From Streptomyces pactum (lineage in GTDB: Bacteria > Actinomycetota > Actinomycetes > Streptomycetales > Streptomycetaceae): 64,000 bases of DNA. Of this stretch, positions 1-64,000 are shown one piece after another. A program made the translations under genes and the position numbers. The stretch covers positions 930,001 through 994,000 of the forward strand of contig NZ_CP019724.1 of the NCBI RefSeq assembly GCF_002005225.1, read 5' to 3'. The first letter of the stretch is position 1. Each line of letters starts with the position of its first letter. The notes beneath the pieces were generated by a model, which was not told the DNA's origin, did no database searches, and worked only from the letters and a program-made list of their open reading frames with translations.

Positions 1-1029
1 GTTGGTGTCGACGACGTCGGGGACCAGACCGCCCGCGTCGATGGCGGTGCCCTCGCGGTGCCGGACCACGCTGGCGTTGCCGGCGACCAGCGCGAGGTCG
101 GCCACCTGCTGCGCGTCGAGCCCCGTGGCCCCGACGGGCAGCGCGGCAAGTCCGTCCACCGCACCCGAGTTGAAGGCGCCGATGACGTGGTGGGCGGGCA
201 GCTCGCCGGCCGGCAGCGGGGCGCTCTCTCCCTCGACGAGCGCGGCGTACGCGGAGGGCAGCCGGCGCACGGTCTGGGTGGCGTTGTTGATCAGGATGTC
301 GAGCGGGCCCCGCTCGGTGACCTGGTCGGCCAGGGCCACGGCCTGGGCGGGATCGCGCAGGTCGATGCCGACGACCTCCAGGCGGTGGATCCAGTCCGCG
401 GAGTCGTCCATGGCCTTGAAGCGGCGGATGGCGTCCTTGGGGAAGCGGGTCGTGATCGTGGTGTGCGCGCCGTCGCGCAGCAGCCGCAGCGCGATGTACA
501 TGCCGATCTTGGCCCGGCCGCCGGTAAGCAGCGCGCGCTTGCCGGTGAGGTCGGCGCGGGCGTCGCGGCGCGCCCGGTTCTCGGCGGCGCAGCTCTGGCA
601 GAGCTGGTGGTAGAAGTAGTCGACCTCGACGTACCGCTGCTTGCAGATGTAGCAGGAGCGGGGGCGCTGCAGTATTCCGGCGATGCTGCCCTCCTCGGTG
701 CGGGAGGAGGGCAGGATGCCTTCGGTCTCGTCGTCGATGCGCTCGGCGGACCCGGTGGCGGTGGCCTCGGTCACCAGTTTGTCGTGGGCGGTCTTGGCGG
801 CCCGGCGCTCCTGGCGGCGGCGCTGCTTGACCATGCGGTAGATGTGCGACGTGGCCCGGCGGACCCGGACCGCGTCCGGGTGGTCGACGTCGAGGCCGTC
901 GAGTTCCGCCAGCACGCTCAGGCAGACGGCGAGCCGCTCCGGGTCGATACCGGGGCCGTACCCCGCCTCGTCACCGGACTCGTACACCACCTCGTCCGTG
1001 GTCGCCGAACCGTCCTGTGTCACCGTCAT
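1..1029 (-). CDS. SDR-family oxidoreductase with N-terminal Cys cluster, 3' end cut by window
   Basis: The 343 visible residues start at ATG 1029 and run off the left edge. A charged N-terminal region of about 170 residues precedes the SDR core. It contains CYICK followed about 14 residues later by CQSC, a possible zinc-binding pair. The Rossmann fold then begins with TGGRAKIG, the usual TGxxxGxG nucleotide site, followed by a GIDLRDP acidic segment and LINNATQTVRR, the NNAG-like motif. The catalytic Tyr/Lys would lie nearer the C-terminus and I did not identify them. The family catalyses NAD(P)-dependent oxidation or reduction of alcohols and ketones; the substrate cannot be inferred. The gene stands alone, upstream of a gene on the same strand in an unrelated family. 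The family call is secure; the metal-binding role of the cysteines is inference. Confidence 0.85.
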   Translation of the reverse strand, partial: MTVTQDGSATTDEVVYESGDEAGYGPGIDPERLAVCLSVLAELDGLDVDHPDAVRVRRATSHIYRMVKQRRRQERRAAKTAHDKLVTEATATGSAERIDDETEGILPSSRTEEGSIAGILQRPRSCYICKQRYVEVDYFYHQLCQSCAAENRARRDARADLTGKRALLTGGRAKIGMYIALRLLRDGAHTTITTRFPKDAIRRFKAMDDSADWIHRLEVVGIDLRDPAQAVALADQVTERGPLDILINNATQTVRRLPSAYAALVEGESAPLPAGELPAHHVIGAFNSGAVDGLAALPVGATGLDAQQVADLALVAGNASVVRHREGTAIDAGGLVPDVVDTN

Positions 1030-1133
1030 CGCCGCTGCCGTTCCCTGGTCACCGTCGCGGCGCTCCGAGACGCGTCCGCTTTCGAACAGCGGATTTTATT
1101 CAGCGCCGGGGCACGGAGCCAAACCCGTCCCCC

Positions 1134-2474
1134 TCAGGGACCGCAGGCGGTGAGCAATGTCTCCACCTCCTCCGACAACGCCAGCGCGAACCGGTCGAGG
1201 TCCGGCACCGCCTTCCCGTCGGCGACCAAGCCGTAGTGGACCTTCCCCCGGTACGTCGAGACGGCCACCGCCAGGGAGTGGCCGCGGGCCAGCGGCGCCA
1301 GCGGGTAGACCTCGGTGAGCGGGTGGCCGCCGAGCCGCAGGCCGAGGCTGGGCAGGGGGACGCTGGTGACCAGGATGTCGAACCACAGCCGGGCCGCCTG
1401 CCCGACCAGCGGCCCGCCGAGCCGGTGGCCGAGCGCCGGGACGTGATCGGCGAGCAGGGCGACGGCGCCGGCGCCCCGGCCGGGCCCCGCGTCCTTGTTG
1501 CGGTCCATGGCGGCGCGGACCGCGCCGAGGCGGGACAGCGGGTCGGGGTCGCCGACGGGAAGCCGTATCAGGTAACCGGAGAGCCGGTTGCCCTGGGGCT
1601 GGGCGGTGCGCGGGCGGCGCTTGGAGACGGGGATCAGCGCACGCGGCGCGACGCCCTCGCTGCCGTCGCCGCGCTCGTCCAGCCAGCGACGCAGGGCGCC
1701 GGCGACGACGGCGATCAGGACGTCGTTGACGGTGCCGCCGACGGTCTTGCGTACGCGGTGCACGTCGTCGAGGTCGACGGCGACGCCCGCGGTGCGGCGG
1801 GTACCGGAGGACTCCGCGGTCAGCGCGGCCGAGGAACGCACGTCGAGGATGGACAGGGCCGCGGCGGCGCCGATGTCGAGGGCGCGGCCCGCGTCGGACA
1901 GGGCGCCGCGCACCCTCTCCGGCAGTCCGCGCACGTCCGGCAGGAGAGCGCGCGGGGGCGGACCGGGGCGGGGCCGGGGCGCGGGGAGGTCCATCGGGTC
2001 GAGGACCCCCGCGGCGAGGGTCAGGGCTCGCAGTCCGTCGGCGAGGGCGTGGTGGAACTTGAAGAGCACGGCGAAAGCGCCACCGTCCGCACCCGGCAGC
2101 ACATGCGCCTCCCACGGCGGCCGGCCGCGCCCCAGCGGGCGCCCCATGAGGTGGCCCGCCCGCGCGTGGAAGTCCGTCGTCGGCGCGTGCAGCCGGACGT
2201 GGTCGAGCGGGTCGAAGCCGGGGTCGGGCTCACGGGTCGCGCCGCCGAACGCGAACGGCCGCCGCAGGGCGAGCGGCGGCTGCCAGGTGTCCCGGATCCG
2301 CATCCGCAGTCCGGGCACCGCGGGCGCGCGGGCGGCGAGCAGGTCCGCCGCATGGGCGGCCGCGGTGGGCGAGTCCGCCGGGAAGACCCCGAGCGCGCCG
2401 AGATGCATGGGGTGCTCGGCGGACTCGATGTTCCAGAACGCCAGGTCGAGAGGAGCGAGCGGATCGGGAGTCAA
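1134..2474 (-). CDS. WS/DGAT-type wax ester synthase / diacylglycerol acyltransferase
   Basis: This 446-residue protein has the family active-site motif HHALADG (HHxxxDG) in the context KFHHALADGLRA. Its N-terminus, PLAPLDLAFWNIE, matches the typical start of WS/DGAT enzymes, and a later GTVNDVLIAVVAGALRR segment matches the second conserved block. The family transfers acyl-CoA groups to diacylglycerol or fatty alcohols at the membrane, giving the triacylglycerol stores common in Streptomyces. I chose the TTG at 2474 because a GAGG sits seven bases upstream and homologues begin near here. The reading frame stays open to 2549, so a longer form cannot be excluded. Close to the usual 440-470 residues. 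Confidence 0.88.
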   Translation of the reverse strand: MTPDPLAPLDLAFWNIESAEHPMHLGALGVFPADSPTAAAHAADLLAARAPAVPGLRMRIRDTWQPPLALRRPFAFGGATREPDPGFDPLDHVRLHAPTTDFHARAGHLMGRPLGRGRPPWEAHVLPGADGGAFAVLFKFHHALADGLRALTLAAGVLDPMDLPAPRPRPGPPPRALLPDVRGLPERVRGALSDAGRALDIGAAAALSILDVRSSAALTAESSGTRRTAGVAVDLDDVHRVRKTVGGTVNDVLIAVVAGALRRWLDERGDGSEGVAPRALIPVSKRRPRTAQPQGNRLSGYLIRLPVGDPDPLSRLGAVRAAMDRNKDAGPGRGAGAVALLADHVPALGHRLGGPLVGQAARLWFDILVTSVPLPSLGLRLGGHPLTEVYPLAPLARGHSLAVAVSTYRGKVHYGLVADGKAVPDLDRFALALSEEVETLLTACGP

Positions 2475-2586
2475 GGGCTTGCCTCGCAGGGACGACACGC
2501 GGACGACGGGTGGACAAGCAGTCAATCGCCTTCCGCCGATTACGGTCAAGCACGATCAAGCTACGCACAGTTAACTGCGCATTGAT

Positions 2587-2613
2587 GTCCCGCCCCCGGC
2601 GAGGGGGCGGGAC
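2587..2613. terminator. Rho-independent-like hairpin downstream of the GH2 gene
   Basis: A perfect 11-bp GC-rich stem (GTCCCGCCCCC / GGGGGCGGGAC) with a 5-nt loop lies between the 3' end of the GH2 gene and the 5' end of the acyltransferase, both on the minus strand. It would end GH2 transcripts. The rest of the 2,550-2,813 gap shows no gene. Confidence 0.65.
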
Positions 2614-2813
2614 TCCAGGGACTCATGGGGCGCCTGTGCTCAGGTCGGCGGTGGCGGGGTCGCCTCGGCCGAGGTACCCCACCCGGACGGCTGCGGGCCG
2701 ACCGTGTCTCGCCGACGTCGAAGGCGGCCGGCCGTGCGGTCCGCGCCGCCGGAGCGGTGAACAGCGCGCGGACGCCGCCACCACCCCGGCCACGCACAGG
2801 CCCGGGCGCCGGG

Positions 2814-5426
2814 TCAGGCGGTCGGGCATCCCGCGGGGGTGGGCTGGGACGCGTCGTGGATCAGGGCCTCGTGGGCGGCCTTCACCCGCTCGACGTCCGG
2901 CTTGAGGACCTTGCGGTCGTAGGTCGTCAGTCCGTTCAGCTCGCCCTCGACGTCCGAGATCTGGGTGTAGACGGCGCCGTTGCTGCCCCGGCAGACCAGG
3001 GCGCGCACCTCGTCGAGCTTGGTGAGGTAGTCGTCGGTGTACGTCTGGGGGTCGACGTCGACGTACGACTGCTGCACGGACCAGGCGTGTCCGGGCACCG
3101 CGAGACCGAGGCCGCCGTACTCGCCGGTGACCAGGGCGCGTTCACCGTCCGGGGAGGGCGGCAGGGCGGGGCTCGGATAACCGTGCTCGTCCATGATGTC
3201 GCCGGCGCCGCCGTCGGCACCGAGGTTCAGGCCCGACTGGTTGTTGACGAGGCGGGTCGGGTCCCAGGCCTTGGCCTGCTCGGCGACGCGCTTGATGTCG
3301 TACTGGCCCCAGCCCTCGTTGAAGGTGACCCACATGATGATCGACGGATGGCTGATGTGCTCGTCGATCATCTCCTTCATCTCGCGCTCGAACTGGGCCC
3401 GGGAGGCGGCGTCCGGGTTCACCCCCGGGGTCGTCGACGGCATGTCCTGCCACACCAGCAGGCCCAGCTTGTCGGCCCAGTAGAACCAGCGGTCCGGCTC
3501 GACCTTGATGTGCTTGCGCACGGAGTTGAAGCCGAGCTGCTTGTGCAGCTTCAGGTCGTGCGCGAGGGCCTCGTCGGTCGGTGCCGTGTGCAGGCCGTCC
3601 GGCCAGAAGCCCTGGTCGAGGGTGGCCATCATGAAGACCGGTTCGCCGTTGAGGATCGTGCGCGGCACGCCGTTCACCTTCTCGACGGCGATGGAGCGCA
3701 TTCCGAAGTAGCTGTCGACGCGGTCGCGTCCGACGGTCACCTCGAGGTCGTACAGGAAGGGGTCGTCCGGCGACCACAGGCGCGGGTCGTGGATCCTGAG
3801 CGTCAGCGGTTCGCCGGTGCGGCCGCTCACGGTGGCGACCCTGCGGTGCCCCTCGTACGCCGTCGCCCTGACCCGTACGCCGTCGCGCACGCCCTTCGGC
3901 TCGACGGTCAGGGTCCCCGCGTCGACGTCCGGGGTCAGCTTCAGCGAGTCGACGTGGTCCCGGGCGACCGGCTCCATCCAGACCGTCTGCCAGATGCCGG
4001 AGCTGGGCGTGTACCAGATGCCGCTCGGGTCCAGGCTCTGCTTGCCGATCGGCGGGTTCTCGCCGTTCGCCGCGTTGGTCGGGTCGTAGACGCCGACGAT
4101 CAGCTCCTGGGTGCGGCCCGGCTTCAGCGCGTCGGTGACGTCGGCGCTGAACTTGTCGTAACCGCCCTTGTGCTCGGCGACCCTGGTGCCGTTGACGTAC
4201 ACCTCGGACTGCCAGTCGACGGCGCCGAAGTTGAGCTTCAGCCGCTGGCCGTGGCCGATGTGCCAGCCCGCGGGGACCGTGAAGGTGCGGCGGTACCACA
4301 TGCGGTCCTCGTGCCGCTGGATGCCGGAGAGCTGGGACTCCACCGGGTACGGGACGAGGATGCGCTCCTTGAGGTTCTCGCCCACCGGCGGCTGCTCCCC
4401 CGCCTCGGCGGCGGCGAACTGCCAGCGGCCGTTCAGGTTCCGCCAGGCGTCACGCGTCAACTGGGGGCGCGGGTACTCCGGGTGGGCGTTGTCCGGGCCG
4501 ACCTCGTCGGCCCAGTCGGTGCGCAGCTCGTAGGTGGACTGGTTGCCGCCGCTGCTCCAGAAGGCCTTGACAACGTTGCCTTCGGTGTCGGTGAGGCCCC
4601 CTTCCCCGTCGTAGCGGACGTCTGCGGTGCCGGGCGCGTCGCCGTTCTTGTTGCCGACGACGGGCTGGTCGAGGGCGACGAGGAGGGCGGTCGGGTCGGC
4701 GGGGTCGACCTCGGCCTCGCCCAGGGGCCACTTGGCGCCGCCGATCACCGCTTCGAGGTGGTCGGTGAGGCCGGCCGGGGCCGCGGCGAGGGGGCTCGCG
4801 AAGTCGAGCTTGAGGGCGCGGCCGGTGGACTGGACGGCGGTCGCCGTCGCGCCGTTGTAGTCGAAGCCGTCGGGCAGGCGGAACGCCGACTGCGGGACGG
4901 GCTCCTTGCTGCCGCCGGGCTCGGTCCAGCGCAGGTGGAGGTTGGAGCCTCCGTAGTGCTCGAAGTACTCGAGCTTGATGTCGTAGGACTGGCCGGCCGT
5001 CAGCTCGATGGGCCGGGCGGTCTGCTCGCGGTCCCAGTCGTCGACCCAGTGGTCGATGGCGAGCTGTCCGCCGATCCAGAGGCGGAAGCCGTTGTCGCCG
5101 ATGATCGAGAAGGTGTGGGCGCCGGTCTTCTCCGGCACCACCTTGCCGGTCCAGCGGACGCTGACGTCGTCCGACTGCCCGGTGGCGAAGTCCAGCCGCG
5201 GCTCCAGGGTGTTGAAGTCGACCTGCGGGTCGAAGCCGGTGGCCTTGAGTTCGTGGAAGTCGAAGGTGCCGGGAGCGGACTGGGTGTAGTACTCGCCCTT
5301 CAGGCCGTGGATCTCCGCGGCCGCGTCGTCGGCCGCGTTCGCGTGGGGCACGGCGGCGAGTCCGGCGACGCCGAGCGCGGCGGCGAGCAGTAGTGCCAGT
5401 CGGTCTCTGAGTCGTTTGGTGCGCAC
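2814..5426 (-). CDS. Secreted PA14-domain glycoside hydrolase family 2 (beta-galactosidase-like)
   Basis: An 870-residue exported enzyme. The first ~31 residues are a signal peptide (Arg/Lys n-region, Leu/Ala-rich core, then ANAAD). Residues ~35-180 are a PA14 domain (GLKGEYY near its start, FRLWIGG inside), often a carbohydrate-binding module. A linker domain is followed by the GH2 sugar-binding, immunoglobulin-like and TIM-barrel domains from ~residue 300. The GH2 acid/base motif FNEGWG puts the catalytic Glu at about residue 704, and the likely nucleophile is Glu769 in TGEYGG. The family hydrolyses beta-linked galactosides, glucuronides or mannosides with retention; the substrate is undetermined. 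The gene is monocistronic. Two tandem palindromes lie about 40 bp upstream and probably regulate it. Confidence 0.88.
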   Translation of the reverse strand: MRTKRLRDRLALLLAAALGVAGLAAVPHANAADDAAAEIHGLKGEYYTQSAPGTFDFHELKATGFDPQVDFNTLEPRLDFATGQSDDVSVRWTGKVVPEKTGAHTFSIIGDNGFRLWIGGQLAIDHWVDDWDREQTARPIELTAGQSYDIKLEYFEHYGGSNLHLRWTEPGGSKEPVPQSAFRLPDGFDYNGATATAVQSTGRALKLDFASPLAAAPAGLTDHLEAVIGGAKWPLGEAEVDPADPTALLVALDQPVVGNKNGDAPGTADVRYDGEGGLTDTEGNVVKAFWSSGGNQSTYELRTDWADEVGPDNAHPEYPRPQLTRDAWRNLNGRWQFAAAEAGEQPPVGENLKERILVPYPVESQLSGIQRHEDRMWYRRTFTVPAGWHIGHGQRLKLNFGAVDWQSEVYVNGTRVAEHKGGYDKFSADVTDALKPGRTQELIVGVYDPTNAANGENPPIGKQSLDPSGIWYTPSSGIWQTVWMEPVARDHVDSLKLTPDVDAGTLTVEPKGVRDGVRVRATAYEGHRRVATVSGRTGEPLTLRIHDPRLWSPDDPFLYDLEVTVGRDRVDSYFGMRSIAVEKVNGVPRTILNGEPVFMMATLDQGFWPDGLHTAPTDEALAHDLKLHKQLGFNSVRKHIKVEPDRWFYWADKLGLLVWQDMPSTTPGVNPDAASRAQFEREMKEMIDEHISHPSIIMWVTFNEGWGQYDIKRVAEQAKAWDPTRLVNNQSGLNLGADGGAGDIMDEHGYPSPALPPSPDGERALVTGEYGGLGLAVPGHAWSVQQSYVDVDPQTYTDDYLTKLDEVRALVCRGSNGAVYTQISDVEGELNGLTTYDRKVLKPDVERVKAAHEALIHDASQPTPAGCPTA

Positions 5427-5467
5427 TGACCCTCTCCTCGAGAACGGGTGGTGGCTGATGGCTCAGG

Positions 5468-5490
5468 ACATCGATGTCATACATCGATGT
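5468..5490. promoter_or_regulatory. Two tandem copies of palindrome ACATCGATGT upstream of the GH2 gene
   Basis: The 10-bp perfect palindrome ACATCGATGT occurs at 5468-5477 and 5481-5490, separated by CAT. It lies 42-64 bp upstream of the GH2 start. Two identical palindromes 13 bp apart suggest an operator for a dimeric regulator binding on nearly one helical face. No regulator gene lies next to it in this window. Confidence 0.5.
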
Positions 5491-5550
5491 AACAGCAGAT
5501 GTGCAGAGGCATGACAACACGGATTCCGCTTCGCGTCCAGGGACATGACA

Positions 5551-5595
5551 ACGGCCCCCGGGGGGCAGCCCGGGGATCGCGCCGGCCGGGGCCGT
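5551..5595 (-). terminator. Probable terminator of glgC
   Basis: The arms ACGGCCCC (5551-5558) and GGGGCCGT (5588-5595) enclose further GC-rich pairing, just downstream of the glgC stop codon at 5606. There is no U-tract, as is common in Streptomyces. Confidence 0.5.
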
Positions 5596-5605
5596 CACCC
5601 GCCCG

Positions 5606-6826
5606 TCAGGGCACCCGCTGTCCCTTGCCCAACGCGATCACGCCGCCCTGGGAGACGGTGTACAGCTCGGCGTCCCGCTCCGGGTTGACGCCGATCGTCG
5701 CGCCCGGCGGCACGTCGACGTTCTTGTCCAGCACCGCCCCGCGCACGATCGCGCCGCGGCCGATGCGCACGTTGTCGTGCAGCACCGAGCCCTGGACGAC
5801 GGCTCCCGGGTCGACCACCACGCCCGGCGAGAGCACGGACCGGGTGACCTGCCCGCGGATCAGGCAGCCCGCGCTGATGATCGACTCGCCGGCGATGCCC
5901 CCGGCGTTGAAACGGGCGGGCGAGAGCTGGGTGGAGTGGGTGTAGACCGGCCAGTCACGGTTGTAGAGGTTGAACGCGGGCCGCTCGGCGATCAGGTCCA
6001 TGTGGGCGTCGTAGTAGGCGTCGAGGGTGCCGACGTCCCGCCAGTAGCCCTGGTCCCGGGTCGTCTCCCCCGGCACGTGGTTGGCGCTGAAGTCGTACAG
6101 CGCGGCCTCGCCCCGGTCGGTGAGCTGGGGCAGGATCGAGCCGCCCATGTCGTGGACGGAGTTCTCGTCCCCGGCGTCCCGGTGCAGTGCCTCGATGAGG
6201 GCCTTGGTGGTGAAGACGTAGTTGCCCATCGAGGCGAAGACGCACTCGGGGTCGTCGGCCAGCCCGGGAGGGTCGGCGGGCTTCTCCAGGAAGCCGGTGA
6301 CGGTCTGGCCGTCGGAACCCGGCGTGATCACGCCGAAGGACGGCGACTCGGCGCGCGGGACCCGGATACCGGCCACGGTCACGCCGGCACCGGACTCGAT
6401 GTGCTGGGTGAGCATCTGGCGCGGGTCCATCCGGTACACGTGGTCGGCGCCGAAGACCGCCACGTACTCCGGCTGTTCGTCGTGGACCAGGTTCAGGGAC
6501 TGGAGGATCGCGTCGGCGCTGCCGAGGTACCAGCGCGGTCCCAGGCGCTGCTGGGCCGGGACGGGGGTGACGTAGTTGCCGAGCAGGCTGGACATCCGCC
6601 AGGTGGTGGTGATGTGCCGGTCCAGGGAGTGCGACTTGTACTGGGTGAGCACGCAGATCCGCAGGATGTCGCCGTTGACCAGGTTGGACAGCACGAAGTC
6701 GACCAGCCGGTACGTGCCGCCGAAGGTGACCGCGGGTTTGGCGCGGTCCGCGGTCAGGGGCATCAGGCGCTTGCCCTCTCCGCCCGCCAGCACGATCCCG
6801 AGCACCGAAGGACCTCCACGACGCAT
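5606..6826 (-). CDS. glgC: Glucose-1-phosphate adenylyltransferase (ADP-glucose pyrophosphorylase)
   Basis: This 406-residue enzyme makes ADP-glucose from ATP and glucose 1-phosphate in the cytosol for glycogen and maltose-1-phosphate synthesis. It has the nucleotidyltransferase signature [13 protein letters not shown] near the N-terminus, the RAKPAV motif, GSADAI, and the [11 protein letters not shown] motif of bacterial GlgC. The C-terminal part is a left-handed beta-helix with hexapeptide-like repeats. The ATG at 6826 starts the [17 protein letters not shown]-terminus typical of actinobacteria. It lies 11 bp downstream of the glgM-like gene on the same strand, so the two probably form an operon. 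Confidence 0.95.
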
Positions 6827-6837
6827 GGCCGCTCCCC

Positions 6838-8052
6838 TCACCTCGTCCACCCTCGGCCGCCCCTGGGCGGGGCCGCCCAAGCCTGCTCGAGGATCTCCTC
6901 GTAGAGCCGGACGGTACGACGCGCGACCGCGTCCCAGCCGAACTCCGCCACCGCGCGCTCCCGGCCCGCCTCGCCCATCCGCCGGGCGGTCTCCGGGTCG
7001 CCGAGGACGGCGTCCAGCGCCCGGGCCAGACCCGCCTCGAAGTCGTCGTCCTCGTCGTCGTCGCCGTGCTCGGTCCTGGGGACGAGTACCCCCGTTTCGC
7101 CGTGCGCCACGACCTCGGGGATGCCTCCGACGCGGGAGGCCACCACGGGCGTGCCGCAGGCCATCGCCTCCAGGTTGACGATGCCGAGGGGCTCGTACAC
7201 CGAGGGGCAGACGAACACCGCGGCGTGGGTCAGGAGCTGGATCACCTCCGGGCGCGGCAGCATCCGCGGGATCCAGTGCACGCCCTCGCGGGCGCGGCTC
7301 AACTCGGCGAAGAGGTCGCGGAACTCCTGGTCGATCTCCGGGGTGTCCGGGGCGCCGGCGCACAGCACGACCTGCGCGGCCGGGTCGATGTCCCGCACCG
7401 CGCGCAGCAGGTGCGGCACGCCCTTCTGGCGGGTGATGCGGCCGACGAACAGGACGTACGGACGGGAGCGGTCCAGGCCGATCCGGTCCAGCGCGTCGGT
7501 GCCGGGGTCGGGCCGGTAGAGGGTGGTGTCGATGCCGTTGTGCACGACGTGGACCCGGGAGGCGTCCAGCGCCGGGTAGCAGGCGAGGACATCGTCGCGC
7601 ATGGCGCCGGACACGGCGATCACCGCGTCGGCGGCCTCGGCGGCGGTGCGCTCGGCCCAGCCGGACAGGGCGTAGCCGCCGCCGAGCTGCTCGGCCTTCC
7701 AGGGGCGCAGGGGCTCCAGGGAGTGGGCGGTCATCACGTGCGGGACGCCGTACAGGAGCTTGGCGACGTGGCCGCCGAGGGCCGCGTACCAGGTGTGGGA
7801 GTGGACCAGTTCACGGCCTTCGAGAGCGGCGGCCATGGCGAGGTCCACGGAGAAGGTGCGCAGCGCGTCGTTGGCACCGTCGAGCGCCGACCACGAACGG
7901 TGGCGCAGCACGCCGTCGGTGCGGCCCTCGCCCCAGCAGTGCACGTCCAGGTCGACGAGGCGGGCGAGCTCCCGGGCGAGAAACTCCACGTGGACGCCCG
8001 CGCCGCCGTACACGTCCGGCGGGTACTCCCGGGTCAGCAGTCCCACACGCAC
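6838..8052 (-). CDS. glgA: GT4-family glycogen / maltose-1-phosphate synthase (GlgM type)
   Basis: A 404-residue GT-B glycosyltransferase. It starts at GTG 8052, placed by a GGAGG six bases upstream and by [12 protein letters not shown], the N-terminus of actinobacterial GlgA/GlgM proteins. GGAGVHV follows, and the retaining-GT4 C-terminal motif reads [22 protein letters not shown] (quoted here only as family context; the key residues are the E of EPLG and the E of NLEA). In Mycobacterium the homologue Rv1212c, beside glgC Rv1213, uses ADP-glucose and glucose 1-phosphate to make alpha-maltose 1-phosphate for the GlgE pathway. The adjacency to glgC here favours that role over a classical GT5 glycogen synthase. 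Databases usually label this family glgA, hence the symbol. Confidence 0.88.
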
Positions 8053-8090
8053 CCGGAACCTCCCCTGCTCGGCGGCTGGTCCCCTCATGG

Positions 8091-9104
8091 TCACCCAGAC
8101 GGGGCGCCTGGGGAAGAGCGCCGGGACCGCGGAGACCGGGGAGCTGCCGCCGGCCGGGCAGGCCCCGGCGGCCGGGCGGACCCCGGCGGCCGGGCGGACC
8201 CCGGCGGCCGGGAGAAGCAGCAGTCGCCGCAGATCCCTGAGCCGGGCACCCGGTAGTACAGGCAGCAACTGCGGCGCCGGAAGGCGGGGAGGGGGCCGGG
8301 CTCGGTGCCGGGGTCGGATTCGCAGCCGGGGCCGGGTTCGGTTCCGGTTGCGGTTTCGGTTGCGGTTTCGGTTGCGGTTTCGGTTTCGATTGCGGTTGCG
8401 GGGAAGGGCCCGGTTGCGGGGAGGGTGCCGGTGAAGGTGCCGGTTCCGGTGAGCAGGGGGTGGTCGAGCAGGCCGGTGGTCAGCGAGCGGGCGTGGTCGG
8501 CGATGTCGGCACGGCCGTGGTGGCCGGCCCAGCGCTCCAGTTCCCGGCCGGCGCCCGCCAGCGCGGACGCGGCGTTGCCCCACAGCAGACCGGTCGCGAC
8601 GCGGTACCGGGTGTGCAGGGCGGCCGTCAGTGGTGCCAGGTGGCCGCGGAGCACGGCTTCCCCGATGGTCCCGACGTCGCCGGGCAGGGGGCGCAGCTCG
8701 GCGAGCCACAGGTCGTCGGGTGCGCCGGCGTCGGGGTCCCAGCGCAGCAGTCGCGGGGCGAGGTCGGGGACGCCTCCGTAGCGGACGGCGCATCCGAGCG
8801 CCACCGACCACAGACGGGCCGCCAGCCCCTGGTGGGCCACGGAGGCGGCGACGCGGATCTCGGGGGCGCGCAGTACGGCGGCGACCTTGCCGACGCGGAA
8901 GGCGAGCGGGTCCTCTCCGGCCCCTGCGTGAACGTCCGGCGCCACTCCTCCGTACACCGGTGCGTAGGCGTGTGCGAGGGTGGGGAGCGCCAGGGGCGGC
9001 GACGGCCGCGAGGCACGCAGGACGAAGAAACCGCCGAGCGGGCGCAGTGCGGCGAGGCCGGGGTCGGAGTCCAGGTCGAGGTCCACGGGGAGCAGTAGTA
9101 TCAA
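8091..9104 (-). CDS. FhuF-like (2Fe-2S) iron-reductase family protein with low-complexity insert
   Basis: This 337-residue protein carries the FhuF C-terminal cysteine motif SCCLYYRVPGSGICGDC (CC-x10-C-x2-C), which holds a [2Fe-2S] cluster in siderophore-iron reductases. The first ~210 residues look like the FhuF-like helical domain. Residues ~240-270 are a Glu/Thr/Ala repeat tract encoded by 12-bp DNA repeats. After the cysteine motif comes an unusual Arg/Pro-rich tail with a repeated RPPGSA unit, encoded by an 18-bp repeat at about 8153-8212. The likely role is releasing iron from ferric siderophores in the cytosol. No siderophore gene is adjacent. The start at 9104 is the first of its frame; a short N-terminal trim is possible. 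Confidence 0.75.
   Translation of the reverse strand: MILLLPVDLDLDSDPGLAALRPLGGFFVLRASRPSPPLALPTLAHAYAPVYGGVAPDVHAGAGEDPLAFRVGKVAAVLRAPEIRVAASVAHQGLAARLWSVALGCAVRYGGVPDLAPRLLRWDPDAGAPDDLWLAELRPLPGDVGTIGEAVLRGHLAPLTAALHTRYRVATGLLWGNAASALAGAGRELERWAGHHGRADIADHARSLTTGLLDHPLLTGTGTFTGTLPATGPFPATAIETETATETATETATGTEPGPGCESDPGTEPGPLPAFRRRSCCLYYRVPGSGICGDCCFSRPPGSARPPGSARPPGPARPAAAPRSPRSRRSSPGAPSG
8334..8400. repeat. 12-bp tandem repeat GGTTGCGGTTTC inside the FhuF-like gene
   Basis: Three consecutive perfect copies of GGTTGCGGTTTC (8346-8381) are flanked by degenerate half-units. In the gene's frame they encode a Thr-Glu-Thr-Ala type repeat. Unit length is a multiple of three, so copy-number change would keep the frame. 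Confidence 0.8.
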
Positions 9105-9313
9105 GGCCCTTAGGGGCGTGGGTCAGGGGCGCGGTACTTCCGGCACCCACCCTGGGGAGGACGGCGCCGCCGTCATACTCCATCGGCAGTAGGACCCAAT
9201 GAGTGCTCAGGGACGACGACGGGAAGACCCTGAGACGGCATCGTGTTGTCCATGGAAGACGACCGTTCGCCGCACCGGGCCCAGGGCCCCCGCCCCCCGC
9301 AGAGGAGCAGCCG

Positions 9314-11969
<2,656 letters not shown>

Positions 11970-12132
11970 TCACGCCAAGTGGCCAAGAAGGTGTGGCCGT
12001 TGGCCGGATGAGACGCGGGCCCGCTGAGGCACCGGGCCCCTCCCGTGCGTACTGGAGTCCGCCGGGCCAGGAGCAGGTGCGACCCCTGTACCGGCACGTC
12101 AGGATGGTTCGAGCGGAGAGACTGGCCATACT

Positions 12133-12193
12133 GACGGCACGACGGCACGACGGCACGACGGCACGACGGCACGACGGCACGACGGCACGACGG
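12133..12193. repeat. 8-bp tandem repeat GACGGCAC upstream of gnd
   Basis: Seven perfect copies of GACGGCAC (12133-12188) plus a partial unit lie 85 bp upstream of the gnd start, in the intergenic region shared with the divergent M23 gene (11,886-12,277). An octamer tandem in a promoter region is prone to slippage. Confidence 0.9.
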
Positions 12194-12277
12194 ATACAGA
12201 ACACCAGGGACACCAGGGACACAGGGCACCCCGGGTACAAGGCACCACAGACACCAAGGCCACTAGGAGCCATCCCA

Positions 12278-13717
12278 ATGAGCACTACAGCGCAGATCGG
12301 CGTCACGGGTCTCGCGGTCATGGGCCGCAACCTCGCCCGTAACTTCGCCCGCAACGGCTACACGGTCGCGGTACACAACCGGACCGCGTCGCGCACGCAC
12401 GCGCTGGTGGAGGAGTTCGGGAGCGAGGGCGACTTCGTCGCGACCGAGACCGCCAAGGAGTTCGTGGCGGCGCTGGAGCGGCCGCGGCGTCTGGTGATCA
12501 TGGTGAAGGCCGGTGACCCGACCGACGCGGTGATCCGGGAGTTCGCCCCGCTGCTGGAGCCCGGCGACATGATCATCGACGGGGGCAACGCCCACTTCGC
12601 GGACACCCGGCGCCGGGAACGCGAACTGCGCGAACAGGGCATCCACTTCGTCGGCACCGGCATCTCGGGCGGCGAGGAGGGCGCGCTCAACGGCCCGAGC
12701 ATCATGCCGGGCGGTTCGAAGGAGTCGTACGGCGCACTCGGCCCGATGCTGGAGAAGATCTCCGCGAAGGCGGCGGACGGGGCGCCCTGCGTGACGCACG
12801 TGGGTCCCGACGGCGCCGGGCACTTCGTGAAGATGGTGCACAACGGCATCGAGTACGCCGACATGCAGCTCATCGGCGAGGCGTACCAGTTGCTGCGCGA
12901 TGTCGCCGGGTACTCACCGGCGCAGATCGCGGACATCTTCCGCACCTGGAACACCGGCCGCCTGGACTCGTACCTGATCGAGATCACCGCCGAGGTGCTG
13001 TCGCACGTGGACGCGGCTACGGGCAGGCCGTTCGTGGACGTGGTGGTCGACCAGGCGGAACAGAAGGGCACGGGCCGCTGGACGGTGCAGATCGCGCTGG
13101 ACCTGGGCGTGCCGGTGTCCGGCATCGCGGAGGCGGTCTTCGCCCGGTCCCTGTCCGGGCACGCCGAGCTGCGGGAAGCGTCGCGCGGCCTGGCCGGCCC
13201 GAAGGCGTCGCCGCTGGGCGAGACGGAGGCGGGTGCCTTCGCCGACCGGGTGGAGCAGGCGCTGTACGCGTCGAAGATCGTGTCGTACACGCAGGGCTTC
13301 CACGAGGTGGCGGCGGGCAGCGAGGAGTACGGCTGGGACATCGACCTGGGGGCGGTCTCCGCGATCTGGCGCGGCGGCTGCATCATCCGCGCGGCCTTCC
13401 TGGACCGCATCCGCGCCGCGTACGGCGCCCGGCCGGATCTGCCGAGCCTGCTGTCGGACGAGACGTTCGCGCAGGAGATCGCCGACGCGCAGGACGACTG
13501 GCGCGAGGTCCTGATCGCCGCGACCCGGCAGGGCGTGCCGACGCCCGGCTTCGCCGCCGCCCTCGCCTATTACGACGCCCTGCGCGCCGAGCGGCTGCCG
13601 GCCGCGCTGACCCAGGGGCAGCGGGACTTCTTCGGGGCGCACACGTACCGGCGGACCGACCGGGACGGTGCGTTCCACACGCTGTGGGGCCAGGACCGGT
13701 CCGAGGTCACCGCGTAG
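12278..13717 (+). CDS. gnd: 6-phosphogluconate dehydrogenase (decarboxylating)
   Basis: A 479-residue enzyme of the oxidative pentose phosphate pathway, converting 6-phosphogluconate to ribulose 5-phosphate, CO2 and NADPH. The ATG at 12278 has TAGGAG upstream and gives the dinucleotide motif GVTGLAVMGRNLARN. Later motifs include the substrate-binding GGNAHFADTRRRE and GTGISGGEEGALNGPS, and HNGIEYADMQLI with the catalytic Lys just before it (FVKMVHNGIEY). Length matches the long, 470-480-residue Gnd class. No zwf is adjacent, so this may be one of several copies. The tandem octamer upstream may influence expression. Confidence 0.95.
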   Translation: MSTTAQIGVTGLAVMGRNLARNFARNGYTVAVHNRTASRTHALVEEFGSEGDFVATETAKEFVAALERPRRLVIMVKAGDPTDAVIREFAPLLEPGDMIIDGGNAHFADTRRRERELREQGIHFVGTGISGGEEGALNGPSIMPGGSKESYGALGPMLEKISAKAADGAPCVTHVGPDGAGHFVKMVHNGIEYADMQLIGEAYQLLRDVAGYSPAQIADIFRTWNTGRLDSYLIEITAEVLSHVDAATGRPFVDVVVDQAEQKGTGRWTVQIALDLGVPVSGIAEAVFARSLSGHAELREASRGLAGPKASPLGETEAGAFADRVEQALYASKIVSYTQGFHEVAAGSEEYGWDIDLGAVSAIWRGGCIIRAAFLDRIRAAYGARPDLPSLLSDETFAQEIADAQDDWREVLIAATRQGVPTPGFAAALAYYDALRAERLPAALTQGQRDFFGAHTYRRTDRDGAFHTLWGQDRSEVTA

Positions 13718-13816
13718 CCGTACATGGTGGGTGACGGCAGGGTGGGGGCGAGGGACGACTGTGTGGTCGGCCGACGCCCCCAGCGGTCGCGGTGCGCCCT
13801 GCCCGGGTGCGCGGCC

Positions 13817-13862
13817 GTTGCCCGCGGCTCAGGTTGTGCGGCCCGTTGCCCGCGGCTCAGGT
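13817..13862. repeat. 18-bp direct repeat
   Basis: GTTGCCCGCGGCTCAGGT occurs at 13817-13834 and 13845-13862, 28 bp apart, downstream of gnd; the second copy overlaps the 3' end of the proline-rich gene. Function unknown. Confidence 0.7.
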
Positions 13863-14177
13863 GAGCGGTGGCCCCGGTTCGGGGTTGGGCACCGGCTCGG
13901 GTCCCGGCGGGATCGGCGAGGGGGACGGCTCAGGGGGACCCGGGTGCGGGGGCGGCGGGGTCGGCTGCGGGCCGGGACCCGGGGGCTGGGGTGTGGGTTC
14001 CGGGCCGGGGCCCGGGGGAGGCGGAGGTGCCGGTTCCGGACCGGGGCCGGGCGGGGGCGTCGGGGAGGGGCCCGGGGGCGGCACCGGGTCGGGGTGGGGC
14101 TGTGGCTCCGGGTCCGGACCGGGGGTGGGCCCCGGAGTGGGCCCGGGCGGAACGGGATCCGGATACGGGTTCGTCAT
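13857..14177 (-). CDS. Small proline-rich protein, function unknown
   Basis: A 106-residue protein from ATG 14177, chosen because GGAGG lies eight bases upstream. After MTNPYPDPVPPG it is made almost wholly of Pro, Gly, Glu, His and Thr in irregular PGP/PEP/PPP units. There is no signal peptide, membrane segment or cysteine. I do not recognise a family. Such sequences are expected to be unfolded, polyproline-II-like. The good ribosome site and Streptomyces-like third-position bias suggest a real gene, but GC-rich low-complexity DNA can mimic both. Confidence 0.5.
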   Translation of the reverse strand: MTNPYPDPVPPGPTPGPTPGPDPEPQPHPDPVPPPGPSPTPPPGPGPEPAPPPPPGPGPEPTPQPPGPGPQPTPPPPHPGPPEPSPSPIPPGPEPVPNPEPGPPLT

Positions 14178-14330
14178 GGTGCTGTCCTCCGGCCAGTCGG
14201 TCGACATCGGCTCTGGACTTGTCCCCCGCCTACCCGACCGCCGCCTGCCCACTCACTCCCCCGCACGAACGGCCGGACCCGGGTGGCCCAGACGACCGGC
14301 CCTCGAGGTGCTGGGCGGACGCCGATACAG

Positions 14331-14448
14331 GCAGCGGCAGGCAGCGGCAGGCAGCGGCAGGCAGCGGCAGGCAGCGGCAGGCAGCGGCAGGCAGCGGCAG
14401 GCAGCGGCAGGCAGCGGCAGGCAGCGGCAGGCAGCGGCAGGCAGCGGC
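14331..14448. repeat. 10-bp tandem repeat GCAGCGGCAG, 11.8 copies
   Basis: Eleven perfect copies (14331-14440) and a partial twelfth lie between the proline-rich gene and the 3' end of the racemase-family gene, ending 5 bp from its stop codon. The unit equals about one helical turn. It lies in the 14,178-14,453 gap, where I see no other feature. Confidence 0.95.
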
Positions 14449-14453
14449 GAACA

Positions 14454-15092
14454 CTACCCCGGGCACGCTGCGGCGGCCCCGGCGGCCAGTCCCGGCGCGG
14501 GGCTGGCCAGCACCGGGACGGAGGCCTTCGTCAGTTCCCGGGCCGGTGCCATGGACGCCTGGGCCAGGACGATCGAATCGGCGTCACGGACGGCGTCGGC
14601 CGCCTCCGCCACCAGGCGCAGATAGCCCTCGGTGTCCCCGCCCTCGAACCGCGGCCAGGCGCCGTCGACGAGGAGAGTCCGCACCTGAACGGGACGGCCG
14701 GCGATCCGGGCCTCCTCCCCGATCAGTGCCGCGGTCGGCGCGAGCGTGCTCTCGAGGGCGGCGAGGACGACGACGCGCGGACCCGCGGCCACCGCTGCGG
14801 CGGCCATCGGCCGGTCGACCCGCAACACCGGTACCCCAACCCGGCCGGCAGCCGCCTCGGCGACGGCGCCGATGGTCGAGCAGGTGCACAGAACGGCCCG
14901 CGCGCCCTCGGCGACGGCCTGTCGCAGCACGGCCCGCACGGCGTCCGTCACCGTCTCCGGCCCCTCGCGCCGCGCCCGGTCCAGCAGCTCGGCGGCGACG
15001 TGATGCCGCAGCTCCAGCCCCGGGTGCGCCTCGTCACGCAGGGCGTCGAAGACCGGGACGTGAACGGGCGAAGTGTGCAGCAGCGCCAGCAC
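14454..15092 (-). CDS. Aspartate/glutamate racemase-family protein
   Basis: A 212-residue protein with the Asp/Glu/hydantoin racemase fold. The first catalytic Cys is probably in VLCTCSTIGAVAE near residue 70. The partner position near the C-terminus reads LAQASMAPA, with Ser where the second Cys usually sits (LAQxCM), so racemase activity may be altered or lost. GTG 15092 is the first start in the frame and gives VLALLHTSPVHVPVFDAL, common among Streptomyces homologues. No visible partner genes; the GNAT gene lies 85 bp upstream on the same strand. Confidence 0.75.
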   Translation of the reverse strand: MLALLHTSPVHVPVFDALRDEAHPGLELRHHVAAELLDRARREGPETVTDAVRAVLRQAVAEGARAVLCTCSTIGAVAEAAAGRVGVPVLRVDRPMAAAAVAAGPRVVVLAALESTLAPTAALIGEEARIAGRPVQVRTLLVDGAWPRFEGGDTEGYLRLVAEAADAVRDADSIVLAQASMAPARELTKASVPVLASPAPGLAAGAAAACPG

Positions 15093-15177
15093 GCGGGGCC
15101 CCTCGTCGTAGTAGTTCCTGATGACCGCGTGCCTCTCGGAGTCCCGCGTTCCCCCGGAGGCTCCGGAGTTCTCCGGT

Positions 15178-15522
15178 TCAAAATCCTTCGGGGTGCGCCA
15201 CGAGCCACTCCTTCGCCGCGCGCAGCAGCTCGGGATCGGCCGCGGGTGCCTCGTCCGGGTGGCGCTCGGCCCACTTCACGACGTAGGGACACAGCGGGGC
15301 GACGGCGACGCCCTCGCTGCGCGCGACGGCATACAGCTCACGCGCGAGCGAGCCCGCGATGCCCCGGCCCTCGTGGGCCGGTTCGACGATCGTGTGCACG
15401 GGGACGAGGGCGCGCTCGGGAGCGTCCAGGACGAAGTACTCGATACGGCCGACGACCTCGCCGGCGCCGACCGCCTCGAGGCGGCCCGCCGCCCGGTCGT
15501 CACGGATCTCGATCTCGCTCAC
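15178..15522 (-). CDS. GNAT-family N-acetyltransferase (small, YjdJ-like)
   Basis: A ~114-residue protein with the compact acetyltransferase fold: RIEYFVLD, then VPVHTIVEPAHEGRGIAGSLARE, where the acetyl-CoA pyrophosphate loop reads EGRGIA, then VAPLCPYVVKW. The family transfers an acetyl group from acetyl-CoA, often to small molecules or protein termini; substrate unknown. Two GTG starts exist (15528 and 15522); AGGAG is seven bases from the second, which I prefer. It lies 33 bp downstream of panD and may be cotranscribed. Confidence 0.85.
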   Translation of the reverse strand: MSEIEIRDDRAAGRLEAVGAGEVVGRIEYFVLDAPERALVPVHTIVEPAHEGRGIAGSLARELYAVARSEGVAVAPLCPYVVKWAERHPDEAPAADPELLRAAKEWLVAHPEGF

Positions 15523-15555
15523 GGCCACGCTCCTAGTCCGCGCAGGTTCGGTACG

Positions 15556-15975
15556 TCAGGCCGACACGGCCTGCGGGCTGCGTTCCTGGTCCGAGCCCGG
15601 CACCGGCTCGGAGGCGTCGGCACCCAGGGCGACGATACGGTTGTCGCCGTCCACGTGCACGACCCGCGGCTTCAGCGCCCGCGCCTCGGCGTCGGTGACC
15701 TGAGCGTAGCTGATGATGATCACCAGGTCGCCGGGGTGGACGAGATGAGCGGCGGCCCCGTTGATCCCGACGACTCCGGACCCCCGCTCGCCCTCGATGA
15801 CGTACGTTTCCAGCCGGGCGCCGTTGGTGATGTCCACGATGTGCACGAGCTCGCCGGGCAGCAGATCGGCGGCGTCCAGCAGATCGGCGTCGATGGTCAC
15901 CGAGCCGACGTAGTGCAGGTCGGCCTGGGTGACGGTGGCGCGGTGGATCTTGGACTTGAACAGAGTACGCAGCAC
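15556..15975 (-). CDS. panD: Aspartate 1-decarboxylase precursor
   Basis: A 139-residue proenzyme that makes beta-alanine from aspartate for pantothenate and CoA. The pyruvoyl self-processing site is visible as HYVGSVTID, with cleavage between Gly24 and Ser25. The N-terminus [17 protein letters not shown] contains the conserved catalytic Lys9. GTG 15975 has AGAGGAG five bases upstream. The C-terminal ~20 residues after ALG are a variable tail. Oddly, the first ten codons and ~70 bp of leader recur about 11 kb away at 27,077-27,175, consistent with an integrated element using panD's 5' end as its attachment site and rebuilding an intact gene. Confidence 0.95.
15946..15975. other. Putative attL: 30-bp direct repeat within panD codons 1-10
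   Basis: These 30 bases are identical to 27077-27106 and end where panD starts. Beyond the start codon, 15,976 to about 16,042 matches 27,107 to about 27,174 at roughly 88% with one 1-bp length difference. The perfect block next to an imperfect one is what is expected where site-specific recombination occurred in a shared core. Confidence 0.75.
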
Positions 15976-16234
15976 TTGGACTCCTCTGAGACGGCTCCCT
16001 GCCTGCTTTCTGCAGGTCAAGGGCGTCCTCGACTTTACACCGACACCCCCGTTCGATGTTTGTGAGGAACATCGCTCCGGTCGGGCTGGACGGCTTCCTA
16101 CCTGGGCTTTCCCTTCACACCGGCGCCTGTTGGGACGATCGCCCCGGAACGTGCGGGGACTCATGCTGACCAGATGCTGACTAGTCCTGTGTAGCGACAT
16201 GGCTTGTCAACTGCTTCCCCTGGAGCTGGAGTTC

Positions 16235-16560
16235 AGTGCCGGGCAGACCTTGCTGGCGCGGCCCGGAACGGTGGCAGCAGGTCGGCGTCTTTGACCGGCT
16301 ACACCGGATTTTGCCGGCCGAACTGAACGCGGTCGGCGAACTCGACTGGTCGCGGGCCCGCGTGGACGGCTCACACATCCGCGCGGAAAAGGGCGTGCCG
16401 ACACGGGTCCGTCGCCGGTCGATCGGTACAAGACGGGCAGCAAACACCACCTGATCTGCGAAGGACGGGCTACCCGCTCAAGGTCATCACCACCGTGGCC
16501 GATCACCTCGTCCACGCCGCCGGCCAACAGCCCGGAAAGAACCGGCGACTGCGCGGTGCG
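16235..16560 (+). pseudogene. IS5-type transposase remnant
   Basis: Plus-strand pieces in two frames resemble the middle of a Streptomyces IS5-family transposase: RWQQVGVFDRLHRILPAEL, ELDWSRARVDGSHIRAEKG with the first catalytic Asp, then after frameshifts DRYKTGSKHHLICEG and YPLKVITTVADH. The N-terminus, the rest of the DDE domain and the inverted repeats are missing. The stretch 16,050-16,234 shows no gene. Confidence 0.65.
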
Positions 16561-16573
16561 TTGCCCCGGGCCG

Positions 16574-16804
16574 CTACGAATCCGACGCCTTCGTGCCGTG
16601 CGGGGGCGTACGTCCACCGCGTGCCCGGGACGTGAGCGAGTCGGACGAGCACGGCACGGGCGGCGCGGAGGAGTTGAGCCCTCGACCATACGAGGACAGG
16701 CTGATCAGCCTCGCAGGGAGCGCATCCATCTCTGCGACCAACCGGTTCGGGCCGTCTGTCACCAACACCTCGGCTCCGCGTCCCGCAGCGGCCTCGGGTC
16801 GCAT
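16574..16804 (-). CDS. Small ORF coupled to the TetR gene, doubtful
   Basis: A 76-residue frame whose ATG (16804) overlaps the TGA of the tetR-like gene as TGATG. It begins MRPEAAAGRGAEVLVTDG, which looks like the interior of a nucleotide-binding reductase, and continues into Ser/Pro-rich sequence of no recognisable family. It may be the remnant of a longer gene cut by the neighbouring IS fragment. Confidence 0.25.
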   Translation of the reverse strand: MRPEAAAGRGAEVLVTDGPNRLVAEMDALPARLISLSSYGRGLNSSAPPVPCSSDSLTSRARGGRTPPHGTKASDS

Positions 16805-17412
16805 CAGGCGAGGGCGTGACTGCGGCCGGCCTGCAGGATCTCGCCGGAGAGCCCGGGCTCGACGTGGCGTACGGCGCGGGCGATCATCAGTGCGCCGACC
16901 ATTTCGCTGAGCAGGCGGACGGCCTTCTGACGGGCTTCGGCCGGGTCGAGTTCGTGGCCCTTCTCCCCTGCTTCGCGCAGGAACTCGGTGGCGAAGCCGG
17001 TCAGATAACCCTCGACGCCTTCGGCGTACACGCTCTGCACCGCTTCGTTCTGCCGTCTGGCGTCGGTGACCAGGGAGGCGGAGGGGCAGCCGCCGTCCGC
17101 GGCGTCACGGTGTGCGGTGGACAGATACCCGGCCACGACGCGCTCCAGCGGGAGGCCTGCCTTGTCCTGACCATCCTCGATGATGCCTGCCAGGCTCTCG
17201 AGTGAGGCGGCGAAGGAGGCCCTGCACACCTCGACCACCAGGTCGTTCTTGGAGGCGAAGTGGTTGTAGAAGCCGCCGTGGGTGAGTCCGGCTTCCTTCA
17301 TCAGCTCGGCGATACCTACAGCGTCGATGCCCTGCGAGCGGAACATGCGGCCCGCCGCTTCGAGGATGTTCTGCCGGTTGCGGGCCTTGTCCTCCTTGGT
17401 GATCCGCGGCAT
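16804..17412 (-). CDS. TetR/AcrR-family transcriptional regulator
   Basis: A 202-residue repressor-type protein. Residues ~12-58 are the TetR helix-turn-helix (NILEAAGRMFRSQGIDAVGIAEL, split here for description: tail AELMKEAGLTHGGFYNHF is the recognition part). The C-terminal ligand domain includes GGCPSASL, a motif common in regulators controlling reductases and stress enzymes. The gene is divergent from the SnoaL-like gene, with an AT-richer spacer containing inverted repeats, so it probably represses both genes until a small ligand binds. Ligand unknown. Confidence 0.9.
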   Translation of the reverse strand: MPRITKEDKARNRQNILEAAGRMFRSQGIDAVGIAELMKEAGLTHGGFYNHFASKNDLVVEVCRASFAASLESLAGIIEDGQDKAGLPLERVVAGYLSTAHRDAADGGCPSASLVTDARRQNEAVQSVYAEGVEGYLTGFATEFLREAGEKGHELDPAEARQKAVRLLSEMVGALMIARAVRHVEPGLSGEILQAGRSHALA

Positions 17413-17447
17413 TGCAGTCCTTCCGCCGTCGTTCCCGACTTGACCTT

Positions 17448-17511
17448 TTCGATGACGACCTTCATCATAACAGAAGTTCCAATGACGCCTATCATCAAAA
17501 TGGTCGTCGAA
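17448..17511. promoter_or_regulatory. Candidate operator between the TetR and SnoaL-like genes
   Basis: TTCGATGACGACC (17448-17460) and GGTCGTCGAA (17502-17511) are near-inverted copies, differing by a 3-base insertion. Between them TCATCATAAC and CTATCATCAA are related. The segment is much AT-richer than its surroundings and lies 36 bp from the tetR start, as expected for overlapping divergent promoters. Confidence 0.5.
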
Positions 17512-17656
17512 TAGAAGCGCCGTACGTGCCCCGATGCGGCACCGTTCCGGCCCGTCCGTCCCAGGGATCCGACGATCCGGCGGGATCTCAGCATCTATCG
17601 GGTGCGCCGCAGGGGCTTACCCCCCGCGGCGACACCAAGCACCGAGGAGAGCAGAA

Positions 17657-18127
17657 GTGACACGCAATGAAGAGGTCGTTCGCGAGGCATACCGGCTGGC
17701 GGAAGGGAACGTCCTCGACGGACACGGCTTTCGCGCCTTGTTCACCGAAGACGGAACCTTCAATGACCTGCCGAACGCGATGACCCTCCGCGGGGACGAG
17801 ATCGCACAGGGACTGGCGGGGCTGGCCGGTGTCTTTCCCGACATCCACCGTGAGCTGCTCGCGGTGCATGTGCTCGGTGACGTCGTCGCCGTCGAGCTGC
17901 GGATCCAGGGGACGCATCTCGGCGCGTTCCCGACTCCTGTCGGCGAAATCCGTCCCACCGGGAACCGTATCGACGTGCCAACGGCGGACCTCTGGTACCT
18001 CCGTGAGGGGAGGGTCGAAACGTTCAACTGCTACAACGCGGCGAACGTGTTGCTCGCGCAGATCGGGGCCACCCCCGACTTCACGTCGGCGATCGAGGCC
18101 GCCAAGACGGCCGCCACACGGGCGTAG
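17657..18127 (+). CDS. SnoaL-like / NTF2-fold polyketide-cyclase family protein
   Basis: A 156-residue cone-shaped NTF2-fold protein. GTG 17657 has GAGGAG seven bases upstream. MTRNEEVVREAYRLAEGN is a typical first helix, and FTEDGTFNDL, VVAVELRIQGTHLGAF and the late DLWYLREGRVETFNCY match SnoaL/ester-cyclase-like proteins. Members include polyketide cyclases, hydrolases and many uncharacterised enzymes binding a hydrophobic ligand, so the reaction cannot be named. It is divergent from the TetR gene, which probably controls it. Confidence 0.8.
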   Translation: MTRNEEVVREAYRLAEGNVLDGHGFRALFTEDGTFNDLPNAMTLRGDEIAQGLAGLAGVFPDIHRELLAVHVLGDVVAVELRIQGTHLGAFPTPVGEIRPTGNRIDVPTADLWYLREGRVETFNCYNAANVLLAQIGATPDFTSAIEAAKTAATRA

Positions 18128-18164
18128 TTCCACCGCGCGGCACCGAGCAGGCGACAGAAGCTAC

Positions 18165-18765
18165 GCCGAGGCGGCCACCACCGGCAAGGTAGTGGGCCCC
18201 GCGTTCGTGCAGGTAGGCAGCGTGGTGGTGCTGGGTGTGCAGGGCATCCGCGGTGGCGACCGCGCCGGTCAGGTCGATGCCGTCCAGGAGCGGGGCGAAG
18301 GCCGGCGTCTCGTTGCTCTTGCCGTAGATCTGGCGTTGGGCGAGGACCTGGCCACATCGGGTCATCGTGGCGAGCAAGGCGGTGGCCGGCTGTTTCGTGG
18401 TACGAGAGCCGCCTAGTGTCTTGCCGTCGACGGCGATCACCTTTCGTCCGAGGGCCGGGGCCTGGCGTTCCCGGAGGAAGTGGCCGATGGCCTGGCCCAG
18501 GGCGTCGCCGTCCGCGGCGGCCAGGACGAGGCGGATGGTCGTGGCGTGGGGCGGGCGGATCAGGCCGGTCAGCGGGTCGGGCGGGAAACCGAGCAGGGCC
18601 AGGACACGCTGCGGGGCATCGGCGACCCACTCGCCGATCGCTGTGATCGATGCGGCGCCGGACAGGACGGCGCAGGCCCCAGCGGTGAGCAGGGCCGTCC
18701 ATGGGTGACGGACGCCTCGACAGGCCCCCGATCAGGGCACCGCGGCCAGATGACTGAGTTCAACG
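18165..18765 (-). pseudogene. ISAs1-family transposase remnant
   Basis: Read on the minus strand, an open frame with no start codon encodes HPWTALLTAGACAVLSGA, then GEWVADAPQRVLALLGF, PPHATTIRLVLAAADGDA, and the DDE start KVIAVDGKTLGGS with the first catalytic Asp. It continues through QVLAQRQIYGKSNE to GAHYLA, where similarity stops. The 5' end has an in-frame stop (AVP-stop-SG) and the 3' catalytic part is gone. The conserved GKTLRGS motif reads GKTLGGS. The copy is inactive. Confidence 0.75.
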
Positions 18766-18906
18766 ATGCCTCACCACGTAGGACGCGGTCTTAAGTAGCT
18801 GTTGTCGTACCGAACCTGAGGGCGGTGTTTTCGCAGGCCAGGCATAGGATCGGTGACTTCTTGGGAGTTGTGGCCTGTCGTGTCGTTGCTCCCTGGGAGG
18901 TTATGG

Positions 18907-19440
18907 ATGCCGTCGGTTGTCGGACTGCTGGAACAGCACGAGCTCGCCGCTCGCCGTCGAGTTGACGGGCTGCGGGAGGAGGCCGACCGTATTCAGGCCG
19001 AGCTGGCCGCGGCCGAGCAGGAATGGCAGGAGTGGGCTATCGCCCGCAGGCGGGTCGATGTGGTGCTGGCTCCGGACGGCGGAAACACCGCCGACACGAC
19101 CACCCCGGACCTGCGGGATACGGACGCGCAGTCGGCGCCCCGGGATGCGGCGAAGCCGAAGTCGCAGGTGCCCGTGTGGCGTGAGGGGCTGGCCTGGTCG
19201 GTGCTGTCGGTGGACTACCAGCGCCTCCTCACAGTGCTCGCGGACCGGTCCCGGCTCGGTCAAGGGCCACTGACCTGCCAGGAGATGGCCGCCGCGTTCG
19301 GTATGGAGGTGGTGCCGGCGCGGGTGGAGACGCTGCGGTCGAAGGCGAAACGACTGGTGGCTCGCGGCTGGCTGGCCGAGCAGCAGCCGGGCCGCTTCAC
19401 GCTTGCGGCGGGCGTGGCCGAGCCAGGCGGCGAGTCATGA
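18907..19440 (+). CDS. Coiled-coil / winged-helix hypothetical protein often found by transposases
   Basis: A 177-residue protein from ATG 18907, with GGAGG six bases upstream. Residues ~10-60 form a charged amphipathic helix likely to coil (LREEADRIQAELAAAEQEW). A variable linker follows, then ~100-170 look like a small winged helix (LTCQEMAAAFGMEVVPARVE, then LRSKAKRLVARGWL). I know similar proteins from many Streptomyces genomes, frequently next to IS genes, with no assigned function. Its 3' end overlaps the convergent transposase by 44 bp, so the IS may have clipped its tail. Confidence 0.6.
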   Translation: MPSVVGLLEQHELAARRRVDGLREEADRIQAELAAAEQEWQEWAIARRRVDVVLAPDGGNTADTTTPDLRDTDAQSAPRDAAKPKSQVPVWREGLAWSVLSVDYQRLLTVLADRSRLGQGPLTCQEMAAAFGMEVVPARVETLRSKAKRLVARGWLAEQQPGRFTLAAGVAEPGGES

Positions 19441-20314
19441 GCAGGATCATCGACCAGTAGGTCATCGCTTCGGCGCTGGTAGTGCGGCGCTCGTAGTCGC
19501 GTGCCAGGCGGCGGGTGCGCATCAGGTGGGCGAAGAACCGCTCGGCGATCCACCGCTTGGGCAGCACCACGAACCCCTTCTGGTCGTCGCTGCGTTTGAC
19601 GATCGCCAGGACCAGGGCGAACGTGGCCAGGCAGTACTCGACGAGGCTGCCGGTGTAGCCGCCGTCAGCCCAGACCAGGGCCAGCAGGTGGTGCGCGTCA
19701 GCGACTTGTCGCAGCAAGACCTGGGCGGCTGCGCGGTCGCCGGTGTCCGCGGCGGTGACCATCACCGCGAGCAACAGGCCGAGGGTGTCGACCACGACGT
19801 GCCGCTTGCGCCCGTTGATCAGCTTGCCGCCGTCAAAGCCGCGGCTGTCGGAGCCGACGACGGCGTCCGCCTTGACCGACTGCGAGTCGATCACCCCAGC
19901 CGTCGGCTCCGTGTCCCGCCCCAGCCTTTCGCGGACCTGACCGCGTAGCCGGTCGTGGAACTCCTTGATCAGGCCGTGGTCGCGCCACCGGCGGAAGAAG
20001 GCGTAAACGCGGTCCCACGGCGGGAAGTCGGCCGGCATCGCCCGCCACTTGATGCCGTTGTCGACCAGGTAGCGGATCGCATCGAGTATCGCCCGGTGGC
20101 AGTACGCCTCGGGCTGCCCGCCCCGGCCGCGCAGCCAGCCCGGCACCGGCAGCAGCGGCCGGACAGCCGCCCACTCCGCGTCCGTCATGTCCGTCGGGTA
20201 ACGCGGCCGCCGCGTCCCATTGTCGGCGGCGTTTCCGAACCGGTGAGCCAGGCAGTCACACTCCCAGGTGACCGAGCTGGACTGCCCGGCCATCGGCACG
20301 GAAGACTGCTGCAC
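19397..20314 (-). CDS. IS5-family transposase, apparently intact
   Basis: A 305-residue transposase. The N-terminal DUF4096-like domain reads MTDAEWAAVRPLLPV and NGIKWRAMPADFPPW. The DDE domain shows GVIDSQSVKADA (first Asp), VWADGGYTG (second Asp) and KRWIAERFFAHL (Glu), followed by TRRLARDYE. GTG 20314 has AGGAGG five bases upstream; ATG 20293 is an alternative. No frameshift is seen, so the protein may be functional. I could not define terminal inverted repeats; the right end is probably near 20,370-20,420. Confidence 0.85.
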   Translation of the reverse strand: MQQSSVPMAGQSSSVTWECDCLAHRFGNAADNGTRRPRYPTDMTDAEWAAVRPLLPVPGWLRGRGGQPEAYCHRAILDAIRYLVDNGIKWRAMPADFPPWDRVYAFFRRWRDHGLIKEFHDRLRGQVRERLGRDTEPTAGVIDSQSVKADAVVGSDSRGFDGGKLINGRKRHVVVDTLGLLLAVMVTAADTGDRAAAQVLLRQVADAHHLLALVWADGGYTGSLVEYCLATFALVLAIVKRSDDQKGFVVLPKRWIAERFFAHLMRTRRLARDYERRTTSAEAMTYWSMILLMTRRLARPRPPQA

Positions 20315-20369
20315 CAGGGCCTCCTGCTGCTCGGTGATTCGACACCAACGAGCTGTTCAGGAGGCCCTG
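20315..20369. repeat. Hairpin with 12-bp perfect arms at the transposase 5' end
   Basis: CAGGGCCTCCTG (20315-20326) and CAGGAGGCCCTG (20358-20369) are exact inverted copies with a 31-nt loop that has its own partial pairing (CTCGGTG / CACCAACGAG). The stem contains the transposase ribosome site AGGAGG, so in mRNA it would sequester it and limit transposase translation. Confidence 0.75.
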
Positions 20370-20562
20370 TCCATATGCGTCCAGCCCTCCGCGACCACTC
20401 AATCGAGACTCCCGTTCGACGCGCATCTCTCAAGATCGGAACAACAACAGCCACTAAGGCATCCGTAAGAGCGGTCCCTGCCCAGCGACGCTCTAATCCT
20501 GGTCTCAGGTTGATCGCTGACAATGAGCGGCAAAAACATCGACTGGAAGGGGGCGGGCCGGC

Positions 20563-21255
20563 GTGCGGATCATGATCGCGGATGACGACGCGGCCATCCG
20601 TGACTCGCTGGAGCGGGTGCTCCAGGTCGAGGGTTACGACACCAGCACCGTCGCCAACGGTTTCGCCGTGCTCGACGAGGTCGTTGGGGCCGGCGGTGAC
20701 ACGCTGGATCTGCTGCTCCTCGACGTGATGATGCCCCGCCTCGGCGGGTTGGAGACCTGCCGGCGACTGCGGGCCGCGGGCCGGGATCTGCCGGTGCTGA
20801 TGCTGACCGCCCGTGACCAGGTCTCCGACCGGGTCACGGGGCTGGACGCGGGCGCCGACGACTACCTGCCCAAGCCGTTCGCCACCGAGGAGTTGCTGGC
20901 CCGAGTGCGGGCCCTGCTGCGCCGGCGCGCACCGGCCGACGAGGAGTCGCACATCCTGTCGTTCGCCGACGTCCGGCTCGACCCCGACAGGTTCGAGGCG
21001 TGGCGGGGCGGGCGGCCACTGCACCTGACCCGGACCGAGTTCTCCCTCCTGGAGGTCCTCTTGTCCAACGCGACCCGGGTCTTGACCCGCGACGCACTGT
21101 TCGAGGCGATCTGGGGCTTCGGTATGAGCTCCACGGCCAACAACCTTCAGGTTTACGTGAGCTATCTGCGCCGCAAGATGGAGTCGGAGGGTGAACCGCG
21201 ATTGATCTACACAGTGCGTGGCCTGGGATACACGTTGCGGGAGACCCCTCCGTGA
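20563..21255 (+). CDS. OmpR-family response regulator (MprA-like)
   Basis: A 230-residue regulator. The receiver domain (1-~115) has the acidic pocket IADDDAA, phosphorylatable Asp54 in LLLDVMMPR, the Thr of LMLTARD and Lys of [10 protein letters not shown]. The C-terminal winged helix (~130-225) contains [14 protein letters not shown] and [10 protein letters not shown], ending [13 protein letters not shown]. It resembles mycobacterial MprA in sequence. GTG 20563 overlaps a Gly/Gly-rich leader; ATG 20572 is a possible alternative. It overlaps the kinase gene by 4 bp, so they are cotranslated. The convergent MMPL gene may be a target. Confidence 0.92.
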
Positions 21256-22703
21256 GCAGGACCGCCGGCCGGGGGCCGCGCCGGCTGATCCGATGGTGGC
21301 GTCGGCGGTCCCTGCGGGCCAGGCTGACGGTGATCGCGGCGACTGCCATCGCGGTGAGTGTCTTCGTGGCCTTCCAGGTGGCCAGCGAGCTGTTGGCCTG
21401 GCATCTGCGGGACACCGTCGAGGAACAGCTGCGCGCCGATGCCCGCGTCCTGGCGACGCACGCGGAGCGCGCCGATCTGGCGCAGGTCGAGCTGCCGCCG
21501 TATCCCGGATCCGGCCAACTGGTGCGGGTCATCCTGCCCGACGGCTCGATCCGGACGCCGGCCGGCCAACCCGCGCTGCCTCCGGTCAGCGAGAACGCCG
21601 GGCGCGTGGCGCGGGGCGCGTCGGCCGACCTGTTGGAGTCGGACGGCAGCGACGAAGAAGGCTACGCCATCTACACACTGCGGGCGGGCGATGGCGCGGT
21701 CCAGGTGGCCCGCGTCGTCGACGACGGCCCGATCAACCAGTTCGGGTTCGGCATGCTGCTGATCGGGCTGCTCTGCGTGGCCGGCGGCGCCCTTGTCGGG
21801 CGGACCGTGGCGCGGACCGGGCTGGCACCGATCGACCGGCTGACCGCCGCCGCGGTACGTGTCGCGCACACCCGGGAGCTCGACGCCGACATCCCGGACG
21901 AGGGCGGTGGGGAGATCCGGCGGCTGATCCGGTCGATCAACGACATGCTCGCCGCGCTCCGGGACTCCCGGCAGGCCCAGCGGCTGCTCGCCGAGGACGC
22001 CGCCCACGAGCTCAAGACCCCGCTCACCAGCCTGCGCCTCAACGTCGAGCTGCTGATCCGGCTCGATCGGCGCGGCACCCTGGACAGCGCACTGCCGGCG
22101 GAGAGCCGTACCCGGCTGCTGAACGATCTCGGCGCCCAGGTGTCCGAATTGAGCACCCTGGTCGCCGAGCTGACCGACCTGGCGCGCGGTGACGTCAGCG
22201 ACGAGAGCACCGAGGTGCTCGATCTCGCCGATGTGGTGGTGGCCGCCGCGACCCGGGCGGAATCCCGCATGCCCGACATCGAGGTGGTGCTCGACGTGAC
22301 CTCTGTGTGGGTGAGCGGGCGTCCCGCTGCGCTCGAGCGAGCGGTGCTCAACCTCATCGACAACGCCGGTAAGTGGTCCCCCGCCGACCAGCCGGTCCAG
22401 GTCCGGCTGCGTGCCGAGGAGGAGTCGGTGGTGCTCGAGGTCGACGACGCCGGGCCGGGCATCGACGCCGCCGACATACCGCGGGTGTTCGACCGGTTCT
22501 ACCGTGCCGACACCGCCCGGGGGCTGCCGGGATCCGGTCTGGGACTGTCGATCGTGCGGCGGGTCGTCGACGCGCACGCCGGCCGGGCCACCGTCGCCCG
22601 CTCCGCACGCGGTGGTGCGCTGCTTCGGGTCGACCTTCCGGCCGCGGCCCCGCCCGCCCCGATCGCGCGGCTCACCACAGGGGAGGGCACCGCGGCGTCC
22701 TGA
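21252..22703 (+). CDS. HAMP-domain sensor histidine kinase (MprB-like)
   Basis: A 483-residue membrane kinase starting at GTG 21252 within GTGA. A transmembrane helix (~24-45) and a second (~168-190) bracket a ~120-residue extracytoplasmic sensor. HAMP follows ([14 protein letters not shown]). The dimerisation helix carries phospho-His252 in [13 protein letters not shown]. The ATP-binding domain shows the N box (NLIDNAGKW), G1 (DDAGPGI) and G2 (GSGLGLSIV). It should phosphorylate the adjacent response regulator on sensing envelope stress or a ligand, by analogy with MprB; the signal is unknown. Confidence 0.92.
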
Positions 22704-22855
22704 CCCGCCCCGGCGGCGCGGCGCGGGACAAGGGACGGCGGCCCTCGGCCACGCCCCCCGGTGGTTCACCGTCCAGGCAGGGTGACGCGATGCGCCGAGC
22801 CCGGCCCCGGCGTGTGGCGCGGGACCGCAGGGCGGTGACCTTCGGGCCCACGAAA

Positions 22856-22892
22856 AGATCCGGGACAGGACCTGGAGCCCCGTCCCGGATCT
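22856..22892. terminator. Bidirectional terminator between kinase and MMPL genes
   Basis: AGATCCGGGAC (22856-22866) and GTCCCGGATCT (22882-22892) form a perfect 11-bp stem with a 15-nt loop in the convergent spacer, 17 bp beyond the MMPL stop codon. A-rich sequence at the left edge (GAAAAGA) would give a short U-run for the minus strand. Confidence 0.75.
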
Positions 22893-22909
22893 CGTCCGTG
22901 CCGCCGCGC

Positions 22910-25060
22910 TCACCGTTGCAGCGCGGACTCCGCCTTGCCGGCGAGCGGCTGTCGACCGTCCGGCAGCTCCGCCGCTGGACGGAACAACCGGCTCGGCCAC
23001 CACATCCGCCGGCCGATCAGCAAGGTAAGGGCGGGCACCAGGACCGACCGCACCAGCAGGGCGTCGAGCAGCACGCCGAAGGCCACCAGGAAGCCGACCT
23101 CGACCAGCATCACCAGCGGAAGTGTGACGAGGACCCCGAACGTGGCAGCCAGGACCAGGCCTGCCGAGGTGATGACGCCACCGGTGGCCGAGAGGGCTTT
23201 GAGCATGCCCCCTCTGGTACCGAGGCGCATGGTCTCCTCGCGGGCCCTGCTGGCCAGGAAGATGTTGTAGTCGACGCCGAGCGCCACCAGGAACAGGAAC
23301 GCCAGCAGCGGCACCGAATAGTCGACACCCTTGAACCCGAGGATCGTGTCGAAGAGGAACACGCTGCCGCCGAAGGCCGCGGCGAATGAGACGACCACCG
23401 TGGCCATCAGGACCAGCGGGGCCAGGACCGCGCGCAGCAGCAGCCCGAGGATGATCAGGACGACGACGAGCACCAGCGGGATCACCAGCTTCTCGTCACG
23501 CCCGGTGGTCACCTCGGTGTCGAGGTTCTCCGCGCTCGGCCCGCCGACGATCGCCTCCGCCCCGCTCACCGTGTGCACGGCGGTGCGCACCCGCTTGATC
23601 GTGTCGTACTCCGCGGCGGTGTCCGGCGCGTCCTTCGGGAACACGGAGATGCTGGCCCAGCCACCGACGGTCTCCTCCGGGACGGCCACGGCCACGCCTC
23701 GGGTGTCCTCGACGACGTCGAGCACCTTCTCCTGCTGCGCCGGACGCGTGAAGACCGTCAGCGGCTGGCCACCGAGCTCCGGGAAGTGCTCGCGCAGAAC
23801 GGTGAAGCCGGTGACCGACTCCGGCGTGGACAGGAACTGGTCCTGCTCCCGCAGGGCGCCGGTATTGCCCGCCAGCCCCAGGGCAAGCACGCCGAGGACT
23901 CCGAACGAGCCGAGCGTCGCCACCCACCGGCGGCGGTCGATGGCAGCGCCGAGCCGTCCCCACAGCCCCGGCTTCTCCTCCACGGCCGTGCTGAACCGCG
24001 GGATGGCCGGCCAGAAGATCCGCCTGCCGAGCACCACGAGCACCGCCGGGAACAGCGTCAGCATGGCTACCAGCGCGCACAGGATGCCGGCCGCACCGAT
24101 CGGGCCCAGCCCACTGGTGCTGTTCAGGTCCGCGACGAGCAGGCACAGCAGGCCGGAGACCACGGTGGCCGCGGACGCGACGATGGCCGGCGCCGCGCCG
24201 CGCAGCGCGTGGACCATCGCGACCGGGACGCTCTCATGGTGGTGCAGTGCCTCCCGATATCGGGCGATGAGCAACAGCGCGTAGTCCGTTCCCACGCCGA
24301 ACACCAGGATCGTCAGCAGCGCCGAGTTCTGGTCGTTGACCACGATGCCGAAGCCCTTGACAAGCAGGTAGACGGTCCCCATCGAGGTCAGTGCGGCCGC
24401 CCCGACGGCCACCAGCGGGATGATCCACAACACCGGGCTGCGATAGGTGAGGATCAGCAGGAGCGTGACGACGGCGATGGTGGTGAGGAGGACCTGCTCG
24501 TCTATACCGTCGAAGACGGCATCCATGTCACCGTCGATCGCGCCCGGTCCCGTCACCTCGAGTTCCAGCCCGGAGGGGCGGTCCTTCGTGGCGTCACGCA
24601 ACGGGCCGACGAGCTCCTCCGGTGGGCCGTAGGCCGTGCTCACATCGAGGGTGAACGTCATCGCCTTGCGGTCGGTGGAAAGGCTCGTCGGTGAGCCCTC
24701 GTCGTCCGCGTCGCCCGTCTCCGTCGTCTTCGGCGGATACCGCTTGGCAAGGGCGTCGTAGTGACGCTCGACCGCCGCGCGGTCGGCGGCGGTCATGCCC
24801 TCTGCCCGGTGGTACACGAAGACGAACGTGCTGTCCTCACCACCGGGGAGCCTGTCGTCCAGCGCCGCCACCTTGGTGGACTCGGCACCGGCCGGCAGGG
24901 TGTCCACGGCGCTGTCGGTGGTGACCGAACTCAACTTCCCGCTCAGCGGCACCATGCCCGCAGCCAGCACCAGCCACAGGCCGATCACCAACCATGGCAC
25001 CCACCGGCCTGCCAACCGACCGGCCGGCGCTTTCCCGGACGGCGCAGTGTCGACTGCCAT
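22910..25060 (-). CDS. MMPL-family RND transporter
   Basis: A 716-residue membrane protein with the duplicated RND fold: a helix near the N-terminus (RWVPWLVIGLWLVLAAGM), an extracytoplasmic domain, then five helices, and the same again. The energy-coupling region has FGVGTDYALLLIARYRE in the first half and LGVDYNIFLASRAREE in the second, the conserved GxxxDY motif of MMPL pumps. ATG 25060 has TAGGAGG six bases upstream. MMPL proteins export lipids, siderophores or antibiotics using proton flux. The gene is convergent with an MprAB-like system; in mycobacteria such systems respond to envelope stress. The substrate cannot be inferred. Confidence 0.9.
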   Translation of the reverse strand: MAVDTAPSGKAPAGRLAGRWVPWLVIGLWLVLAAGMVPLSGKLSSVTTDSAVDTLPAGAESTKVAALDDRLPGGEDSTFVFVYHRAEGMTAADRAAVERHYDALAKRYPPKTTETGDADDEGSPTSLSTDRKAMTFTLDVSTAYGPPEELVGPLRDATKDRPSGLELEVTGPGAIDGDMDAVFDGIDEQVLLTTIAVVTLLLILTYRSPVLWIIPLVAVGAAALTSMGTVYLLVKGFGIVVNDQNSALLTILVFGVGTDYALLLIARYREALHHHESVPVAMVHALRGAAPAIVASAATVVSGLLCLLVADLNSTSGLGPIGAAGILCALVAMLTLFPAVLVVLGRRIFWPAIPRFSTAVEEKPGLWGRLGAAIDRRRWVATLGSFGVLGVLALGLAGNTGALREQDQFLSTPESVTGFTVLREHFPELGGQPLTVFTRPAQQEKVLDVVEDTRGVAVAVPEETVGGWASISVFPKDAPDTAAEYDTIKRVRTAVHTVSGAEAIVGGPSAENLDTEVTTGRDEKLVIPLVLVVVLIILGLLLRAVLAPLVLMATVVVSFAAAFGGSVFLFDTILGFKGVDYSVPLLAFLFLVALGVDYNIFLASRAREETMRLGTRGGMLKALSATGGVITSAGLVLAATFGVLVTLPLVMLVEVGFLVAFGVLLDALLVRSVLVPALTLLIGRRMWWPSRLFRPAAELPDGRQPLAGKAESALQR

Positions 25061-25695
25061 CACAAGCCTCCTACACGCGAGTTGCATCGCTTATCTGGAT
25101 GCGCACTTCCTACTGAGCGAACCTGAGACGACCGTTAATGCGCTGTTCAGGCCGGTTGGCAGAACCATGTGCCCAGCGCACGCGCCCGTGTGCTGGCGTG
25201 GCGACCCTGCCCGGTGGACAAGGCCCAGACGACACAACCGCCGGGCCGAATGAGCAATGCGTCGTAGTCCACCCGGTCCGTCCGTTTTCCATACCCGGAC
25301 CTACGAGCAGAGAGGCCGACAGTCTCATCAGCAGCTTCTGTTAGAGCCAGTAAGGCGGCAGGGTGAGCGGCGGCATCCCTACGCACCTTCCGACTGGACC
25401 ACCAGCCGGGTCAGCATCGGTCCGGACACCACCGATCCTGCGAACGCCTACACATGCACTTCCCCTGGAAAATGAACCTCGCGGCCCAACCTGACAAGGT
25501 GTCAGCAAAGCCAGCATCAGGTCAGCAAGAGTCCTGCCACAGCCGCCCACGGACAGCCACACCGTAGAACCGCCAACTGCGCCGTCCGAGCTGGCCATCT
25601 GTTGGGACGCTTGCCGGCAAGCAGGCGGAAGACAAGGAGAACAGCCCGACCACCTCCCGCCCCTGCGGCCATCACTACAGAAGCGTTTCCACAGG
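25061..25695. other. Gene-poor stretch in the element
   Basis: About 635 bp upstream of the MMPL gene with no frame showing normal Streptomyces codon bias or family similarity. Base composition is lower in GC than the flanks. It probably holds the MMPL promoter and decayed sequence. Confidence 0.6.
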
Positions 25696-25875
25696 TCAGC
25701 GCACCCTTCCTCGCGGCTTCAACGGCACCGTCGGCAGTACCGGTGCGGGCAGCGGAGCACCGTCGTAGTCCTTCACCTCCCCGAACCGGGAGCCCTCTAT
25801 CCAGTCCCGCCGCGCCTGTACGATCTCCTCCTGCGACCGTCCGATCCAGTTCCAGAACAACCGGATGGGGCCCAT
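25696..25875 (-). pseudogene. Pirin-family protein, C-terminal fragment
   Basis: A 59-codon frame ending at 25696 encodes LFWNWIGRSQEEIVQARRD, then FGEVKDYDGAPLPAPVLP and a final PLKPRGRVR. This matches the C-terminal end of pirin-like cupins (NFVGRSxEEI...RFGEVxxYxGxxLPAPxLP). The metal-binding N-terminal cupin domain is absent. It is a remnant of a captured or interrupted chromosomal gene. Confidence 0.7.
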
Positions 25876-25914
25876 TGCGCCAGTGGCTGTTACGCCACTT
25901 CCCAGAGACCGGCG

Positions 25915-27020
25915 TCAAGGGTGCGCGCGGCCTTGGTGATGCTGCCGGACATTAAGGTGCCGGTAGGTGCGGTACGTCTCCTCGATCGACTTGTGTCCCA
26001 TCCACTCGGTCACGTCGGTGATCGGGATGCCTCTGCTTAGCGCGTTGGAGGCGAAGTAGTGCCGGAAGCCGTACCTCCCCATCCCGTCCACGACGGGCAG
26101 CTTCTCGAAGAGCGTGCGGACGCCCCGGCGTTCCATCGGCACCGTGTAGTACCCGCTCGGCCCCCGCAGTAAATATCCTTCCTTCATCGTGCCGTGCTTC
26201 TCCCTACGGTGTTCGATCGTCTCTCATACCGAGCGGGGCAGTGGCGCCTCACGGAACTCCCGCACCTTGCGATGCTTCAGCTTCGCCGGCCGGTACGTGT
26301 TGGAGTGGATCTGCTCGTGCACCCGGTACACGTCGTCCGCCACCACATTGTTGACGTTCATGGCCCGAGCTTCGCCGTTACGCGGTCCGCACCCCGCCAT
26401 CAACACGGTCTCCAGAGAAAGGTCGTCACCCGCGACAGCCAGAGCCTGCTTCAGATAGGCCAGGTCGGGAACGACCACCCTCTGGCGAACGTACTCCGGC
26501 TCCTGCACCCCCTTGACCGGATCATCCGCCACGACCCCCTTGTCGTAGGCATCCCGCAGAATCGCTTTGCGGGTGCGCAGGATGTTGACCTGATTCCCCC
26601 GGCCGACGCCGTCGGCTTTCCAACTCGTCCAGGAAACGCTCCACCACGATGGGCGATGGGAGTCACGGATATCAGCTTCCGTGAAACCAAGCGCGGAGCG
26701 ACATGGACGTTGATGGAGCTGCTGACATGCTCGCCCGTGGAGTATGCGGTCATCCGGCGCTGCCGGGGCAGCCACTGCTTCGCGTATTCCGCTACCGTCT
26801 TCTGCCCCAGCTCCCTGCGCGCTTCCGCGACGGACGGCGCCGTACGCTTCTTCTCCGCATGTATTTACGTGAGGCGCTCGATCGCATCGTCCTGCGTGTC
26901 GAACCCGCCCTCCTCGACCTGCTTCCCCAGACCGTTGCGGAAACGGATCGTGTATGGGTGCGGGCACGCGGCGGTAACCAGGCCAGCAAGCCAGGACACC
27001 CCGCACCCAATGCTGACCAT
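25915..27020 (-). pseudogene. Tyrosine-recombinase integrase, inactivated
   Basis: Reassembling minus-strand frames gives a phage/ICE-type integrase. The N-terminus (from ATG 27020) includes YTIRFRNGLGKQVEEGGF, then an in-frame TAA after IERLT. SAM-like domain pieces are TVAEYAKQWLPRQRRMT and, after two frameshifts near 26,590-26,660, VGRGNQVNILRT. The catalytic domain shows AGCGPRNGEARAM (Arg box), an in-frame TGA after LPRSV near 26,220, then FRHYFASNALSRG, TEWMGHKSIEET and the Tyr in YRTYRHL. At least two stops and two frameshifts make it nonfunctional. It adjoins the right panD repeat. Confidence 0.8.
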
Positions 27021-27076
27021 TTGCTGACCTGCGCGACCCCACTACGCCTCTGACCTGCACAAACGTCCAGATGCTA

Positions 27077-27106
27077 GATCTTGGACTTGAACAGAGTACG
27101 CAGCAC
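27077..27106. other. Putative attR: second copy of panD codons 1-10
   Basis: Identical over 30 bp to 15946-15975. Reading minus, it begins GTG CTG CGT and gives ten PanD codons followed at once by TAG (27074-27076). Upstream (27,107 to ~27,174) is a panD-like leader with AGAGGAG, about 88% similar to that at the left copy. Confidence 0.75.
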
Positions 27107-27562
27107 TGTGGACTCCTCTAAGACGGCTCCCCGCCAGCTTTCTGCAGGTCAGGGGCGTCCTTCACTGTACACCGGCAGGTCTTCGGCTCGAAGGCTTTCC
27201 AGAACATCGTGCGCCGCGGCCCGCAGGCCTCTCACCTGCACGATCCGCGCAAGGCAAGCTGCCGCGGAGCCGTCAACCGGGCGCACGTACCGAAGACTGC
27301 CCCGGTCCAACGCTGATTGGATGCCGACTTGCCTGACGAGCCGTCAAGTAACGCTCACAACGACTCCTGCCGCCAAGAACTGCAGCTCAGTGGCCTGGGT
27401 CGGCAACGCCTGGCTGGCGTGCCCCACAGGGGCCGGCCCGGGGGGGGCGAGCGAGGTTCGCTCCGGTGTAAGTGGCGGGTCCCCTCCCTGTCGCGAACTC
27501 ACTGCCGTCCGCACACGGCGAAGCGCGCCCAGCGATCGGGGCCGCTGCAGCAAGTGCAAGAA
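27107..27562. other. Non-coding stretch right of the element
   Basis: After the ~70-bp panD-like leader there is no convincing gene on either strand up to the terminator at 27,563. If the right repeat is attR, this should be the original upstream flank of panD. Confidence 0.5.
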
Positions 27563-27594
27563 GCGTGCGCTCCCGACAGGCCGGGAGCGCACGC
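27563..27594 (-). terminator. Terminator of the alpha-amylase inhibitor gene
   Basis: GCGTGCGCTCCCG (27563-27575) and CGGGAGCGCACGC (27582-27594) form a perfect 13-bp stem with a 6-nt loop, 25 bp beyond the inhibitor stop codon. Confidence 0.85.
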
Positions 27595-27618
27595 CCGTTC
27601 CGCCGTGCGACCGCGCGG

Positions 27619-27948
27619 TCAGGCACCGTCGGCGTGGTCGCACAGGACCATGCCCTTGATCGTGTTCCCCTCGGTTCCGTAGCCCGGAAAGGTGAACCAG
27701 TTCCGCGGGGCCACCTCCTGACAGGGGACGTCCATTCCGTCGCCGTACAGGACCTTCACCCTGTGGGCGGTCGAGCAGTCGTTGCTCACGAACGTGTAGC
27801 GCCATCCCGGGCTGTACGTCAGGCACGCGGGTGCGGGGGTCTGGCCCCCCGCACTCTCCTGGGACTCGGCGTGGGCTACCGTGGCGGGCGTCGCCAGGGC
27901 CAGAGCCGTCGCGCACGTCACGAAAGTCGAACGCACAAACCGCTTCAT
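27619..27948 (-). CDS. Secreted tendamistat-family alpha-amylase inhibitor
   Basis: A 109-residue precursor. ATG 27948 has AGGGGAG seven bases upstream. Residues 1-27 are a signal peptide ending AHA. The ~82-residue mature part matches Streptomyces alpha-amylase inhibitors (tendamistat, Haim): four cysteines at 42, 58, 76 and 103, with spacings 16, 18 and 27 against 16, 18 and 28 in tendamistat, and the inhibitory triplet WRY at 49-51, seven residues after the first Cys exactly as in tendamistat. The family folds as a small beta-sandwich with two disulfides and binds the active site of animal-type alpha-amylases very tightly. The gene lies beside genes for secreted amylases, with a GCAAG-type operator 76 bp upstream. 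The family call rests on this motif spacing and I regard it as strong. Confidence 0.88.
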   Translation of the reverse strand: MKRFVRSTFVTCATALALATPATVAHAESQESAGGQTPAPACLTYSPGWRYTFVSNDCSTAHRVKVLYGDGMDVPCQEVAPRNWFTFPGYGTEGNTIKGMVLCDHADGA

Positions 27949-28023
27949 TAGAGTGCTCCCCTTCACTTTCTGAACGGACATCCTCAGAGTACGAGGGTCC
28001 GGGAGGGGCATGAAAATATTGCG

Positions 28024-28042
28024 GCAAGTTCCAGCAACTTGC
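28024..28042. promoter_or_regulatory. Candidate MalR/LacI-type operator upstream of the inhibitor gene
   Basis: GCAAGTT (28024-28030) and AACTTGC (28036-28042) are perfect inverted arms around a 5-bp centre, embedded in TTGCGGCAAG. Related GCAAG/CTTGC repeats precede the amylase, malE and the rfbA/aminotransferase pair. The segment 28,043-28,319 has no gene. Confidence 0.5.
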
Positions 28043-28319
28043 GGCGCCGGTTTCAATGAACCCAGAAGACGCGGCTCCTTATAAACACGCAGCTCAGCGG
28101 CTCGGGTCGACATCACACCGCAGGATGACAGGACACAGCCGGACGGATGAACCCGCGAAGCCAGCAGGGTTACTGCCGGATGAAGCAGCATGTCTTACTC
28201 CTGCCACCAGGCGGTGTTGCCGTCGACAAACGAACACATGGCTGCGCTCAGTGAGGCAGCTGCGACAAGACCGAAAGCTGTCGTCCCTCCCCCGTTCCGG
28301 GTGCCGGTCCCCACATACG

Positions 28320-28355
28320 GAAGTGCCCGTACCGGGCTGCCGGTACGGGCACTTC
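28320..28355 (-). terminator. Terminator of the amylopullulanase gene
   Basis: GAAGTGCCCGTACCGG (28320-28335) and CCGGTACGGGCACTTC (28340-28355) form a perfect 16-bp stem with a GCTG loop, 15 bp beyond the stop codon at 28371. Confidence 0.9.
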
Positions 28356-28370
28356 GTGGGCCGTTTCCTG

Positions 28371-31300
28371 TCAGCGCGTGAAGACCGCCACGGTGCGGCC
28401 CGGCACCTCGAAGGTGCTGGTGCTCTTCGTGTAGGTGGCCGTCCTGACCACGCGGTCAGCACCGGCGGCCTGCACCGGATGCAGCCGGTAGGTGCCTCCG
28501 CCCGGTTCCGACAGCCGCTGGGACTGCCGGTCGGGCGTGGCGTTGAAGACGATGACCAGGTCCCCCAGTCTCATGGTGATCACGCCGGGTGTCTCGTCCT
28601 TGCCCGAGAGCGGGAAGGAGAGCGCCGACTGCACCTGGGCGGCCGTGTCCAGAGAGAAGGCACTCTCCGTGGTACGGATCCTCAGCAGGTCCCGGTAGGC
28701 GGCCGAGGCGCCCTGGATCTGCGGGCAGCCGACCTTCACCGCACCGAGCAGGGGCTTGGCGTAGGGCCACTTGGCCTCGTTGTCGGCGGCCGACGGCAGC
28801 CCGCGGCCGAAGCCGTTGCCGTCCGCGCAGTTCCAGTGGATCGCGTTGTACCAGTCACCACTCTCGAAGGAGTTGCGGTCCAGGGATTTCGAACGCAGCA
28901 GGTCGGTGCCCGCCTGGGAGAGCGCCGGGCCCTGCGAGAGGGTGGCCGTGGCCATCGACAGGATCTGCATGCGGGCTCGGTCGTCGGCGGACGTGTCCGC
29001 CGGGAGCTTGTACGCGAGCGCGTCGAACAGGGTCTCGTTGTCGTGCGCGTCGGCGTAGGCGAGGGCGTCGCCCGGGGCGTCGGCGTATCCGGCGGGAGCG
29101 CCGTTGTAGTCGACCTGGGAGCCCTTGACCTCCTTGCCGCCGGAGTCGATGAAACGGTACTGCCGGAGATTGCCCGTCAGCCCCACCTTGATCAGGTCCT
29201 GGTAGCGCAGCAGGCGGGCCTTCTGCTCGGCCGGGGTGCCGTTGTCCGCGGCGGGGTTGGGGGCGGTGTAGAGGCCGGAGGCGAAGCCCTGCACGCCGGG
29301 GTCGGCGTCGAAGGGCGAGCCGCCGCGCACGGCGTCGCGGGACCGGTCGGAGAAGGTGGCGATGCCGGTGCCGGCCATGTTCTTCTGCGTGGCCTGCTCG
29401 AAGCGGGCGTCGTCGGCCACCTCGCCGAAGTTCCAGCCCTCGCCGTACAGGATGATCTTCTTGCCGTCGACGCCGTCCTTCGTGAGGGTCAGCTCGTCGA
29501 GGGCCTTGCGCACGGCGAGGATGTTGGCCTTCGGGTGGTGGCCCATGAGGTCGAAGCGGAACCCGTCGACCTTGTACTCCTTGGCCCAGGTGACGACCGA
29601 GTCGACGACCAGCTTGCCCATCATGGCGTTCTCGGGAGCCGTGTTGGCGCAGCAGGTCGAGGTGGCGACCGAGCCGTCGGCGAGCAGCCTGTGGTAGTAG
29701 CCGGGCACCACCTTGTCGAGGACCGAGGCGTCGGCCTGGCCGCTCGCGACGGTGTGGTTGTAGACCACGTCCATCACGACCCGCAGGCCGTCCTCGTTGA
29801 GCACCTTGACCAACCTGCGGAACTCGACCGTGCGCCGCGTCCCGTCCGGGTCACTGGAGTAGGAGCCCTCGGGGACGGTGAAGTGATAGGGGTCGTAACC
29901 CCAGTTGTAGGCGTCCTCGGCGGCGGCCTTCGCCACGCACTCCTGCTGCTCGGCGGAGTCGGCCGGATAGGAGGCCAGGTCGCATCCGGGAACGGCCCGG
30001 TCGGCGGCCTCCTCCGGAACGGTCGAGAAGTCGAAGACCGGGAGCAGGTGCACGTACGAGGTGCCGGCCTCGGCCAGAGCACGGAGGTGCCTGCTGCCCG
30101 CCGAGTTCTTCTCGGTGAAGGCGGTGTACGTGCCCCGCTCGGCCGCCGGGACGGTCGAGTCCTCCACGGAGTGGTCACGTACGTGCAGTTCCTGGATCTG
30201 CGCGTCCTTGAGCGGAACGGCCGGGGGTTTGTCCAGCCCGGACCATCCTGCGGGCGCCAGGGACCTGTCCTTCAGATCGACGACGAGACTGTGTGCGGAG
30301 TCGGCCGTCAGTGCCACGGAGTACGGGTCGGTGACCTTGTTGGTGACGGTCCTGCGGACCGTCGGGGCCCACACCGTGACGGCGTACCGGTACGGCTTGC
30401 CCTTCCAGGCGCGGGATCCGGTCACCGACCAGACACCCGTGCCGCCGTCCCGGCGCATGGGTACGCGCCGGCCGTCCAGCTCGAGGGACACGCTCTTGGC
30501 GGTCGGGGCCCAGACGGACAGGGTGGGCCTGCCCCGGTGGTCGAAGACGGGCCCGAGGCGGGCCTTGCGCGCCGCGCCGTAGAGATCGTCCAGCACGCCG
30601 GGGATCTGGACACCCGTCGCCGCGAGCAGCGCGCCGTTGGCGGCCCGCTGCGTGGCGATGAGCTGGCCGCGCAGCGCCTCCCGCACCCGGTCCCGGTCAC
30701 GCGGGTCGACAGACCAGGCGGTGCCGTCCTTCAGGTGCCGGAACTTCGCCTTCTGGGCGTCGCTGAGGGTTGTCGGCACCAGACGCAGCCAGTGCCCCTC
30801 GTGGGAGAGGGCGCCGTCCTTGACGGTGATGTCGCCCTTGGGAGCGTACACGAGCTGCTGGCTGGTGGCGTCGGTGGCCTTGACGTTCCACACCACCGTG
30901 TCCGCGTCGATCCACTGGGCCTTCGAGGCGCCCAGGTCGAGGTCGGGGGCCGAGCCCACGGTCGGCAGCAGGTAGTCGGCGGTTCCGCCGATCAGCCAGA
31001 CGTCCTTGCCGTAGGTGGCGAAGTCCAGAGACCGATCGCTGGCGATGTCCTTCTCGTCACCCTTGTGGATGATGTAGCTGAGGGACGTGGCGCCGTCGGC
31101 GAGGGGTATCTCGAAGGTCACGCCGAAGCTGTCCCTGCCGACCGGCTGCAGCGGCTTCGACCAGTCCGTCGGGTTCGCCGCACCGGTCCAGGTGTGCAGG
31201 CCCCAGCCGTCGTAGTCGCCGTCGGCGCGGTGGTAGTGCAGGACGGCCTTCTTCTCGTCCTGCGGCGGGTAGGCGCCCTCGGGCGCGGTCACCGCCTGTC

Positions 31301-33782
31301 CGTCCTCGCCCTGCTCGATCCAGACCTCACCCGTCTTCGCCGCCTCGAGTGTGCGCCGCGGACCGTCCGCGTCGCCGTCCTTCTCGACGGTGTAGGTCAC
31401 GTCGCCGGCACCGTCGGCCAGCTTCACCCAGGCGAAGGCTCCGTAGGCGTCGCGGCCGGTGAAGTCCGCGGTTCCCGCGGACGACTTGAGCTGCCAGCCG
31501 TCGTAGTCGCCGTCCGTCCGCCGGTAGTGCACCACGGCGTAGGGACGGTCCACCGCGGTCGGTTTCTCGGGGGCGGGGGGTTGGCCGGCGGTGGTGGCGG
31601 CGGTGTCGCTCGTGGTGCGTCCCGCACGGTCGACGACGACTGCCTTGTAGCGCAGCGGCGTCCCGGCACGCACCGTGTCCGGCAGGTGCTGGGTCACCTT
31701 GTACGGGGCGTGGTCGGCCGAACCCAGCGTGCGCCAGGGCCCGTCGCCGACCTGGGCGGCGAACACCACCCGGTTCAGCCCGCCACCGTCCACCTCGGCG
31801 GAGACCTCCACGTCACCGGTCGCACCGGCCGCCGGAGCCCGCACCGACACGGACGGCCTGGTGGCCGGGGTGGCCAGCGGCCTGGCCGCCTTCAGTACCA
31901 CCGCGGACAGCGGCGGCACCTCCACCCGCACCTTCCGGTCCGCGCCGCTGCGCACCCGCGCCGACGACCCGTACACCCCACGGAAGTCCATCCCCGCCGA
32001 GTACGTCGGCACCCCGACCGTCCGGGCCTCCGCCGCGTTGTTCACCGCGACGACGTACTCCACCCGCTGCCTCGCATCGGTGCGCGAGAACGCGTACACA
32101 CCCGGGCTGTCGTCCGCGTACCGCTCCTCCTGCACACCGTCGCGCAACGCAGGATGACGTTTTGTCAGCTTGGACAGGGAAGCGATCGCCCTGTACAGCG
32201 GATGTGTTGGGTCGTACGCGTCCGAGGCATGCGTGCGCTCCGTGCCGATCTGGTCGTCCTCCAGGTAGTCCGGGACCTTCGACGCGAACAGCGTCTGCCG
32301 GGCACCCTTGTCCCCGCCCGGTCCGGTGAAGCCCTGCTCGTCGCCCGCGTAGATCACCGGATTGCCCCGTGACAGGAACATCAGCTCGTGCGCGAACCGG
32401 TCCCGGCGCAGCAGCTCGGCATCGCCCGCGCCCGGGTTGTCCTGACTGATGAAACTGCCGATGCGTCCCATGTCGTGGTTGCCGAGGAAGGTGACCTGCT
32501 CGTAGGCGTTGGCCTTGTCGCTGGTGTAGCGGTGGTCCTGGGCCAGGACGCCGGAGAGGGTGCTCGCAGGCTTGTCCTGGGAGGCGTAGCCGCGGATGGC
32601 GTTCTGCAGCGGGAAGTCGAGCGTGGCGTCGAGCCGGCCCTCGGTCACGTAGGGCGCCGTGACGGCCGGGTCCGAGGAGAGTGTCTCGCCGAAGACGAAG
32701 AAGTCCTCGCGTCCCCTCTTCGCGGCGTAAGCGTCGATCGCGGTCGCCCACTGCGTCCAGAACGGCATGTCGACGTTGCGGACCGTGTCGACGCGGAAGC
32801 CGTCCACGTCGAAGTCCCTGACCCACCTCTGGTAGATCTTCTCCAGGCCCTTGACGACCTCGGGCCGCTCGGTCCACAGGTCGTCGAGACCGGTGTGGTC
32901 GCCGTAGAGGCCGCTCTCGCCGACGAACGTCGAGTCGCCACGGTTGTGGTACATCGTGGGGTCGTTCAGCCACGCCGGGACTTTGGCGTCGGCCTCGTCC
33001 TCGTTCACCACGGGCGTATAGGGGAAGCTGTCCCGGTCGACCTTGCCCATACCGGAGCTGTCGTTGAACGGACGTCCTTGGGTGTCGAGGTAGGGATGGG
33101 AACCCTTGGGGCGGTAGCCGTACTTCTTCTCGGTGTTCGTGACGGTGTCGGCGGTGTGGTTGGTGATGACGTCGAAGAAGACCTTCATGCCCTTGGCGTG
33201 GGCCTTGTCGATGAGTTCAGCGAGCTCGGCGTTGGTGCCGAAGTGCGGGTCGACCTGGGTGAAGTCGGTGATCCAGTAGCCGTGGTAGCCGGCGGACTCG
33301 CCACCGCCCTGCACCGGCTTGTTCTTGAAGATCGGCGCCATCCAGATCGCGGTGGTGCCCAGGCCCTTGATGTAGTCGAGCTTCTTGATCAGGCCCCTCA
33401 GGTCACCCCCCTGGTAGAAGCCCTTGTCCGTCGGGTCGAATCCCGTCGCGGTCCGGTCGCCGCCGAGCCCTCCGCGGTCGTTGGCCCGGGAGCCGTTGGC
33501 GAACCGGTCGGGCAGCAGGAAGTACGCCTGTTCCCGGGTCAGGTCGTGTCGGGCCGGCTCGGCGGCGAGCCGGGCGTCGGACGGCGGACCGGGAGGCCGC
33601 GGTGCCGCGGCTGCCTGCTGGGGTGTGCCCAGCGCCGTGGCGAGCAGTGCGGCCACGACGACCGCGGCGGCCATGGTCGTAGGGCGGCCGGCCGTGGGAC
33701 CCGGCACGGTTCCGTGGTTCGTGCCGCCGGGGCGGCCTCTTCGTCTTCTTCGGCCTCTTCGGTCTGGGAGCGATCCGATCAC
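28371..33782 (-). CDS. pulA: Secreted amylopullulanase (pullulanase-type alpha-1,6-glucosidase with N-terminal GH13 amylase)
   Basis: About 1,803 residues with two GH13 barrels. After a long basic n-region and a hydrophobic core ([12 protein letters not shown], cleavage near AAAAP), the first barrel has catalytic Asp332 (GFRVDTVRN), Glu366 (VFGETLSS) and Asp437 (GNHDMGR). Bacterial pullulanase-associated and Ig-like domains follow (two YDGW-containing repeats, [12 protein letters not shown]). The C-terminal pullulanase barrel has Asp1411 ([10 protein letters not shown]), Glu1448 (LYGEGWNFG) and Asp1581 (DAHDNET). It should hydrolyse alpha-1,4 and alpha-1,6 bonds in starch, glycogen and pullulan outside the cell. 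GTG 33782 overlaps the upstream TGA (GTGA) with GAAGGAA before it; GTG 33707 or ATG 33674 are alternatives. A large enzyme of this design flanks the mal operon in S. coelicolor. Confidence 0.9.
31554..32064. repeat. 511-bp near-identical tract shared with 34763-35273 (copy 1)
   Basis: This stretch inside pulA matches 34763-35273 at a constant offset of 3,209 bp with about three single-base differences, while the sequences on both sides are clearly more diverged. It covers the end of the N-terminal barrel and the following Ig-like domain. Confidence 0.85.
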
Positions 33783-36700
33783 TTGCCGGTTCCTTCCGGT
33801 CGGGTGTCTTCGATGCGCACGCCGGTGGCGCCCAGCAGGGCCCCGTTGTCGGCGCGTTGGGTGGCGATCAGCCGGGCGCGGAGTGCCTGGCCGACGCGGT
33901 CGCGGTCCCGCGGGTCCACGCGGAACGCCGAGGCCTGTGCGTACTGGGGGTAGCGGGATCTCTGGGTCTCGGTCAGCTCGGTCGGTACGAGCCGCAGCCA
34001 CTGTCCCTCGTCGGTCAGTGCGCCGTTCTCGATCGTGAGGTCGCCCTCGGTGGCGTACACCAGTTGCTGACTGGCCACGCCGCTGCCCTCACCCGCCCAC
34101 ACGACGGTGTCGTCACCGATCCAGGTGGCCTCCGCCGCGCGCAGATCGAGGCCGAAGGCGCCACCGGGAGAGGGCGTCAGATAGGTGGGGTCGCCCGCCA
34201 CGCGCCAGACCTCGTGGCCGTGGAGGGAGAAGTCGAGGGCCTCGTCGTCGGGGATGTCCTTCTCCTGCCCCTTGTGCAGGATGTAGCTGAGGGAGGCGGC
34301 TCCGTCGTTCAGCGGCACCTCGAAGACGAGCCCGAAGGGGTCCTCGCGCACCGGCAGGATGGGGTCGTTCCACTCGGGCGGGTCGGCGGACCCCGTCCAG
34401 GTGTGCAGGCCCCATCCCTCGTAGTCGCCGTCGGGCCGGTGGTAGTGCAGCACGGCCTTGGTGACGTCCTGGGGCGGGTAGGCGGACTTGGGCCTGGCCT
34501 TCAGGACCGTCGTGTTGTTCTGCTCGGTCCACACCTCGCCGGACACGGCGACGTCGAGGACGCGCTCGGGTCCGTCGGGGACTCCGTCCTTCTCGATGGT
34601 GAACCGGATGGCACCGGTACCGGAGTCGGGGGTGATCCACGCGAAGGCTCCGTAGGCATCGCGGCCGGTGAACCGGGCCGTCGTACCGTCGGCGGTCCGC
34701 AGCAGCAGGCCGTCGTAGTCGCCGTTCGCGCGCCGGTGGTGGACGACCACGTGGTGTCGCTTCGCGGTCGGTTTCTCGGGGGCGGGGGGTTGGCCGGCGG
34801 TGGTGGCGGCGGTGTCGCTCGCGGTGCGTCCCGCACGGTCGACGACGACTGCCTTGTAGCGCAGCGGCGTCCCGGCACGCACCGTGTCCGGCAGGTGCTG
34901 GGTCACCTTGTACGGGGCGTGGTCGGCCGAACCCAGCGTGCGCCAGGGGCCGTCGCCGACCTGGGCGGCGAACACCACCCGGTTCAGCCCGCCACCGTCC
35001 ACCTCGGCGGAGACCTCCATGTCACCGGTCGCACCGGCCGCCGGAGCCCGCACCGACACGGACGGCCTGGTGGCCGGGGTGGCCAGCGGCCTGGCCGCCT
35101 TCAGTACCACCGCGGACAGCGGCGGCACCTCCACCCGCACCTTCCGGTCCGCGCCGCTGCGCACCCGCGCCGACGACCCGTACACCCCACGGAAGTCCAT
35201 CCCCGCCGAGTACGTCGGCACCCCGACCGTCCGGGCCTCCGCCGCGTTGTTCACCGCGACGACGTACTCCACCTGCCGCTTCGCATCCGTGCGCGAGAAC
35301 GCGTACACACCCGGACCGTCATCGGCGTACCGCTCCTCCTGCACACCGTCACGCAACGCCGGATGACGCTTCGTCAACTGTGAAAGGGAAGCGATCGCCT
35401 TGTACAGCGGATGCGCCGGGTCGTACGCGTCCGAGGCATGCGTACGCTCCGTGCCGATCTGGTCGTCGTCCAGATACTCCGGGACCTTCGACGCGAACAG
35501 CGTCTGTCGGGCGTACACATCGTCCGCCGATCCGGTGAAGCCCTGCTCGTCACCCGCGTAGATCACCGGATTGCCACGGGACAGGAACATCAGCTCGTGC
35601 GCGAACCGGTCCCGGCGCAGCAGCTCGGCATCGCCCGCGCCCGGGTTGTCCTGACTGATGAAACTGCCGATGCGTCCCATGTCGTGACTGCCGAGGAAGG
35701 TCACCTCGCCGTAGGCGTTGGCTTTGTCCGTGGTGTAGCGGTGATCCTGGGCCAGGACGTGCGCGAGGTCGCGCGTGGGACCCCCGCGCGACGCGTAGTT
35801 GCGGAGCGCGGCCTGCAGCGGGAAGTCGAGCGTGGCGTCGAGCCTGCCCTCGGTCAGGTAGGGCGCCATGACGACGGGGTCGGCCGAGAACGCCTCCGCG
35901 AAGATGAAGAAGTCCCGCTTCTTCTGCCGGGCCGCGTAGGCGTCCAGCGCCGTGGCCCACTGGGTCCAGAAGGCCATGTTGACGTTCTTCGCCGTGTCGA
36001 CGCGGAAGCCGTCGATGCCGAAGTCCCGCACCCACGTCTCGTAGATCCGCCGCATGCCCTCGACGACCTCGGGTCGTTCGGTCCACAGGTCGTCGTTGCC
36101 CTTGAAGTCGCCGTACAGGGCGCTCTCGCCGGCGAAGGTGGAGTCACCCCGGTTGTGGTACATCGTGGGGTCGTTCAGCCACGCCGGCACCTTGGTGTCG
36201 TGTTCGCCGGGGCGGGGGCGCGGCGTGTACGGGAAGCCGTCCACGTCGACCTCGCGCATGCCGGAGCTGTCGTCGAAGGGGCGGCCCTCGGCGTCCAGGT
36301 AGGGGAACGCTCCCTTGGAGCGGTAGCCGTACGTCTTCTCCGCGTAGTCGACGGTGTCGGCGGTGTGGTTGGTGATGACGTCGAAGAAGACCTTCATGCC
36401 CTTGGCGTGGGCCTTGTCGACGAGTTCCGCCAGTTCGGCGTTGGTGCCGAAGTGCGGGTCGACCCGGGTGAAGTCGGTGATGGAGTAGCCGTGGTAGCTG
36501 GCCATCTCGGTGCCGCTCATGGTCTGCACGGTCCGGTTCTTGAAGACCGGGGCCATCCAGAGGGCGGTGGTGCCCAGACCCTTGATGTAGTCGAGCTTCT
36601 CGATCAGGCCCCTCAGGTCACCGCCCTGGTAGAAGTGCTTGTCGGTCGGGTCATGGCCGGTCCGCGAGCGGCCGCCGGTCAGGCCGCCCTCGTCGTTGGA

Positions 36701-36919
36701 GGCGGTCCCGTTGGCGAAGCGGTCGGGCAGCACCAGGTAGAACTGCTCGCGCGACGGGGCGGGGCGCGACGGGGCGCGGGCGAGCGCGTGATCGGACGGC
36801 GGTCGCGGGGTCGCGGCGTCCGCGGACGGGGTGGTGGACGGAAGGGCCGGCAGTACGGACAGGATCAGTGCGACGGCCAACAATCGGACGGTTCTGCGCC
36901 GGGACGGTAAACCGGTCAC
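33779..36919 (-). CDS. Secreted GH13 alpha-amylase/PUD protein, truncated tandem paralogue of pulA
   Basis: A 1,046-residue exported enzyme from GTG 36919 with a signal peptide (LLAVALILSVLPALP, cleavage near SADAA). It aligns with the N-terminal ~1,050 residues of the downstream amylopullulanase but lacks its pullulanase barrel. The GH13 residues are Asp308 (GFRVDTAKN), Glu342 (FAEAFSADP) and Asp413 (GSHDMGR), so the amylase active site looks intact. The tail holds an Ig-like domain and two pullulanase-associated beta domains. Its stop overlaps the pulA start by 4 bp, so the pair are cotranslated. It arose by tandem duplication, and part of it is almost identical at DNA level to pulA. Expected to act on alpha-1,4 links of starch or maltodextrin. 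Confidence 0.85.
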   Translation of the reverse strand: MTGLPSRRRTVRLLAVALILSVLPALPSTTPSADAATPRPPSDHALARAPSRPAPSREQFYLVLPDRFANGTASNDEGGLTGGRSRTGHDPTDKHFYQGGDLRGLIEKLDYIKGLGTTALWMAPVFKNRTVQTMSGTEMASYHGYSITDFTRVDPHFGTNAELAELVDKAHAKGMKVFFDVITNHTADTVDYAEKTYGYRSKGAFPYLDAEGRPFDDSSGMREVDVDGFPYTPRPRPGEHDTKVPAWLNDPTMYHNRGDSTFAGESALYGDFKGNDDLWTERPEVVEGMRRIYETWVRDFGIDGFRVDTAKNVNMAFWTQWATALDAYAARQKKRDFFIFAEAFSADPVVMAPYLTEGRLDATLDFPLQAALRNYASRGGPTRDLAHVLAQDHRYTTDKANAYGEVTFLGSHDMGRIGSFISQDNPGAGDAELLRRDRFAHELMFLSRGNPVIYAGDEQGFTGSADDVYARQTLFASKVPEYLDDDQIGTERTHASDAYDPAHPLYKAIASLSQLTKRHPALRDGVQEERYADDGPGVYAFSRTDAKRQVEYVVAVNNAAEARTVGVPTYSAGMDFRGVYGSSARVRSGADRKVRVEVPPLSAVVLKAARPLATPATRPSVSVRAPAAGATGDMEVSAEVDGGGLNRVVFAAQVGDGPWRTLGSADHAPYKVTQHLPDTVRAGTPLRYKAVVVDRAGRTASDTAATTAGQPPAPEKPTAKRHHVVVHHRRANGDYDGLLLRTADGTTARFTGRDAYGAFAWITPDSGTGAIRFTIEKDGVPDGPERVLDVAVSGEVWTEQNNTTVLKARPKSAYPPQDVTKAVLHYHRPDGDYEGWGLHTWTGSADPPEWNDPILPVREDPFGLVFEVPLNDGAASLSYILHKGQEKDIPDDEALDFSLHGHEVWRVAGDPTYLTPSPGGAFGLDLRAAEATWIGDDTVVWAGEGSGVASQQLVYATEGDLTIENGALTDEGQWLRLVPTELTETQRSRYPQYAQASAFRVDPRDRDRVGQALRARLIATQRADNGALLGATGVRIEDTRPEGTGK
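34763..35273. repeat. 511-bp near-identical tract shared with 31554-32064 (copy 2)
   Basis: The second copy of the tract. Differences noted include CGCGGTG versus CGTGGTG near its start and CCATGTC versus CCACGTC in the middle. Near-identity limited to an internal block argues for gene conversion after an older duplication. Confidence 0.85.
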
Positions 36920-37001
36920 GGGGCCTTCTTCTCCTCACCGGTCGAACGGGACGGGCGGCCCGGTGCGCGGCGGCGGGGGCCGGCGCGGACAAGGCGGGCC
37001 A

Positions 37002-37030
37002 CCCGGTCGCCTCGAGGGAGGCGGACCGGG
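37002..37030 (-). terminator. Possible terminator after the alpha-amylase gene
   Basis: CCCGGTCGCCTC (37002-37013) pairs with GAGGCGGACCGGG (37018-37030) with one bulged base. It lies in the 148-bp gap between the amylase and the next amylase-family gene, both on the minus strand. Confidence 0.45.
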
Positions 37031-37067
37031 CGGTCCTTCGGTCGGCGAGACGGAGCGCTCGCCTGGT

Positions 37068-38768
37068 TCAGCTGCGCCAGGAGTCGCTCAGGAGCGTCTT
37101 GCCGCTGGACGGGACGGTGGCGGTGCGGTTGGCGCCGCTCTCCCAGGTGACCTTGCCGGAGGCGTCCTTGCGGAGGTACTTGTACGCGAAGGAGGTGCCG
37201 GCCGGGAGGGCGACGTCGAGCTTCCACACGGGGTAGCTCGCCGGGTCGAGCTTGAGCGCGGCGGCGGGGTTCCAGCTGCCGAGCGCGGCGTTGTCGCCGG
37301 TGACGTAGACGTTCTCGCCCCAGGCGGTGGTGGCGTCGACGCTGAACGAGGCCCCGGCCTTGGCCTCGGGGTCGGGGTCCGGGCCGGTGTCGGAGCAGCT
37401 GGTCGCTCCCGTGTGCAGGGCGAGCGCCGTGTTGCCGCCGAGGGTCGCGGTGAACTGCCCGGAGCCGTTCACGGTGACGGGCTTGCCGCTCTGGACGTCG
37501 CAGTAGGTGCCGGCGGGCAGCGACGTCTGGAAGGTGCGGTTGAGAGAGCCGGACTCGTGGTTGATCGCGACGTAGGCCTTGTCACCGCGGCCGAAGGCGA
37601 TGGCGTTGTTGCCGTTGTCCCACCAGTTGGTGACGCCTGCGCTCCCGGCGGTGTTGCGGAACTCGACCATGCTCGCGATCTCGCGCCAGGCGTGCTGGCA
37701 CTTCCACCCGTCGGTGTGACAGGCGTTGACCTGGCCGTTGTTGGGGCCGCCCGCGTCACTGCTGAACTCGTAGCCGGAGTGCACGTCCGGTGAGCCGTAC
37801 GGCCAGGCCAGCATGAAGACGTGGGCGAGAGTGTAGTTGGCCCCGTCCTTGTAGGTCAGCGTCGTGTTGTGGCGCTCGGTGTCATGGTTGGTCACGAAGG
37901 TGGCGGCCTGGCCGCTGGGGAGGTGGCCCCAGGCCTCCCCGAAGTTCTTCAGGTACGCCAGCTTCTCGCCGGAGAAGATGCGCTTCAGGTCCTTGGCGAA
38001 GGAGAACTCCTGGACGTCACCGGTGCCGGTGTACTGGCCGGGCTGCACGGCCTCGCCGGGCGCCCCGATGGTCTCCTGCTTCCAGTAGACACCCGGGTTG
38101 CTGAGCCTGCCCTTGATGTTGGCGAGGTCACCCGGTGGGATGTGCTTGGCCGCGTCGACGCGGAAGCCGTCCACCCCGAGGGACAGCAGGTCGTTCAGGT
38201 ACCCGGCGATCGTCTTGCGGACGTGCTCCTCGCCGGTGTCCAGGTCGGGCAGGCCGGACAGTTCGCAGTGGTGGACGTTCCAGCTCTCCCCGTAGTTGTC
38301 GATGTCCCTCGTGCAGTCGTCCAGGTCGGACGGCGAGTACAGGCCGGGATAGTTGTACTTGCTGTAGGAGGAACCTGCGGTTCCGGTGCCGGCGCTGTTG
38401 GCCATGTGGTTGATGACCGTGTCGACGACGACCTTGACGCCGGCGGCGTGGCAGGTGCCGATCATGTTCTTGAAGGCGGTGCGGTCGCCCAGCTTCGTGC
38501 CGATCCTGTAGCTGACGGGCTGGTACGCGGTCCACCACTGCGGGCCCTGGACCCGCTCGTTCGGCGGCGACACCTGCACGTACCCGTACCCGGCCGGCCC
38601 GAGGTCGTCGGTACAGGCCTTCGCGACGGAGTTGAAGTTCCACTCGAACATCACCGCGGTGACGTCCTTGTCGCCGGGCGGGTCCGCCTGCGCGGTCCCG
38701 GGTGCCGTGACGACCACAGCGGCTCCCGCCACGAAGGCGAGTGCAGTGGCCACGGTTTTGTTGGCCAT
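37068..38768 (-). CDS. Secreted alpha-amylase with C-terminal CBM20 starch-binding domain
   Basis: A 566-residue enzyme from ATG 38768, with AGGAGG five bases upstream and a signal peptide ending near AQADP. The barrel is of the animal-like GH13 subfamily seen in Streptomyces amylases: [13 protein letters not shown] at the start, Asp205 (FRVDAAKH), Glu232 (WKQETIG), Asp296 (TNHDTER), and the chloride-type Arg region. Residues ~465-566 are a CBM20 ([27 protein letters not shown]). It cuts internal alpha-1,4 bonds of raw starch. Animal-like amylases are the kind that tendamistat-family proteins inhibit, so its sensitivity to the neighbouring inhibitor is an open and testable matter. A 9-bp inverted repeat lies 78 bp upstream. 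Confidence 0.93.
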
Positions 38769-38845
38769 AGTTCCTCCTGATCCACCTGATGCGGATGAGA
38801 GGCCTTCACGCAGCAACGCGCCTTGCCCGGCAGGCCTGTGGGGGG

Positions 38846-38869
38846 ACTTGCTGAAACACGTCAGCAAGT
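38846..38869. promoter_or_regulatory. Candidate MalR/LacI-type operator upstream of the alpha-amylase gene
   Basis: ACTTGCTGA (38846-38854) and TCAGCAAGT (38861-38869) are perfect 9-bp inverted arms around 6 bp. A second related element lies further upstream: GCAAAGTCTTTCGCAAGC (38986-39003) next to CGTTTCAG (39003-39010), the inverse of CTGAAACG also found at the rfbA promoter. Confidence 0.6.
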
Positions 38870-39107
38870 TGTTGCGATCGAGACCGTACGAGCCCCCTCA
38901 TCATCGGTCAACCCTTCACGACGGGACTCTTGCTTCTCCCTCCGGGAACCTCAACATCACCGGCACGAGGCAAAATTGATGCTCTGCAAAGTCTTTCGCA
39001 AGCGTTTCAGCGGTGTTACGTTCAATCACCGCCCGGTCCGGCGGACCGGAGGCCTCGACAGCTGTCGGAGCCCACGCGCCCGGCCCGCCGGACCGGGCTC
39101 CAGCCGG

Positions 39108-39161
39108 GGCTCCGCAGCCTTCATGCCGCCCCGCAGCCCCGACCGGGCCGGCTGCGGAGCC
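39108..39161 (-). terminator. Possible hairpin between the LacI regulator gene and the amylase
   Basis: GGCTCCGCAGCC (39108-39119) and GGCTGCGGAGCC (39150-39161) are exact inverted 12-mers with a 30-nt loop, 20 bp past the LacI gene stop codon, and would end the malE-to-lacI transcript. Confidence 0.6.
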
Positions 39162-39181
39162 TCTCCCCCGGGCCGGTGCGC

Positions 39182-40231
39182 TCACCCGCCGCGCCGCGCC
39201 GTGGAACCGCGCACGACCAGCTCCGGCTGGAAGACGAACTCGGTCCGCTGCACGGGGGTTCCGCCGACCTCCTCCAGCAGCGCCCCCACCGCCGCGGTCG
39301 CCATCGCCTGCACCGGCTGACGCACGGTGGTGAGCGGTGGGTCGGTGAACGGGATCAGCGGAGAGTCGTCGAACCCGATCACCGAGACGTCGTGCGGAAC
39401 CGACAGGCCTCGTTCGCGCACCGCGCGGATCGCCCCCAGGGCCATCAGATCACTGCCGCAGGCCAGGCCGGTGCACCCCCGATCCAGCAGCGCCGAAGCG
39501 GCCGCGTGGCCTCCCTCCACCGTGAACAGGGTGCGCTCGATGTGCGCTTCGGCCTCTTCCGCCCGCATCCCGCAGAAGGAGCGCACGGCCGCGAGGAAGC
39601 CCTCGGCCTTGCGCCGCGACGGCACGAAACGGGTGGGGCCGACGGCCAGTCCGATCCGCGTGTGCCCCAGGTCGGCCAGGTGCCGCACCGCCATCCGTAC
39701 CGCGGACCGGTCGTCGGACGACACGAAGGACGCCGTGATGCGCTCGTTGTAGCCGTTCACCAGAACGAACGGCAGTCCTCGGGAGGCGAGTTTGTGGTAC
39801 CGGACCGGGTCGGCCGTCGTGTCCGCGTGCAGCCCGGACAGGAAGACGATGCCCGTGACGCCCCGGTCCTCCATCTGCTCCACCAGTTCGTCCTCGGTGG
39901 ACCCGCCGGGCATCTGCGTGCACAGCACGGGCGTGTATCCGTGCCCGGCCAGCACCTGCTCGATGACCTGGGCGAAAGCCGGGAAGATCGGGTTCGTGAG
40001 CTCCGGGATCACCAGCCCGATCAGGCCGGCACTACGCTGGCGCAGCCGTACGGGCCGCTCGTAGCCGAGTATGTCGAGTGCGGCCACCACCCGCCGCCGG
40101 GTGGCGGGGGCGACTCCGGGTTTCCCGTTGAGCACGCGGCTCGCCGTGGCCTCACTCACCCCGGCCTGCGCGGCGATGTCGGTGAGCCGCGGGGTGCCGT
40201 GCTCGGCACCCCGCGTCAGGGAGAGGGTCAC
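39182..40231 (-). CDS. LacI-family regulator, MalR paralogue, coupled to aglA
   Basis: A 349-residue regulator. GTG 40231 overlaps the aglA TGA as GTGA, so it is the last gene of the malE-malF-malG-aglA operon. The helix-turn-helix reads RLTDIAAQAGVSEATASRVLNG. The effector domain has VNGYNERI, SDLMALGAI and GFDDSPLIPFTDPPL, closely matching MalR at 45,404 (both share GGSTEDEL and FLSGLHADTTAD-like segments). It is therefore a paralogue likely to recognise a related operator and a maltodextrin-type effector, perhaps tuning the amylase gene immediately downstream. S. coelicolor's mal locus as I recall it does not carry this second regulator, so it may be specific to this lineage. Confidence 0.88.
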   Translation of the reverse strand: MTLSLTRGAEHGTPRLTDIAAQAGVSEATASRVLNGKPGVAPATRRRVVAALDILGYERPVRLRQRSAGLIGLVIPELTNPIFPAFAQVIEQVLAGHGYTPVLCTQMPGGSTEDELVEQMEDRGVTGIVFLSGLHADTTADPVRYHKLASRGLPFVLVNGYNERITASFVSSDDRSAVRMAVRHLADLGHTRIGLAVGPTRFVPSRRKAEGFLAAVRSFCGMRAEEAEAHIERTLFTVEGGHAAASALLDRGCTGLACGSDLMALGAIRAVRERGLSVPHDVSVIGFDDSPLIPFTDPPLTTVRQPVQAMATAAVGALLEEVGGTPVQRTEFVFQPELVVRGSTARRGG

Positions 40232-41913
40232 ACCGCCCACCAGACAGTGCTGTCCGCGGGGAGCACGGCCACGTCGCCCTCGGTCACCGGCTCGCAGCTG
40301 CTGAGCAGCGGCCGCCCCTGCGGTGACCACCGCACCGGTGCACCGGTCAGGTTGACGGTGCAGACCAGATCGCCGTCCCAGGCCCGGTCGCCCGGGGCCC
40401 GCGCGGTGCGGCGGAAGGCGAGGACGCCCTCGGGGGCCTCCAGCCACTCGACGCCGTCGCCGGCGCCCAGGGCGGGATGCTCCCGGCGCAGTGCCAGGGC
40501 ACTGCGGTAGAGCTCCAGCGTCGAGCCCGGGTCACCGGACTGCGCCTCGACCGACAGGTGCCTCCAGCTCGCCGGCTGCGGCAGCCAGCTCGGTCCGCCC
40601 TCGACGGGTCCGAAGCCGTACGGCGCCTCGGTCCCCGACCACGGGATCGGCACCCGGCAGCCGTCCCGGAGCCCGTCCTGCCCGTTGTCCCGGAAGAACG
40701 AGGGGTCCTGCCGCACCTCGTCCGGCAGGTCGGTCACCTCCGGCAGGCCGAGTTCCTCACCCTGGTAGAGGTAGGCGGACCCGGGCAGGGCCAGCATCAG
40801 CAGCGTCGCCGCGCGGGCTCGGCGCACCCCCTGCTCGGGACCGTCCACGGCGAGGCGGGTGGTGTGCCGGACGACGTCGTGGTTGGACAGCACCCAGGTG
40901 CTGGGCGCGCCCACCGGGCGCATGGCGTCGAGGCATTCGTCGATGGCCCGGCGCAGGGCGCCGGCGTCCCAGCCGGCTCCCAGGTAGTTGAAGTTGAACG
41001 CCTGGTGCAGCTCGTCCGCCCGCAGGTAGTTGGCCGTGCGCTCGGCGCTCGGTGTCCACGCCTCGGCGACGCCGACGCGCTCTCCCGGGTACTCGTCCAG
41101 GATCCTGCGCCAGGAGCGGTAGATCTCGTGCACGCCGTCCTGGTCGAAGAAGGGCAGGGGCTGGGTGCCCAGCAGGTGCAGCTGCCCGGTGCGCCCCATG
41201 TCGGGCAGCCCCGCGGCCTTGACCAGGCCGTGGGCGACGTCGACGCGGAAGCCGTCGACGCCCATGTCGAGCCAGTAGCGCAGGACGGAGCGGAACTCGT
41301 CCCGCACGGCAGGGTTGTCCCAGTTGAAATCGGGCTGCTCGGGAGCGAAGAGGTGGAGGTACCACTCCCCCGGTGTGCCGTCCGGGTTCTTCGTGCGCGT
41401 CCAGGCGGGGCCGCCGAAGATGGACTCCCAGTCGTTGGGGGGAGCCTCGCCGGCGGTTCCGCGTCCCGGCCGGAAGTGGAAGCGGTCGCGCAGCGGGGAG
41501 CCGGGGCCCTCGCGCAAGGCGCGCTGGAACCAGTCGTGCTGGTCCGAACAGTGGTTGGGGACCACGTCGACGATCACGCGCAGCCTCAGGGCGTGCGCGT
41601 CGCGGATCAGTTCGTCCGCGTCGAGCAGCGTGCCGAACACGGGGTCGACGGCCCGGTAGTCGGCGACGTCGTAACCGCCGTCGGCCTGGGGCGAGACGTA
41701 GAAGGGGCTGAGCCAGACGGCGTCGACGCCGAGGTCCCTCAGGTACGGCAGCCGGGAGCGGATGCCCTGGAGGTCGCCCACCCCGTCGCCGTCGCTGTCG
41801 GCGAAGCTGCGGGGATAGACCTGGTAGATCACGGCCTCTCGCCACCAGCCCGGACGCTCGCCGGGACTGGAAGGTCGGGTACGGGTGCCGGGTTCGGCAA
41901 GGTACTGGGTCAT
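40228..41913 (-). CDS. aglA: Alpha-glucosidase, GH13 oligo-1,6/alpha-1,4-glucosidase type
   Basis: A 561-residue cytosolic enzyme with no signal peptide. It starts WWREAVIYQVYPRSFADS, has region I DVVPNHCSDQH, region II GFRVDVAHGL with the nucleophile Asp, the acid/base Glu in GVAEAWTPSAE, and region IV LSNHDVVRH. It releases glucose from imported maltose and maltodextrins. ATG 41913 has GGCAGGAG just upstream, 27 bp after malG. Position directly after malEFG matches the aglA gene of the S. coelicolor maltose operon, from which I take the symbol. Confidence 0.9.
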   Translation of the reverse strand: MTQYLAEPGTRTRPSSPGERPGWWREAVIYQVYPRSFADSDGDGVGDLQGIRSRLPYLRDLGVDAVWLSPFYVSPQADGGYDVADYRAVDPVFGTLLDADELIRDAHALRLRVIVDVVPNHCSDQHDWFQRALREGPGSPLRDRFHFRPGRGTAGEAPPNDWESIFGGPAWTRTKNPDGTPGEWYLHLFAPEQPDFNWDNPAVRDEFRSVLRYWLDMGVDGFRVDVAHGLVKAAGLPDMGRTGQLHLLGTQPLPFFDQDGVHEIYRSWRRILDEYPGERVGVAEAWTPSAERTANYLRADELHQAFNFNYLGAGWDAGALRRAIDECLDAMRPVGAPSTWVLSNHDVVRHTTRLAVDGPEQGVRRARAATLLMLALPGSAYLYQGEELGLPEVTDLPDEVRQDPSFFRDNGQDGLRDGCRVPIPWSGTEAPYGFGPVEGGPSWLPQPASWRHLSVEAQSGDPGSTLELYRSALALRREHPALGAGDGVEWLEAPEGVLAFRRTARAPGDRAWDGDLVCTVNLTGAPVRWSPQGRPLLSSCEPVTEGDVAVLPADSTVWWAV

Positions 41914-41940
41914 GGTTCTCCTGCCTGCGTTGGGAGACGG

Positions 41941-42825
41941 TCAGGACTTGGTGGCGCCTGCGGTCAGGCCGGAGACGAGATGCCGCTGGACGAGTCCGAA
42001 GACGATCGCGGCGGGGACCGCGATAATCACGGCGGCCGCGGTCAGCGCGCCCCAGTCGCTCGTGTACTGGTTGACGAACGTCTGGAGGCCTCCGGCGAGC
42101 GTGAGGTTCTCCTCGCCGGTCATGAAGGCGGACGCGTAGGCCACCTCGCCCCAGCCGGTGATGAAGGTGTAGAAGGCGGTGACGGCGAGCCCCGGCTTGG
42201 CCAGGGGCAGCACCAGCCGCCAGAACGTGCCGAACGGGCTGAGTCCGTCGACCCGGCCGGCTTCGTCGATCTCGACCGGGATGCCGTCGAAGTAGCCCTT
42301 CATCATCCAGGCGCAGAACGGCACGGCGACGGTGAGGTAGGTGACGACCAGTCCGACCGGCTGGTTGAGCAGCCCGAGGCCGGCGAGCAGGTTGTACAGC
42401 GGCACGATGAGCACCGCGACCGGGAACATCTGGGTGAGCAGGAGCATCCACATCAGGGGGCGCATGCCGGGGAAGCGGAAACGGCTCACCGCGTAGCCCG
42501 TGGTGGCGGAGATGAAGACGCCGATCAGCGTGGTCAGTCCGACGACCACCAGCGAGTTCTGCAGCCAGGACAGGAAGTCGGTGTCGCGTACGACATGGCT
42601 GTAGTTGCCGAGCGTGAAGTCCTTGACGAGCGAGGTGTCGAACGCGTCGGTCTTCGGTTTGAAGGAGGTGGCCAGCAGCCACAGCGGGGGGAGGACCGCG
42701 ACGACGGAGGCGGCCAGCAGGGTCAGGTGCAGTCCGAGCGAGGCCAGCGGGCCGCGCTCGCCGCGCTTGCGCGCGGGGGCCGGCTGCTCGGTGCGTACGG
42801 GGGTGCGCGTGGTCGTGTCGGTCAC
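41941..42825 (-). CDS. malG: Maltose/maltodextrin ABC transporter permease MalG
   Basis: A 294-residue inner-membrane permease with six helices. GTG 42825 overlaps the malF stop codon (GTGA). The EAA loop that contacts the ATPase reads EIDEAGRVDGLSPFGTFWRLVLP. N-terminal ~35 residues are a Thr/Arg/Pro-rich cytoplasmic stretch. It pairs with MalF and binding protein MalE. No ATPase gene is in the operon; in Streptomyces the shared MsiK protein is known to energise such importers. Confidence 0.93.
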   Translation of the reverse strand: MTDTTTRTPVRTEQPAPARKRGERGPLASLGLHLTLLAASVVAVLPPLWLLATSFKPKTDAFDTSLVKDFTLGNYSHVVRDTDFLSWLQNSLVVVGLTTLIGVFISATTGYAVSRFRFPGMRPLMWMLLLTQMFPVAVLIVPLYNLLAGLGLLNQPVGLVVTYLTVAVPFCAWMMKGYFDGIPVEIDEAGRVDGLSPFGTFWRLVLPLAKPGLAVTAFYTFITGWGEVAYASAFMTGEENLTLAGGLQTFVNQYTSDWGALTAAAVIIAVPAAIVFGLVQRHLVSGLTAGATKS

Positions 42826-43844
42826 CAGGTGTCTCCCTGCTTGCGCAGTGCGCGGCGGTAGGCCGCGGTGACGAGGGTCAGGAGGAGCAGGATCAGCACG
42901 CCCCAGGCGGCGGACGTGGAGTAGTCCCGCGGGCTGATGACGAAGGACAGGCGGTAGGCGTACGTCACCAGGATCTCGGTGGCGTCGCCCGGGCCGCCCC
43001 GGGTCAGCAGGAAGATCACCGGGAACATGTTGAAGGTCCAGATGGTGCTGAGCAGGACGACCGTGCTCGAGACGGACCGCAGTCCGGGCAGGGTGATGTG
43101 GCGGAAGCGCTGCCAGGGGCTCGCCCCGTCCATCTCCGCGGCTTCGTAGAGGTCTCCGGGGATGGACTGCAGGCCGCCGAGGAGGGCGATGAGCATGAAC
43201 GGCACGCCCACCCAGACGTTCACCGCGATGACGGAGATCTTCGCCCAGGTGGGGTCGTTCAGCCAGGAGATCCCGTCGAACCCGGCGCCGGTGAGCAGTT
43301 CGTTGAACAGGCCGCTGCGTTCGTTGAACAGCAGGCGCCAGGTGAACACGGAGACGAACGCCGGCACCGCCCAGGGCAGGACCAGGGCCGTGCGGTACAG
43401 GGTGCGGCCCTTGAAGGTGCGGTTGAGCATGACGGCCAGGGCCAGCCCGAGGGCGAAGGAGAGCGCCACGCAGCTGACCGTCCACACCACGGTCCAGCCG
43501 AGCCGGTCCCAGAAGACTCCGTCACTGAGGATCGCCCGGTAGTTGGCGAGTCCCACGTGCTCGTACGTCGCGGGGATGTGGTTGACACCGATGGTGCGCT
43601 CGACGTTGGCCTCGTTGGCGTCGGTGAAGGACAGCCAGACGCCGCGCGCGAGGGGGTATCCGATGATCACGCCGATCACGGCCACCACGGGGGCGACCAT
43701 GCTCCAGGCGTACCAGTGGGTGGCCAGGGCCCTGTGCAGACGCCCCGGGGTCCTGGGGTTCTTGTGGCCGGTGCGGTGAGCCCGGCCGGGGGCACCCTGT
43801 GTGCCCCCGGCCTTCGTCACCGACTGGCCGGTCTCGACAGCCAT
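42822..43844 (-). CDS. malF: Maltose/maltodextrin ABC transporter permease MalF
   Basis: A 340-residue permease from ATG 43844, 26 bp after malE. The first ~45 residues are cytoplasmic and basic; six or more helices follow (APVVAVIGVIIGYPLARG first). The EAA loop reads DLYEAAEMDGASPWQRFRHITLP. The MalF-specific large periplasmic domain of enteric bacteria is absent, as is normal in actinobacteria. It forms the membrane pore with MalG. Confidence 0.93.
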   Translation of the reverse strand: MAVETGQSVTKAGGTQGAPGRAHRTGHKNPRTPGRLHRALATHWYAWSMVAPVVAVIGVIIGYPLARGVWLSFTDANEANVERTIGVNHIPATYEHVGLANYRAILSDGVFWDRLGWTVVWTVSCVALSFALGLALAVMLNRTFKGRTLYRTALVLPWAVPAFVSVFTWRLLFNERSGLFNELLTGAGFDGISWLNDPTWAKISVIAVNVWVGVPFMLIALLGGLQSIPGDLYEAAEMDGASPWQRFRHITLPGLRSVSSTVVLLSTIWTFNMFPVIFLLTRGGPGDATEILVTYAYRLSFVISPRDYSTSAAWGVLILLLLTLVTAAYRRALRKQGDTW

Positions 43845-43870
43845 GGGTCGTCGGTCCGCCTTCCCGTGGC

Positions 43871-45145
43871 CTACTTGTAGTCCTTGAGCAGCTTGCGGTA
43901 GGCGTCGCCGGTGCTCGACGCCGCCTTCTCCGGGCTGGTCTTGCCGGCCAGCACGTTGGCCATCTGCAGCCGGACGGGCTCGAAGAGGGCGTTGCCCTGG
44001 GCGATCCACGGCCGCTCCACGGCCTTGTCGACCGCCGGCTTGAAGAACCTCACCATCTCGTTCTCCGCGACGGCCGGCACCTCGTATACGGAGGTGCGGG
44101 TGGGGAGCAGGCTCAGCTTCTCGGTGGTCTCCTGCTGCACCTTGGCGGAGCTCATGTACTTCACGAAGGCGTAGGAGGCGTCGAGGTTCTTCGAGCCGGC
44201 GTACACCGACAGGTTCCACCCGCCCTGAGGTGATCCCTGGCCGGCGCTGCCGGCCGGGACGGGGGCCACTCCGAGGTTGGCGGGATCCTTGAACCGGGCT
44301 CCCGCCTTGACGTCCTCGATGGCCCACGGACCGTTGAGCATCATGGCGACCTTGCCCGACTTGAAGGCGTTCTGCATGTTGTTCCAGCCGTCGGACGCGT
44401 CCGTGATGGCCGCTTCGCTGTCCACCAGGTCCTTGAGGATCCGGTACGCCTTCACACCGGGCTCGTCGTCGATGGTGACGGTCTTGTTCTTCTCGTCGAC
44501 CAGATCGCCGCCCTCGCCGTAGAGGTAGGGCAGGAACCAGTACGGGTCGTCGCCCCGCAGGTAGAGGCCGGTCGCGCCGGTCTTCTCCTTGATCCTGGTG
44601 GCGGCCGTCTTCAGCTCGGCGACGGAGGCGGGTGCCGGGACGCCGGCCTTCTTCAGCAACTCCTTGTTGTAGAAGAGCGCCAGGGTGTCGATCACCTGCG
44701 GGACCGCGTAGGTCTTCCCCTCGTACTTCGTGCTGGCCGCGGCCTGCGGGAGGTAGTCCGACGCGTCGTCGAGGGCGGCCGTGCCGTCGAGCGGGGCGAG
44801 GTAGCCGATGCTGGCGAAGTCCGCGACCCAGGCCACCTCCGTGCGCATCACGTCCGGGGCACCGGAGTTGCCGCCCGCCGCGTTCTTGAACTTGGCGTTC
44901 GCCTCACCGAACGGCACGTTGACGTACTTGACGTCGACCTTCGGGTGTTCCTTCTCGAAACGTTCCGCGAGGGCCTGGTACGTCGCCTTCTCCGCCTCGT
45001 TGGAGGTGTCCCAGAAGGTGACGGTTCCCGACAGCTCCCCGTTGCCCCCGCCGGCACCGTTCCGGCCGTCGTCGTCCCCGCCACATGCCGATGCCGTCAT
45101 GGCCAGAGCCGCGACCAGCGCGGTGGCCGCAATGCCACGCCGCAT
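43871..45145 (-). CDS. malE: Maltose/maltodextrin-binding lipoprotein MalE
   Basis: A 424-residue extracellular solute-binding protein (family 1). The lipobox LAMTASAC puts the lipidated Cys at residue 21. Landmarks include GTVTFWDTSNEAEKATYQAL near the start, AVPQVIDTLALFYNKELL, and MMLNGPWAIEDV. It captures maltose and maltodextrins and delivers them to MalFG. ATG 45145 has AGGGGAG seven bases upstream. The divergent malR promoter region upstream contains the inverted repeat at 45,259-45,290, so expression is probably maltose-inducible. Confidence 0.95.
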   Translation of the reverse strand: MRRGIAATALVAALAMTASACGGDDDGRNGAGGGNGELSGTVTFWDTSNEAEKATYQALAERFEKEHPKVDVKYVNVPFGEANAKFKNAAGGNSGAPDVMRTEVAWVADFASIGYLAPLDGTAALDDASDYLPQAAASTKYEGKTYAVPQVIDTLALFYNKELLKKAGVPAPASVAELKTAATRIKEKTGATGLYLRGDDPYWFLPYLYGEGGDLVDEKNKTVTIDDEPGVKAYRILKDLVDSEAAITDASDGWNNMQNAFKSGKVAMMLNGPWAIEDVKAGARFKDPANLGVAPVPAGSAGQGSPQGGWNLSVYAGSKNLDASYAFVKYMSSAKVQQETTEKLSLLPTRTSVYEVPAVAENEMVRFFKPAVDKAVERPWIAQGNALFEPVRLQMANVLAGKTSPEKAASSTGDAYRKLLKDYK

Positions 45146-45258
45146 TGTGAACTCCCCTGTTTCTTCCCGGAATTGGGCGGAGGCGGCGAGGCCTCACGCC
45201 AACCGCTCCTGCGCGGCGCCGGGGTTGCCAGGAACGTAACAGGGACGAAAGAACACCG

Positions 45259-45290
45259 AAAGACGTTGCGGTAATTTGCTGCAAGTCTTT
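45259..45290. promoter_or_regulatory. Candidate MalR operator in the malE-malR intergenic region
   Basis: AAAGACGTTGC (45259-45269) and GCAAGTCTTT (45281-45290) are inverted arms differing by one inserted base; CTTTTCAG follows at 45287-45294 (CTGAAAAG on the malE strand). MalR of S. coelicolor is known to repress malE, and an operator is expected here. Confidence 0.65.
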
Positions 45291-45403
45291 TCAGCCATTG
45301 TGCGGACAGCCATTGCGCGGACGATGAACAGGCGTACTGCGCGGCCCCGTCGTTTTCCCCACGCAGTGGGCACAGCGGTGGCCAGCGGGTAAAGTGCCCT
45401 GCC

Positions 45404-46444
45404 ATGACCATGCGGCTCGCCGACATCGCAGCCCAGGCGGGCGTCAGCAAGGCCACGGTCAGCCGCGTGCTCAACGGCGCGCGCGGTGTGGCCACGGACA
45501 CCCGCGACTCCGTGCTCGCCGCACTCGACACGCTGGGGTACGAGTACCCGTCACGGCAGCGGCGTGCGGAGCTGGTCGGCCTGATCACACCGGAGCTGGA
45601 CAATCCCGTCTTCCCCGCGCTGGCCGAAGTGATGGGGCAGGCGCTCACGCGCCGGGGTTACACGCCCGTCCTGGCCACGCAGACGCCGGGGGGTTCGACC
45701 GAGGACGAACTCACCGGGATGCTCGTGGGCCGCGGGGTGGCCGGCATCGTCTTCGTCTCCGGGCTGCACGCCGACACCACCGCAGACACCGGACGTTACG
45801 ACCGGCTGCACCGGCAGCGGGTGCCCTTCGTGCTCGTCAACGGGTTCTCCCCCTTGATCGAGGCGCCGTTCGTCTCCCCGGACGACCGGGCCGCCATGCG
45901 TCTGGCCGTGGCGCATCTGGCCGAGCTGGGACACGAGCGCATCGGGCTCGCGCTCGGACCGGAGCGCTTCGTGCCGGTCCAGCGCAAGATCGAGGGCTTC
46001 CGCGTCGGTATGCACGAGCACCTGGGGCTGTCCGCGCAGGAGGCCGGGGAACTGATCCAGCACTCGCTGTTCTCTCTGGAAGGGGGCCAGGCAGCGACGT
46101 CCGCGCTGATCGACAGGGGGTGCACGGCTGTCGTGTGCGCCAGCGACATGATGGCCCTCGGCGCTGTCCGGACCGCGCGCCAGAGGGGCCTTGCGGTTCC
46201 CGGCGACCTCTCGGTCGTCGGCTTCGACGACTCGCCGCTCATCGCCTTCACCGACCCTCCGCTGACCACGATCAGACAGCCCGTCAAGGCGATGGGGCAG
46301 ATCGCCGTGGACGCGCTGCTGGAGGAGATGTCCGGAACGCCGCCGCCGCGCACCGAGTTCGTCCTCATGCCGGAACTGGTGGTCCGGGGGTCCACCGCCG
46401 CCACTCCGCGAGACGGCCGGCGCCCGCCGCCGGACCGGCACTGA
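45404..46444 (+). CDS. malR: Maltose repressor, LacI family
   Basis: A 346-residue repressor divergent from malE. The helix-turn-helix is MRLADIAAQAGVSKATVSRVLNG, with a hinge near GYEYPSRQRRAELVGL. The effector-binding core includes VNGFSPLIEAP, CASDMMALGAV and GFDDSPLIAFTDPPLTTIRQP. Position, length and neighbours match S. coelicolor malR, which represses malEFG in the absence of maltose. Here it may also act on the amylase, the amylase inhibitor and the acarbose-type cluster, given related repeats upstream of all. Confidence 0.93.
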   Translation: MTMRLADIAAQAGVSKATVSRVLNGARGVATDTRDSVLAALDTLGYEYPSRQRRAELVGLITPELDNPVFPALAEVMGQALTRRGYTPVLATQTPGGSTEDELTGMLVGRGVAGIVFVSGLHADTTADTGRYDRLHRQRVPFVLVNGFSPLIEAPFVSPDDRAAMRLAVAHLAELGHERIGLALGPERFVPVQRKIEGFRVGMHEHLGLSAQEAGELIQHSLFSLEGGQAATSALIDRGCTAVVCASDMMALGAVRTARQRGLAVPGDLSVVGFDDSPLIAFTDPPLTTIRQPVKAMGQIAVDALLEEMSGTPPPRTEFVLMPELVVRGSTAATPRDGRRPPPDRH

Positions 46445-46474
46445 CCCGCCGGCCCCCACCCGGACACCACACGC

Positions 46475-46493
46475 CGGGGCGGCCGAGGCCCCG
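46475..46493. terminator. Terminator between convergent malR and rfbB-like genes
   Basis: CGGGGC (46475-46480) and GCCCCG (46488-46493) form a short stem with a 7-nt loop in the 70-bp convergent spacer, with more GC-rich pairing around it. Confidence 0.4.
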
Positions 46494-46514
46494 TGGTCCC
46501 GGTCCGGCCCGGCG

Positions 46515-47492
46515 TCACGCGGACGCGAGCAGCGGACGCCACCAGTCCGCGTGGCGCTCGTACCACTGGGCGGTCTCGGCCAGGGCGGCCGCGAAGTCGG
46601 TGCGGGGCCGGTATCCGAGTTCGGCGGTGATCTTGCTGTGGTCGACCGCGTAGCGCCGGTCGTGCCCCTTGCGGTCCTCGACGTGTTCGATCCGCTCCGG
46701 GACCGCTCCGCACAGGGCGAGCAGCCGGTGCGTGAGCTGCAGGTTGGACAGCGAGGTGCCGCCCCCGATGTTGTAGACCTCCCCCGGCCGGCCCGACACG
46801 CGGACGAGTTCGACGGCCCGGACGTGGTCGTCGACGTACAGCCAGTCGCGCTCGTACCGTCCGTCGCCGTAGAGCGGGACGGTGCCGCCGGACAGCAGGC
46901 GGGCCAGGAAGCGCGGGATGAGCTTCTCCGGGTGCTGACGGGGCCCGAAATTGTTCGAGCAGCGGGTCACCCGGACATCCAGTCCGTGCGTGCGGTGATG
47001 GGCCAGGGCGATCAGGTCCGAGGCCGCCTTCGACGCCGCGTACGGCGAGGTGGGCCGCAGGGGATCGCTCTCCTTGGCGGCCCCCTGGGGGAGGGAGCCG
47101 TACACCTCGTCGGTGGAGACGTGCACGAAGGTGCCCACGCCGTGGCGGAGTGCGGCGTCGAGCAGCACCTGCGTGCCCAGCACATTGGTGCGGGTGAAGG
47201 CGCCGCCGTCGGCGATGGAACGGTCGACGTGCGACTCGGCGGCGAAGTGCACGATCTGGTCGTGGCGTCGGGCCAGCGCGTCCACCAGGGACGCGTCGCA
47301 CACGTCGCCCTGGACGAAGGTGAGGTCGGGGTGGTCGCGCACCGCGTGGAGGCGTGCGAGGCTGCCGGCGTAGGTGAGTTTGTCGAGGACGGTCACCGCC
47401 GTGCCCCCGGGTCCTCGGGGTGACAGGAGGTAGCGGACGTAGGCGGAGCCGATGAAACCCGCCCCGCCGGTGACGAGGATCGCTGCGTTCAT
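46515..47492 (-). CDS. dTDP-glucose 4,6-dehydratase (AcbB-like)
   Basis: A 325-residue extended SDR. VTGGAGFIGSAYVR is the NAD site, HFAAESHVDRSI and VSTDEVYGSL are RmlB hallmarks, and SPYAASKAASD holds the catalytic Tyr and Lys. It converts dTDP-glucose to dTDP-4-keto-6-deoxyglucose. ATG 47492 overlaps the upstream gene's TGA (ATGA). No rhamnose genes (rmlC, rmlD) follow, and the neighbours match acarbose clusters, where AcbB makes this intermediate for the 4-amino-4,6-dideoxyglucose unit. Confidence 0.92.
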   Translation of the reverse strand: MNAAILVTGGAGFIGSAYVRYLLSPRGPGGTAVTVLDKLTYAGSLARLHAVRDHPDLTFVQGDVCDASLVDALARRHDQIVHFAAESHVDRSIADGGAFTRTNVLGTQVLLDAALRHGVGTFVHVSTDEVYGSLPQGAAKESDPLRPTSPYAASKAASDLIALAHHRTHGLDVRVTRCSNNFGPRQHPEKLIPRFLARLLSGGTVPLYGDGRYERDWLYVDDHVRAVELVRVSGRPGEVYNIGGGTSLSNLQLTHRLLALCGAVPERIEHVEDRKGHDRRYAVDHSKITAELGYRPRTDFAAALAETAQWYERHADWWRPLLASA

Positions 47493-48556
47493 GGGGTGAG
47501 GTACACCTTGCTGTGGTCGCCGATCACCAGGCGGTGAGCTTGCGGAAGACGGGGAGCGGGGCCCACGACGGCGCCGCGGCCGATGAGGGACGCCTCGATG
47601 CGGGACGCCCCCTCGACCTGCGCGCCGCGCAGCAGGACGGAGTACTCGACGGCACTGTCCTCGACCCGGCAGTCCTCCCCGATGGAGGTGTACGGGCCGA
47701 CGTTGGAGTTGCTGACGACGGCGCCCGCGCCGATGACCACCGGGCCGACGACGCGTGACCCGCGCACCACCGCGCCCTCGGCCACCCGGACTCGGCCGAT
47801 CAGCGTGCTGTGCGCGTCGACCTTGCCCTCGATCCGGCCCTCCAGCCCGTCGAGGACGTGGCGGTTGACCTCCAGCATGTCCTCCGCGCTGCCGGTGTCG
47901 CGCCAGGGCCGGGTGGTGGTCTCGGCGCGCACGCGCAACCCTTGGTCGACCATCCACTGCACGGCGTGGGTGATCTCCAGCTCGCCGCGTGCCGAGGGGG
48001 TGATGGCGCGCACCGCCTCGTGCACGGCCGGGCTGAAGGCGTACACGCCGATGAGGGCGAGCGCGCTGCGCGGAGTGTCGGGCTTCTCCTCCAGGCGCAG
48101 CACGTTCCCTTCGGCGTCGACCTCCGCGACTCCGAACGCGGAGGGGTCCGCCACGGGGGTCAGCAGCAGCCGGGCCGCCGCGGCATCGGCGGCGGCAAGA
48201 CGCACGAAGTCGGTGACCCCCTGCGGGAGGTAGTTGTCGCCCAGGTACAGCAGGAAGTCGTCGTCACCGAGGAAGTCGCGGGCGATGCGCACCGCGTGCG
48301 CGAGGCCGAGCGGGCGGGACTGTTGCAGGTAGGTGATGCGTAACCCGAACTCTGTCCCGTCGCCGGTCAGTTCGCGGATCTCGCGGCCGTGCGACCCCAC
48401 GACGACGCCGACTTCCCGGATGCCCGCCGCGGCGAGGGAGTCCAGCGCGTAGAACAGCACGGGTCTGTTGGCGATGGGGAGCAGATGCTTGGCGCCGGTG
48501 TGCGTGAACGGCCTCAGTCTGCTGCCGGTTCCGCCTGCCAGGACCAGGGCCTTCAC
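47489..48556 (-). CDS. Glucose-1-phosphate thymidylyltransferase, long form (AcbA-like)
   Basis: A 355-residue nucleotidyltransferase making dTDP-glucose from dTTP and glucose 1-phosphate. GTG 48556 has GGAGG five bases upstream and gives VKALVLAGGTGSRLRPFTHTGAKHLLP. LYLGDNYL and EKPDTPRSALALIGVY are conserved. A C-terminal left-handed beta-helix (RVRVAEGAVVRGSRVVGPV type repeats) marks the long StrD/AcbA subtype linked to antibiotic and aminocyclitol pathways rather than the ~290-residue RmlA. It forms an operon with the dehydratase and is divergent from the aminotransferase. Confidence 0.9.
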   Translation of the reverse strand: MKALVLAGGTGSRLRPFTHTGAKHLLPIANRPVLFYALDSLAAAGIREVGVVVGSHGREIRELTGDGTEFGLRITYLQQSRPLGLAHAVRIARDFLGDDDFLLYLGDNYLPQGVTDFVRLAAADAAAARLLLTPVADPSAFGVAEVDAEGNVLRLEEKPDTPRSALALIGVYAFSPAVHEAVRAITPSARGELEITHAVQWMVDQGLRVRAETTTRPWRDTGSAEDMLEVNRHVLDGLEGRIEGKVDAHSTLIGRVRVAEGAVVRGSRVVGPVVIGAGAVVSNSNVGPYTSIGEDCRVEDSAVEYSVLLRGAQVEGASRIEASLIGRGAVVGPAPRLPQAHRLVIGDHSKVYLTP

Positions 48557-48695
48557 CTCGGCCTCCGCGGGGGCGGACCGGTCGGGGGGCGTTTTCTCAC
48601 AGGTCTCTCCTCGCATGAGAGGCGTGGCATCGCCGTGGGCACATCGACTCAAGCAGACTGCCGTGCCCCCTCGCAACCACTTTCTGAAACGATCC

Positions 48696-48707
48696 GCAAG
48701 GTCTTGC
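48696..48707. promoter_or_regulatory. Candidate operator in the rfbA-aminotransferase intergenic region
   Basis: GCAAG (48696-48700) and CTTGC (48703-48707) flank GT, with CTGAAACG at 48684-48691 just beside it. The site lies in the 259-bp divergent spacer that must drive both arms of the cluster, and resembles the elements at malE and the amylase gene. Confidence 0.5.
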
Positions 48708-48815
48708 AGTCATCTGTGTTCAAGTGTTTGACTCAAGCCGAACCGCCAACCGTGGTGTGTCACACCGCAGTTCGCCGGTGATCGCGTACAGCCGGTCCGA
48801 CGAGCAGGGACAGCG

Positions 48816-50108
48816 ATGACAGGTTTACGGCAGACCCAGCACCTGGCACGGGAGGCCCGGCATCTGGCGCCGGGCGCTTCCGAGGAAGCCGTTCACGGAC
48901 GCCGGGTGTTCGCCGAGGGGCACGGTCCCGTGCTGACCGACCTCGACGGCAACCAGTACCTCGACTTCGCCGCCGGCACCCTCACGCAGTCCCTGGGCCA
49001 CGGGCACCCGGAGGTGGTCGAGGCGCTCTCCGCCCAGGCCCGCCGTCTGTGGAACGTCCACGACAGCGCCACTCCGGACCGCGCCGACCTGCTGGACCTG
49101 CTCGCCAGGCTGCTGCCCGAGCGGCTCGACACCTACGCGTTCTTCTCCACCGGCGCGGAGGTGGTCGAGGCCGCGCTGCGGGTCGTCCAGGCGACCGCGC
49201 CGCCGGGACGCAACCGGATCGGCGCCCTGCGGCACGGCTTCCACGGCAAGACCATGGGGGCCAGGATGCTCGTGCACTGGGACATCGGCCACCAGGCGTT
49301 CAGCGGCAACAGCGTGCTGGGCTACAGCCCTTACTGCTACCGCTGCCCCCTGGGGCTGGAGTACCCGTCGTGCGACGTGCGCTGCGCGACGCTGGTGCGC
49401 CGGCACATCGCCGAGAAGCCCAACGTCTCCGCGCTGGTCTTCGAACCCGTCCTCGGCGCGGCGGGGGTCATCGTGCCGCCGCCGGGTTACTGGGAACGCA
49501 TCGCGGACGCCTGCCGGGAGGGCGGCGTCCTGCTCGTCGCGGACGAGGTGCTCACCGGCGGCGGACGCACGGGGGCCTTCCTCGCCAGTGACCTCCTCGG
49601 CGTCGAACCGGACCTGGCGATGCTGTCCAAGGGCACCGCGAGCGGGTTCCCCTTCGCCGTTCTCGCCGGCCGTGCGGAGCTGCTGCGCAGGCCGGAAGCG
49701 GCCACCTCGGGGGCGTACGCATCGACGTACGCGAGCAACCCGCTGGGCATCGCCGCCGCCCGCGCCACGCTCGAGGTCGTCGAGCGCGACCGGCTGATCG
49801 ACCGCGTACGCGTCCTCGGCGAGATCATGGAGGACCGGCTGCGCGTCCTGGAGTCCCGCTTCGACCGGCTGGGCCAAGTGCGCGGCCTCGGGCTGCTGTG
49901 GGGCCTGGAGTTCGTCACCGACCCCGCCTCCCGCACACCCGCGCCGGAGACGGCCCGGGCCGTCTACACCACGGCCCTGGACCTGGGACTGCGCACCTCC
50001 CTCGGAGGCCACGTCCTGCGCCTGGCCCCGCCGTTCACCCTCGACGAGGCGCTGCTCGAGGAGGGTCTGCGGCTGTTGGAGAAGGCCCTCGAACGGGTGA
50101 TCGCGTGA
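48816..50108 (+). CDS. Class III PLP aminotransferase (AcbV-like)
   Basis: A 430-residue fold-type I enzyme. The PLP Lys is K272 in MLSKGTASGFPF, and the cofactor Asp is in LLVADEVLTGGGRTGAF. FFSTGAEVVEAALRV and RHGFHGKTMGARM match GabT/4-aminobutyrate-like enzymes. A cysteine-rich segment, YSPYCYRCPLGLEYPSCDVRC, is unusual but occurs in some members. In acarbose clusters AcbV, also class III, is proposed to aminate dTDP-4-keto-6-deoxyglucose to the 4-amino sugar that supplies the bridging nitrogen. The gene begins the long plus-strand operon, each gene overlapping the next by a few bases. Confidence 0.85.
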   Translation: MTGLRQTQHLAREARHLAPGASEEAVHGRRVFAEGHGPVLTDLDGNQYLDFAAGTLTQSLGHGHPEVVEALSAQARRLWNVHDSATPDRADLLDLLARLLPERLDTYAFFSTGAEVVEAALRVVQATAPPGRNRIGALRHGFHGKTMGARMLVHWDIGHQAFSGNSVLGYSPYCYRCPLGLEYPSCDVRCATLVRRHIAEKPNVSALVFEPVLGAAGVIVPPPGYWERIADACREGGVLLVADEVLTGGGRTGAFLASDLLGVEPDLAMLSKGTASGFPFAVLAGRAELLRRPEAATSGAYASTYASNPLGIAAARATLEVVERDRLIDRVRVLGEIMEDRLRVLESRFDRLGQVRGLGLLWGLEFVTDPASRTPAPETARAVYTTALDLGLRTSLGGHVLRLAPPFTLDEALLEEGLRLLEKALERVIA

Positions 50109-51151
50109 TCGTGGCGGAGCACCTCGTCAAGGAGTTCCGGCTGGCCGAACGCAAACCCGGCCTGCTCGGCAGCCTCTCCACCCTCCTCACCCGCCGCCAC
50201 CGCGTGGTGCGCGCGGTCGACGACGTCTCCTTCGAGATACCGGCCGGCACCAAGACGGCCTACATCGGCGCCAACGGAGCCGGCAAGTCGACCACGATCA
50301 AGATGCTGACCGGCATCATGACCCCCACCTCCGGCCGCTGCACGGTCGCCGGCCTGGAGCCGTACCGCCACCGGCAGCGCAACGCCCGCACCATCGGCGT
50401 CGTCTTCGGCCAGCGCAGCCAGCTGTGGTGGGACCTGTCGGTGCCGGACTCCTTCCGCATCCTGCGCCGCGTCTACGACATCCCCGAGCCGGTCTACCGG
50501 CGCAACCTCGGCCTGTTCCGCGAGCTCCTCGACATCGACGCGCTGGGTTCGACCCCCGTACGGCAGCTGAGCCTCGGCCAGCGCATGCGCGCCGAGATCG
50601 CGGCGAGCCTGCTGCACGACCCCGCCGTCCTGTTCTGGGACGAGCCCACCATCGGCCTCGACATGGTACTCAAGGACGCGGTGCGCCACCTGGTCAACCG
50701 CGCCCATCGGGAGCTGGGCACCACCGTGGTGCTCACCAGCCACGACATCGCCGACATCGGCGCGATCTGCGACAGCGCCCTGGTCGTCGACCACGGCCGG
50801 GTCGTCCACCAGGGGACCCTGAAGGACCTGCTGCGCACCGCCGACCACCGCTCGGTCGTCTTCGACCACCGGGACGGCACCGCGGCCGGTACCGTCCGCG
50901 CCCGCATCGAGGCCGGTCTGCCGGGCGTGCGCGCCACACCGGACGACGGCGGCCGCATCCGCGTCGACTACCCGACCGGCCGCTACACCTCCCGACAGGT
51001 CCTCACCTTCCTCCTGGACCACTTCGACCTCGCCGACTGGTACGCCCCCGAACCCGGCCTGGAGGACGTGCTACGCAAGATCTACGGCCGCGCACGCGTT
51101 CCCGGCGACACACCCGACGGGGCCGGCCGTACACCTGACGGTGCCGCATGA
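50105..51151 (+). CDS. ABC exporter ATP-binding protein (AcbW-like)
   Basis: A 348-residue ATPase. GTG 50105 overlaps the aminotransferase stop by 4 bp. Walker A is GANGAGKST, the signature is LSLGQRMRAE, Walker B is VLFWDEPTIGLD, and the switch His is in LTSHDIAD. The N-terminal FRLAERKPGLLGSL insertion is typical of ABC-2 ATPases paired with DUF990-type permeases. It drives the two permeases encoded next. In acarbose producers, AcbW with AcbX and AcbY is the proposed product exporter. Confidence 0.9.
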   Translation: MIVAEHLVKEFRLAERKPGLLGSLSTLLTRRHRVVRAVDDVSFEIPAGTKTAYIGANGAGKSTTIKMLTGIMTPTSGRCTVAGLEPYRHRQRNARTIGVVFGQRSQLWWDLSVPDSFRILRRVYDIPEPVYRRNLGLFRELLDIDALGSTPVRQLSLGQRMRAEIAASLLHDPAVLFWDEPTIGLDMVLKDAVRHLVNRAHRELGTTVVLTSHDIADIGAICDSALVVDHGRVVHQGTLKDLLRTADHRSVVFDHRDGTAAGTVRARIEAGLPGVRATPDDGGRIRVDYPTGRYTSRQVLTFLLDHFDLADWYAPEPGLEDVLRKIYGRARVPGDTPDGAGRTPDGAA

Positions 51152-51957
51152 CCGCCCGCCTGCGCCGCTACACGCCGTTCGCCACCAGCGGCCTGCAGTC
51201 CCTGCTGCAGTACCGCTCGATGTTCGCGATGACCGCGATGACCGCGGCCGCCGGCGCGGCGGTGACCGTCTTCCTGTGGCGCGCCGTGTACGCGGGCACA
51301 CCCGGCCGCGGACCCGGCGGCTTCACCGTGGAGGACATCACCACCTACCTGCTGGTGGCCCAGATCCTGCAGGTGCTGCACACCAACCGGGTGGACGACG
51401 AGGTCGCGGCCGAGGTGTACCGGGGTGACGTCGCGGTCATGCTGGTGCGCCCCGTCAGCTACCCGGTGATGCGGTTCTTCGCCTGCCTGCCCGTGGTGGG
51501 GGCCAACGCCGTCCTGGTCGGCCTGCCGGTCCTCGGCCTGTTCACGCTGCTCGTCCCGCTCACCGCGCCCCGGCCGGCGGACCTGCTGCTGTTCACCGTC
51601 TCCACCGTCCTGTCGGTGCTGCTGGCGTTCTGCGTGAACCTGCTGACCGGCATGACCGGTTTCCTCACCACCAACACCTGGGGCGTGCGGATGGTCAAGC
51701 AGAGCGTCGTCGCCTTCTTCGCCGGACAGCTCGTGCCGCTCGCGCTGATGCCGGGCCCGCTGGCCGCGCTCGCGAAGGCCCTGCCCTTCCGCGGAATGAT
51801 CGACAGTCCTCTGACCCTGCTGCTCGGCCGCTACGACGGCTGGGCGGAGGCCGCTGGGCTGGTCGCCCAGCAACTGGCCTGGGCAGTGGGGCTGTCGCTG
51901 CTGTGCGCCGCGCTGTGGCGCACCGCCCTGGGACGGCTGGAGGTGCTCGGCGGATGA
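51148..51957 (+). CDS. ABC-2 exporter permease 1 (AcbX-like)
   Basis: A 269-residue membrane protein with six predicted helices, beginning MTARLRRYTPFATSG and including VGANAVLVGLPVLGLFTLLV. It lies between its ATPase and a second, related permease with ATGA overlaps on both sides (51148-51151 and 51954-51957). Belongs to the ABC-2/DUF990 type, which commonly forms heterodimers. Probably exports the cluster product. Confidence 0.85.
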   Translation: MTARLRRYTPFATSGLQSLLQYRSMFAMTAMTAAAGAAVTVFLWRAVYAGTPGRGPGGFTVEDITTYLLVAQILQVLHTNRVDDEVAAEVYRGDVAVMLVRPVSYPVMRFFACLPVVGANAVLVGLPVLGLFTLLVPLTAPRPADLLLFTVSTVLSVLLAFCVNLLTGMTGFLTTNTWGVRMVKQSVVAFFAGQLVPLALMPGPLAALAKALPFRGMIDSPLTLLLGRYDGWAEAAGLVAQQLAWAVGLSLLCAALWRTALGRLEVLGG

Positions 51958-52754
51958 CGCGCACCATGACGCGGTACCTGCGGCTGGCCTGGTTCCTGGG
52001 TGGGGTGGGCCTGCACCGGCTGGCGACGTACCGCATGGACTTCGTGCTCGGCGCGGGCGCCTTCCTGGTGCGGGTCGGCATCCAGACGGCGGTCGTCGGC
52101 CTCGTCTTCCGGCAGGTCCCCGCCGTGGGCGGCTGGTCGTACCACGAGGTGCTGTTCCTGCTGGGGTTCTCCCTGCTGCCGCGCGGGCTCGACCACCTCT
52201 TCACCGACCAGTTGTGGGAACTGGGCCGCAAACTGGTCCAGCGCGGAGAGTTCTACCGCTACCTCGTCCGGCCGGTCGACCCGCTGTTCTCCTTGCTGTC
52301 GGAGCGCTTCTTCCACCCCGACGGGCTCGGCGAACTCGTCGTCGGCGCCGTCCTGGTGGGGTACGCGGGGAGCGAGCTCGGCCTGTCGCTCAGCCCCGTG
52401 CAGTGGCTGCTGGCGCCCGTGCTGGTGCTGTGCGGGGCGCTGCTGCACACCTCGGTGAAGCTGCTCTTCGCCTCCCTGTCCTTCTGGACGGTGACGAGCA
52501 TGCCCGCGATGTACGCGGCCAACCAGGTGTCGGAGTTCTCCGCCTACCCCCTGGACATCTACCACCCCTCGCTCAAGGCCCTGCTCACCTGGGTCCTGCC
52601 CTTCGCCTTCACCGCCTACGTGCCCTGCGTCTACCTGCTGAGCGGCGAGACCGGCCTGCTCGGCTGGCTGCCCGTGGTGACCGCCGGCGCCCTGGCCCTC
52701 GCGCTGACCGTCTGGCGCCGCGGCGTCAACCGCTACGAAATGACCGGGAGTTGA
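51954..52754 (+). CDS. ABC-2 exporter permease 2 (AcbY-like)
   Basis: A 266-residue membrane protein with about six helices; it starts at ATG 51954 inside ATGA. Features such as LGFSLLPRGLDHLFTDQLW, GEFYRYLVRPVDPLF and SLSFWTVTSMPAMYAANQV are typical of the second subunit of DUF990-type ABC-2 transporters. Together with the previous gene it should form the membrane channel of the exporter. Confidence 0.85.
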   Translation: MTRTMTRYLRLAWFLGGVGLHRLATYRMDFVLGAGAFLVRVGIQTAVVGLVFRQVPAVGGWSYHEVLFLLGFSLLPRGLDHLFTDQLWELGRKLVQRGEFYRYLVRPVDPLFSLLSERFFHPDGLGELVVGAVLVGYAGSELGLSLSPVQWLLAPVLVLCGALLHTSVKLLFASLSFWTVTSMPAMYAANQVSEFSAYPLDIYHPSLKALLTWVLPFAFTAYVPCVYLLSGETGLLGWLPVVTAGALALALTVWRRGVNRYEMTGS

Positions 52755-52761
52755 GCCTGGC

Positions 52762-54231
52762 ATGTTGAGAAACGACGATCTGGGCCCCCTACTGCGCACC
52801 GCCCCGTGGATACCCGAGGACGGTCGGCGGGCCGAGCGCTTCGAGTGCGTCGACCACGCGGACCTCGGCGCCACCGCCCGCCTGCTGGTCGTGGCCGCCG
52901 TCGGCGGGCCGGCGTCGGGCCGGCGCTACTTCGTGCCGGTGCGGTCCTCACCCACGGGGCACGGCGCCGAAGAGGCGCACGGAAGCGTCGAGTTCGACTC
53001 CGCCGTGCTGGACGCGGTCTGCGCCGGACGCCGGCTGCCCACCGCCCGCGGCGGCCGGGTGCTCTTCCGCGGCGCGGGACTCACCGCGCACTCGGTGCGC
53101 CGGCTGCCGTTCGACCGGGGCTGGTCCTCCAACGTGCTGTCCCTGGTGGAGAACGACGGGACGGCCTACGTCCACAAGACCTACCGGCGGCTGGACGAGA
53201 CCGTCCGGGAGCCGGAACTCCTGCGGCTGATGAAAGGGACCGGCCGCACCCCCGACTGGGCGGGCGACTACGCCTACGTCGACCCGGCGGACGGCACCCA
53301 CCGCCCGCTGGGCGTGTTCTACCGGTACGCCCCCGGAGACGGGATCGACCTGCCGCTGAGACACAGCATGCGGTCCCTGTGGCCGAAGGTGACCGGTGGA
53401 CGGGCCCCCGGCCCACTCGACGACGTCGTGCGGGCACACCTGCGCCCGCTCGCGGACAACCTGCGCGACGCCGGGCGCTTCCTGGCCGGCTTCCACCGCG
53501 ACCTGGCCGGCCGGCTCGGCCGGGGTCCCGTACCGCCGTACCCGGTACGGGAGATGCTGGCCCGGGCCACCGCCCGCACGGACGCACTGGCCTCGGCGGA
53601 CATCGACCTGCCCGAGGCCCCGCGCACCGCCGCCTTCGCGGCCCTGCGACAGGAGACCGCCGCGCTGCGGAGCGCCTTCGACGCCGCCCCGGCGGGGTTC
53701 CCCTCGGGGCCGTGCCACGGCGACCTGCACCTGTCCCACCTGCTGTGCCGGCCGCGCGACGACGGAGGCTGGTCGATGAACGTCATCGACCTGTCCACCC
53801 CCGCCCTCGGCCCCGGCGAGGCGGGCTGGGCCGCGCAGTCACCGGTCCAGGACCTGGTCGCCGTCCAGCGCGCCCTGGAGTACTTCACCGCCGACGAGGC
53901 GGCCTTCGAGAGCGCGCGGCGCCTCGGCGTCGACTCCATGGAGACGATGCGGGGGGCACTGGAGGACGCCGGCGACTGGCCGCCCGGGCCGCGCGCCGTA
54001 CTGCGCCCGGTCTTCCACGCCGCCGACGTCTGGCGGGCGCACGTGCTGCGGCTGCTCCTCGGACGCACGGTGGACGACCCCCTGCGCCGGCTGCTGTACC
54101 TGGACCGGCTGCTGCACGAACTCGCCTACAACACCGACCACGCCCGCCCGTACCACGCCGCGATCGACCTGCGCCACGCCCTCGCGCTCGGCGCCCGCAC
54201 CCCGGCCCCGACCCTTCCCGCAAGGACGTGA
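52762..54231 (+). CDS. Maltokinase/aminoglycoside phosphotransferase-like kinase (AcbU-like)
   Basis: A 489-residue protein with an N-terminal cap of ~110 residues, then an APH-type kinase fold. The catalytic loop is CHGDLHLSHLL (HGDxxxxN-like, with His/Ser replacing Asn as in maltokinases), and the metal site is VIDLS rather than the usual IDFD/IDWE, an odd change. The layout (cap domain, HGDLHLSQ-like loop) resembles Mak/Pep2 maltokinase. In the acarbose pathway AcbU phosphorylates the freed cyclitol before nucleotide activation; its place between exporter and glycosyltransferase genes matches acbU-acbS order. Substrate assignment rests on context. Confidence 0.75.
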   Translation: MLRNDDLGPLLRTAPWIPEDGRRAERFECVDHADLGATARLLVVAAVGGPASGRRYFVPVRSSPTGHGAEEAHGSVEFDSAVLDAVCAGRRLPTARGGRVLFRGAGLTAHSVRRLPFDRGWSSNVLSLVENDGTAYVHKTYRRLDETVREPELLRLMKGTGRTPDWAGDYAYVDPADGTHRPLGVFYRYAPGDGIDLPLRHSMRSLWPKVTGGRAPGPLDDVVRAHLRPLADNLRDAGRFLAGFHRDLAGRLGRGPVPPYPVREMLARATARTDALASADIDLPEAPRTAAFAALRQETAALRSAFDAAPAGFPSGPCHGDLHLSHLLCRPRDDGGWSMNVIDLSTPALGPGEAGWAAQSPVQDLVAVQRALEYFTADEAAFESARRLGVDSMETMRGALEDAGDWPPGPRAVLRPVFHAADVWRAHVLRLLLGRTVDDPLRRLLYLDRLLHELAYNTDHARPYHAAIDLRHALALGARTPAPTLPART

Positions 54232-54233
54232 AC

Positions 54234-56327
54234 GTGACCGAGCCCCCGATGCACATCATCGAGACCTACTTCGAATGCTGCGGCTTCGACCACACCTTCC
54301 TGCAGGGCGGCACCTCGGTGTACCTGTGGAACCTCTCCCGGGAGTTCGCCGCCCGCGGGCACCGGGTCTCCCTCGTCACCCCCGCGCACGGCAGACTCGA
54401 CGACCTGCGCAGCAGGTACGAGGTGGAGGACCTCGGCTACTCGGACGAGTACGTGCTGCCGCTGGTGCTCGACCCGGAGGTGTGGCACGGCTTCCCCGCC
54501 GAGACCGAACTGCCCGTGCGCACCACCGCGCACCGCATCCGCCTCGACGGCGTGGACCTGTACTTCCTGTCCAACGAGCACCTCGACCGGCTGCCGGACA
54601 CCTTCTACCCGCCCTACGACACCAAAGGCAGGGACCTGGTCTTCTTCAAGCCGCTGGTCTTCCAGGTGGACAGCGTGCGCTTCCTGCGCCACTGGTTCGG
54701 CGGGGAGCGGGCGATCGTCCACGCCCACGAGCCCTTCTACCACTACCTGCTGCCGGCCGCGCTGCGTGACGACCCGACGAAGCACGTCGTCAGCACGGTG
54801 CAGAGCAACATGCCGATCACCAAGAAGGTCTACGCACCCGAGGTCCGACGCCTGCTCGAGCTCCTGGGCGCACCGGCCGGCCTCCCGCCGGAGCGCCCGC
54901 AGGCCGGGCCGGACCTCGAAGCGGTGCGCCAGTACCAGCAGCTGACCCATCTGCACTACGAGTACCCGCCGGACCACGTGGCCCTCTACGAACTGGTCCT
55001 GGAGAACGCCGATCTGATCGACTTCCTCTCGCCCGGCCAGCTCGACTTCTACGCCTCCTTCCGGGACACGCCCTTCGAGGCGCTCTTCGCGCACCTGCCC
55101 CTGGCGCAGGCCGTGAAGGAGAACGCGCACAAGATGTTCGTCGGGGGCTGCGCCATATCCGGCCAGTGGCTCGCCTGGGACCCGGGCGAGGTGGACCGGT
55201 CGGCGGTACTCGAAGGGCTGGGACTGGATCCCGCGCTGCCGACGTTCTTCCACAACGCCCGCTATGCCCTGCACCACAAGGGCCAGCTGGAGCTGATGCG
55301 CGCCGTCGACCGGGTGCTGGGCGACGGCCTGGCCGCGAACTTCGTCGTGCGCTGCATCTCCGGCGCCCCGCTCGACGACCCCTACTTCCGCGAGGTCGCC
55401 GAGCGGCACCGAGGCCGGCTGCACCTGGAGTCGGAGCGGGTGGACGAGCGGCGGGTGTTCGAGTACGCGTCGGCCGCCGACTTCTGCCTGTTCCCCTCCA
55501 AGTTCGAGATGGACACCTTCCTCATCGCCCAGGGCGAGGCGATGGTGTGCGGGACGGTGCCCGTCGCGACGGCGCAGGAGGGCATGGCGCACTTCCGGCA
55601 CGCCCGGCCCGAGCCGGAGACCACCGGCCTCGCCGTCAACCGCTCCTTCGCCGAGGACGACCCGCTGCTCACCGCCGCGCTCGCCGCGTGCATCCGGGAG
55701 GCGGTGGCGCTGTGGTCCGACGACCCGGCCCGCTACCGCGAGCTGTCTCAGCGCGCGGCGGCGGTCGCCCGGCAGTTCACCTGGGAACACTGCGCGGACC
55801 TGCACCTCGCCGCGTTCGGCCGCCTGTGGCGGGGCGAGCCGGCCGAGCTGCCCGTCGAACGCGCCCTGCGGCACGGCTGGTTCGACCTGCTGAAGGACGA
55901 GGAGATCACCGAGGAGGCGGCCCTCGCTCACGGCGACCCGGCGGCGTACGCGCGCCGCGCCCCCGTCGACGCCCCGGTCGCCCGTCGGTTCTTCCACGCG
56001 GCCTGGGAGCGGGCCGACTTCAGTACATGCGAACGGTTCGTGGACCGCCACCCGGCCGCGGTGAGCGCCGAGGAGATGCGCGCCCTGCGGGAGCGGTGCT
56101 CGGTCGGCGGCGACGGCGGGCTGGTGTACCGGCTGCCGCACGCCGAGCGGGTGGAGCTGGTGACCCCGGCCCCGCGCGGCCCGTCGGCCCGGGCGCTGCC
56201 CGGGGTGCGGGAGCTGCGCCGCACCGCACCCGGTGTGTTCGAGGGACCACCGCCGGCACCGGGGGCCCGGCTGCTGCTGACGCTGTCCTCCGGCCGGGTC
56301 ACCTGGGACGAGGCCCATCATGGCTGA
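54234..56327 (+). CDS. Starch-synthase-like GT-B (pseudo)glycosyltransferase (AcbS-like)
   Basis: About 697 residues. The N-terminal half reads [20 protein letters not shown], then [19 protein letters not shown], the starch-synthase (GT5) style acceptor/nucleotide site. The C-terminal Rossmann domain holds [18 protein letters not shown] and [17 protein letters not shown], the donor-binding region. About 190 further residues form an unassigned tail. It is a clear homologue of the enzyme at 58,387. In Actinoplanes AcbS lies between U and R, as here, and is reported to make the non-glycosidic C-N bond joining GDP-valienol to the amino sugar. GTG 54234 has AAGGA before it; GTG 54228 and ATG 54249 are alternatives. 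Which homologue does which reaction is inferred from order only. Confidence 0.75.
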
Positions 56328-57453
56328 GCGGGGAGGGGTGCGCGCGGTACTGCTGGCGGGCGGCGAGGGGCGGCGCATGGGGCCGCTGGGCGAAGGGCGC
56401 CTGAAGCCGCTCGTCCCGTACGGAGGTGCCTGCCGCCTGATCGACTTCAGTCTCGCCAACGCGCGCGACTCGGGACTGGGGGAAGTACTGCTGCTGTCCC
56501 AGTACGAGGAACGCCGGCTGATGGACGACCTGCACCGGGTGTGGAACCGCGCCCCGGGCTTCCGGGTGCACTTCGGGCCGTACGACGACGCCTACCGCGC
56601 CGCGGGCGCCGGGCTCCCCCGCGAGCTGCCCGCTCGTACCTGGCCGGCCGAGCGCGGTACCGCGGACGCCCTGATCCGCAAGGCCGGACACGTCTTCGGT
56701 GGTGACCGCGAGCAGGTCCTGGTGCTGCACGCGGACCACGTCTACCGCTTCGACTACCGGCCGCTGATCGCGGAGCACCGGGCCTCCGGCGCCGCCCTGA
56801 CCGTCGCCTACCAGCGGATCGAGCGGCGCTGGGTCCACCTGTTCGGGATGGTCCGCTTCGACCGGGCAGGCCGGCTCACCGAGTTCACGGAGAAGCCGGC
56901 CGAGCCGACCAGCGACCTGGTGTTCGCCGCGTTCTGCGTATTCGACGCCGCGGTGCTGCACCGCTACCTGGAGAAGCTGGACGGCGCCGACTGGCAGCAC
57001 GACATCAGCCGGGACGTCATCCCCGCGATGCTCGCGGGCGGCGAGGACATCCGCGGCCACGAGGTAGCCGGCCACTGGGAGGACATCGGCACCGTCGAGC
57101 GCTACCACCGGGCGCACCTGATGCTCGCGGCCGGCGGGCCGCGGGCCGGGCTCCCGGTCGAACGGATGCCCAGGACCGTCCGGCCCGGGGTGGACCGGGG
57201 CTGGGTGGCCGACTCCCTGGGCGTGGTCGCCTCGTTGGTCCCGGCGGACCTCGTCAACGAGGGCCGGGTGGAGCACAGCGTGCTCTTCCCCGGAGTCACC
57301 GTCGGGGCGGGCGCCCGGGTCCGGCGCAGCGTACTGCTGCCCGGTGCCACGGTCGGCCCAGGTCAGGACATCGACTCGGCGGTGGTCCTGGAGAACGGAC
57401 AGGTGCAGCGGGTCGAGGACCCCGCGGCCGTTGCGGAAGGAGCCCGTACATGA
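56320..57453 (+). CDS. GlgC-like sugar(cyclitol)-phosphate nucleotidyltransferase (AcbR-like)
   Basis: A 377-residue homologue of ADP-glucose pyrophosphorylase: [14 protein letters not shown], then [21 protein letters not shown], and a C-terminal beta-helix with [18 protein letters not shown]. Compared with the housekeeping glgC at 5,606 it departs in several blocks (RAKPAV becomes GRLKPLV; GSADAI becomes GTADAL). In acarbose biosynthesis AcbR makes nucleotide-activated valienol, reported as GDP-valienol. It overlaps the AcbS-like gene by 8 bp and the kinase gene by 4 bp. The presence of two diverged GlgC-type proteins in one window supports specialisation. Confidence 0.8.
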
Positions 57454-58373
57454 ACCCGTCCCCTTACGACGTCCTGGTGGTCGGCGGAGCCGGCGTGGAC
57501 ACCGTCGTCAGCGTCGAGAAACTGGAGGTCCCCCCGGGCGACTCGCTGCACGTGCCTCCGGTGTACGACTACGTGGCGCACACCGGCAACGGCGTGGCGC
57601 TCGGCTGGCACGCCCTGGGCCTCACCACCAAGTTCATCGACTTCCTCGGCGACGATCCCCAGGGTCACGCGGTGCTCGCCGCGTACGCCGGGCACGGTCT
57701 GGACTTCAGCCACGTGGTGTCCCCGCACGGCACCCCGCGCGGCGTCAACCTGGTCGACGCGCAGGGCCGCCGCTTCTCCTTCTACGACTCCCGGCACCCC
57801 GCGGACCTGCGGCTGCCGCGCGCCTTCTACCTGCCCCACCTGGAGCGGGCGCGCCACGTCCACCTCTCCATCGTGGGACACAACCGCGACCTGTACAGGG
57901 ACGTCCACCGGCTCGGGGTGACCAGCTCCACCGACCTGCACGACTGGGACGGGGTCAACCCCCACCACCGCGCCTACGCCCTCGCCTCCGACTACGTCTT
58001 CATGAGCGCCGCGGCCGTCCACGACCGGCTGGAGGAGGTCCTGCACGGCATCGTCGACGAGGGCCGGGCCCGCCTCGTCGTGGCCACCGACGGAGCGGAC
58101 GGCTGCCATGTGCTCGTGCGGGGTGAGGCTGGGGTACGCCACTTCCCGGCCGTGCGGCCGGAGCGGCCCGTCGTCGATTCCAACGGGGCCGGTGACGCCT
58201 TCGTCACCGCGTTCCTCCACGCCCGCTTCGAAGGGCGGCCGGTGGAGGAGTGCGTCCTGGCCGGATCGGTGTCCGGGGCCTTCGCCTGCGGTGCCGCCGG
58301 CACCCACACCGAGTTCATCGACCTGCCCGGCCTGCGCGCGGCCTGCGCCCGCGCGCAGGCCGCGGCGGAGTGA
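57450..58373 (+). CDS. PfkB-family carbohydrate kinase (acarbose 7-kinase, AcbK-like)
   Basis: A 307-residue ribokinase-fold kinase. The N-terminal motif is [13 protein letters not shown], and the C-terminal PfkB signature is [13 protein letters not shown] with catalytic base Asp249. [15 protein letters not shown] is the substrate-lid region. In acarbose producers AcbK phosphorylates acarbose at O-7, proposed to protect the producer. ATG 57450 overlaps the previous stop (ATGA). In Actinoplanes acbK follows acbQ; here it lies between the R-like and I-like genes, so gene order differs slightly. It is not fructose-specific as far as can be told. Confidence 0.82.
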
Positions 58374-58386
58374 AGGAGCGCCGCGC

Positions 58387-61300
58387 GTGCACATCGTCAC
58401 CTTCTCCTTCGAGTGCGGCGGCTTCGACAACCGGCTGATGCGCGGCGGGCTGTCCCCGCTCGTGTGGAACCTGTCCCGTGAGTACGCCGCACGCGGCCAC
58501 CGCGTCTCGCTGGTCACACCCGCGCACGGTCACCTTCAGGCCCTGCGGGAGCGGTTCGACGTCCGGGAGCTCGACTACCGCGACGAGCACACGGTGCCGC
58601 TGGTGCTCGACCCCAAGGTGTGGCCCGGCCGGCCCGCCGAGACCGGTCTCGCCCTCGACACCCGCGCCCACCTGTTACGCCTGGACGGCGTGGACGTCTA
58701 CCTGCTGTCCGACGCCTTCCTGGACCTGCTGCCGGACCGGCTCTACCCGCCTCCGGCCCTCGAGGGCCGGGACCTGGCGTACCTCAAGCCGCTGGTCTTC
58801 CAGGTCGGCGGCCTGCGCTTCGTCCAGCGCCACCTGGCGGACGGCCCGGCGGTCGTGCACGGCTTCGAGCCCTATTACCACTACCTGCTGCCCGCGGTCC
58901 TCGCCGACGACGACCGGTATCGGACGGTGACCACGGTCGCCGCGAACGCCCCCGTCACGCAGAAGGTGTACCGGCCGCAGGTGGAACGGCTGCTGGAGCT
59001 CTTCGGGGTCCGCGGACCGGACCTCGACGCCCTGGACGGGCCACCGCCCGCCGAGGACTCCCCCCTGGCCACCATGGCCCGGGCGCTGGCCGGCACCCGT
59101 ATGCACGTCGAGTACGGGCCGGACCACGTGGGTGTGTTCCCGCTGATCGCCGACCGCGCGGATCTGATCGACTTCGTGTCCCCCGGTCAGCGCGACCACT
59201 ACGTCACCTGGCAGGACACGCCGTTCGAAGCCCTGTTCCGGTCGCTGCCCGTGGCGCGGCGGCTGCGGGAACGGCCGGACCGGCTGCTGGCCGGCGGCTG
59301 CGGCATCGCGGACAGCTGGCTGGCGCGCGACCCGGAGGCCGTGGACCGGGCCGCGGTGCGCCGGTCGCTCGGTCTGACGGGCACCGGTCCGGTCTTCTAC
59401 CACGCCGCCCGCTACGCGGTGCACCACAAGGGCCAGCTGGAGCTGATGCGGGCCGTGGAGGAGGTGCTGGCCGCAGATCCGGAGGTGGGTTTCGTGATCC
59501 GCTGCTCGACCGGGGGCGGCGGTGACGCGCCGACGGCGGTCGCGAACGCCGCGTTCCAGCGGCTCGCCGACCGCTTCCCGGGACAACTCCGCCTGGAATG
59601 GCGGCTCGCCGACGAGGACACGTTGTTCGAGCAGGCGGCGAGCGCCGACTTCTGCGTGTATCCGTCCAAGTTCGAACTGGACGGCTTCCTCATCGCCCAG
59701 GCCGAGGCGATGGCCTGCGGGGCGGTGCCGATCGCCACCGCCCAGCGGGTGACCTCCCACTTCGGGCACGGGCGACCCCTCGACGACCCGGACGCGACGG
59801 GCTTCTCCGTGCCCGGTTCCTTCCGCGACGACGACCCGGGGCTGGCCCGGGCCCTCGCCGGGCGAATACGCGAGGCAGTGACGGTCTTCCGCACGGCACC
59901 CGGCACCTACGCCCGGCTCTCGGGCAACGCCCGGCGCCTGGGCCGCTCGTTCACCTGGGCCCGCAGCGCGGACCTGCGTCTGGCCGCCTACGAACGTCTG
60001 CTGCGCGGCGAGCGCGCGCAGCCGCCGACCGGAGAACTGGTCGAGCGGGGCTGGCTGGAGGCGCTGCCGCCCGCCGCCCGCACCGAGCATCGTGAGCTGA
60101 TCGCGCGGGCGGCGACGGAACGCGGTGACGCCACCGCCCTCGCCCGCGTTCTCGGGTGCGGCGTCGACGAACTCGGAGCGGACGACTGGGAGCGGTTGTT
60201 CACCTCGGCCCACCGCCGGGGGGACTTCACCCGCTGTGCCGAACTGGCCCGGCGGGCGGGCCGGCCGGACCTGTGGGCCCGGCAGGCCAACCGCTTCCGG
60301 CTCACCGCCGCTCCGGACGGCACGTGGCGCGTGCGGTACGCGCACGCCGAGGCGGAACGGGTCGAGCTGGTGGTCGAGGCATCCGCGACGACGGGCACGG
60401 CCCCCGGCCGGGCCCCGACGGCCACCACCCTCGTCGCACCCGCTGCCCAGGCCCCGAGCACGGCCACCGTGTCCGCGGCACCCGTGGTCACGGCTGTCGC
60501 GGGCACGACTGCCGCCGGCACGGCCCGCTCGGACGTGGCTGCCCTGGACACGGACTCCACGGACGTCCCCTCCACAGACGCAGCTGCCGCGGACGGTGAA
60601 GCGCGGGAAGCCGGCGCTCCGCGCCCCCCGCTGGAGTCGGTCACCGAGGCCCTCGCCTCCGACGAGCCGGCTCCCGCCTCCGGCGGTGCCGTGCTGCGGC
60701 CGCTCGCCGCCGGCGGCGCCGGAGTGTTCACGGGGACACTGGACGGACCGCCCGTCGGAAGTCACGCCGTCGCCATGGTGACCCTGCGCTCCGGCCGGGT
60801 GGTCTGGGACACCGTGCCGACCCGCGCACCCGCGTTCCGGCTGGTGGCGACCGATCTCGACGGCACGCTGCTGCGCAGCGACCTGACCGTGTCGGCGCGC
60901 ACCCGCCGGGCGCTGGAACGGGTCGCCGCCTCCGGCGCCCACCACCTGGTGGTCACCGGACGCCCCGCGGTGGCCTGCAGGCAGCTTCTGAACGCCCTCG
61001 GCTACCGAGGGCTGGCCGTCTGCGGCCAGGGCGCGCAACTGTACGACGCCGGTGCGGACCGCCTGCTGTCCTCGGTGTCCCTGGACCGTGATCTCGCCCG
61101 CGGCGTCGTCGCGAAGGTCGAGGCCGAACTGGGCCGGGTCGAGCTCGGCGTCGTCACCTCGCCGCCGGAGAGCCGGTTCCAGGTGACCCCCGGCTTCGGG
61201 GAACGGGTCCGCCATGGCTGGGACGTGACCACCGACCCGGGCCGGCTGTGGGCGGCGCCCATCGACAAGCTGATCCTGCACCACCCGCACGTCGACGAGG

Positions 61301-61638
61301 ACCGGCTGGCCGCCGTCGCACAACGGCTGACGGACGGTGAGGTGACCGTCGTGCACTCGGTCAAGGGCATGGTGGAGGTCCTGCCCGCGGGCACCGACAA
61401 GGGCGCCGGTGTGGCCCGGGCCGCCGAACTGCTGGGCTTCACCGGCGCCGACACCGTCGCCTTCGGCGACATGCCCAACGACATCCCGCTGCTGGCCTGG
61501 GCCGCTCACGGCGTGGCGGTCGCCAATGCCCACCACGATCTGCGGGCCATGGCCGACGAGGTCGCCCCGGGCAACGACGAGGACGGGGTCGCCGCCGTCC
61601 TCGAACGCCTCTTCGCGCCGGAAGGGGGCCGTCCGTGA
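58387..61638 (+). CDS. Glycosyltransferase-HAD phosphatase fusion (AcbI-AcbJ-like)
   Basis: A 1,083-residue bifunctional protein from GTG 58387, AAGGAG eight bases upstream. Residues ~1-560 are a starch-synthase-like glycosyltransferase homologous to the one at 54,234 ([45 protein letters not shown]). Residues ~660-800 are an Ala/Thr/Pro-rich linker. Residues ~815-1080 are a Cof-type HAD phosphatase: nucleophile Asp823 in ATDLDGTLL, TGRPAVACR, KLILHHP, DKGAGVARA and FGDMPNDIPLL. In Actinoplanes acbI and acbJ are separate neighbours: AcbI makes the amino-sugar trisaccharide from dTDP-amino sugar and maltose, AcbJ dephosphorylates valienol 7-phosphate. Here both appear in one chain. I saw no frameshift or internal stop. 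Confidence 0.85.
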   Translation: MHIVTFSFECGGFDNRLMRGGLSPLVWNLSREYAARGHRVSLVTPAHGHLQALRERFDVRELDYRDEHTVPLVLDPKVWPGRPAETGLALDTRAHLLRLDGVDVYLLSDAFLDLLPDRLYPPPALEGRDLAYLKPLVFQVGGLRFVQRHLADGPAVVHGFEPYYHYLLPAVLADDDRYRTVTTVAANAPVTQKVYRPQVERLLELFGVRGPDLDALDGPPPAEDSPLATMARALAGTRMHVEYGPDHVGVFPLIADRADLIDFVSPGQRDHYVTWQDTPFEALFRSLPVARRLRERPDRLLAGGCGIADSWLARDPEAVDRAAVRRSLGLTGTGPVFYHAARYAVHHKGQLELMRAVEEVLAADPEVGFVIRCSTGGGGDAPTAVANAAFQRLADRFPGQLRLEWRLADEDTLFEQAASADFCVYPSKFELDGFLIAQAEAMACGAVPIATAQRVTSHFGHGRPLDDPDATGFSVPGSFRDDDPGLARALAGRIREAVTVFRTAPGTYARLSGNARRLGRSFTWARSADLRLAAYERLLRGERAQPPTGELVERGWLEALPPAARTEHRELIARAATERGDATALARVLGCGVDELGADDWERLFTSAHRRGDFTRCAELARRAGRPDLWARQANRFRLTAAPDGTWRVRYAHAEAERVELVVEASATTGTAPGRAPTATTLVAPAAQAPSTATVSAAPVVTAVAGTTAAGTARSDVAALDTDSTDVPSTDAAAADGEAREAGAPRPPLESVTEALASDEPAPASGGAVLRPLAAGGAGVFTGTLDGPPVGSHAVAMVTLRSGRVVWDTVPTRAPAFRLVATDLDGTLLRSDLTVSARTRRALERVAASGAHHLVVTGRPAVACRQLLNALGYRGLAVCGQGAQLYDAGADRLLSSVSLDRDLARGVVAKVEAELGRVELGVVTSPPESRFQVTPGFGERVRHGWDVTTDPGRLWAAPIDKLILHHPHVDEDRLAAVAQRLTDGEVTVVHSVKGMVEVLPAGTDKGAGVARAAELLGFTGADTVAFGDMPNDIPLLAWAAHGVAVANAHHDLRAMADEVAPGNDEDGVAAVLERLFAPEGGRP

Positions 61639-63728
61639 CCCGCCCCACCGCGCCCGGCTCGTCCCTGCGGGACCTGGCCCGCGCGCACGGCGTGAGCACC
61701 GAGTACGTCACCGACCGCGGTGACCGCGTCATCGTCGCCGCGGACACCCTGGTCGCGGTCCTGGCCGCGTGCGGCGTGGACGCGAGCACCCCGGACGCCG
61801 CCCGACGGGCCCTGGCCGCCCGGCGCGCGGCGGACGCGGACAGGCTGCTTCCGCCCTGCGTGGTCGTCCGTGCCGGATCGGCCGCGGGACTGCGGCTGCC
61901 GTCCGGCGCCGAGGCCCGCGTCGCCCTGGAGGACGGTGGCGAGAAAGCTCCCGAGGACCCGCTGCCGCCGGGCGCCCACGTCCTGCACGCCGTGGCGGGC
62001 CGGCGGCGGGCGTCCGCTCCGCTGCTGTCGGTGCCCGAGCGCATCCCCGTGCCCGAGCGGCGCGCATGGGGCTTCCTGGTCCAGCTGTACTCGGTGCTCT
62101 CCCGCAGGTCCTGGGGCATGGGCGACCTGGCCGACCTCGCGGAGCTGGCCTCCTGGTCCGGCCGCGCGCTGGGCGCCGGCTTCGTCCAGCTGGGGCCGCT
62201 GCACGCGGCGGAGCCGGGTCCGCTGCCCGATCCGTCGCCGTACCGGCCGAGTTCACGGCGGTTCGCGGACCCGATGCACGTCCGGGTGGAGGAGGTGCCG
62301 GAGTACCGGTACCTGGACCGGGAGGCCCGCCGCGCGGCGGACTCCTGCGCCGCCCGGGCGCGGGCCCTCAACGAGCGCGTGCTGAGCGGTGGGAACCTGA
62401 TCGACCGGGAAGTGGTGCGCGCCCTCAAGTTCGAGGCGCTGCGCCATGTGTACCGGGTGCCGGCCCCGCCCGGCCGCCGTGCGGCTCTGGAGGCGTTCAC
62501 CGCCCGCGAGGGCGGGGACCTGACGGACTTCGCCACCTGGTCCGCGCTGGCCGAGGTGCACGGGAGCGCCTGGCGGTCCTGGCCCGAGGGGTTGCGCGAC
62601 CCGCGGTCGCCGCGGGTGGCCGAGGCGCGCGAGGAACTGGCGGAAGCCGTCGCGTTCCACCGCTGGCTGGCGTGGATCACCGACGAGCAGCTCGCCGCCG
62701 CGCAGCGCGTGGCGAAGGACGCGGGCATGGACATCGGCCTGGTGCACGACCTGGCGGTGGGCGTCGCCCCCGAGGGGGCCGACGCCTGGACGCTGCAGCA
62801 CTGCCTGGCCGGCGGGATGAGCGTCGGGGCCCCACCGGACGACTTCAATCCGCTCGGTCAGGACTGGGGCCAGCCGCCCTGGCGGCCGGACGCGCTGGCC
62901 GCCGAGGGATACCGGCCGCTGGCCGGGCTGCTGCGCGCCGGCATGCGGCACGCGGGGGCCCTGCGGGTCGACCACGTCATGGGGCTGTTCCGGTTGTGGT
63001 GGGTGCCCGAGGGCCGGCCCCCATCCGAGGGGACCTACGTCCGCTACGACGCCGAGGCCATGCTCGGCGTGCTGCTCCTGGAGGCCCACCGGGTTGGGGT
63101 GGCGGTGATCGGCGAGGACCTCGGCACGGTGGAGCGCGGTGTCCGCGAGGAGCTGGCCGCGCGCGGCGTGCTCGGCACGTCGGTGCAGCGCTTCGAGTAC
63201 CTGGGCGGTTCCGAGGGACGGCACGGTCCGCTGCCGCCGCGGCAGTGGCGCAGGAACTGCCTGGCCACGCTGACCACCCACGACCTTCCGACGACCACCG
63301 CATGGCTGAGCGGCGAACACGTCGACCTGCGGGCCCGGCTGGGACTGCTGACCCGCCCGGAACCGGAGGAGAAGGCGCAAGCGGCGGCCGAGCGGGACGG
63401 CTGGCTGGCCGAACTGAGCCGGCAGGGCCTGCTGCCCGACGCCGACGGCGAGCTGGTCGCCCTGCACCGTTTCCTGACCCGTACCCCGTCCACCCTGCTC
63501 GGGGTCTGGCTGCCGGACGCCACCGGCGACCGCAGGCCCCAGAACCTGCCCGGTACCGCTGACGTGCACCCCAACTGGAGGCTGCCGGTGGCGGACGGGC
63601 ACGGCCGGCCGGTGCCCTTGGAGGACCTGCCCGGCCATCCCCGTGTACAGGCCGTCGCCCGCGTGTTCGCCGACGGTGAACCGCACGGAACGAAGACCGA
63701 GGAGAGAGATGTCAGGCCAGGCCCTTGA
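61635..63728 (+). CDS. 4-alpha-glucanotransferase (amylomaltase, AcbQ/MalQ-like)
   Basis: A 697-residue GH77 enzyme, GTG 61635 within GTGA. The nucleophile is Asp446 in ALRVDHVMGLFRLWW, the acid/base is Glu494 in VIGEDLGTV, and the transition-state Asp is in TTHDLPTT. An N-terminal helical extension of ~150 residues is typical of actinobacterial MalQ. It rearranges maltodextrins, giving maltose and glucose acceptors. In acarbose clusters AcbQ has the same position near I/J and K and may supply the maltose unit. Overlaps the next gene by 20 bp. Confidence 0.9.
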   Translation: MTRPTAPGSSLRDLARAHGVSTEYVTDRGDRVIVAADTLVAVLAACGVDASTPDAARRALAARRAADADRLLPPCVVVRAGSAAGLRLPSGAEARVALEDGGEKAPEDPLPPGAHVLHAVAGRRRASAPLLSVPERIPVPERRAWGFLVQLYSVLSRRSWGMGDLADLAELASWSGRALGAGFVQLGPLHAAEPGPLPDPSPYRPSSRRFADPMHVRVEEVPEYRYLDREARRAADSCAARARALNERVLSGGNLIDREVVRALKFEALRHVYRVPAPPGRRAALEAFTAREGGDLTDFATWSALAEVHGSAWRSWPEGLRDPRSPRVAEAREELAEAVAFHRWLAWITDEQLAAAQRVAKDAGMDIGLVHDLAVGVAPEGADAWTLQHCLAGGMSVGAPPDDFNPLGQDWGQPPWRPDALAAEGYRPLAGLLRAGMRHAGALRVDHVMGLFRLWWVPEGRPPSEGTYVRYDAEAMLGVLLLEAHRVGVAVIGEDLGTVERGVREELAARGVLGTSVQRFEYLGGSEGRHGPLPPRQWRRNCLATLTTHDLPTTTAWLSGEHVDLRARLGLLTRPEPEEKAQAAAERDGWLAELSRQGLLPDADGELVALHRFLTRTPSTLLGVWLPDATGDRRPQNLPGTADVHPNWRLPVADGHGRPVPLEDLPGHPRVQAVARVFADGEPHGTKTEERDVRPGP

Positions 63729-64000
63729 TCGGCTCGAGGGGGTCCGCGAGGACTCCGGAGGCTTCGACCTGCTGGCGCCGGACGGCACACGCTACCGTGT
63801 GGACGTCACCGATGGGGTGTTCGACCCCCGCAACCCGCTCCTCGCGGGCTATGTGACGGGACGGCGTGTGGTGGCCTTCGTCGGCCCCACGGTGGACCGT
63901 CTCCACGGCGACCGGCTGCGCGCCTACCTCGACGCCCGGCTGGAACCGGGCATCTGGAGCGTCCACACCATCGACAGCGGTGAACGGAACAAGACCCTCA
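63709..64000 (+). CDS. Sugar-phosphate cyclase, N-terminal part (2-epi-5-epi-valiolone synthase, AcbC-like), cut by window
   Basis: ATG 63709 has GAGGAGA just upstream and starts inside the amylomaltase gene. The 97 visible residues include YRVDVTDGVFDPRNPLL, then RRVVAFVGPTVDRLHGDRLRAY, and SVHTIDSGERNKTL. The arrangement (VxDxVFD, RR-VxxFVxxTVxxL-G, then SGExNKT) fits the N-terminal NAD-binding region of 3-dehydroquinate-synthase-like cyclases, best the EEVS group that cyclises sedoheptulose 7-phosphate. The catalytic and metal residues are beyond the edge, so the EEVS subclass is inferred mainly from cluster context. Confidence 0.72.
   Translation, partial: MSGQALDRLEGVREDSGGFDLLAPDGTRYRVDVTDGVFDPRNPLLAGYVTGRRVVAFVGPTVDRLHGDRLRAYLDARLEPGIWSVHTIDSGERNKTL

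Follow-up and report, generated by a model that had tools for sequence, protein, structure and literature searches.

A gac-type acarbose-like gene cluster in Streptomyces pactum closely related to clusters already known

The diabetes drug acarbose is in wide use, and the pathway by which it is made has been established for Actinoplanes (PMC9200736, PMC7081202). The reactions of AcbM, AcbO, AcbL, and AcbN have been characterized (PMC7081202), as have those of AcbU, AcbJ, AcbR, AcbI, and AcbS (PMC9200736). In Streptomyces, acarbose synthesis has been ascribed to the GLA.O cluster of S. glaucescens (PMC9200736), LacI regulators and the Scaim peptide are reported for S. coelicoflavus ZG0656 (PMC5526262, PMC13240717), and an acarbose cluster has already been published for Streptomyces sp. 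JHA26 (PMC13240717). That last paper defines a gac-type cluster by the set A, V, W, X, Y, U, S, R, K, I, Q, C, J, M, and O (PMC13240717).

We analyzed a stretch of 64,000 nucleotides from S. pactum (the window) together with the 9.2 kb of the same genome that follow it. The preliminary description had assigned positions 46515..64000 to the left part of an acarbose/acarviostatin-type cluster. That piece is instead the middle of a cluster spanning ~27.6 kb to ~73.2 kb, and the genes for an importer, amylases, and a tendamistat-like protein lie left of the piece. Counterparts of A, V, W, X, Y, U, S, R, K, I, Q, and C, together with HAD, cupin, ROK kinase, and RmlD-like genes, are present in that order and make up the gac-type defining set; by gene order, the J, M, and O of the published list would correspond to the cupin, ROK, and RmlD-like genes (PMC13240717). 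We therefore consider the locus a complete gac-type C7N pseudo-oligosaccharide (acarbose/acarviostatin) locus for biosynthesis, export, uptake, and self-resistance, with a probability of about 0.93. The observations on the locus itself concern its genes, families, clades, signature residues, and conservation. The reactions are predicted, by homology to characterized Actinoplanes enzymes where these have counterparts; for the cupin and the reductase, the prediction follows chemical analogy.

The families and order given in the preliminary description, from reverse-strand A and B through V to C, all recur on the strands given there and in open frames. B (46515..47492; TIGR01181, 407.6 bits, cut-off 365.1) and A (47489..48616; TIGR01208, 413.3 bits, cut-off 320.25), on the minus strand, match dTDP-glucose 4,6-dehydratase and glucose-1-phosphate thymidylyltransferase, respectively. 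On the plus strand, V is a class III aminotransferase (48816..50108; PF00202; 70-98% identical in loci holding V). A, B, and V would yield dTDP-4-amino-4,6-dideoxyglucose. The product would be exported by the ATPase W (50105..51151; PF00005) and the ABC-2 membrane proteins X (51148..51957; PF06182) and Y (51954..52754; PF06182). U is an APH-like kinase and a predicted valienol-7-phosphate 1-kinase (52762..54231; PF01636, 29.8 bits, cut-off 23.2), followed by S, a predicted pseudoglycosyltransferase of the AcbS clade (54234..56327). R is a GlgC-like cyclitol nucleotidyltransferase (56320..57453; PF00483), which scores 202.8 bits with the glgC model, below its 424.9 cut-off. K is a PfkB acarbose-7-kinase-like protein (57450..58373; PF00294; 48% identical to its Actinoplanes homologue). 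I and J form a single frame of 1083 amino acids (58387..61638) that joins an AcbI-clade glycosyltransferase to a Cof-type HAD phosphatase. Q is a GH77 4-alpha-glucanotransferase (61635..63728; PF02446; 57-59% identical to its Actinoplanes homologue), and the DHQS-like cyclase C (63709..64000, on to 64875) is cut by the window end but whole in the genome.

Chance co-occurrence of these families, judged implausible beforehand, is ruled out because the gene set and order recur across 47 related loci. The complete set V, W, X, Y, U, S, R, I, J, Q, and C has homologues in 34 of the 47, and 29 keep them in the window's order and strand (19 of these 29 with K between R and I). Five more have the full set rearranged, and the other 13 are incomplete, several ending at contig ends. 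Identities to relatives, from which matches covering under half of the query were left out, are 93-99% in the proteins compared for the JHA26, S. griseomycini, and S. caelestis clusters. Of the two options left by the preliminary description, a known cluster or a new relative, S. pactum has a close relative of known clusters. A decayed or permanently silent cluster is very improbable, given this high identity and the 28 frames taken as genes, none of which has an internal stop.

The JHA26 cluster is 94-99% identical in the proteins compared, GacH and LacI included, has I and J fused, and is reported to have the Gaim peptide and two His-to-Asn pullulanases (PMC13240717), like the S. pactum cluster, but lacks the GMC/AKR pair of S. 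pactum. S. griseomycini CECT 3273 (L013, L096) is likewise 94-99% identical, has the pair at the same place, and matches S. pactum in gene content throughout the stretches compared. The S. glaucescens gac cluster (draft NRRL B-2706, L050/L053) is 85-94% identical from H to S and R to J and also has I and J fused; its broken-up draft assembly has no ROK match. Of the Actinoplanes acb clusters, published work covers that of SE50/110, and we compared that of Actinoplanes sandaracinus. The A. sandaracinus cluster shares V, W, X, Y, U, S, R, K, I, J, Q, the ROK kinase, and the cyclase. However, it has a TIM-barrel (AcbO), a Zn-ADH (AcbL), an SDR (AcbN), and separate I and J, whereas S. pactum has the cupin, the RmlD-like gene, an I-J fusion, and a cyclase only 39-42% identical. 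Glycosyltransferase clades, cyclase, and cyclitol-type genes uphold the acarbose/acarviostatin-type assignment, with the correction that the cluster is gac-type (Streptomyces) rather than acb-type (Actinoplanes).

In a tree of 81 glycosyltransferase rows, which left out matches under 1350 bases, the S and I rows part at forks with 100% SH-aLRT. Each window protein groups with the Actinoplanes enzyme of its kind, and the window I also groups with S. glaucescens I. This placement with acb homologues agrees with the preliminary description. The GlgA-, GlgC-, and MalQ-like families could also belong to an exopolysaccharide or glycogen-metabolism locus merely resembling acarbose genes. But scores with the glgA and glgC models fall well short of the cut-offs, the locus encodes GacH and an EEVS-type cyclase, and S. 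glaucescens-type clusters have S, I, and the gene order in common with it. We rejected this explanation, which has next to no probability. The I-J fusion recurs in 31 of the 41 loci having a J homologue (47 examined), taking as fused any J whose stop-free frame has at least 1000 codons. In the proposed pathway, U, the HAD domain J, and R would convert valienol 7-phosphate to GDP-valienol, the glycosyltransferase domain I would join the amino sugar to maltose, and S would form the C-N bond.

Within this class, the main product could differ from acarbose and be an acarviostatin or trestatin, which have more than one acarviosine unit or end in trehalose. The clusters for the three kinds of product have core genes in common and differ in pseudoglycosyltransferase architecture (PMC13240717). 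S has 697 amino acids, and the S. coelicoflavus S match has 694. We consider an acarviostatin or trestatin as main product doubtful, as the window I falls with its S. glaucescens counterpart and not with that of S. coelicoflavus, and the S. glaucescens GLA.O cluster has been described as one for acarbose (PMC9200736). Furthermore, S is 91% identical to S. glaucescens S over the 387 residues on its contig, a fragment too short for the tree, compared with 70-71% for S. coelicoflavus S. The acarviostatin-type cluster of S. coelicoflavus NBRC 15399 (L030) shares the core set and the I-J fusion, but most core proteins are 70-81% identical, with U at 61%, I at 62%, and H at 51%.

The cyclase C scores 250.6 bits with the solved cyclase 4p53 (ValA), compared with 186.3 bits for the best DHQS. 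Its signature residue is the Asp shared with Actinoplanes AcbC and found in 42 of 43 cluster cyclases, as opposed to Asn in all six non-cluster paralogues; the 43rd (L038) has no match to the motif. The S. pactum genome has just one further match, a paralogue at 6.98 Mb with 33% identity. These features rule out a housekeeping 3-dehydroquinate synthase, in line with the earlier assignment, and C is a predicted EEVS-type cyclase. The tree of cyclases, in which branches are long and AcbC and L038 lie far out, was set aside for the placement of AcbC. C would convert sedoheptulose 7-phosphate to 2-epi-5-epi-valiolone for phosphorylation by the ROK kinase.

Cyclitol-type genes do follow C, as the preliminary description had proposed checking. 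In window-extended numbering, they are the cupin (64872-65246), the ROK kinase (65227-66315), and the RmlD-like gene (66312-67235). Of the M, L, N, and O homologues that it expected to the right, M has a counterpart in the ROK kinase (PF00480; 32-34% identical to the Actinoplanes ROK). Queries from A. sandaracinus, labeled AcbO, AcbL, and AcbN by gene order and domain, gave no AcbO match in the whole S. pactum genome and only generic Zn-ADH for AcbL (best 43 bits vs 786 for self). AcbN, searched within the 103-kb stretch, gave one short match, inside the RmlD-like gene. In seven cluster-bearing genomes outside Actinoplanes, AcbO had no match in six and one partial 36% match in Nocardiopsis, and AcbL gave only generic Zn-ADH matches; tallies of whole-genome searches refer to chosen genomes, a selection of the relatives. 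The Actinoplanes cyclitol enzymes are missing; therefore, this part of the route is non-homologous and our account of it a guess.

The Streptomyces cyclitol branch is narrowed to two small conserved proteins. The cupin occupies the AcbO/AcbL place in 40 of 48 loci, and the RmlD-like gene immediately follows ROK in all 13 downstream stretches fetched. All 41 cupin rows have the HxH...E motif, and the second-motif His is invariant in the alignments. The cupin matches the general Cupin_2 family and none of the NCBIfam models; among proteins of solved structure, a putative oxalate decarboxylase is nearest to it (36 bits). We propose that the cupin and the RmlD-like reductase replace AcbO, AcbL, and AcbN to give valienol 7-phosphate. 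By enolization beside the C1 ketone, the cupin could epimerize C2 and possibly dehydrate C5-C6, and the RmlD-like protein would reduce C1, a division of labor like that of RmlC and RmlD. Cluster L038 has no cupin, which counts against this route.

Farther right are a GMC oxidoreductase (67413-68918), an aldo-keto reductase (AKR; 69078-70025), and a CBM25 amylase (70257-73223), all in window-extended numbering. Both S. pactum and S. griseomycini have the GMC/AKR pair, which the near-identical clusters of JHA26 and S. caelestis lack, with gaps that differ in their end points. The JHA26 gap is 2618 bp and leaves the GMC start codon behind, a remnant that favors loss in that strain. These near-identical clusters with and without the redox pair are a natural experiment on its role, which in our main reading would be an optional tailoring or salvage step. 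Of 21 chosen cluster-bearing genomes, 11 have relatives of the GMC protein that are at least 63% identical, and the absence of a close GMC from the other 10 led us to drop the pair as AcbL and AcbN replacements. S. coelicoflavus NBRC 15399 has no GMC relative above 35% over the protein's length. A GMC tree of 11 rows did not separate gain from loss.

The pair could instead define a variant pathway to a redox- or stereo-modified acarbose not made by JHA26-type strains, a tentative reading that we find unlikely. Its distribution fits this reading, as does the radical SAM gene that accompanies the pair in some other clusters. But its absence from clusters whose core is otherwise intact points to a dispensable step, the S. 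pactum genome has no radical SAM partner (E <= 1e-30), and the closest solved GMC relatives are generic alcohol and choline oxidases. Rather improbable is the fuller proposal of an undescribed acarbose congener, made by a Streptomyces valienol 7-phosphate route non-homologous to that of Actinoplanes (a metal-binding cupin for epimerization and dehydration, the RmlD-like protein for reduction) plus GMC/AKR redox tailoring cleanly deleted in sister strains. The plasmid cluster of Streptomyces sp. NBC_00467 shares the core genes, cupin, ROK, RmlD, GMC, and AKR, but has a single S-type glycosyltransferase in the cluster, a separate HAD gene, a different arrangement, and extra radical SAM and NUDIX genes, at 44-74% identity.

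The left arm is collinear with the maltose (mal) locus. Its minus-strand genes include a GacH-type acarbose/maltose binding protein (43871..45145), which scores 803.6 bits to GacH (PDB 3jzj), far above the 323 bits of the next distinct relative of known structure, and whose best own-genome paralogue is 47% identical. Next to it are the GacF/MalF-like (42822..43820; PF00528; start codon approximate) and GacG/MalG-like (41941..42825; PF00528) permeases and an AglA-like GH13 alpha-glucosidase (40228..41913; 70% identical to its mal-locus paralogue). On the plus strand is a LacI-family (MalR/AcrC/GarC-like) regulator (45404..46444; PF00356/PF13377), 74% identical to the mal-locus regulator. The arm looks like self-resistance and uptake functions built by duplicating the housekeeping locus, a direction that we infer. 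GacHFG would take up the product or product-linked maltodextrins, and K would phosphorylate the re-imported product.

Three amylases, assigned from Pfam domains, lie to the left of these genes on the minus strand: a pullulanase type with GH13, PUD, and pullulanase domains (28371..34001), a second GH13/PUD amylase (33779..36919), and an alpha-1,4-amylase with CBM20 (37068..38867; start codon likely further in). The first-start frames of the first two overlap, and their true starts may be internal. By their residues, all three carry published acarbose-resistance-associated substitutions (PMC13240717). Both pullulanases have the His-to-Asn change (GFRVDTAKN in region II of the second), which their own-genome paralogues lack (GFRIDTVKH in the one at 6.136 Mb, related to the first). 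This change is reported to be absent from some acarbose genomes (PMC13240717). The CBM20 amylase has Gly and Thr where its own-genome paralogue has His and Asp, 58 residues apart, the same spacing as in the published H235G/D293T. Such enzymes would keep the cell fed. An AcbD-like acarviosyltransferase was also sought and rejected: within the extended window, the Actinoplanes CGTase-like query matched only amylases (25-38%), and the closest solved structures to the CBM20 protein are alpha-amylases.

The divergent A/V promoter contains a GCAAG-N2-CTTGC palindrome (48696..48707) resembling the AcrC/MalR operator, a candidate site that is suggestive only. One form of the operator pattern gave 1 match vs 1.30 expected. 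A broader pattern, picked after the promoters were read, gave 2 matches in 1619 promoter bases against a shuffle mean of 0.08 (largest 2) and 3 in the whole 103 kb against 1.08 (largest 4). An inverted-repeat search of two promoters found nothing operator-like. At the far left end, on the minus strand, is a gene for a tendamistat-like proteinaceous alpha-amylase inhibitor of 109 amino acids (27619..27948; PF01356, 92.8 bits, cut-off 25), a single match in the whole genome and free of internal stops. By eye, the start of the protein resembles a signal peptide.

All the acarbose gene families named in the preliminary description were recovered, and in the order given there, from open frames, codon-position composition and profile searches of the window (G000:C1:930001-994000, in a genome of one 8.55-Mb contig): B and A on the minus strand, followed by V, W, X, Y, U, S, R, K, I-J, Q and C on the plus strand. 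The 28 frames accepted as genes are all free of internal stops; the ends of 18 were re-set, and the start of F is approximate. The curated models for glucose-1-phosphate thymidylyltransferase (A) and dTDP-glucose 4,6-dehydratase (B) were both matched above cut-off. GlgC/GlgA models matched R, S and I, although with scores far under those models' cut-offs. A tree built from 81 glycosyltransferase rows places S with the S of Actinoplanes and I with the I of Actinoplanes and S. glaucescens, which argues against these glycosyltransferases grouping with exopolysaccharide proteins rather than acb homologues. The end branch of the S protein (54234-56327) in this tree is 0.03, longer than those of several sister S proteins (0.005-0.01), whereas that of I is not lengthened.

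The solved structure nearest to the cyclase is 4p53 (250.6 bits), which we take to be ValA, followed by DHQS (186.3 bits). One alignment column, presumably that of ValA Asp281, holds Asp in 42 of 43 cluster cyclases, the Actinoplanes one included, but Asn in all six non-cluster paralogues. The S. pactum genome also encodes a paralogue at 6.98 Mb that is 33% identical to the cyclase. The structural ranking and the Asp/Asn difference speak against a housekeeping 3-dehydroquinate synthase, the rival that had been raised for this gene. The motif search gave no match for the 43rd cyclase, from the S. cupreus PSKA01 locus (L038). The sole cyclase match there is 36% and on the other strand; ROK, RmlD, GMC and AKR genes are present, and the cupin search had no match. 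This cluster may use a different cyclase. Judged by sequence, the core enzymes of the S. pactum locus are of the acarbose kind.

The preliminary description took 46515..64000 as the left part of the cluster. Its gene content there held, but cluster genes lie to the left of this span as well as to the right. In window numbering carried on past 64,000, C ends at 64875 and is followed by genes for a cupin (64872-65246), a ROK kinase (65227-66315), an RmlD-like SDR (66312-67235), a GMC oxidoreductase (67413-68918), an aldo-keto reductase (AKR, 69078-70025) and a CBM25 amylase (70257-73223). The left arm comprises a LacI regulator, a solute-binding protein, two permeases, an AglA-like GH13 protein and three amylases/pullulanases, and a tendamistat-like protein (27619-27948) also lies left of the original span. 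With borders set by gene content, the cluster measures ~45.6 kb from the tendamistat-like gene to the CBM25 amylase.

We compared 47 related loci, 46 from one scan of genome contigs plus a plasmid locus (L008); the top 12 entries of the scan all belong to Streptomyces. V, W, X, Y, U, S, R, I, J, Q and C all share the window's order and strand in 29; five have the full V-to-C set otherwise arranged, and in 13 it is incomplete, partly owing to contig ends. An S match (E <= 0.001) occurred in 5 of 61 sampled relative genomes, S. pactum included; one was weak and from outside Streptomyces. Compared proteins are 90-99% identical to those of Streptomyces sp. DH5, 13-12-16, S. caelestis, S. fumanus, S. 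griseomycini and JHA26, 85-94% to the S. glaucescens draft (gac) and, for most core proteins, 70-81% to S. coelicoflavus. Thus, of the two options left earlier, a known cluster or a new relative, the locus is a close relative of a published cluster and, by its genes, a gac-type acarbose-like cluster. Streptomyces sp. NBC_00467 has a related pseudo-oligosaccharide cluster (L008, L067) on NZ_CP107895.1, a linear 396-kb plasmid typed as non-mobilizable. It carries one S-type glycosyltransferase with radical SAM, GMC, AKR and NUDIX genes and, past an IS4 transposase, a LacI gene and separate glycogen-synthase-like and HAD genes.

S. pactum departs from acb in the cyclitol branch. For Actinoplanes, PMC7081202 assigns the isomerisation to AcbO, the dehydration to AcbL and the reduction to AcbN. 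Our comparison rests on one cluster, that of A. sandaracinus, whose TIM-barrel, Zn-ADH and SDR proteins were labelled AcbO, AcbL and AcbN by gene order and domain. Searches with the TIM-barrel gave nothing in S. pactum or in five further Streptomyces genomes, and in Nocardiopsis a partial match at 36%; the Zn-ADH found generic relatives only (best S. pactum score 43 bits versus 786 for self). Neither matched any of the related loci L008-L054 except Actinoplanes (E <= 1e-3). In the 103-kb extended stretch, the SDR had a single brief match, inside the RmlD-like gene (67 residues at 40%). The rightward search for M, L, N and O proposed earlier therefore yielded the ROK kinase as counterpart of AcbM, no O or L orthologues, and for N this short match. 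Where A. sandaracinus has its three enzymes, S. pactum has the cupin and RmlD-like genes, and this pattern across clusters is one addition of our analysis. The cupin is present in 40 of 48 loci (five of the others are short or cut, two are Actinoplanes stretches and one is L038), and its HxH...E motif is kept in all 41 rows, the window's included. The RmlD-like gene follows ROK in all 13 downstream stretches (one ends with the contig), and its cofactor and YxxxK motifs are kept in each of 21 rows. By analogy, the two proteins could divide the work as RmlC and RmlD do. A literature search covering few subscription papers found none assigning these steps in Streptomyces. Rockser and Wehmeier reportedly noted in 2009 that the cyclitol branch of gac is different.

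We also add the natural presence and absence of the GMC/AKR pair among near-identical clusters. A GMC relative of at least 63% identity occurs in 11 of 21 cluster-bearing genomes searched; in the remaining ten, matches reach no more than 36% across most of the protein or 51% across short segments, where there is any match at all. Position next to the cluster was read in fetched downstream stretches only. S. griseomycini has the pair at the matching place (97-98% identical), whereas 67418-70035 (2618 bp) is missing from JHA26: the start codon of GMC and two further bases remain, and the sequence picks up again ten bases past the AKR stop. The S. caelestis gap is of other extent, slightly larger. 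We read these gaps as separate losses, although a single shared loss followed by further erosion may also have produced them. A radical SAM gene adjoins the pair in some other clusters; at E <= 1e-30 it was found in 6 of 24 genomes searched and not in S. pactum.

Of the 41 loci that carry a J homologue, 31 have it joined to I in one gene (three of these loci are identical copies from S. alfalfae), and ten, including Actinoplanes, Kitasatospora and NBC_00467, keep the two genes apart. AcbI and AcbJ work in different branches, as described in PMC9200736, so the fusion does not link consecutive steps. By eye, an Ala/Thr/Pro-rich stretch of ~100 residues joins the glycosyltransferase and HAD domains of the I-J protein (58387-61638).

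The solute-binding protein scored 803.6 bits against S. glaucescens GacH versus 323 bits for the next different solved relative. Furthermore, we found the left arm to be collinear with a maltose locus of the same genome (6.126-6.140 Mb; regulator, E, F, G, agl, amylase, pullulanase), at 45-74% protein identity and with two pullulanases versus one. Both cluster pullulanases have Asn in GH13 region II (GFRVDTAKN, GFRVDTVRN) where the 6.136-Mb paralogue has His (GFRIDTVKH). In the CBM20 amylase of the cluster, Gly and Thr stand in place of the His and Asp of its paralogue, 58 residues apart, the spacing of H235G/D293T in PMC13240717. That paper describes such substitutions as enriched among acarbose-cluster amylases, backs the pullulanase change with cited mutational work and the other two with docking, and reports His-to-Asn in 11 genomes without acarbose-type clusters. 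It makes a like paralogue comparison for JHA26 pullulanases; ours adds one for the S. pactum strain.

Two palindromes, GCAAG-N2-CTTGC between A and V and GCAAG-N9-CTTGC upstream of the tendamistat-like gene, resemble the AcrC/MalR operator core of PMC5526262 and are candidate operators of this type. Statistically the case is weak; the pattern was picked once the promoters had been read, and a stricter pattern matched no more than chance.

Three frames left of the border are likely unrelated to the pathway: one of 230 aa with no family assigned (20563-21255), a HAMP histidine kinase after it (21252-22703) and, on the opposite strand, an MMPL transporter (22910-25087). To the right, at 77.7-103 kb in extended numbering (L006/L007), the frame listing contains large open frames, one of which, by eye, has a start reminiscent of a phage-tail sheath (MPVNVTYPGVYIDEVKSSVRTIAGV...), hinting at a contractile injection system.
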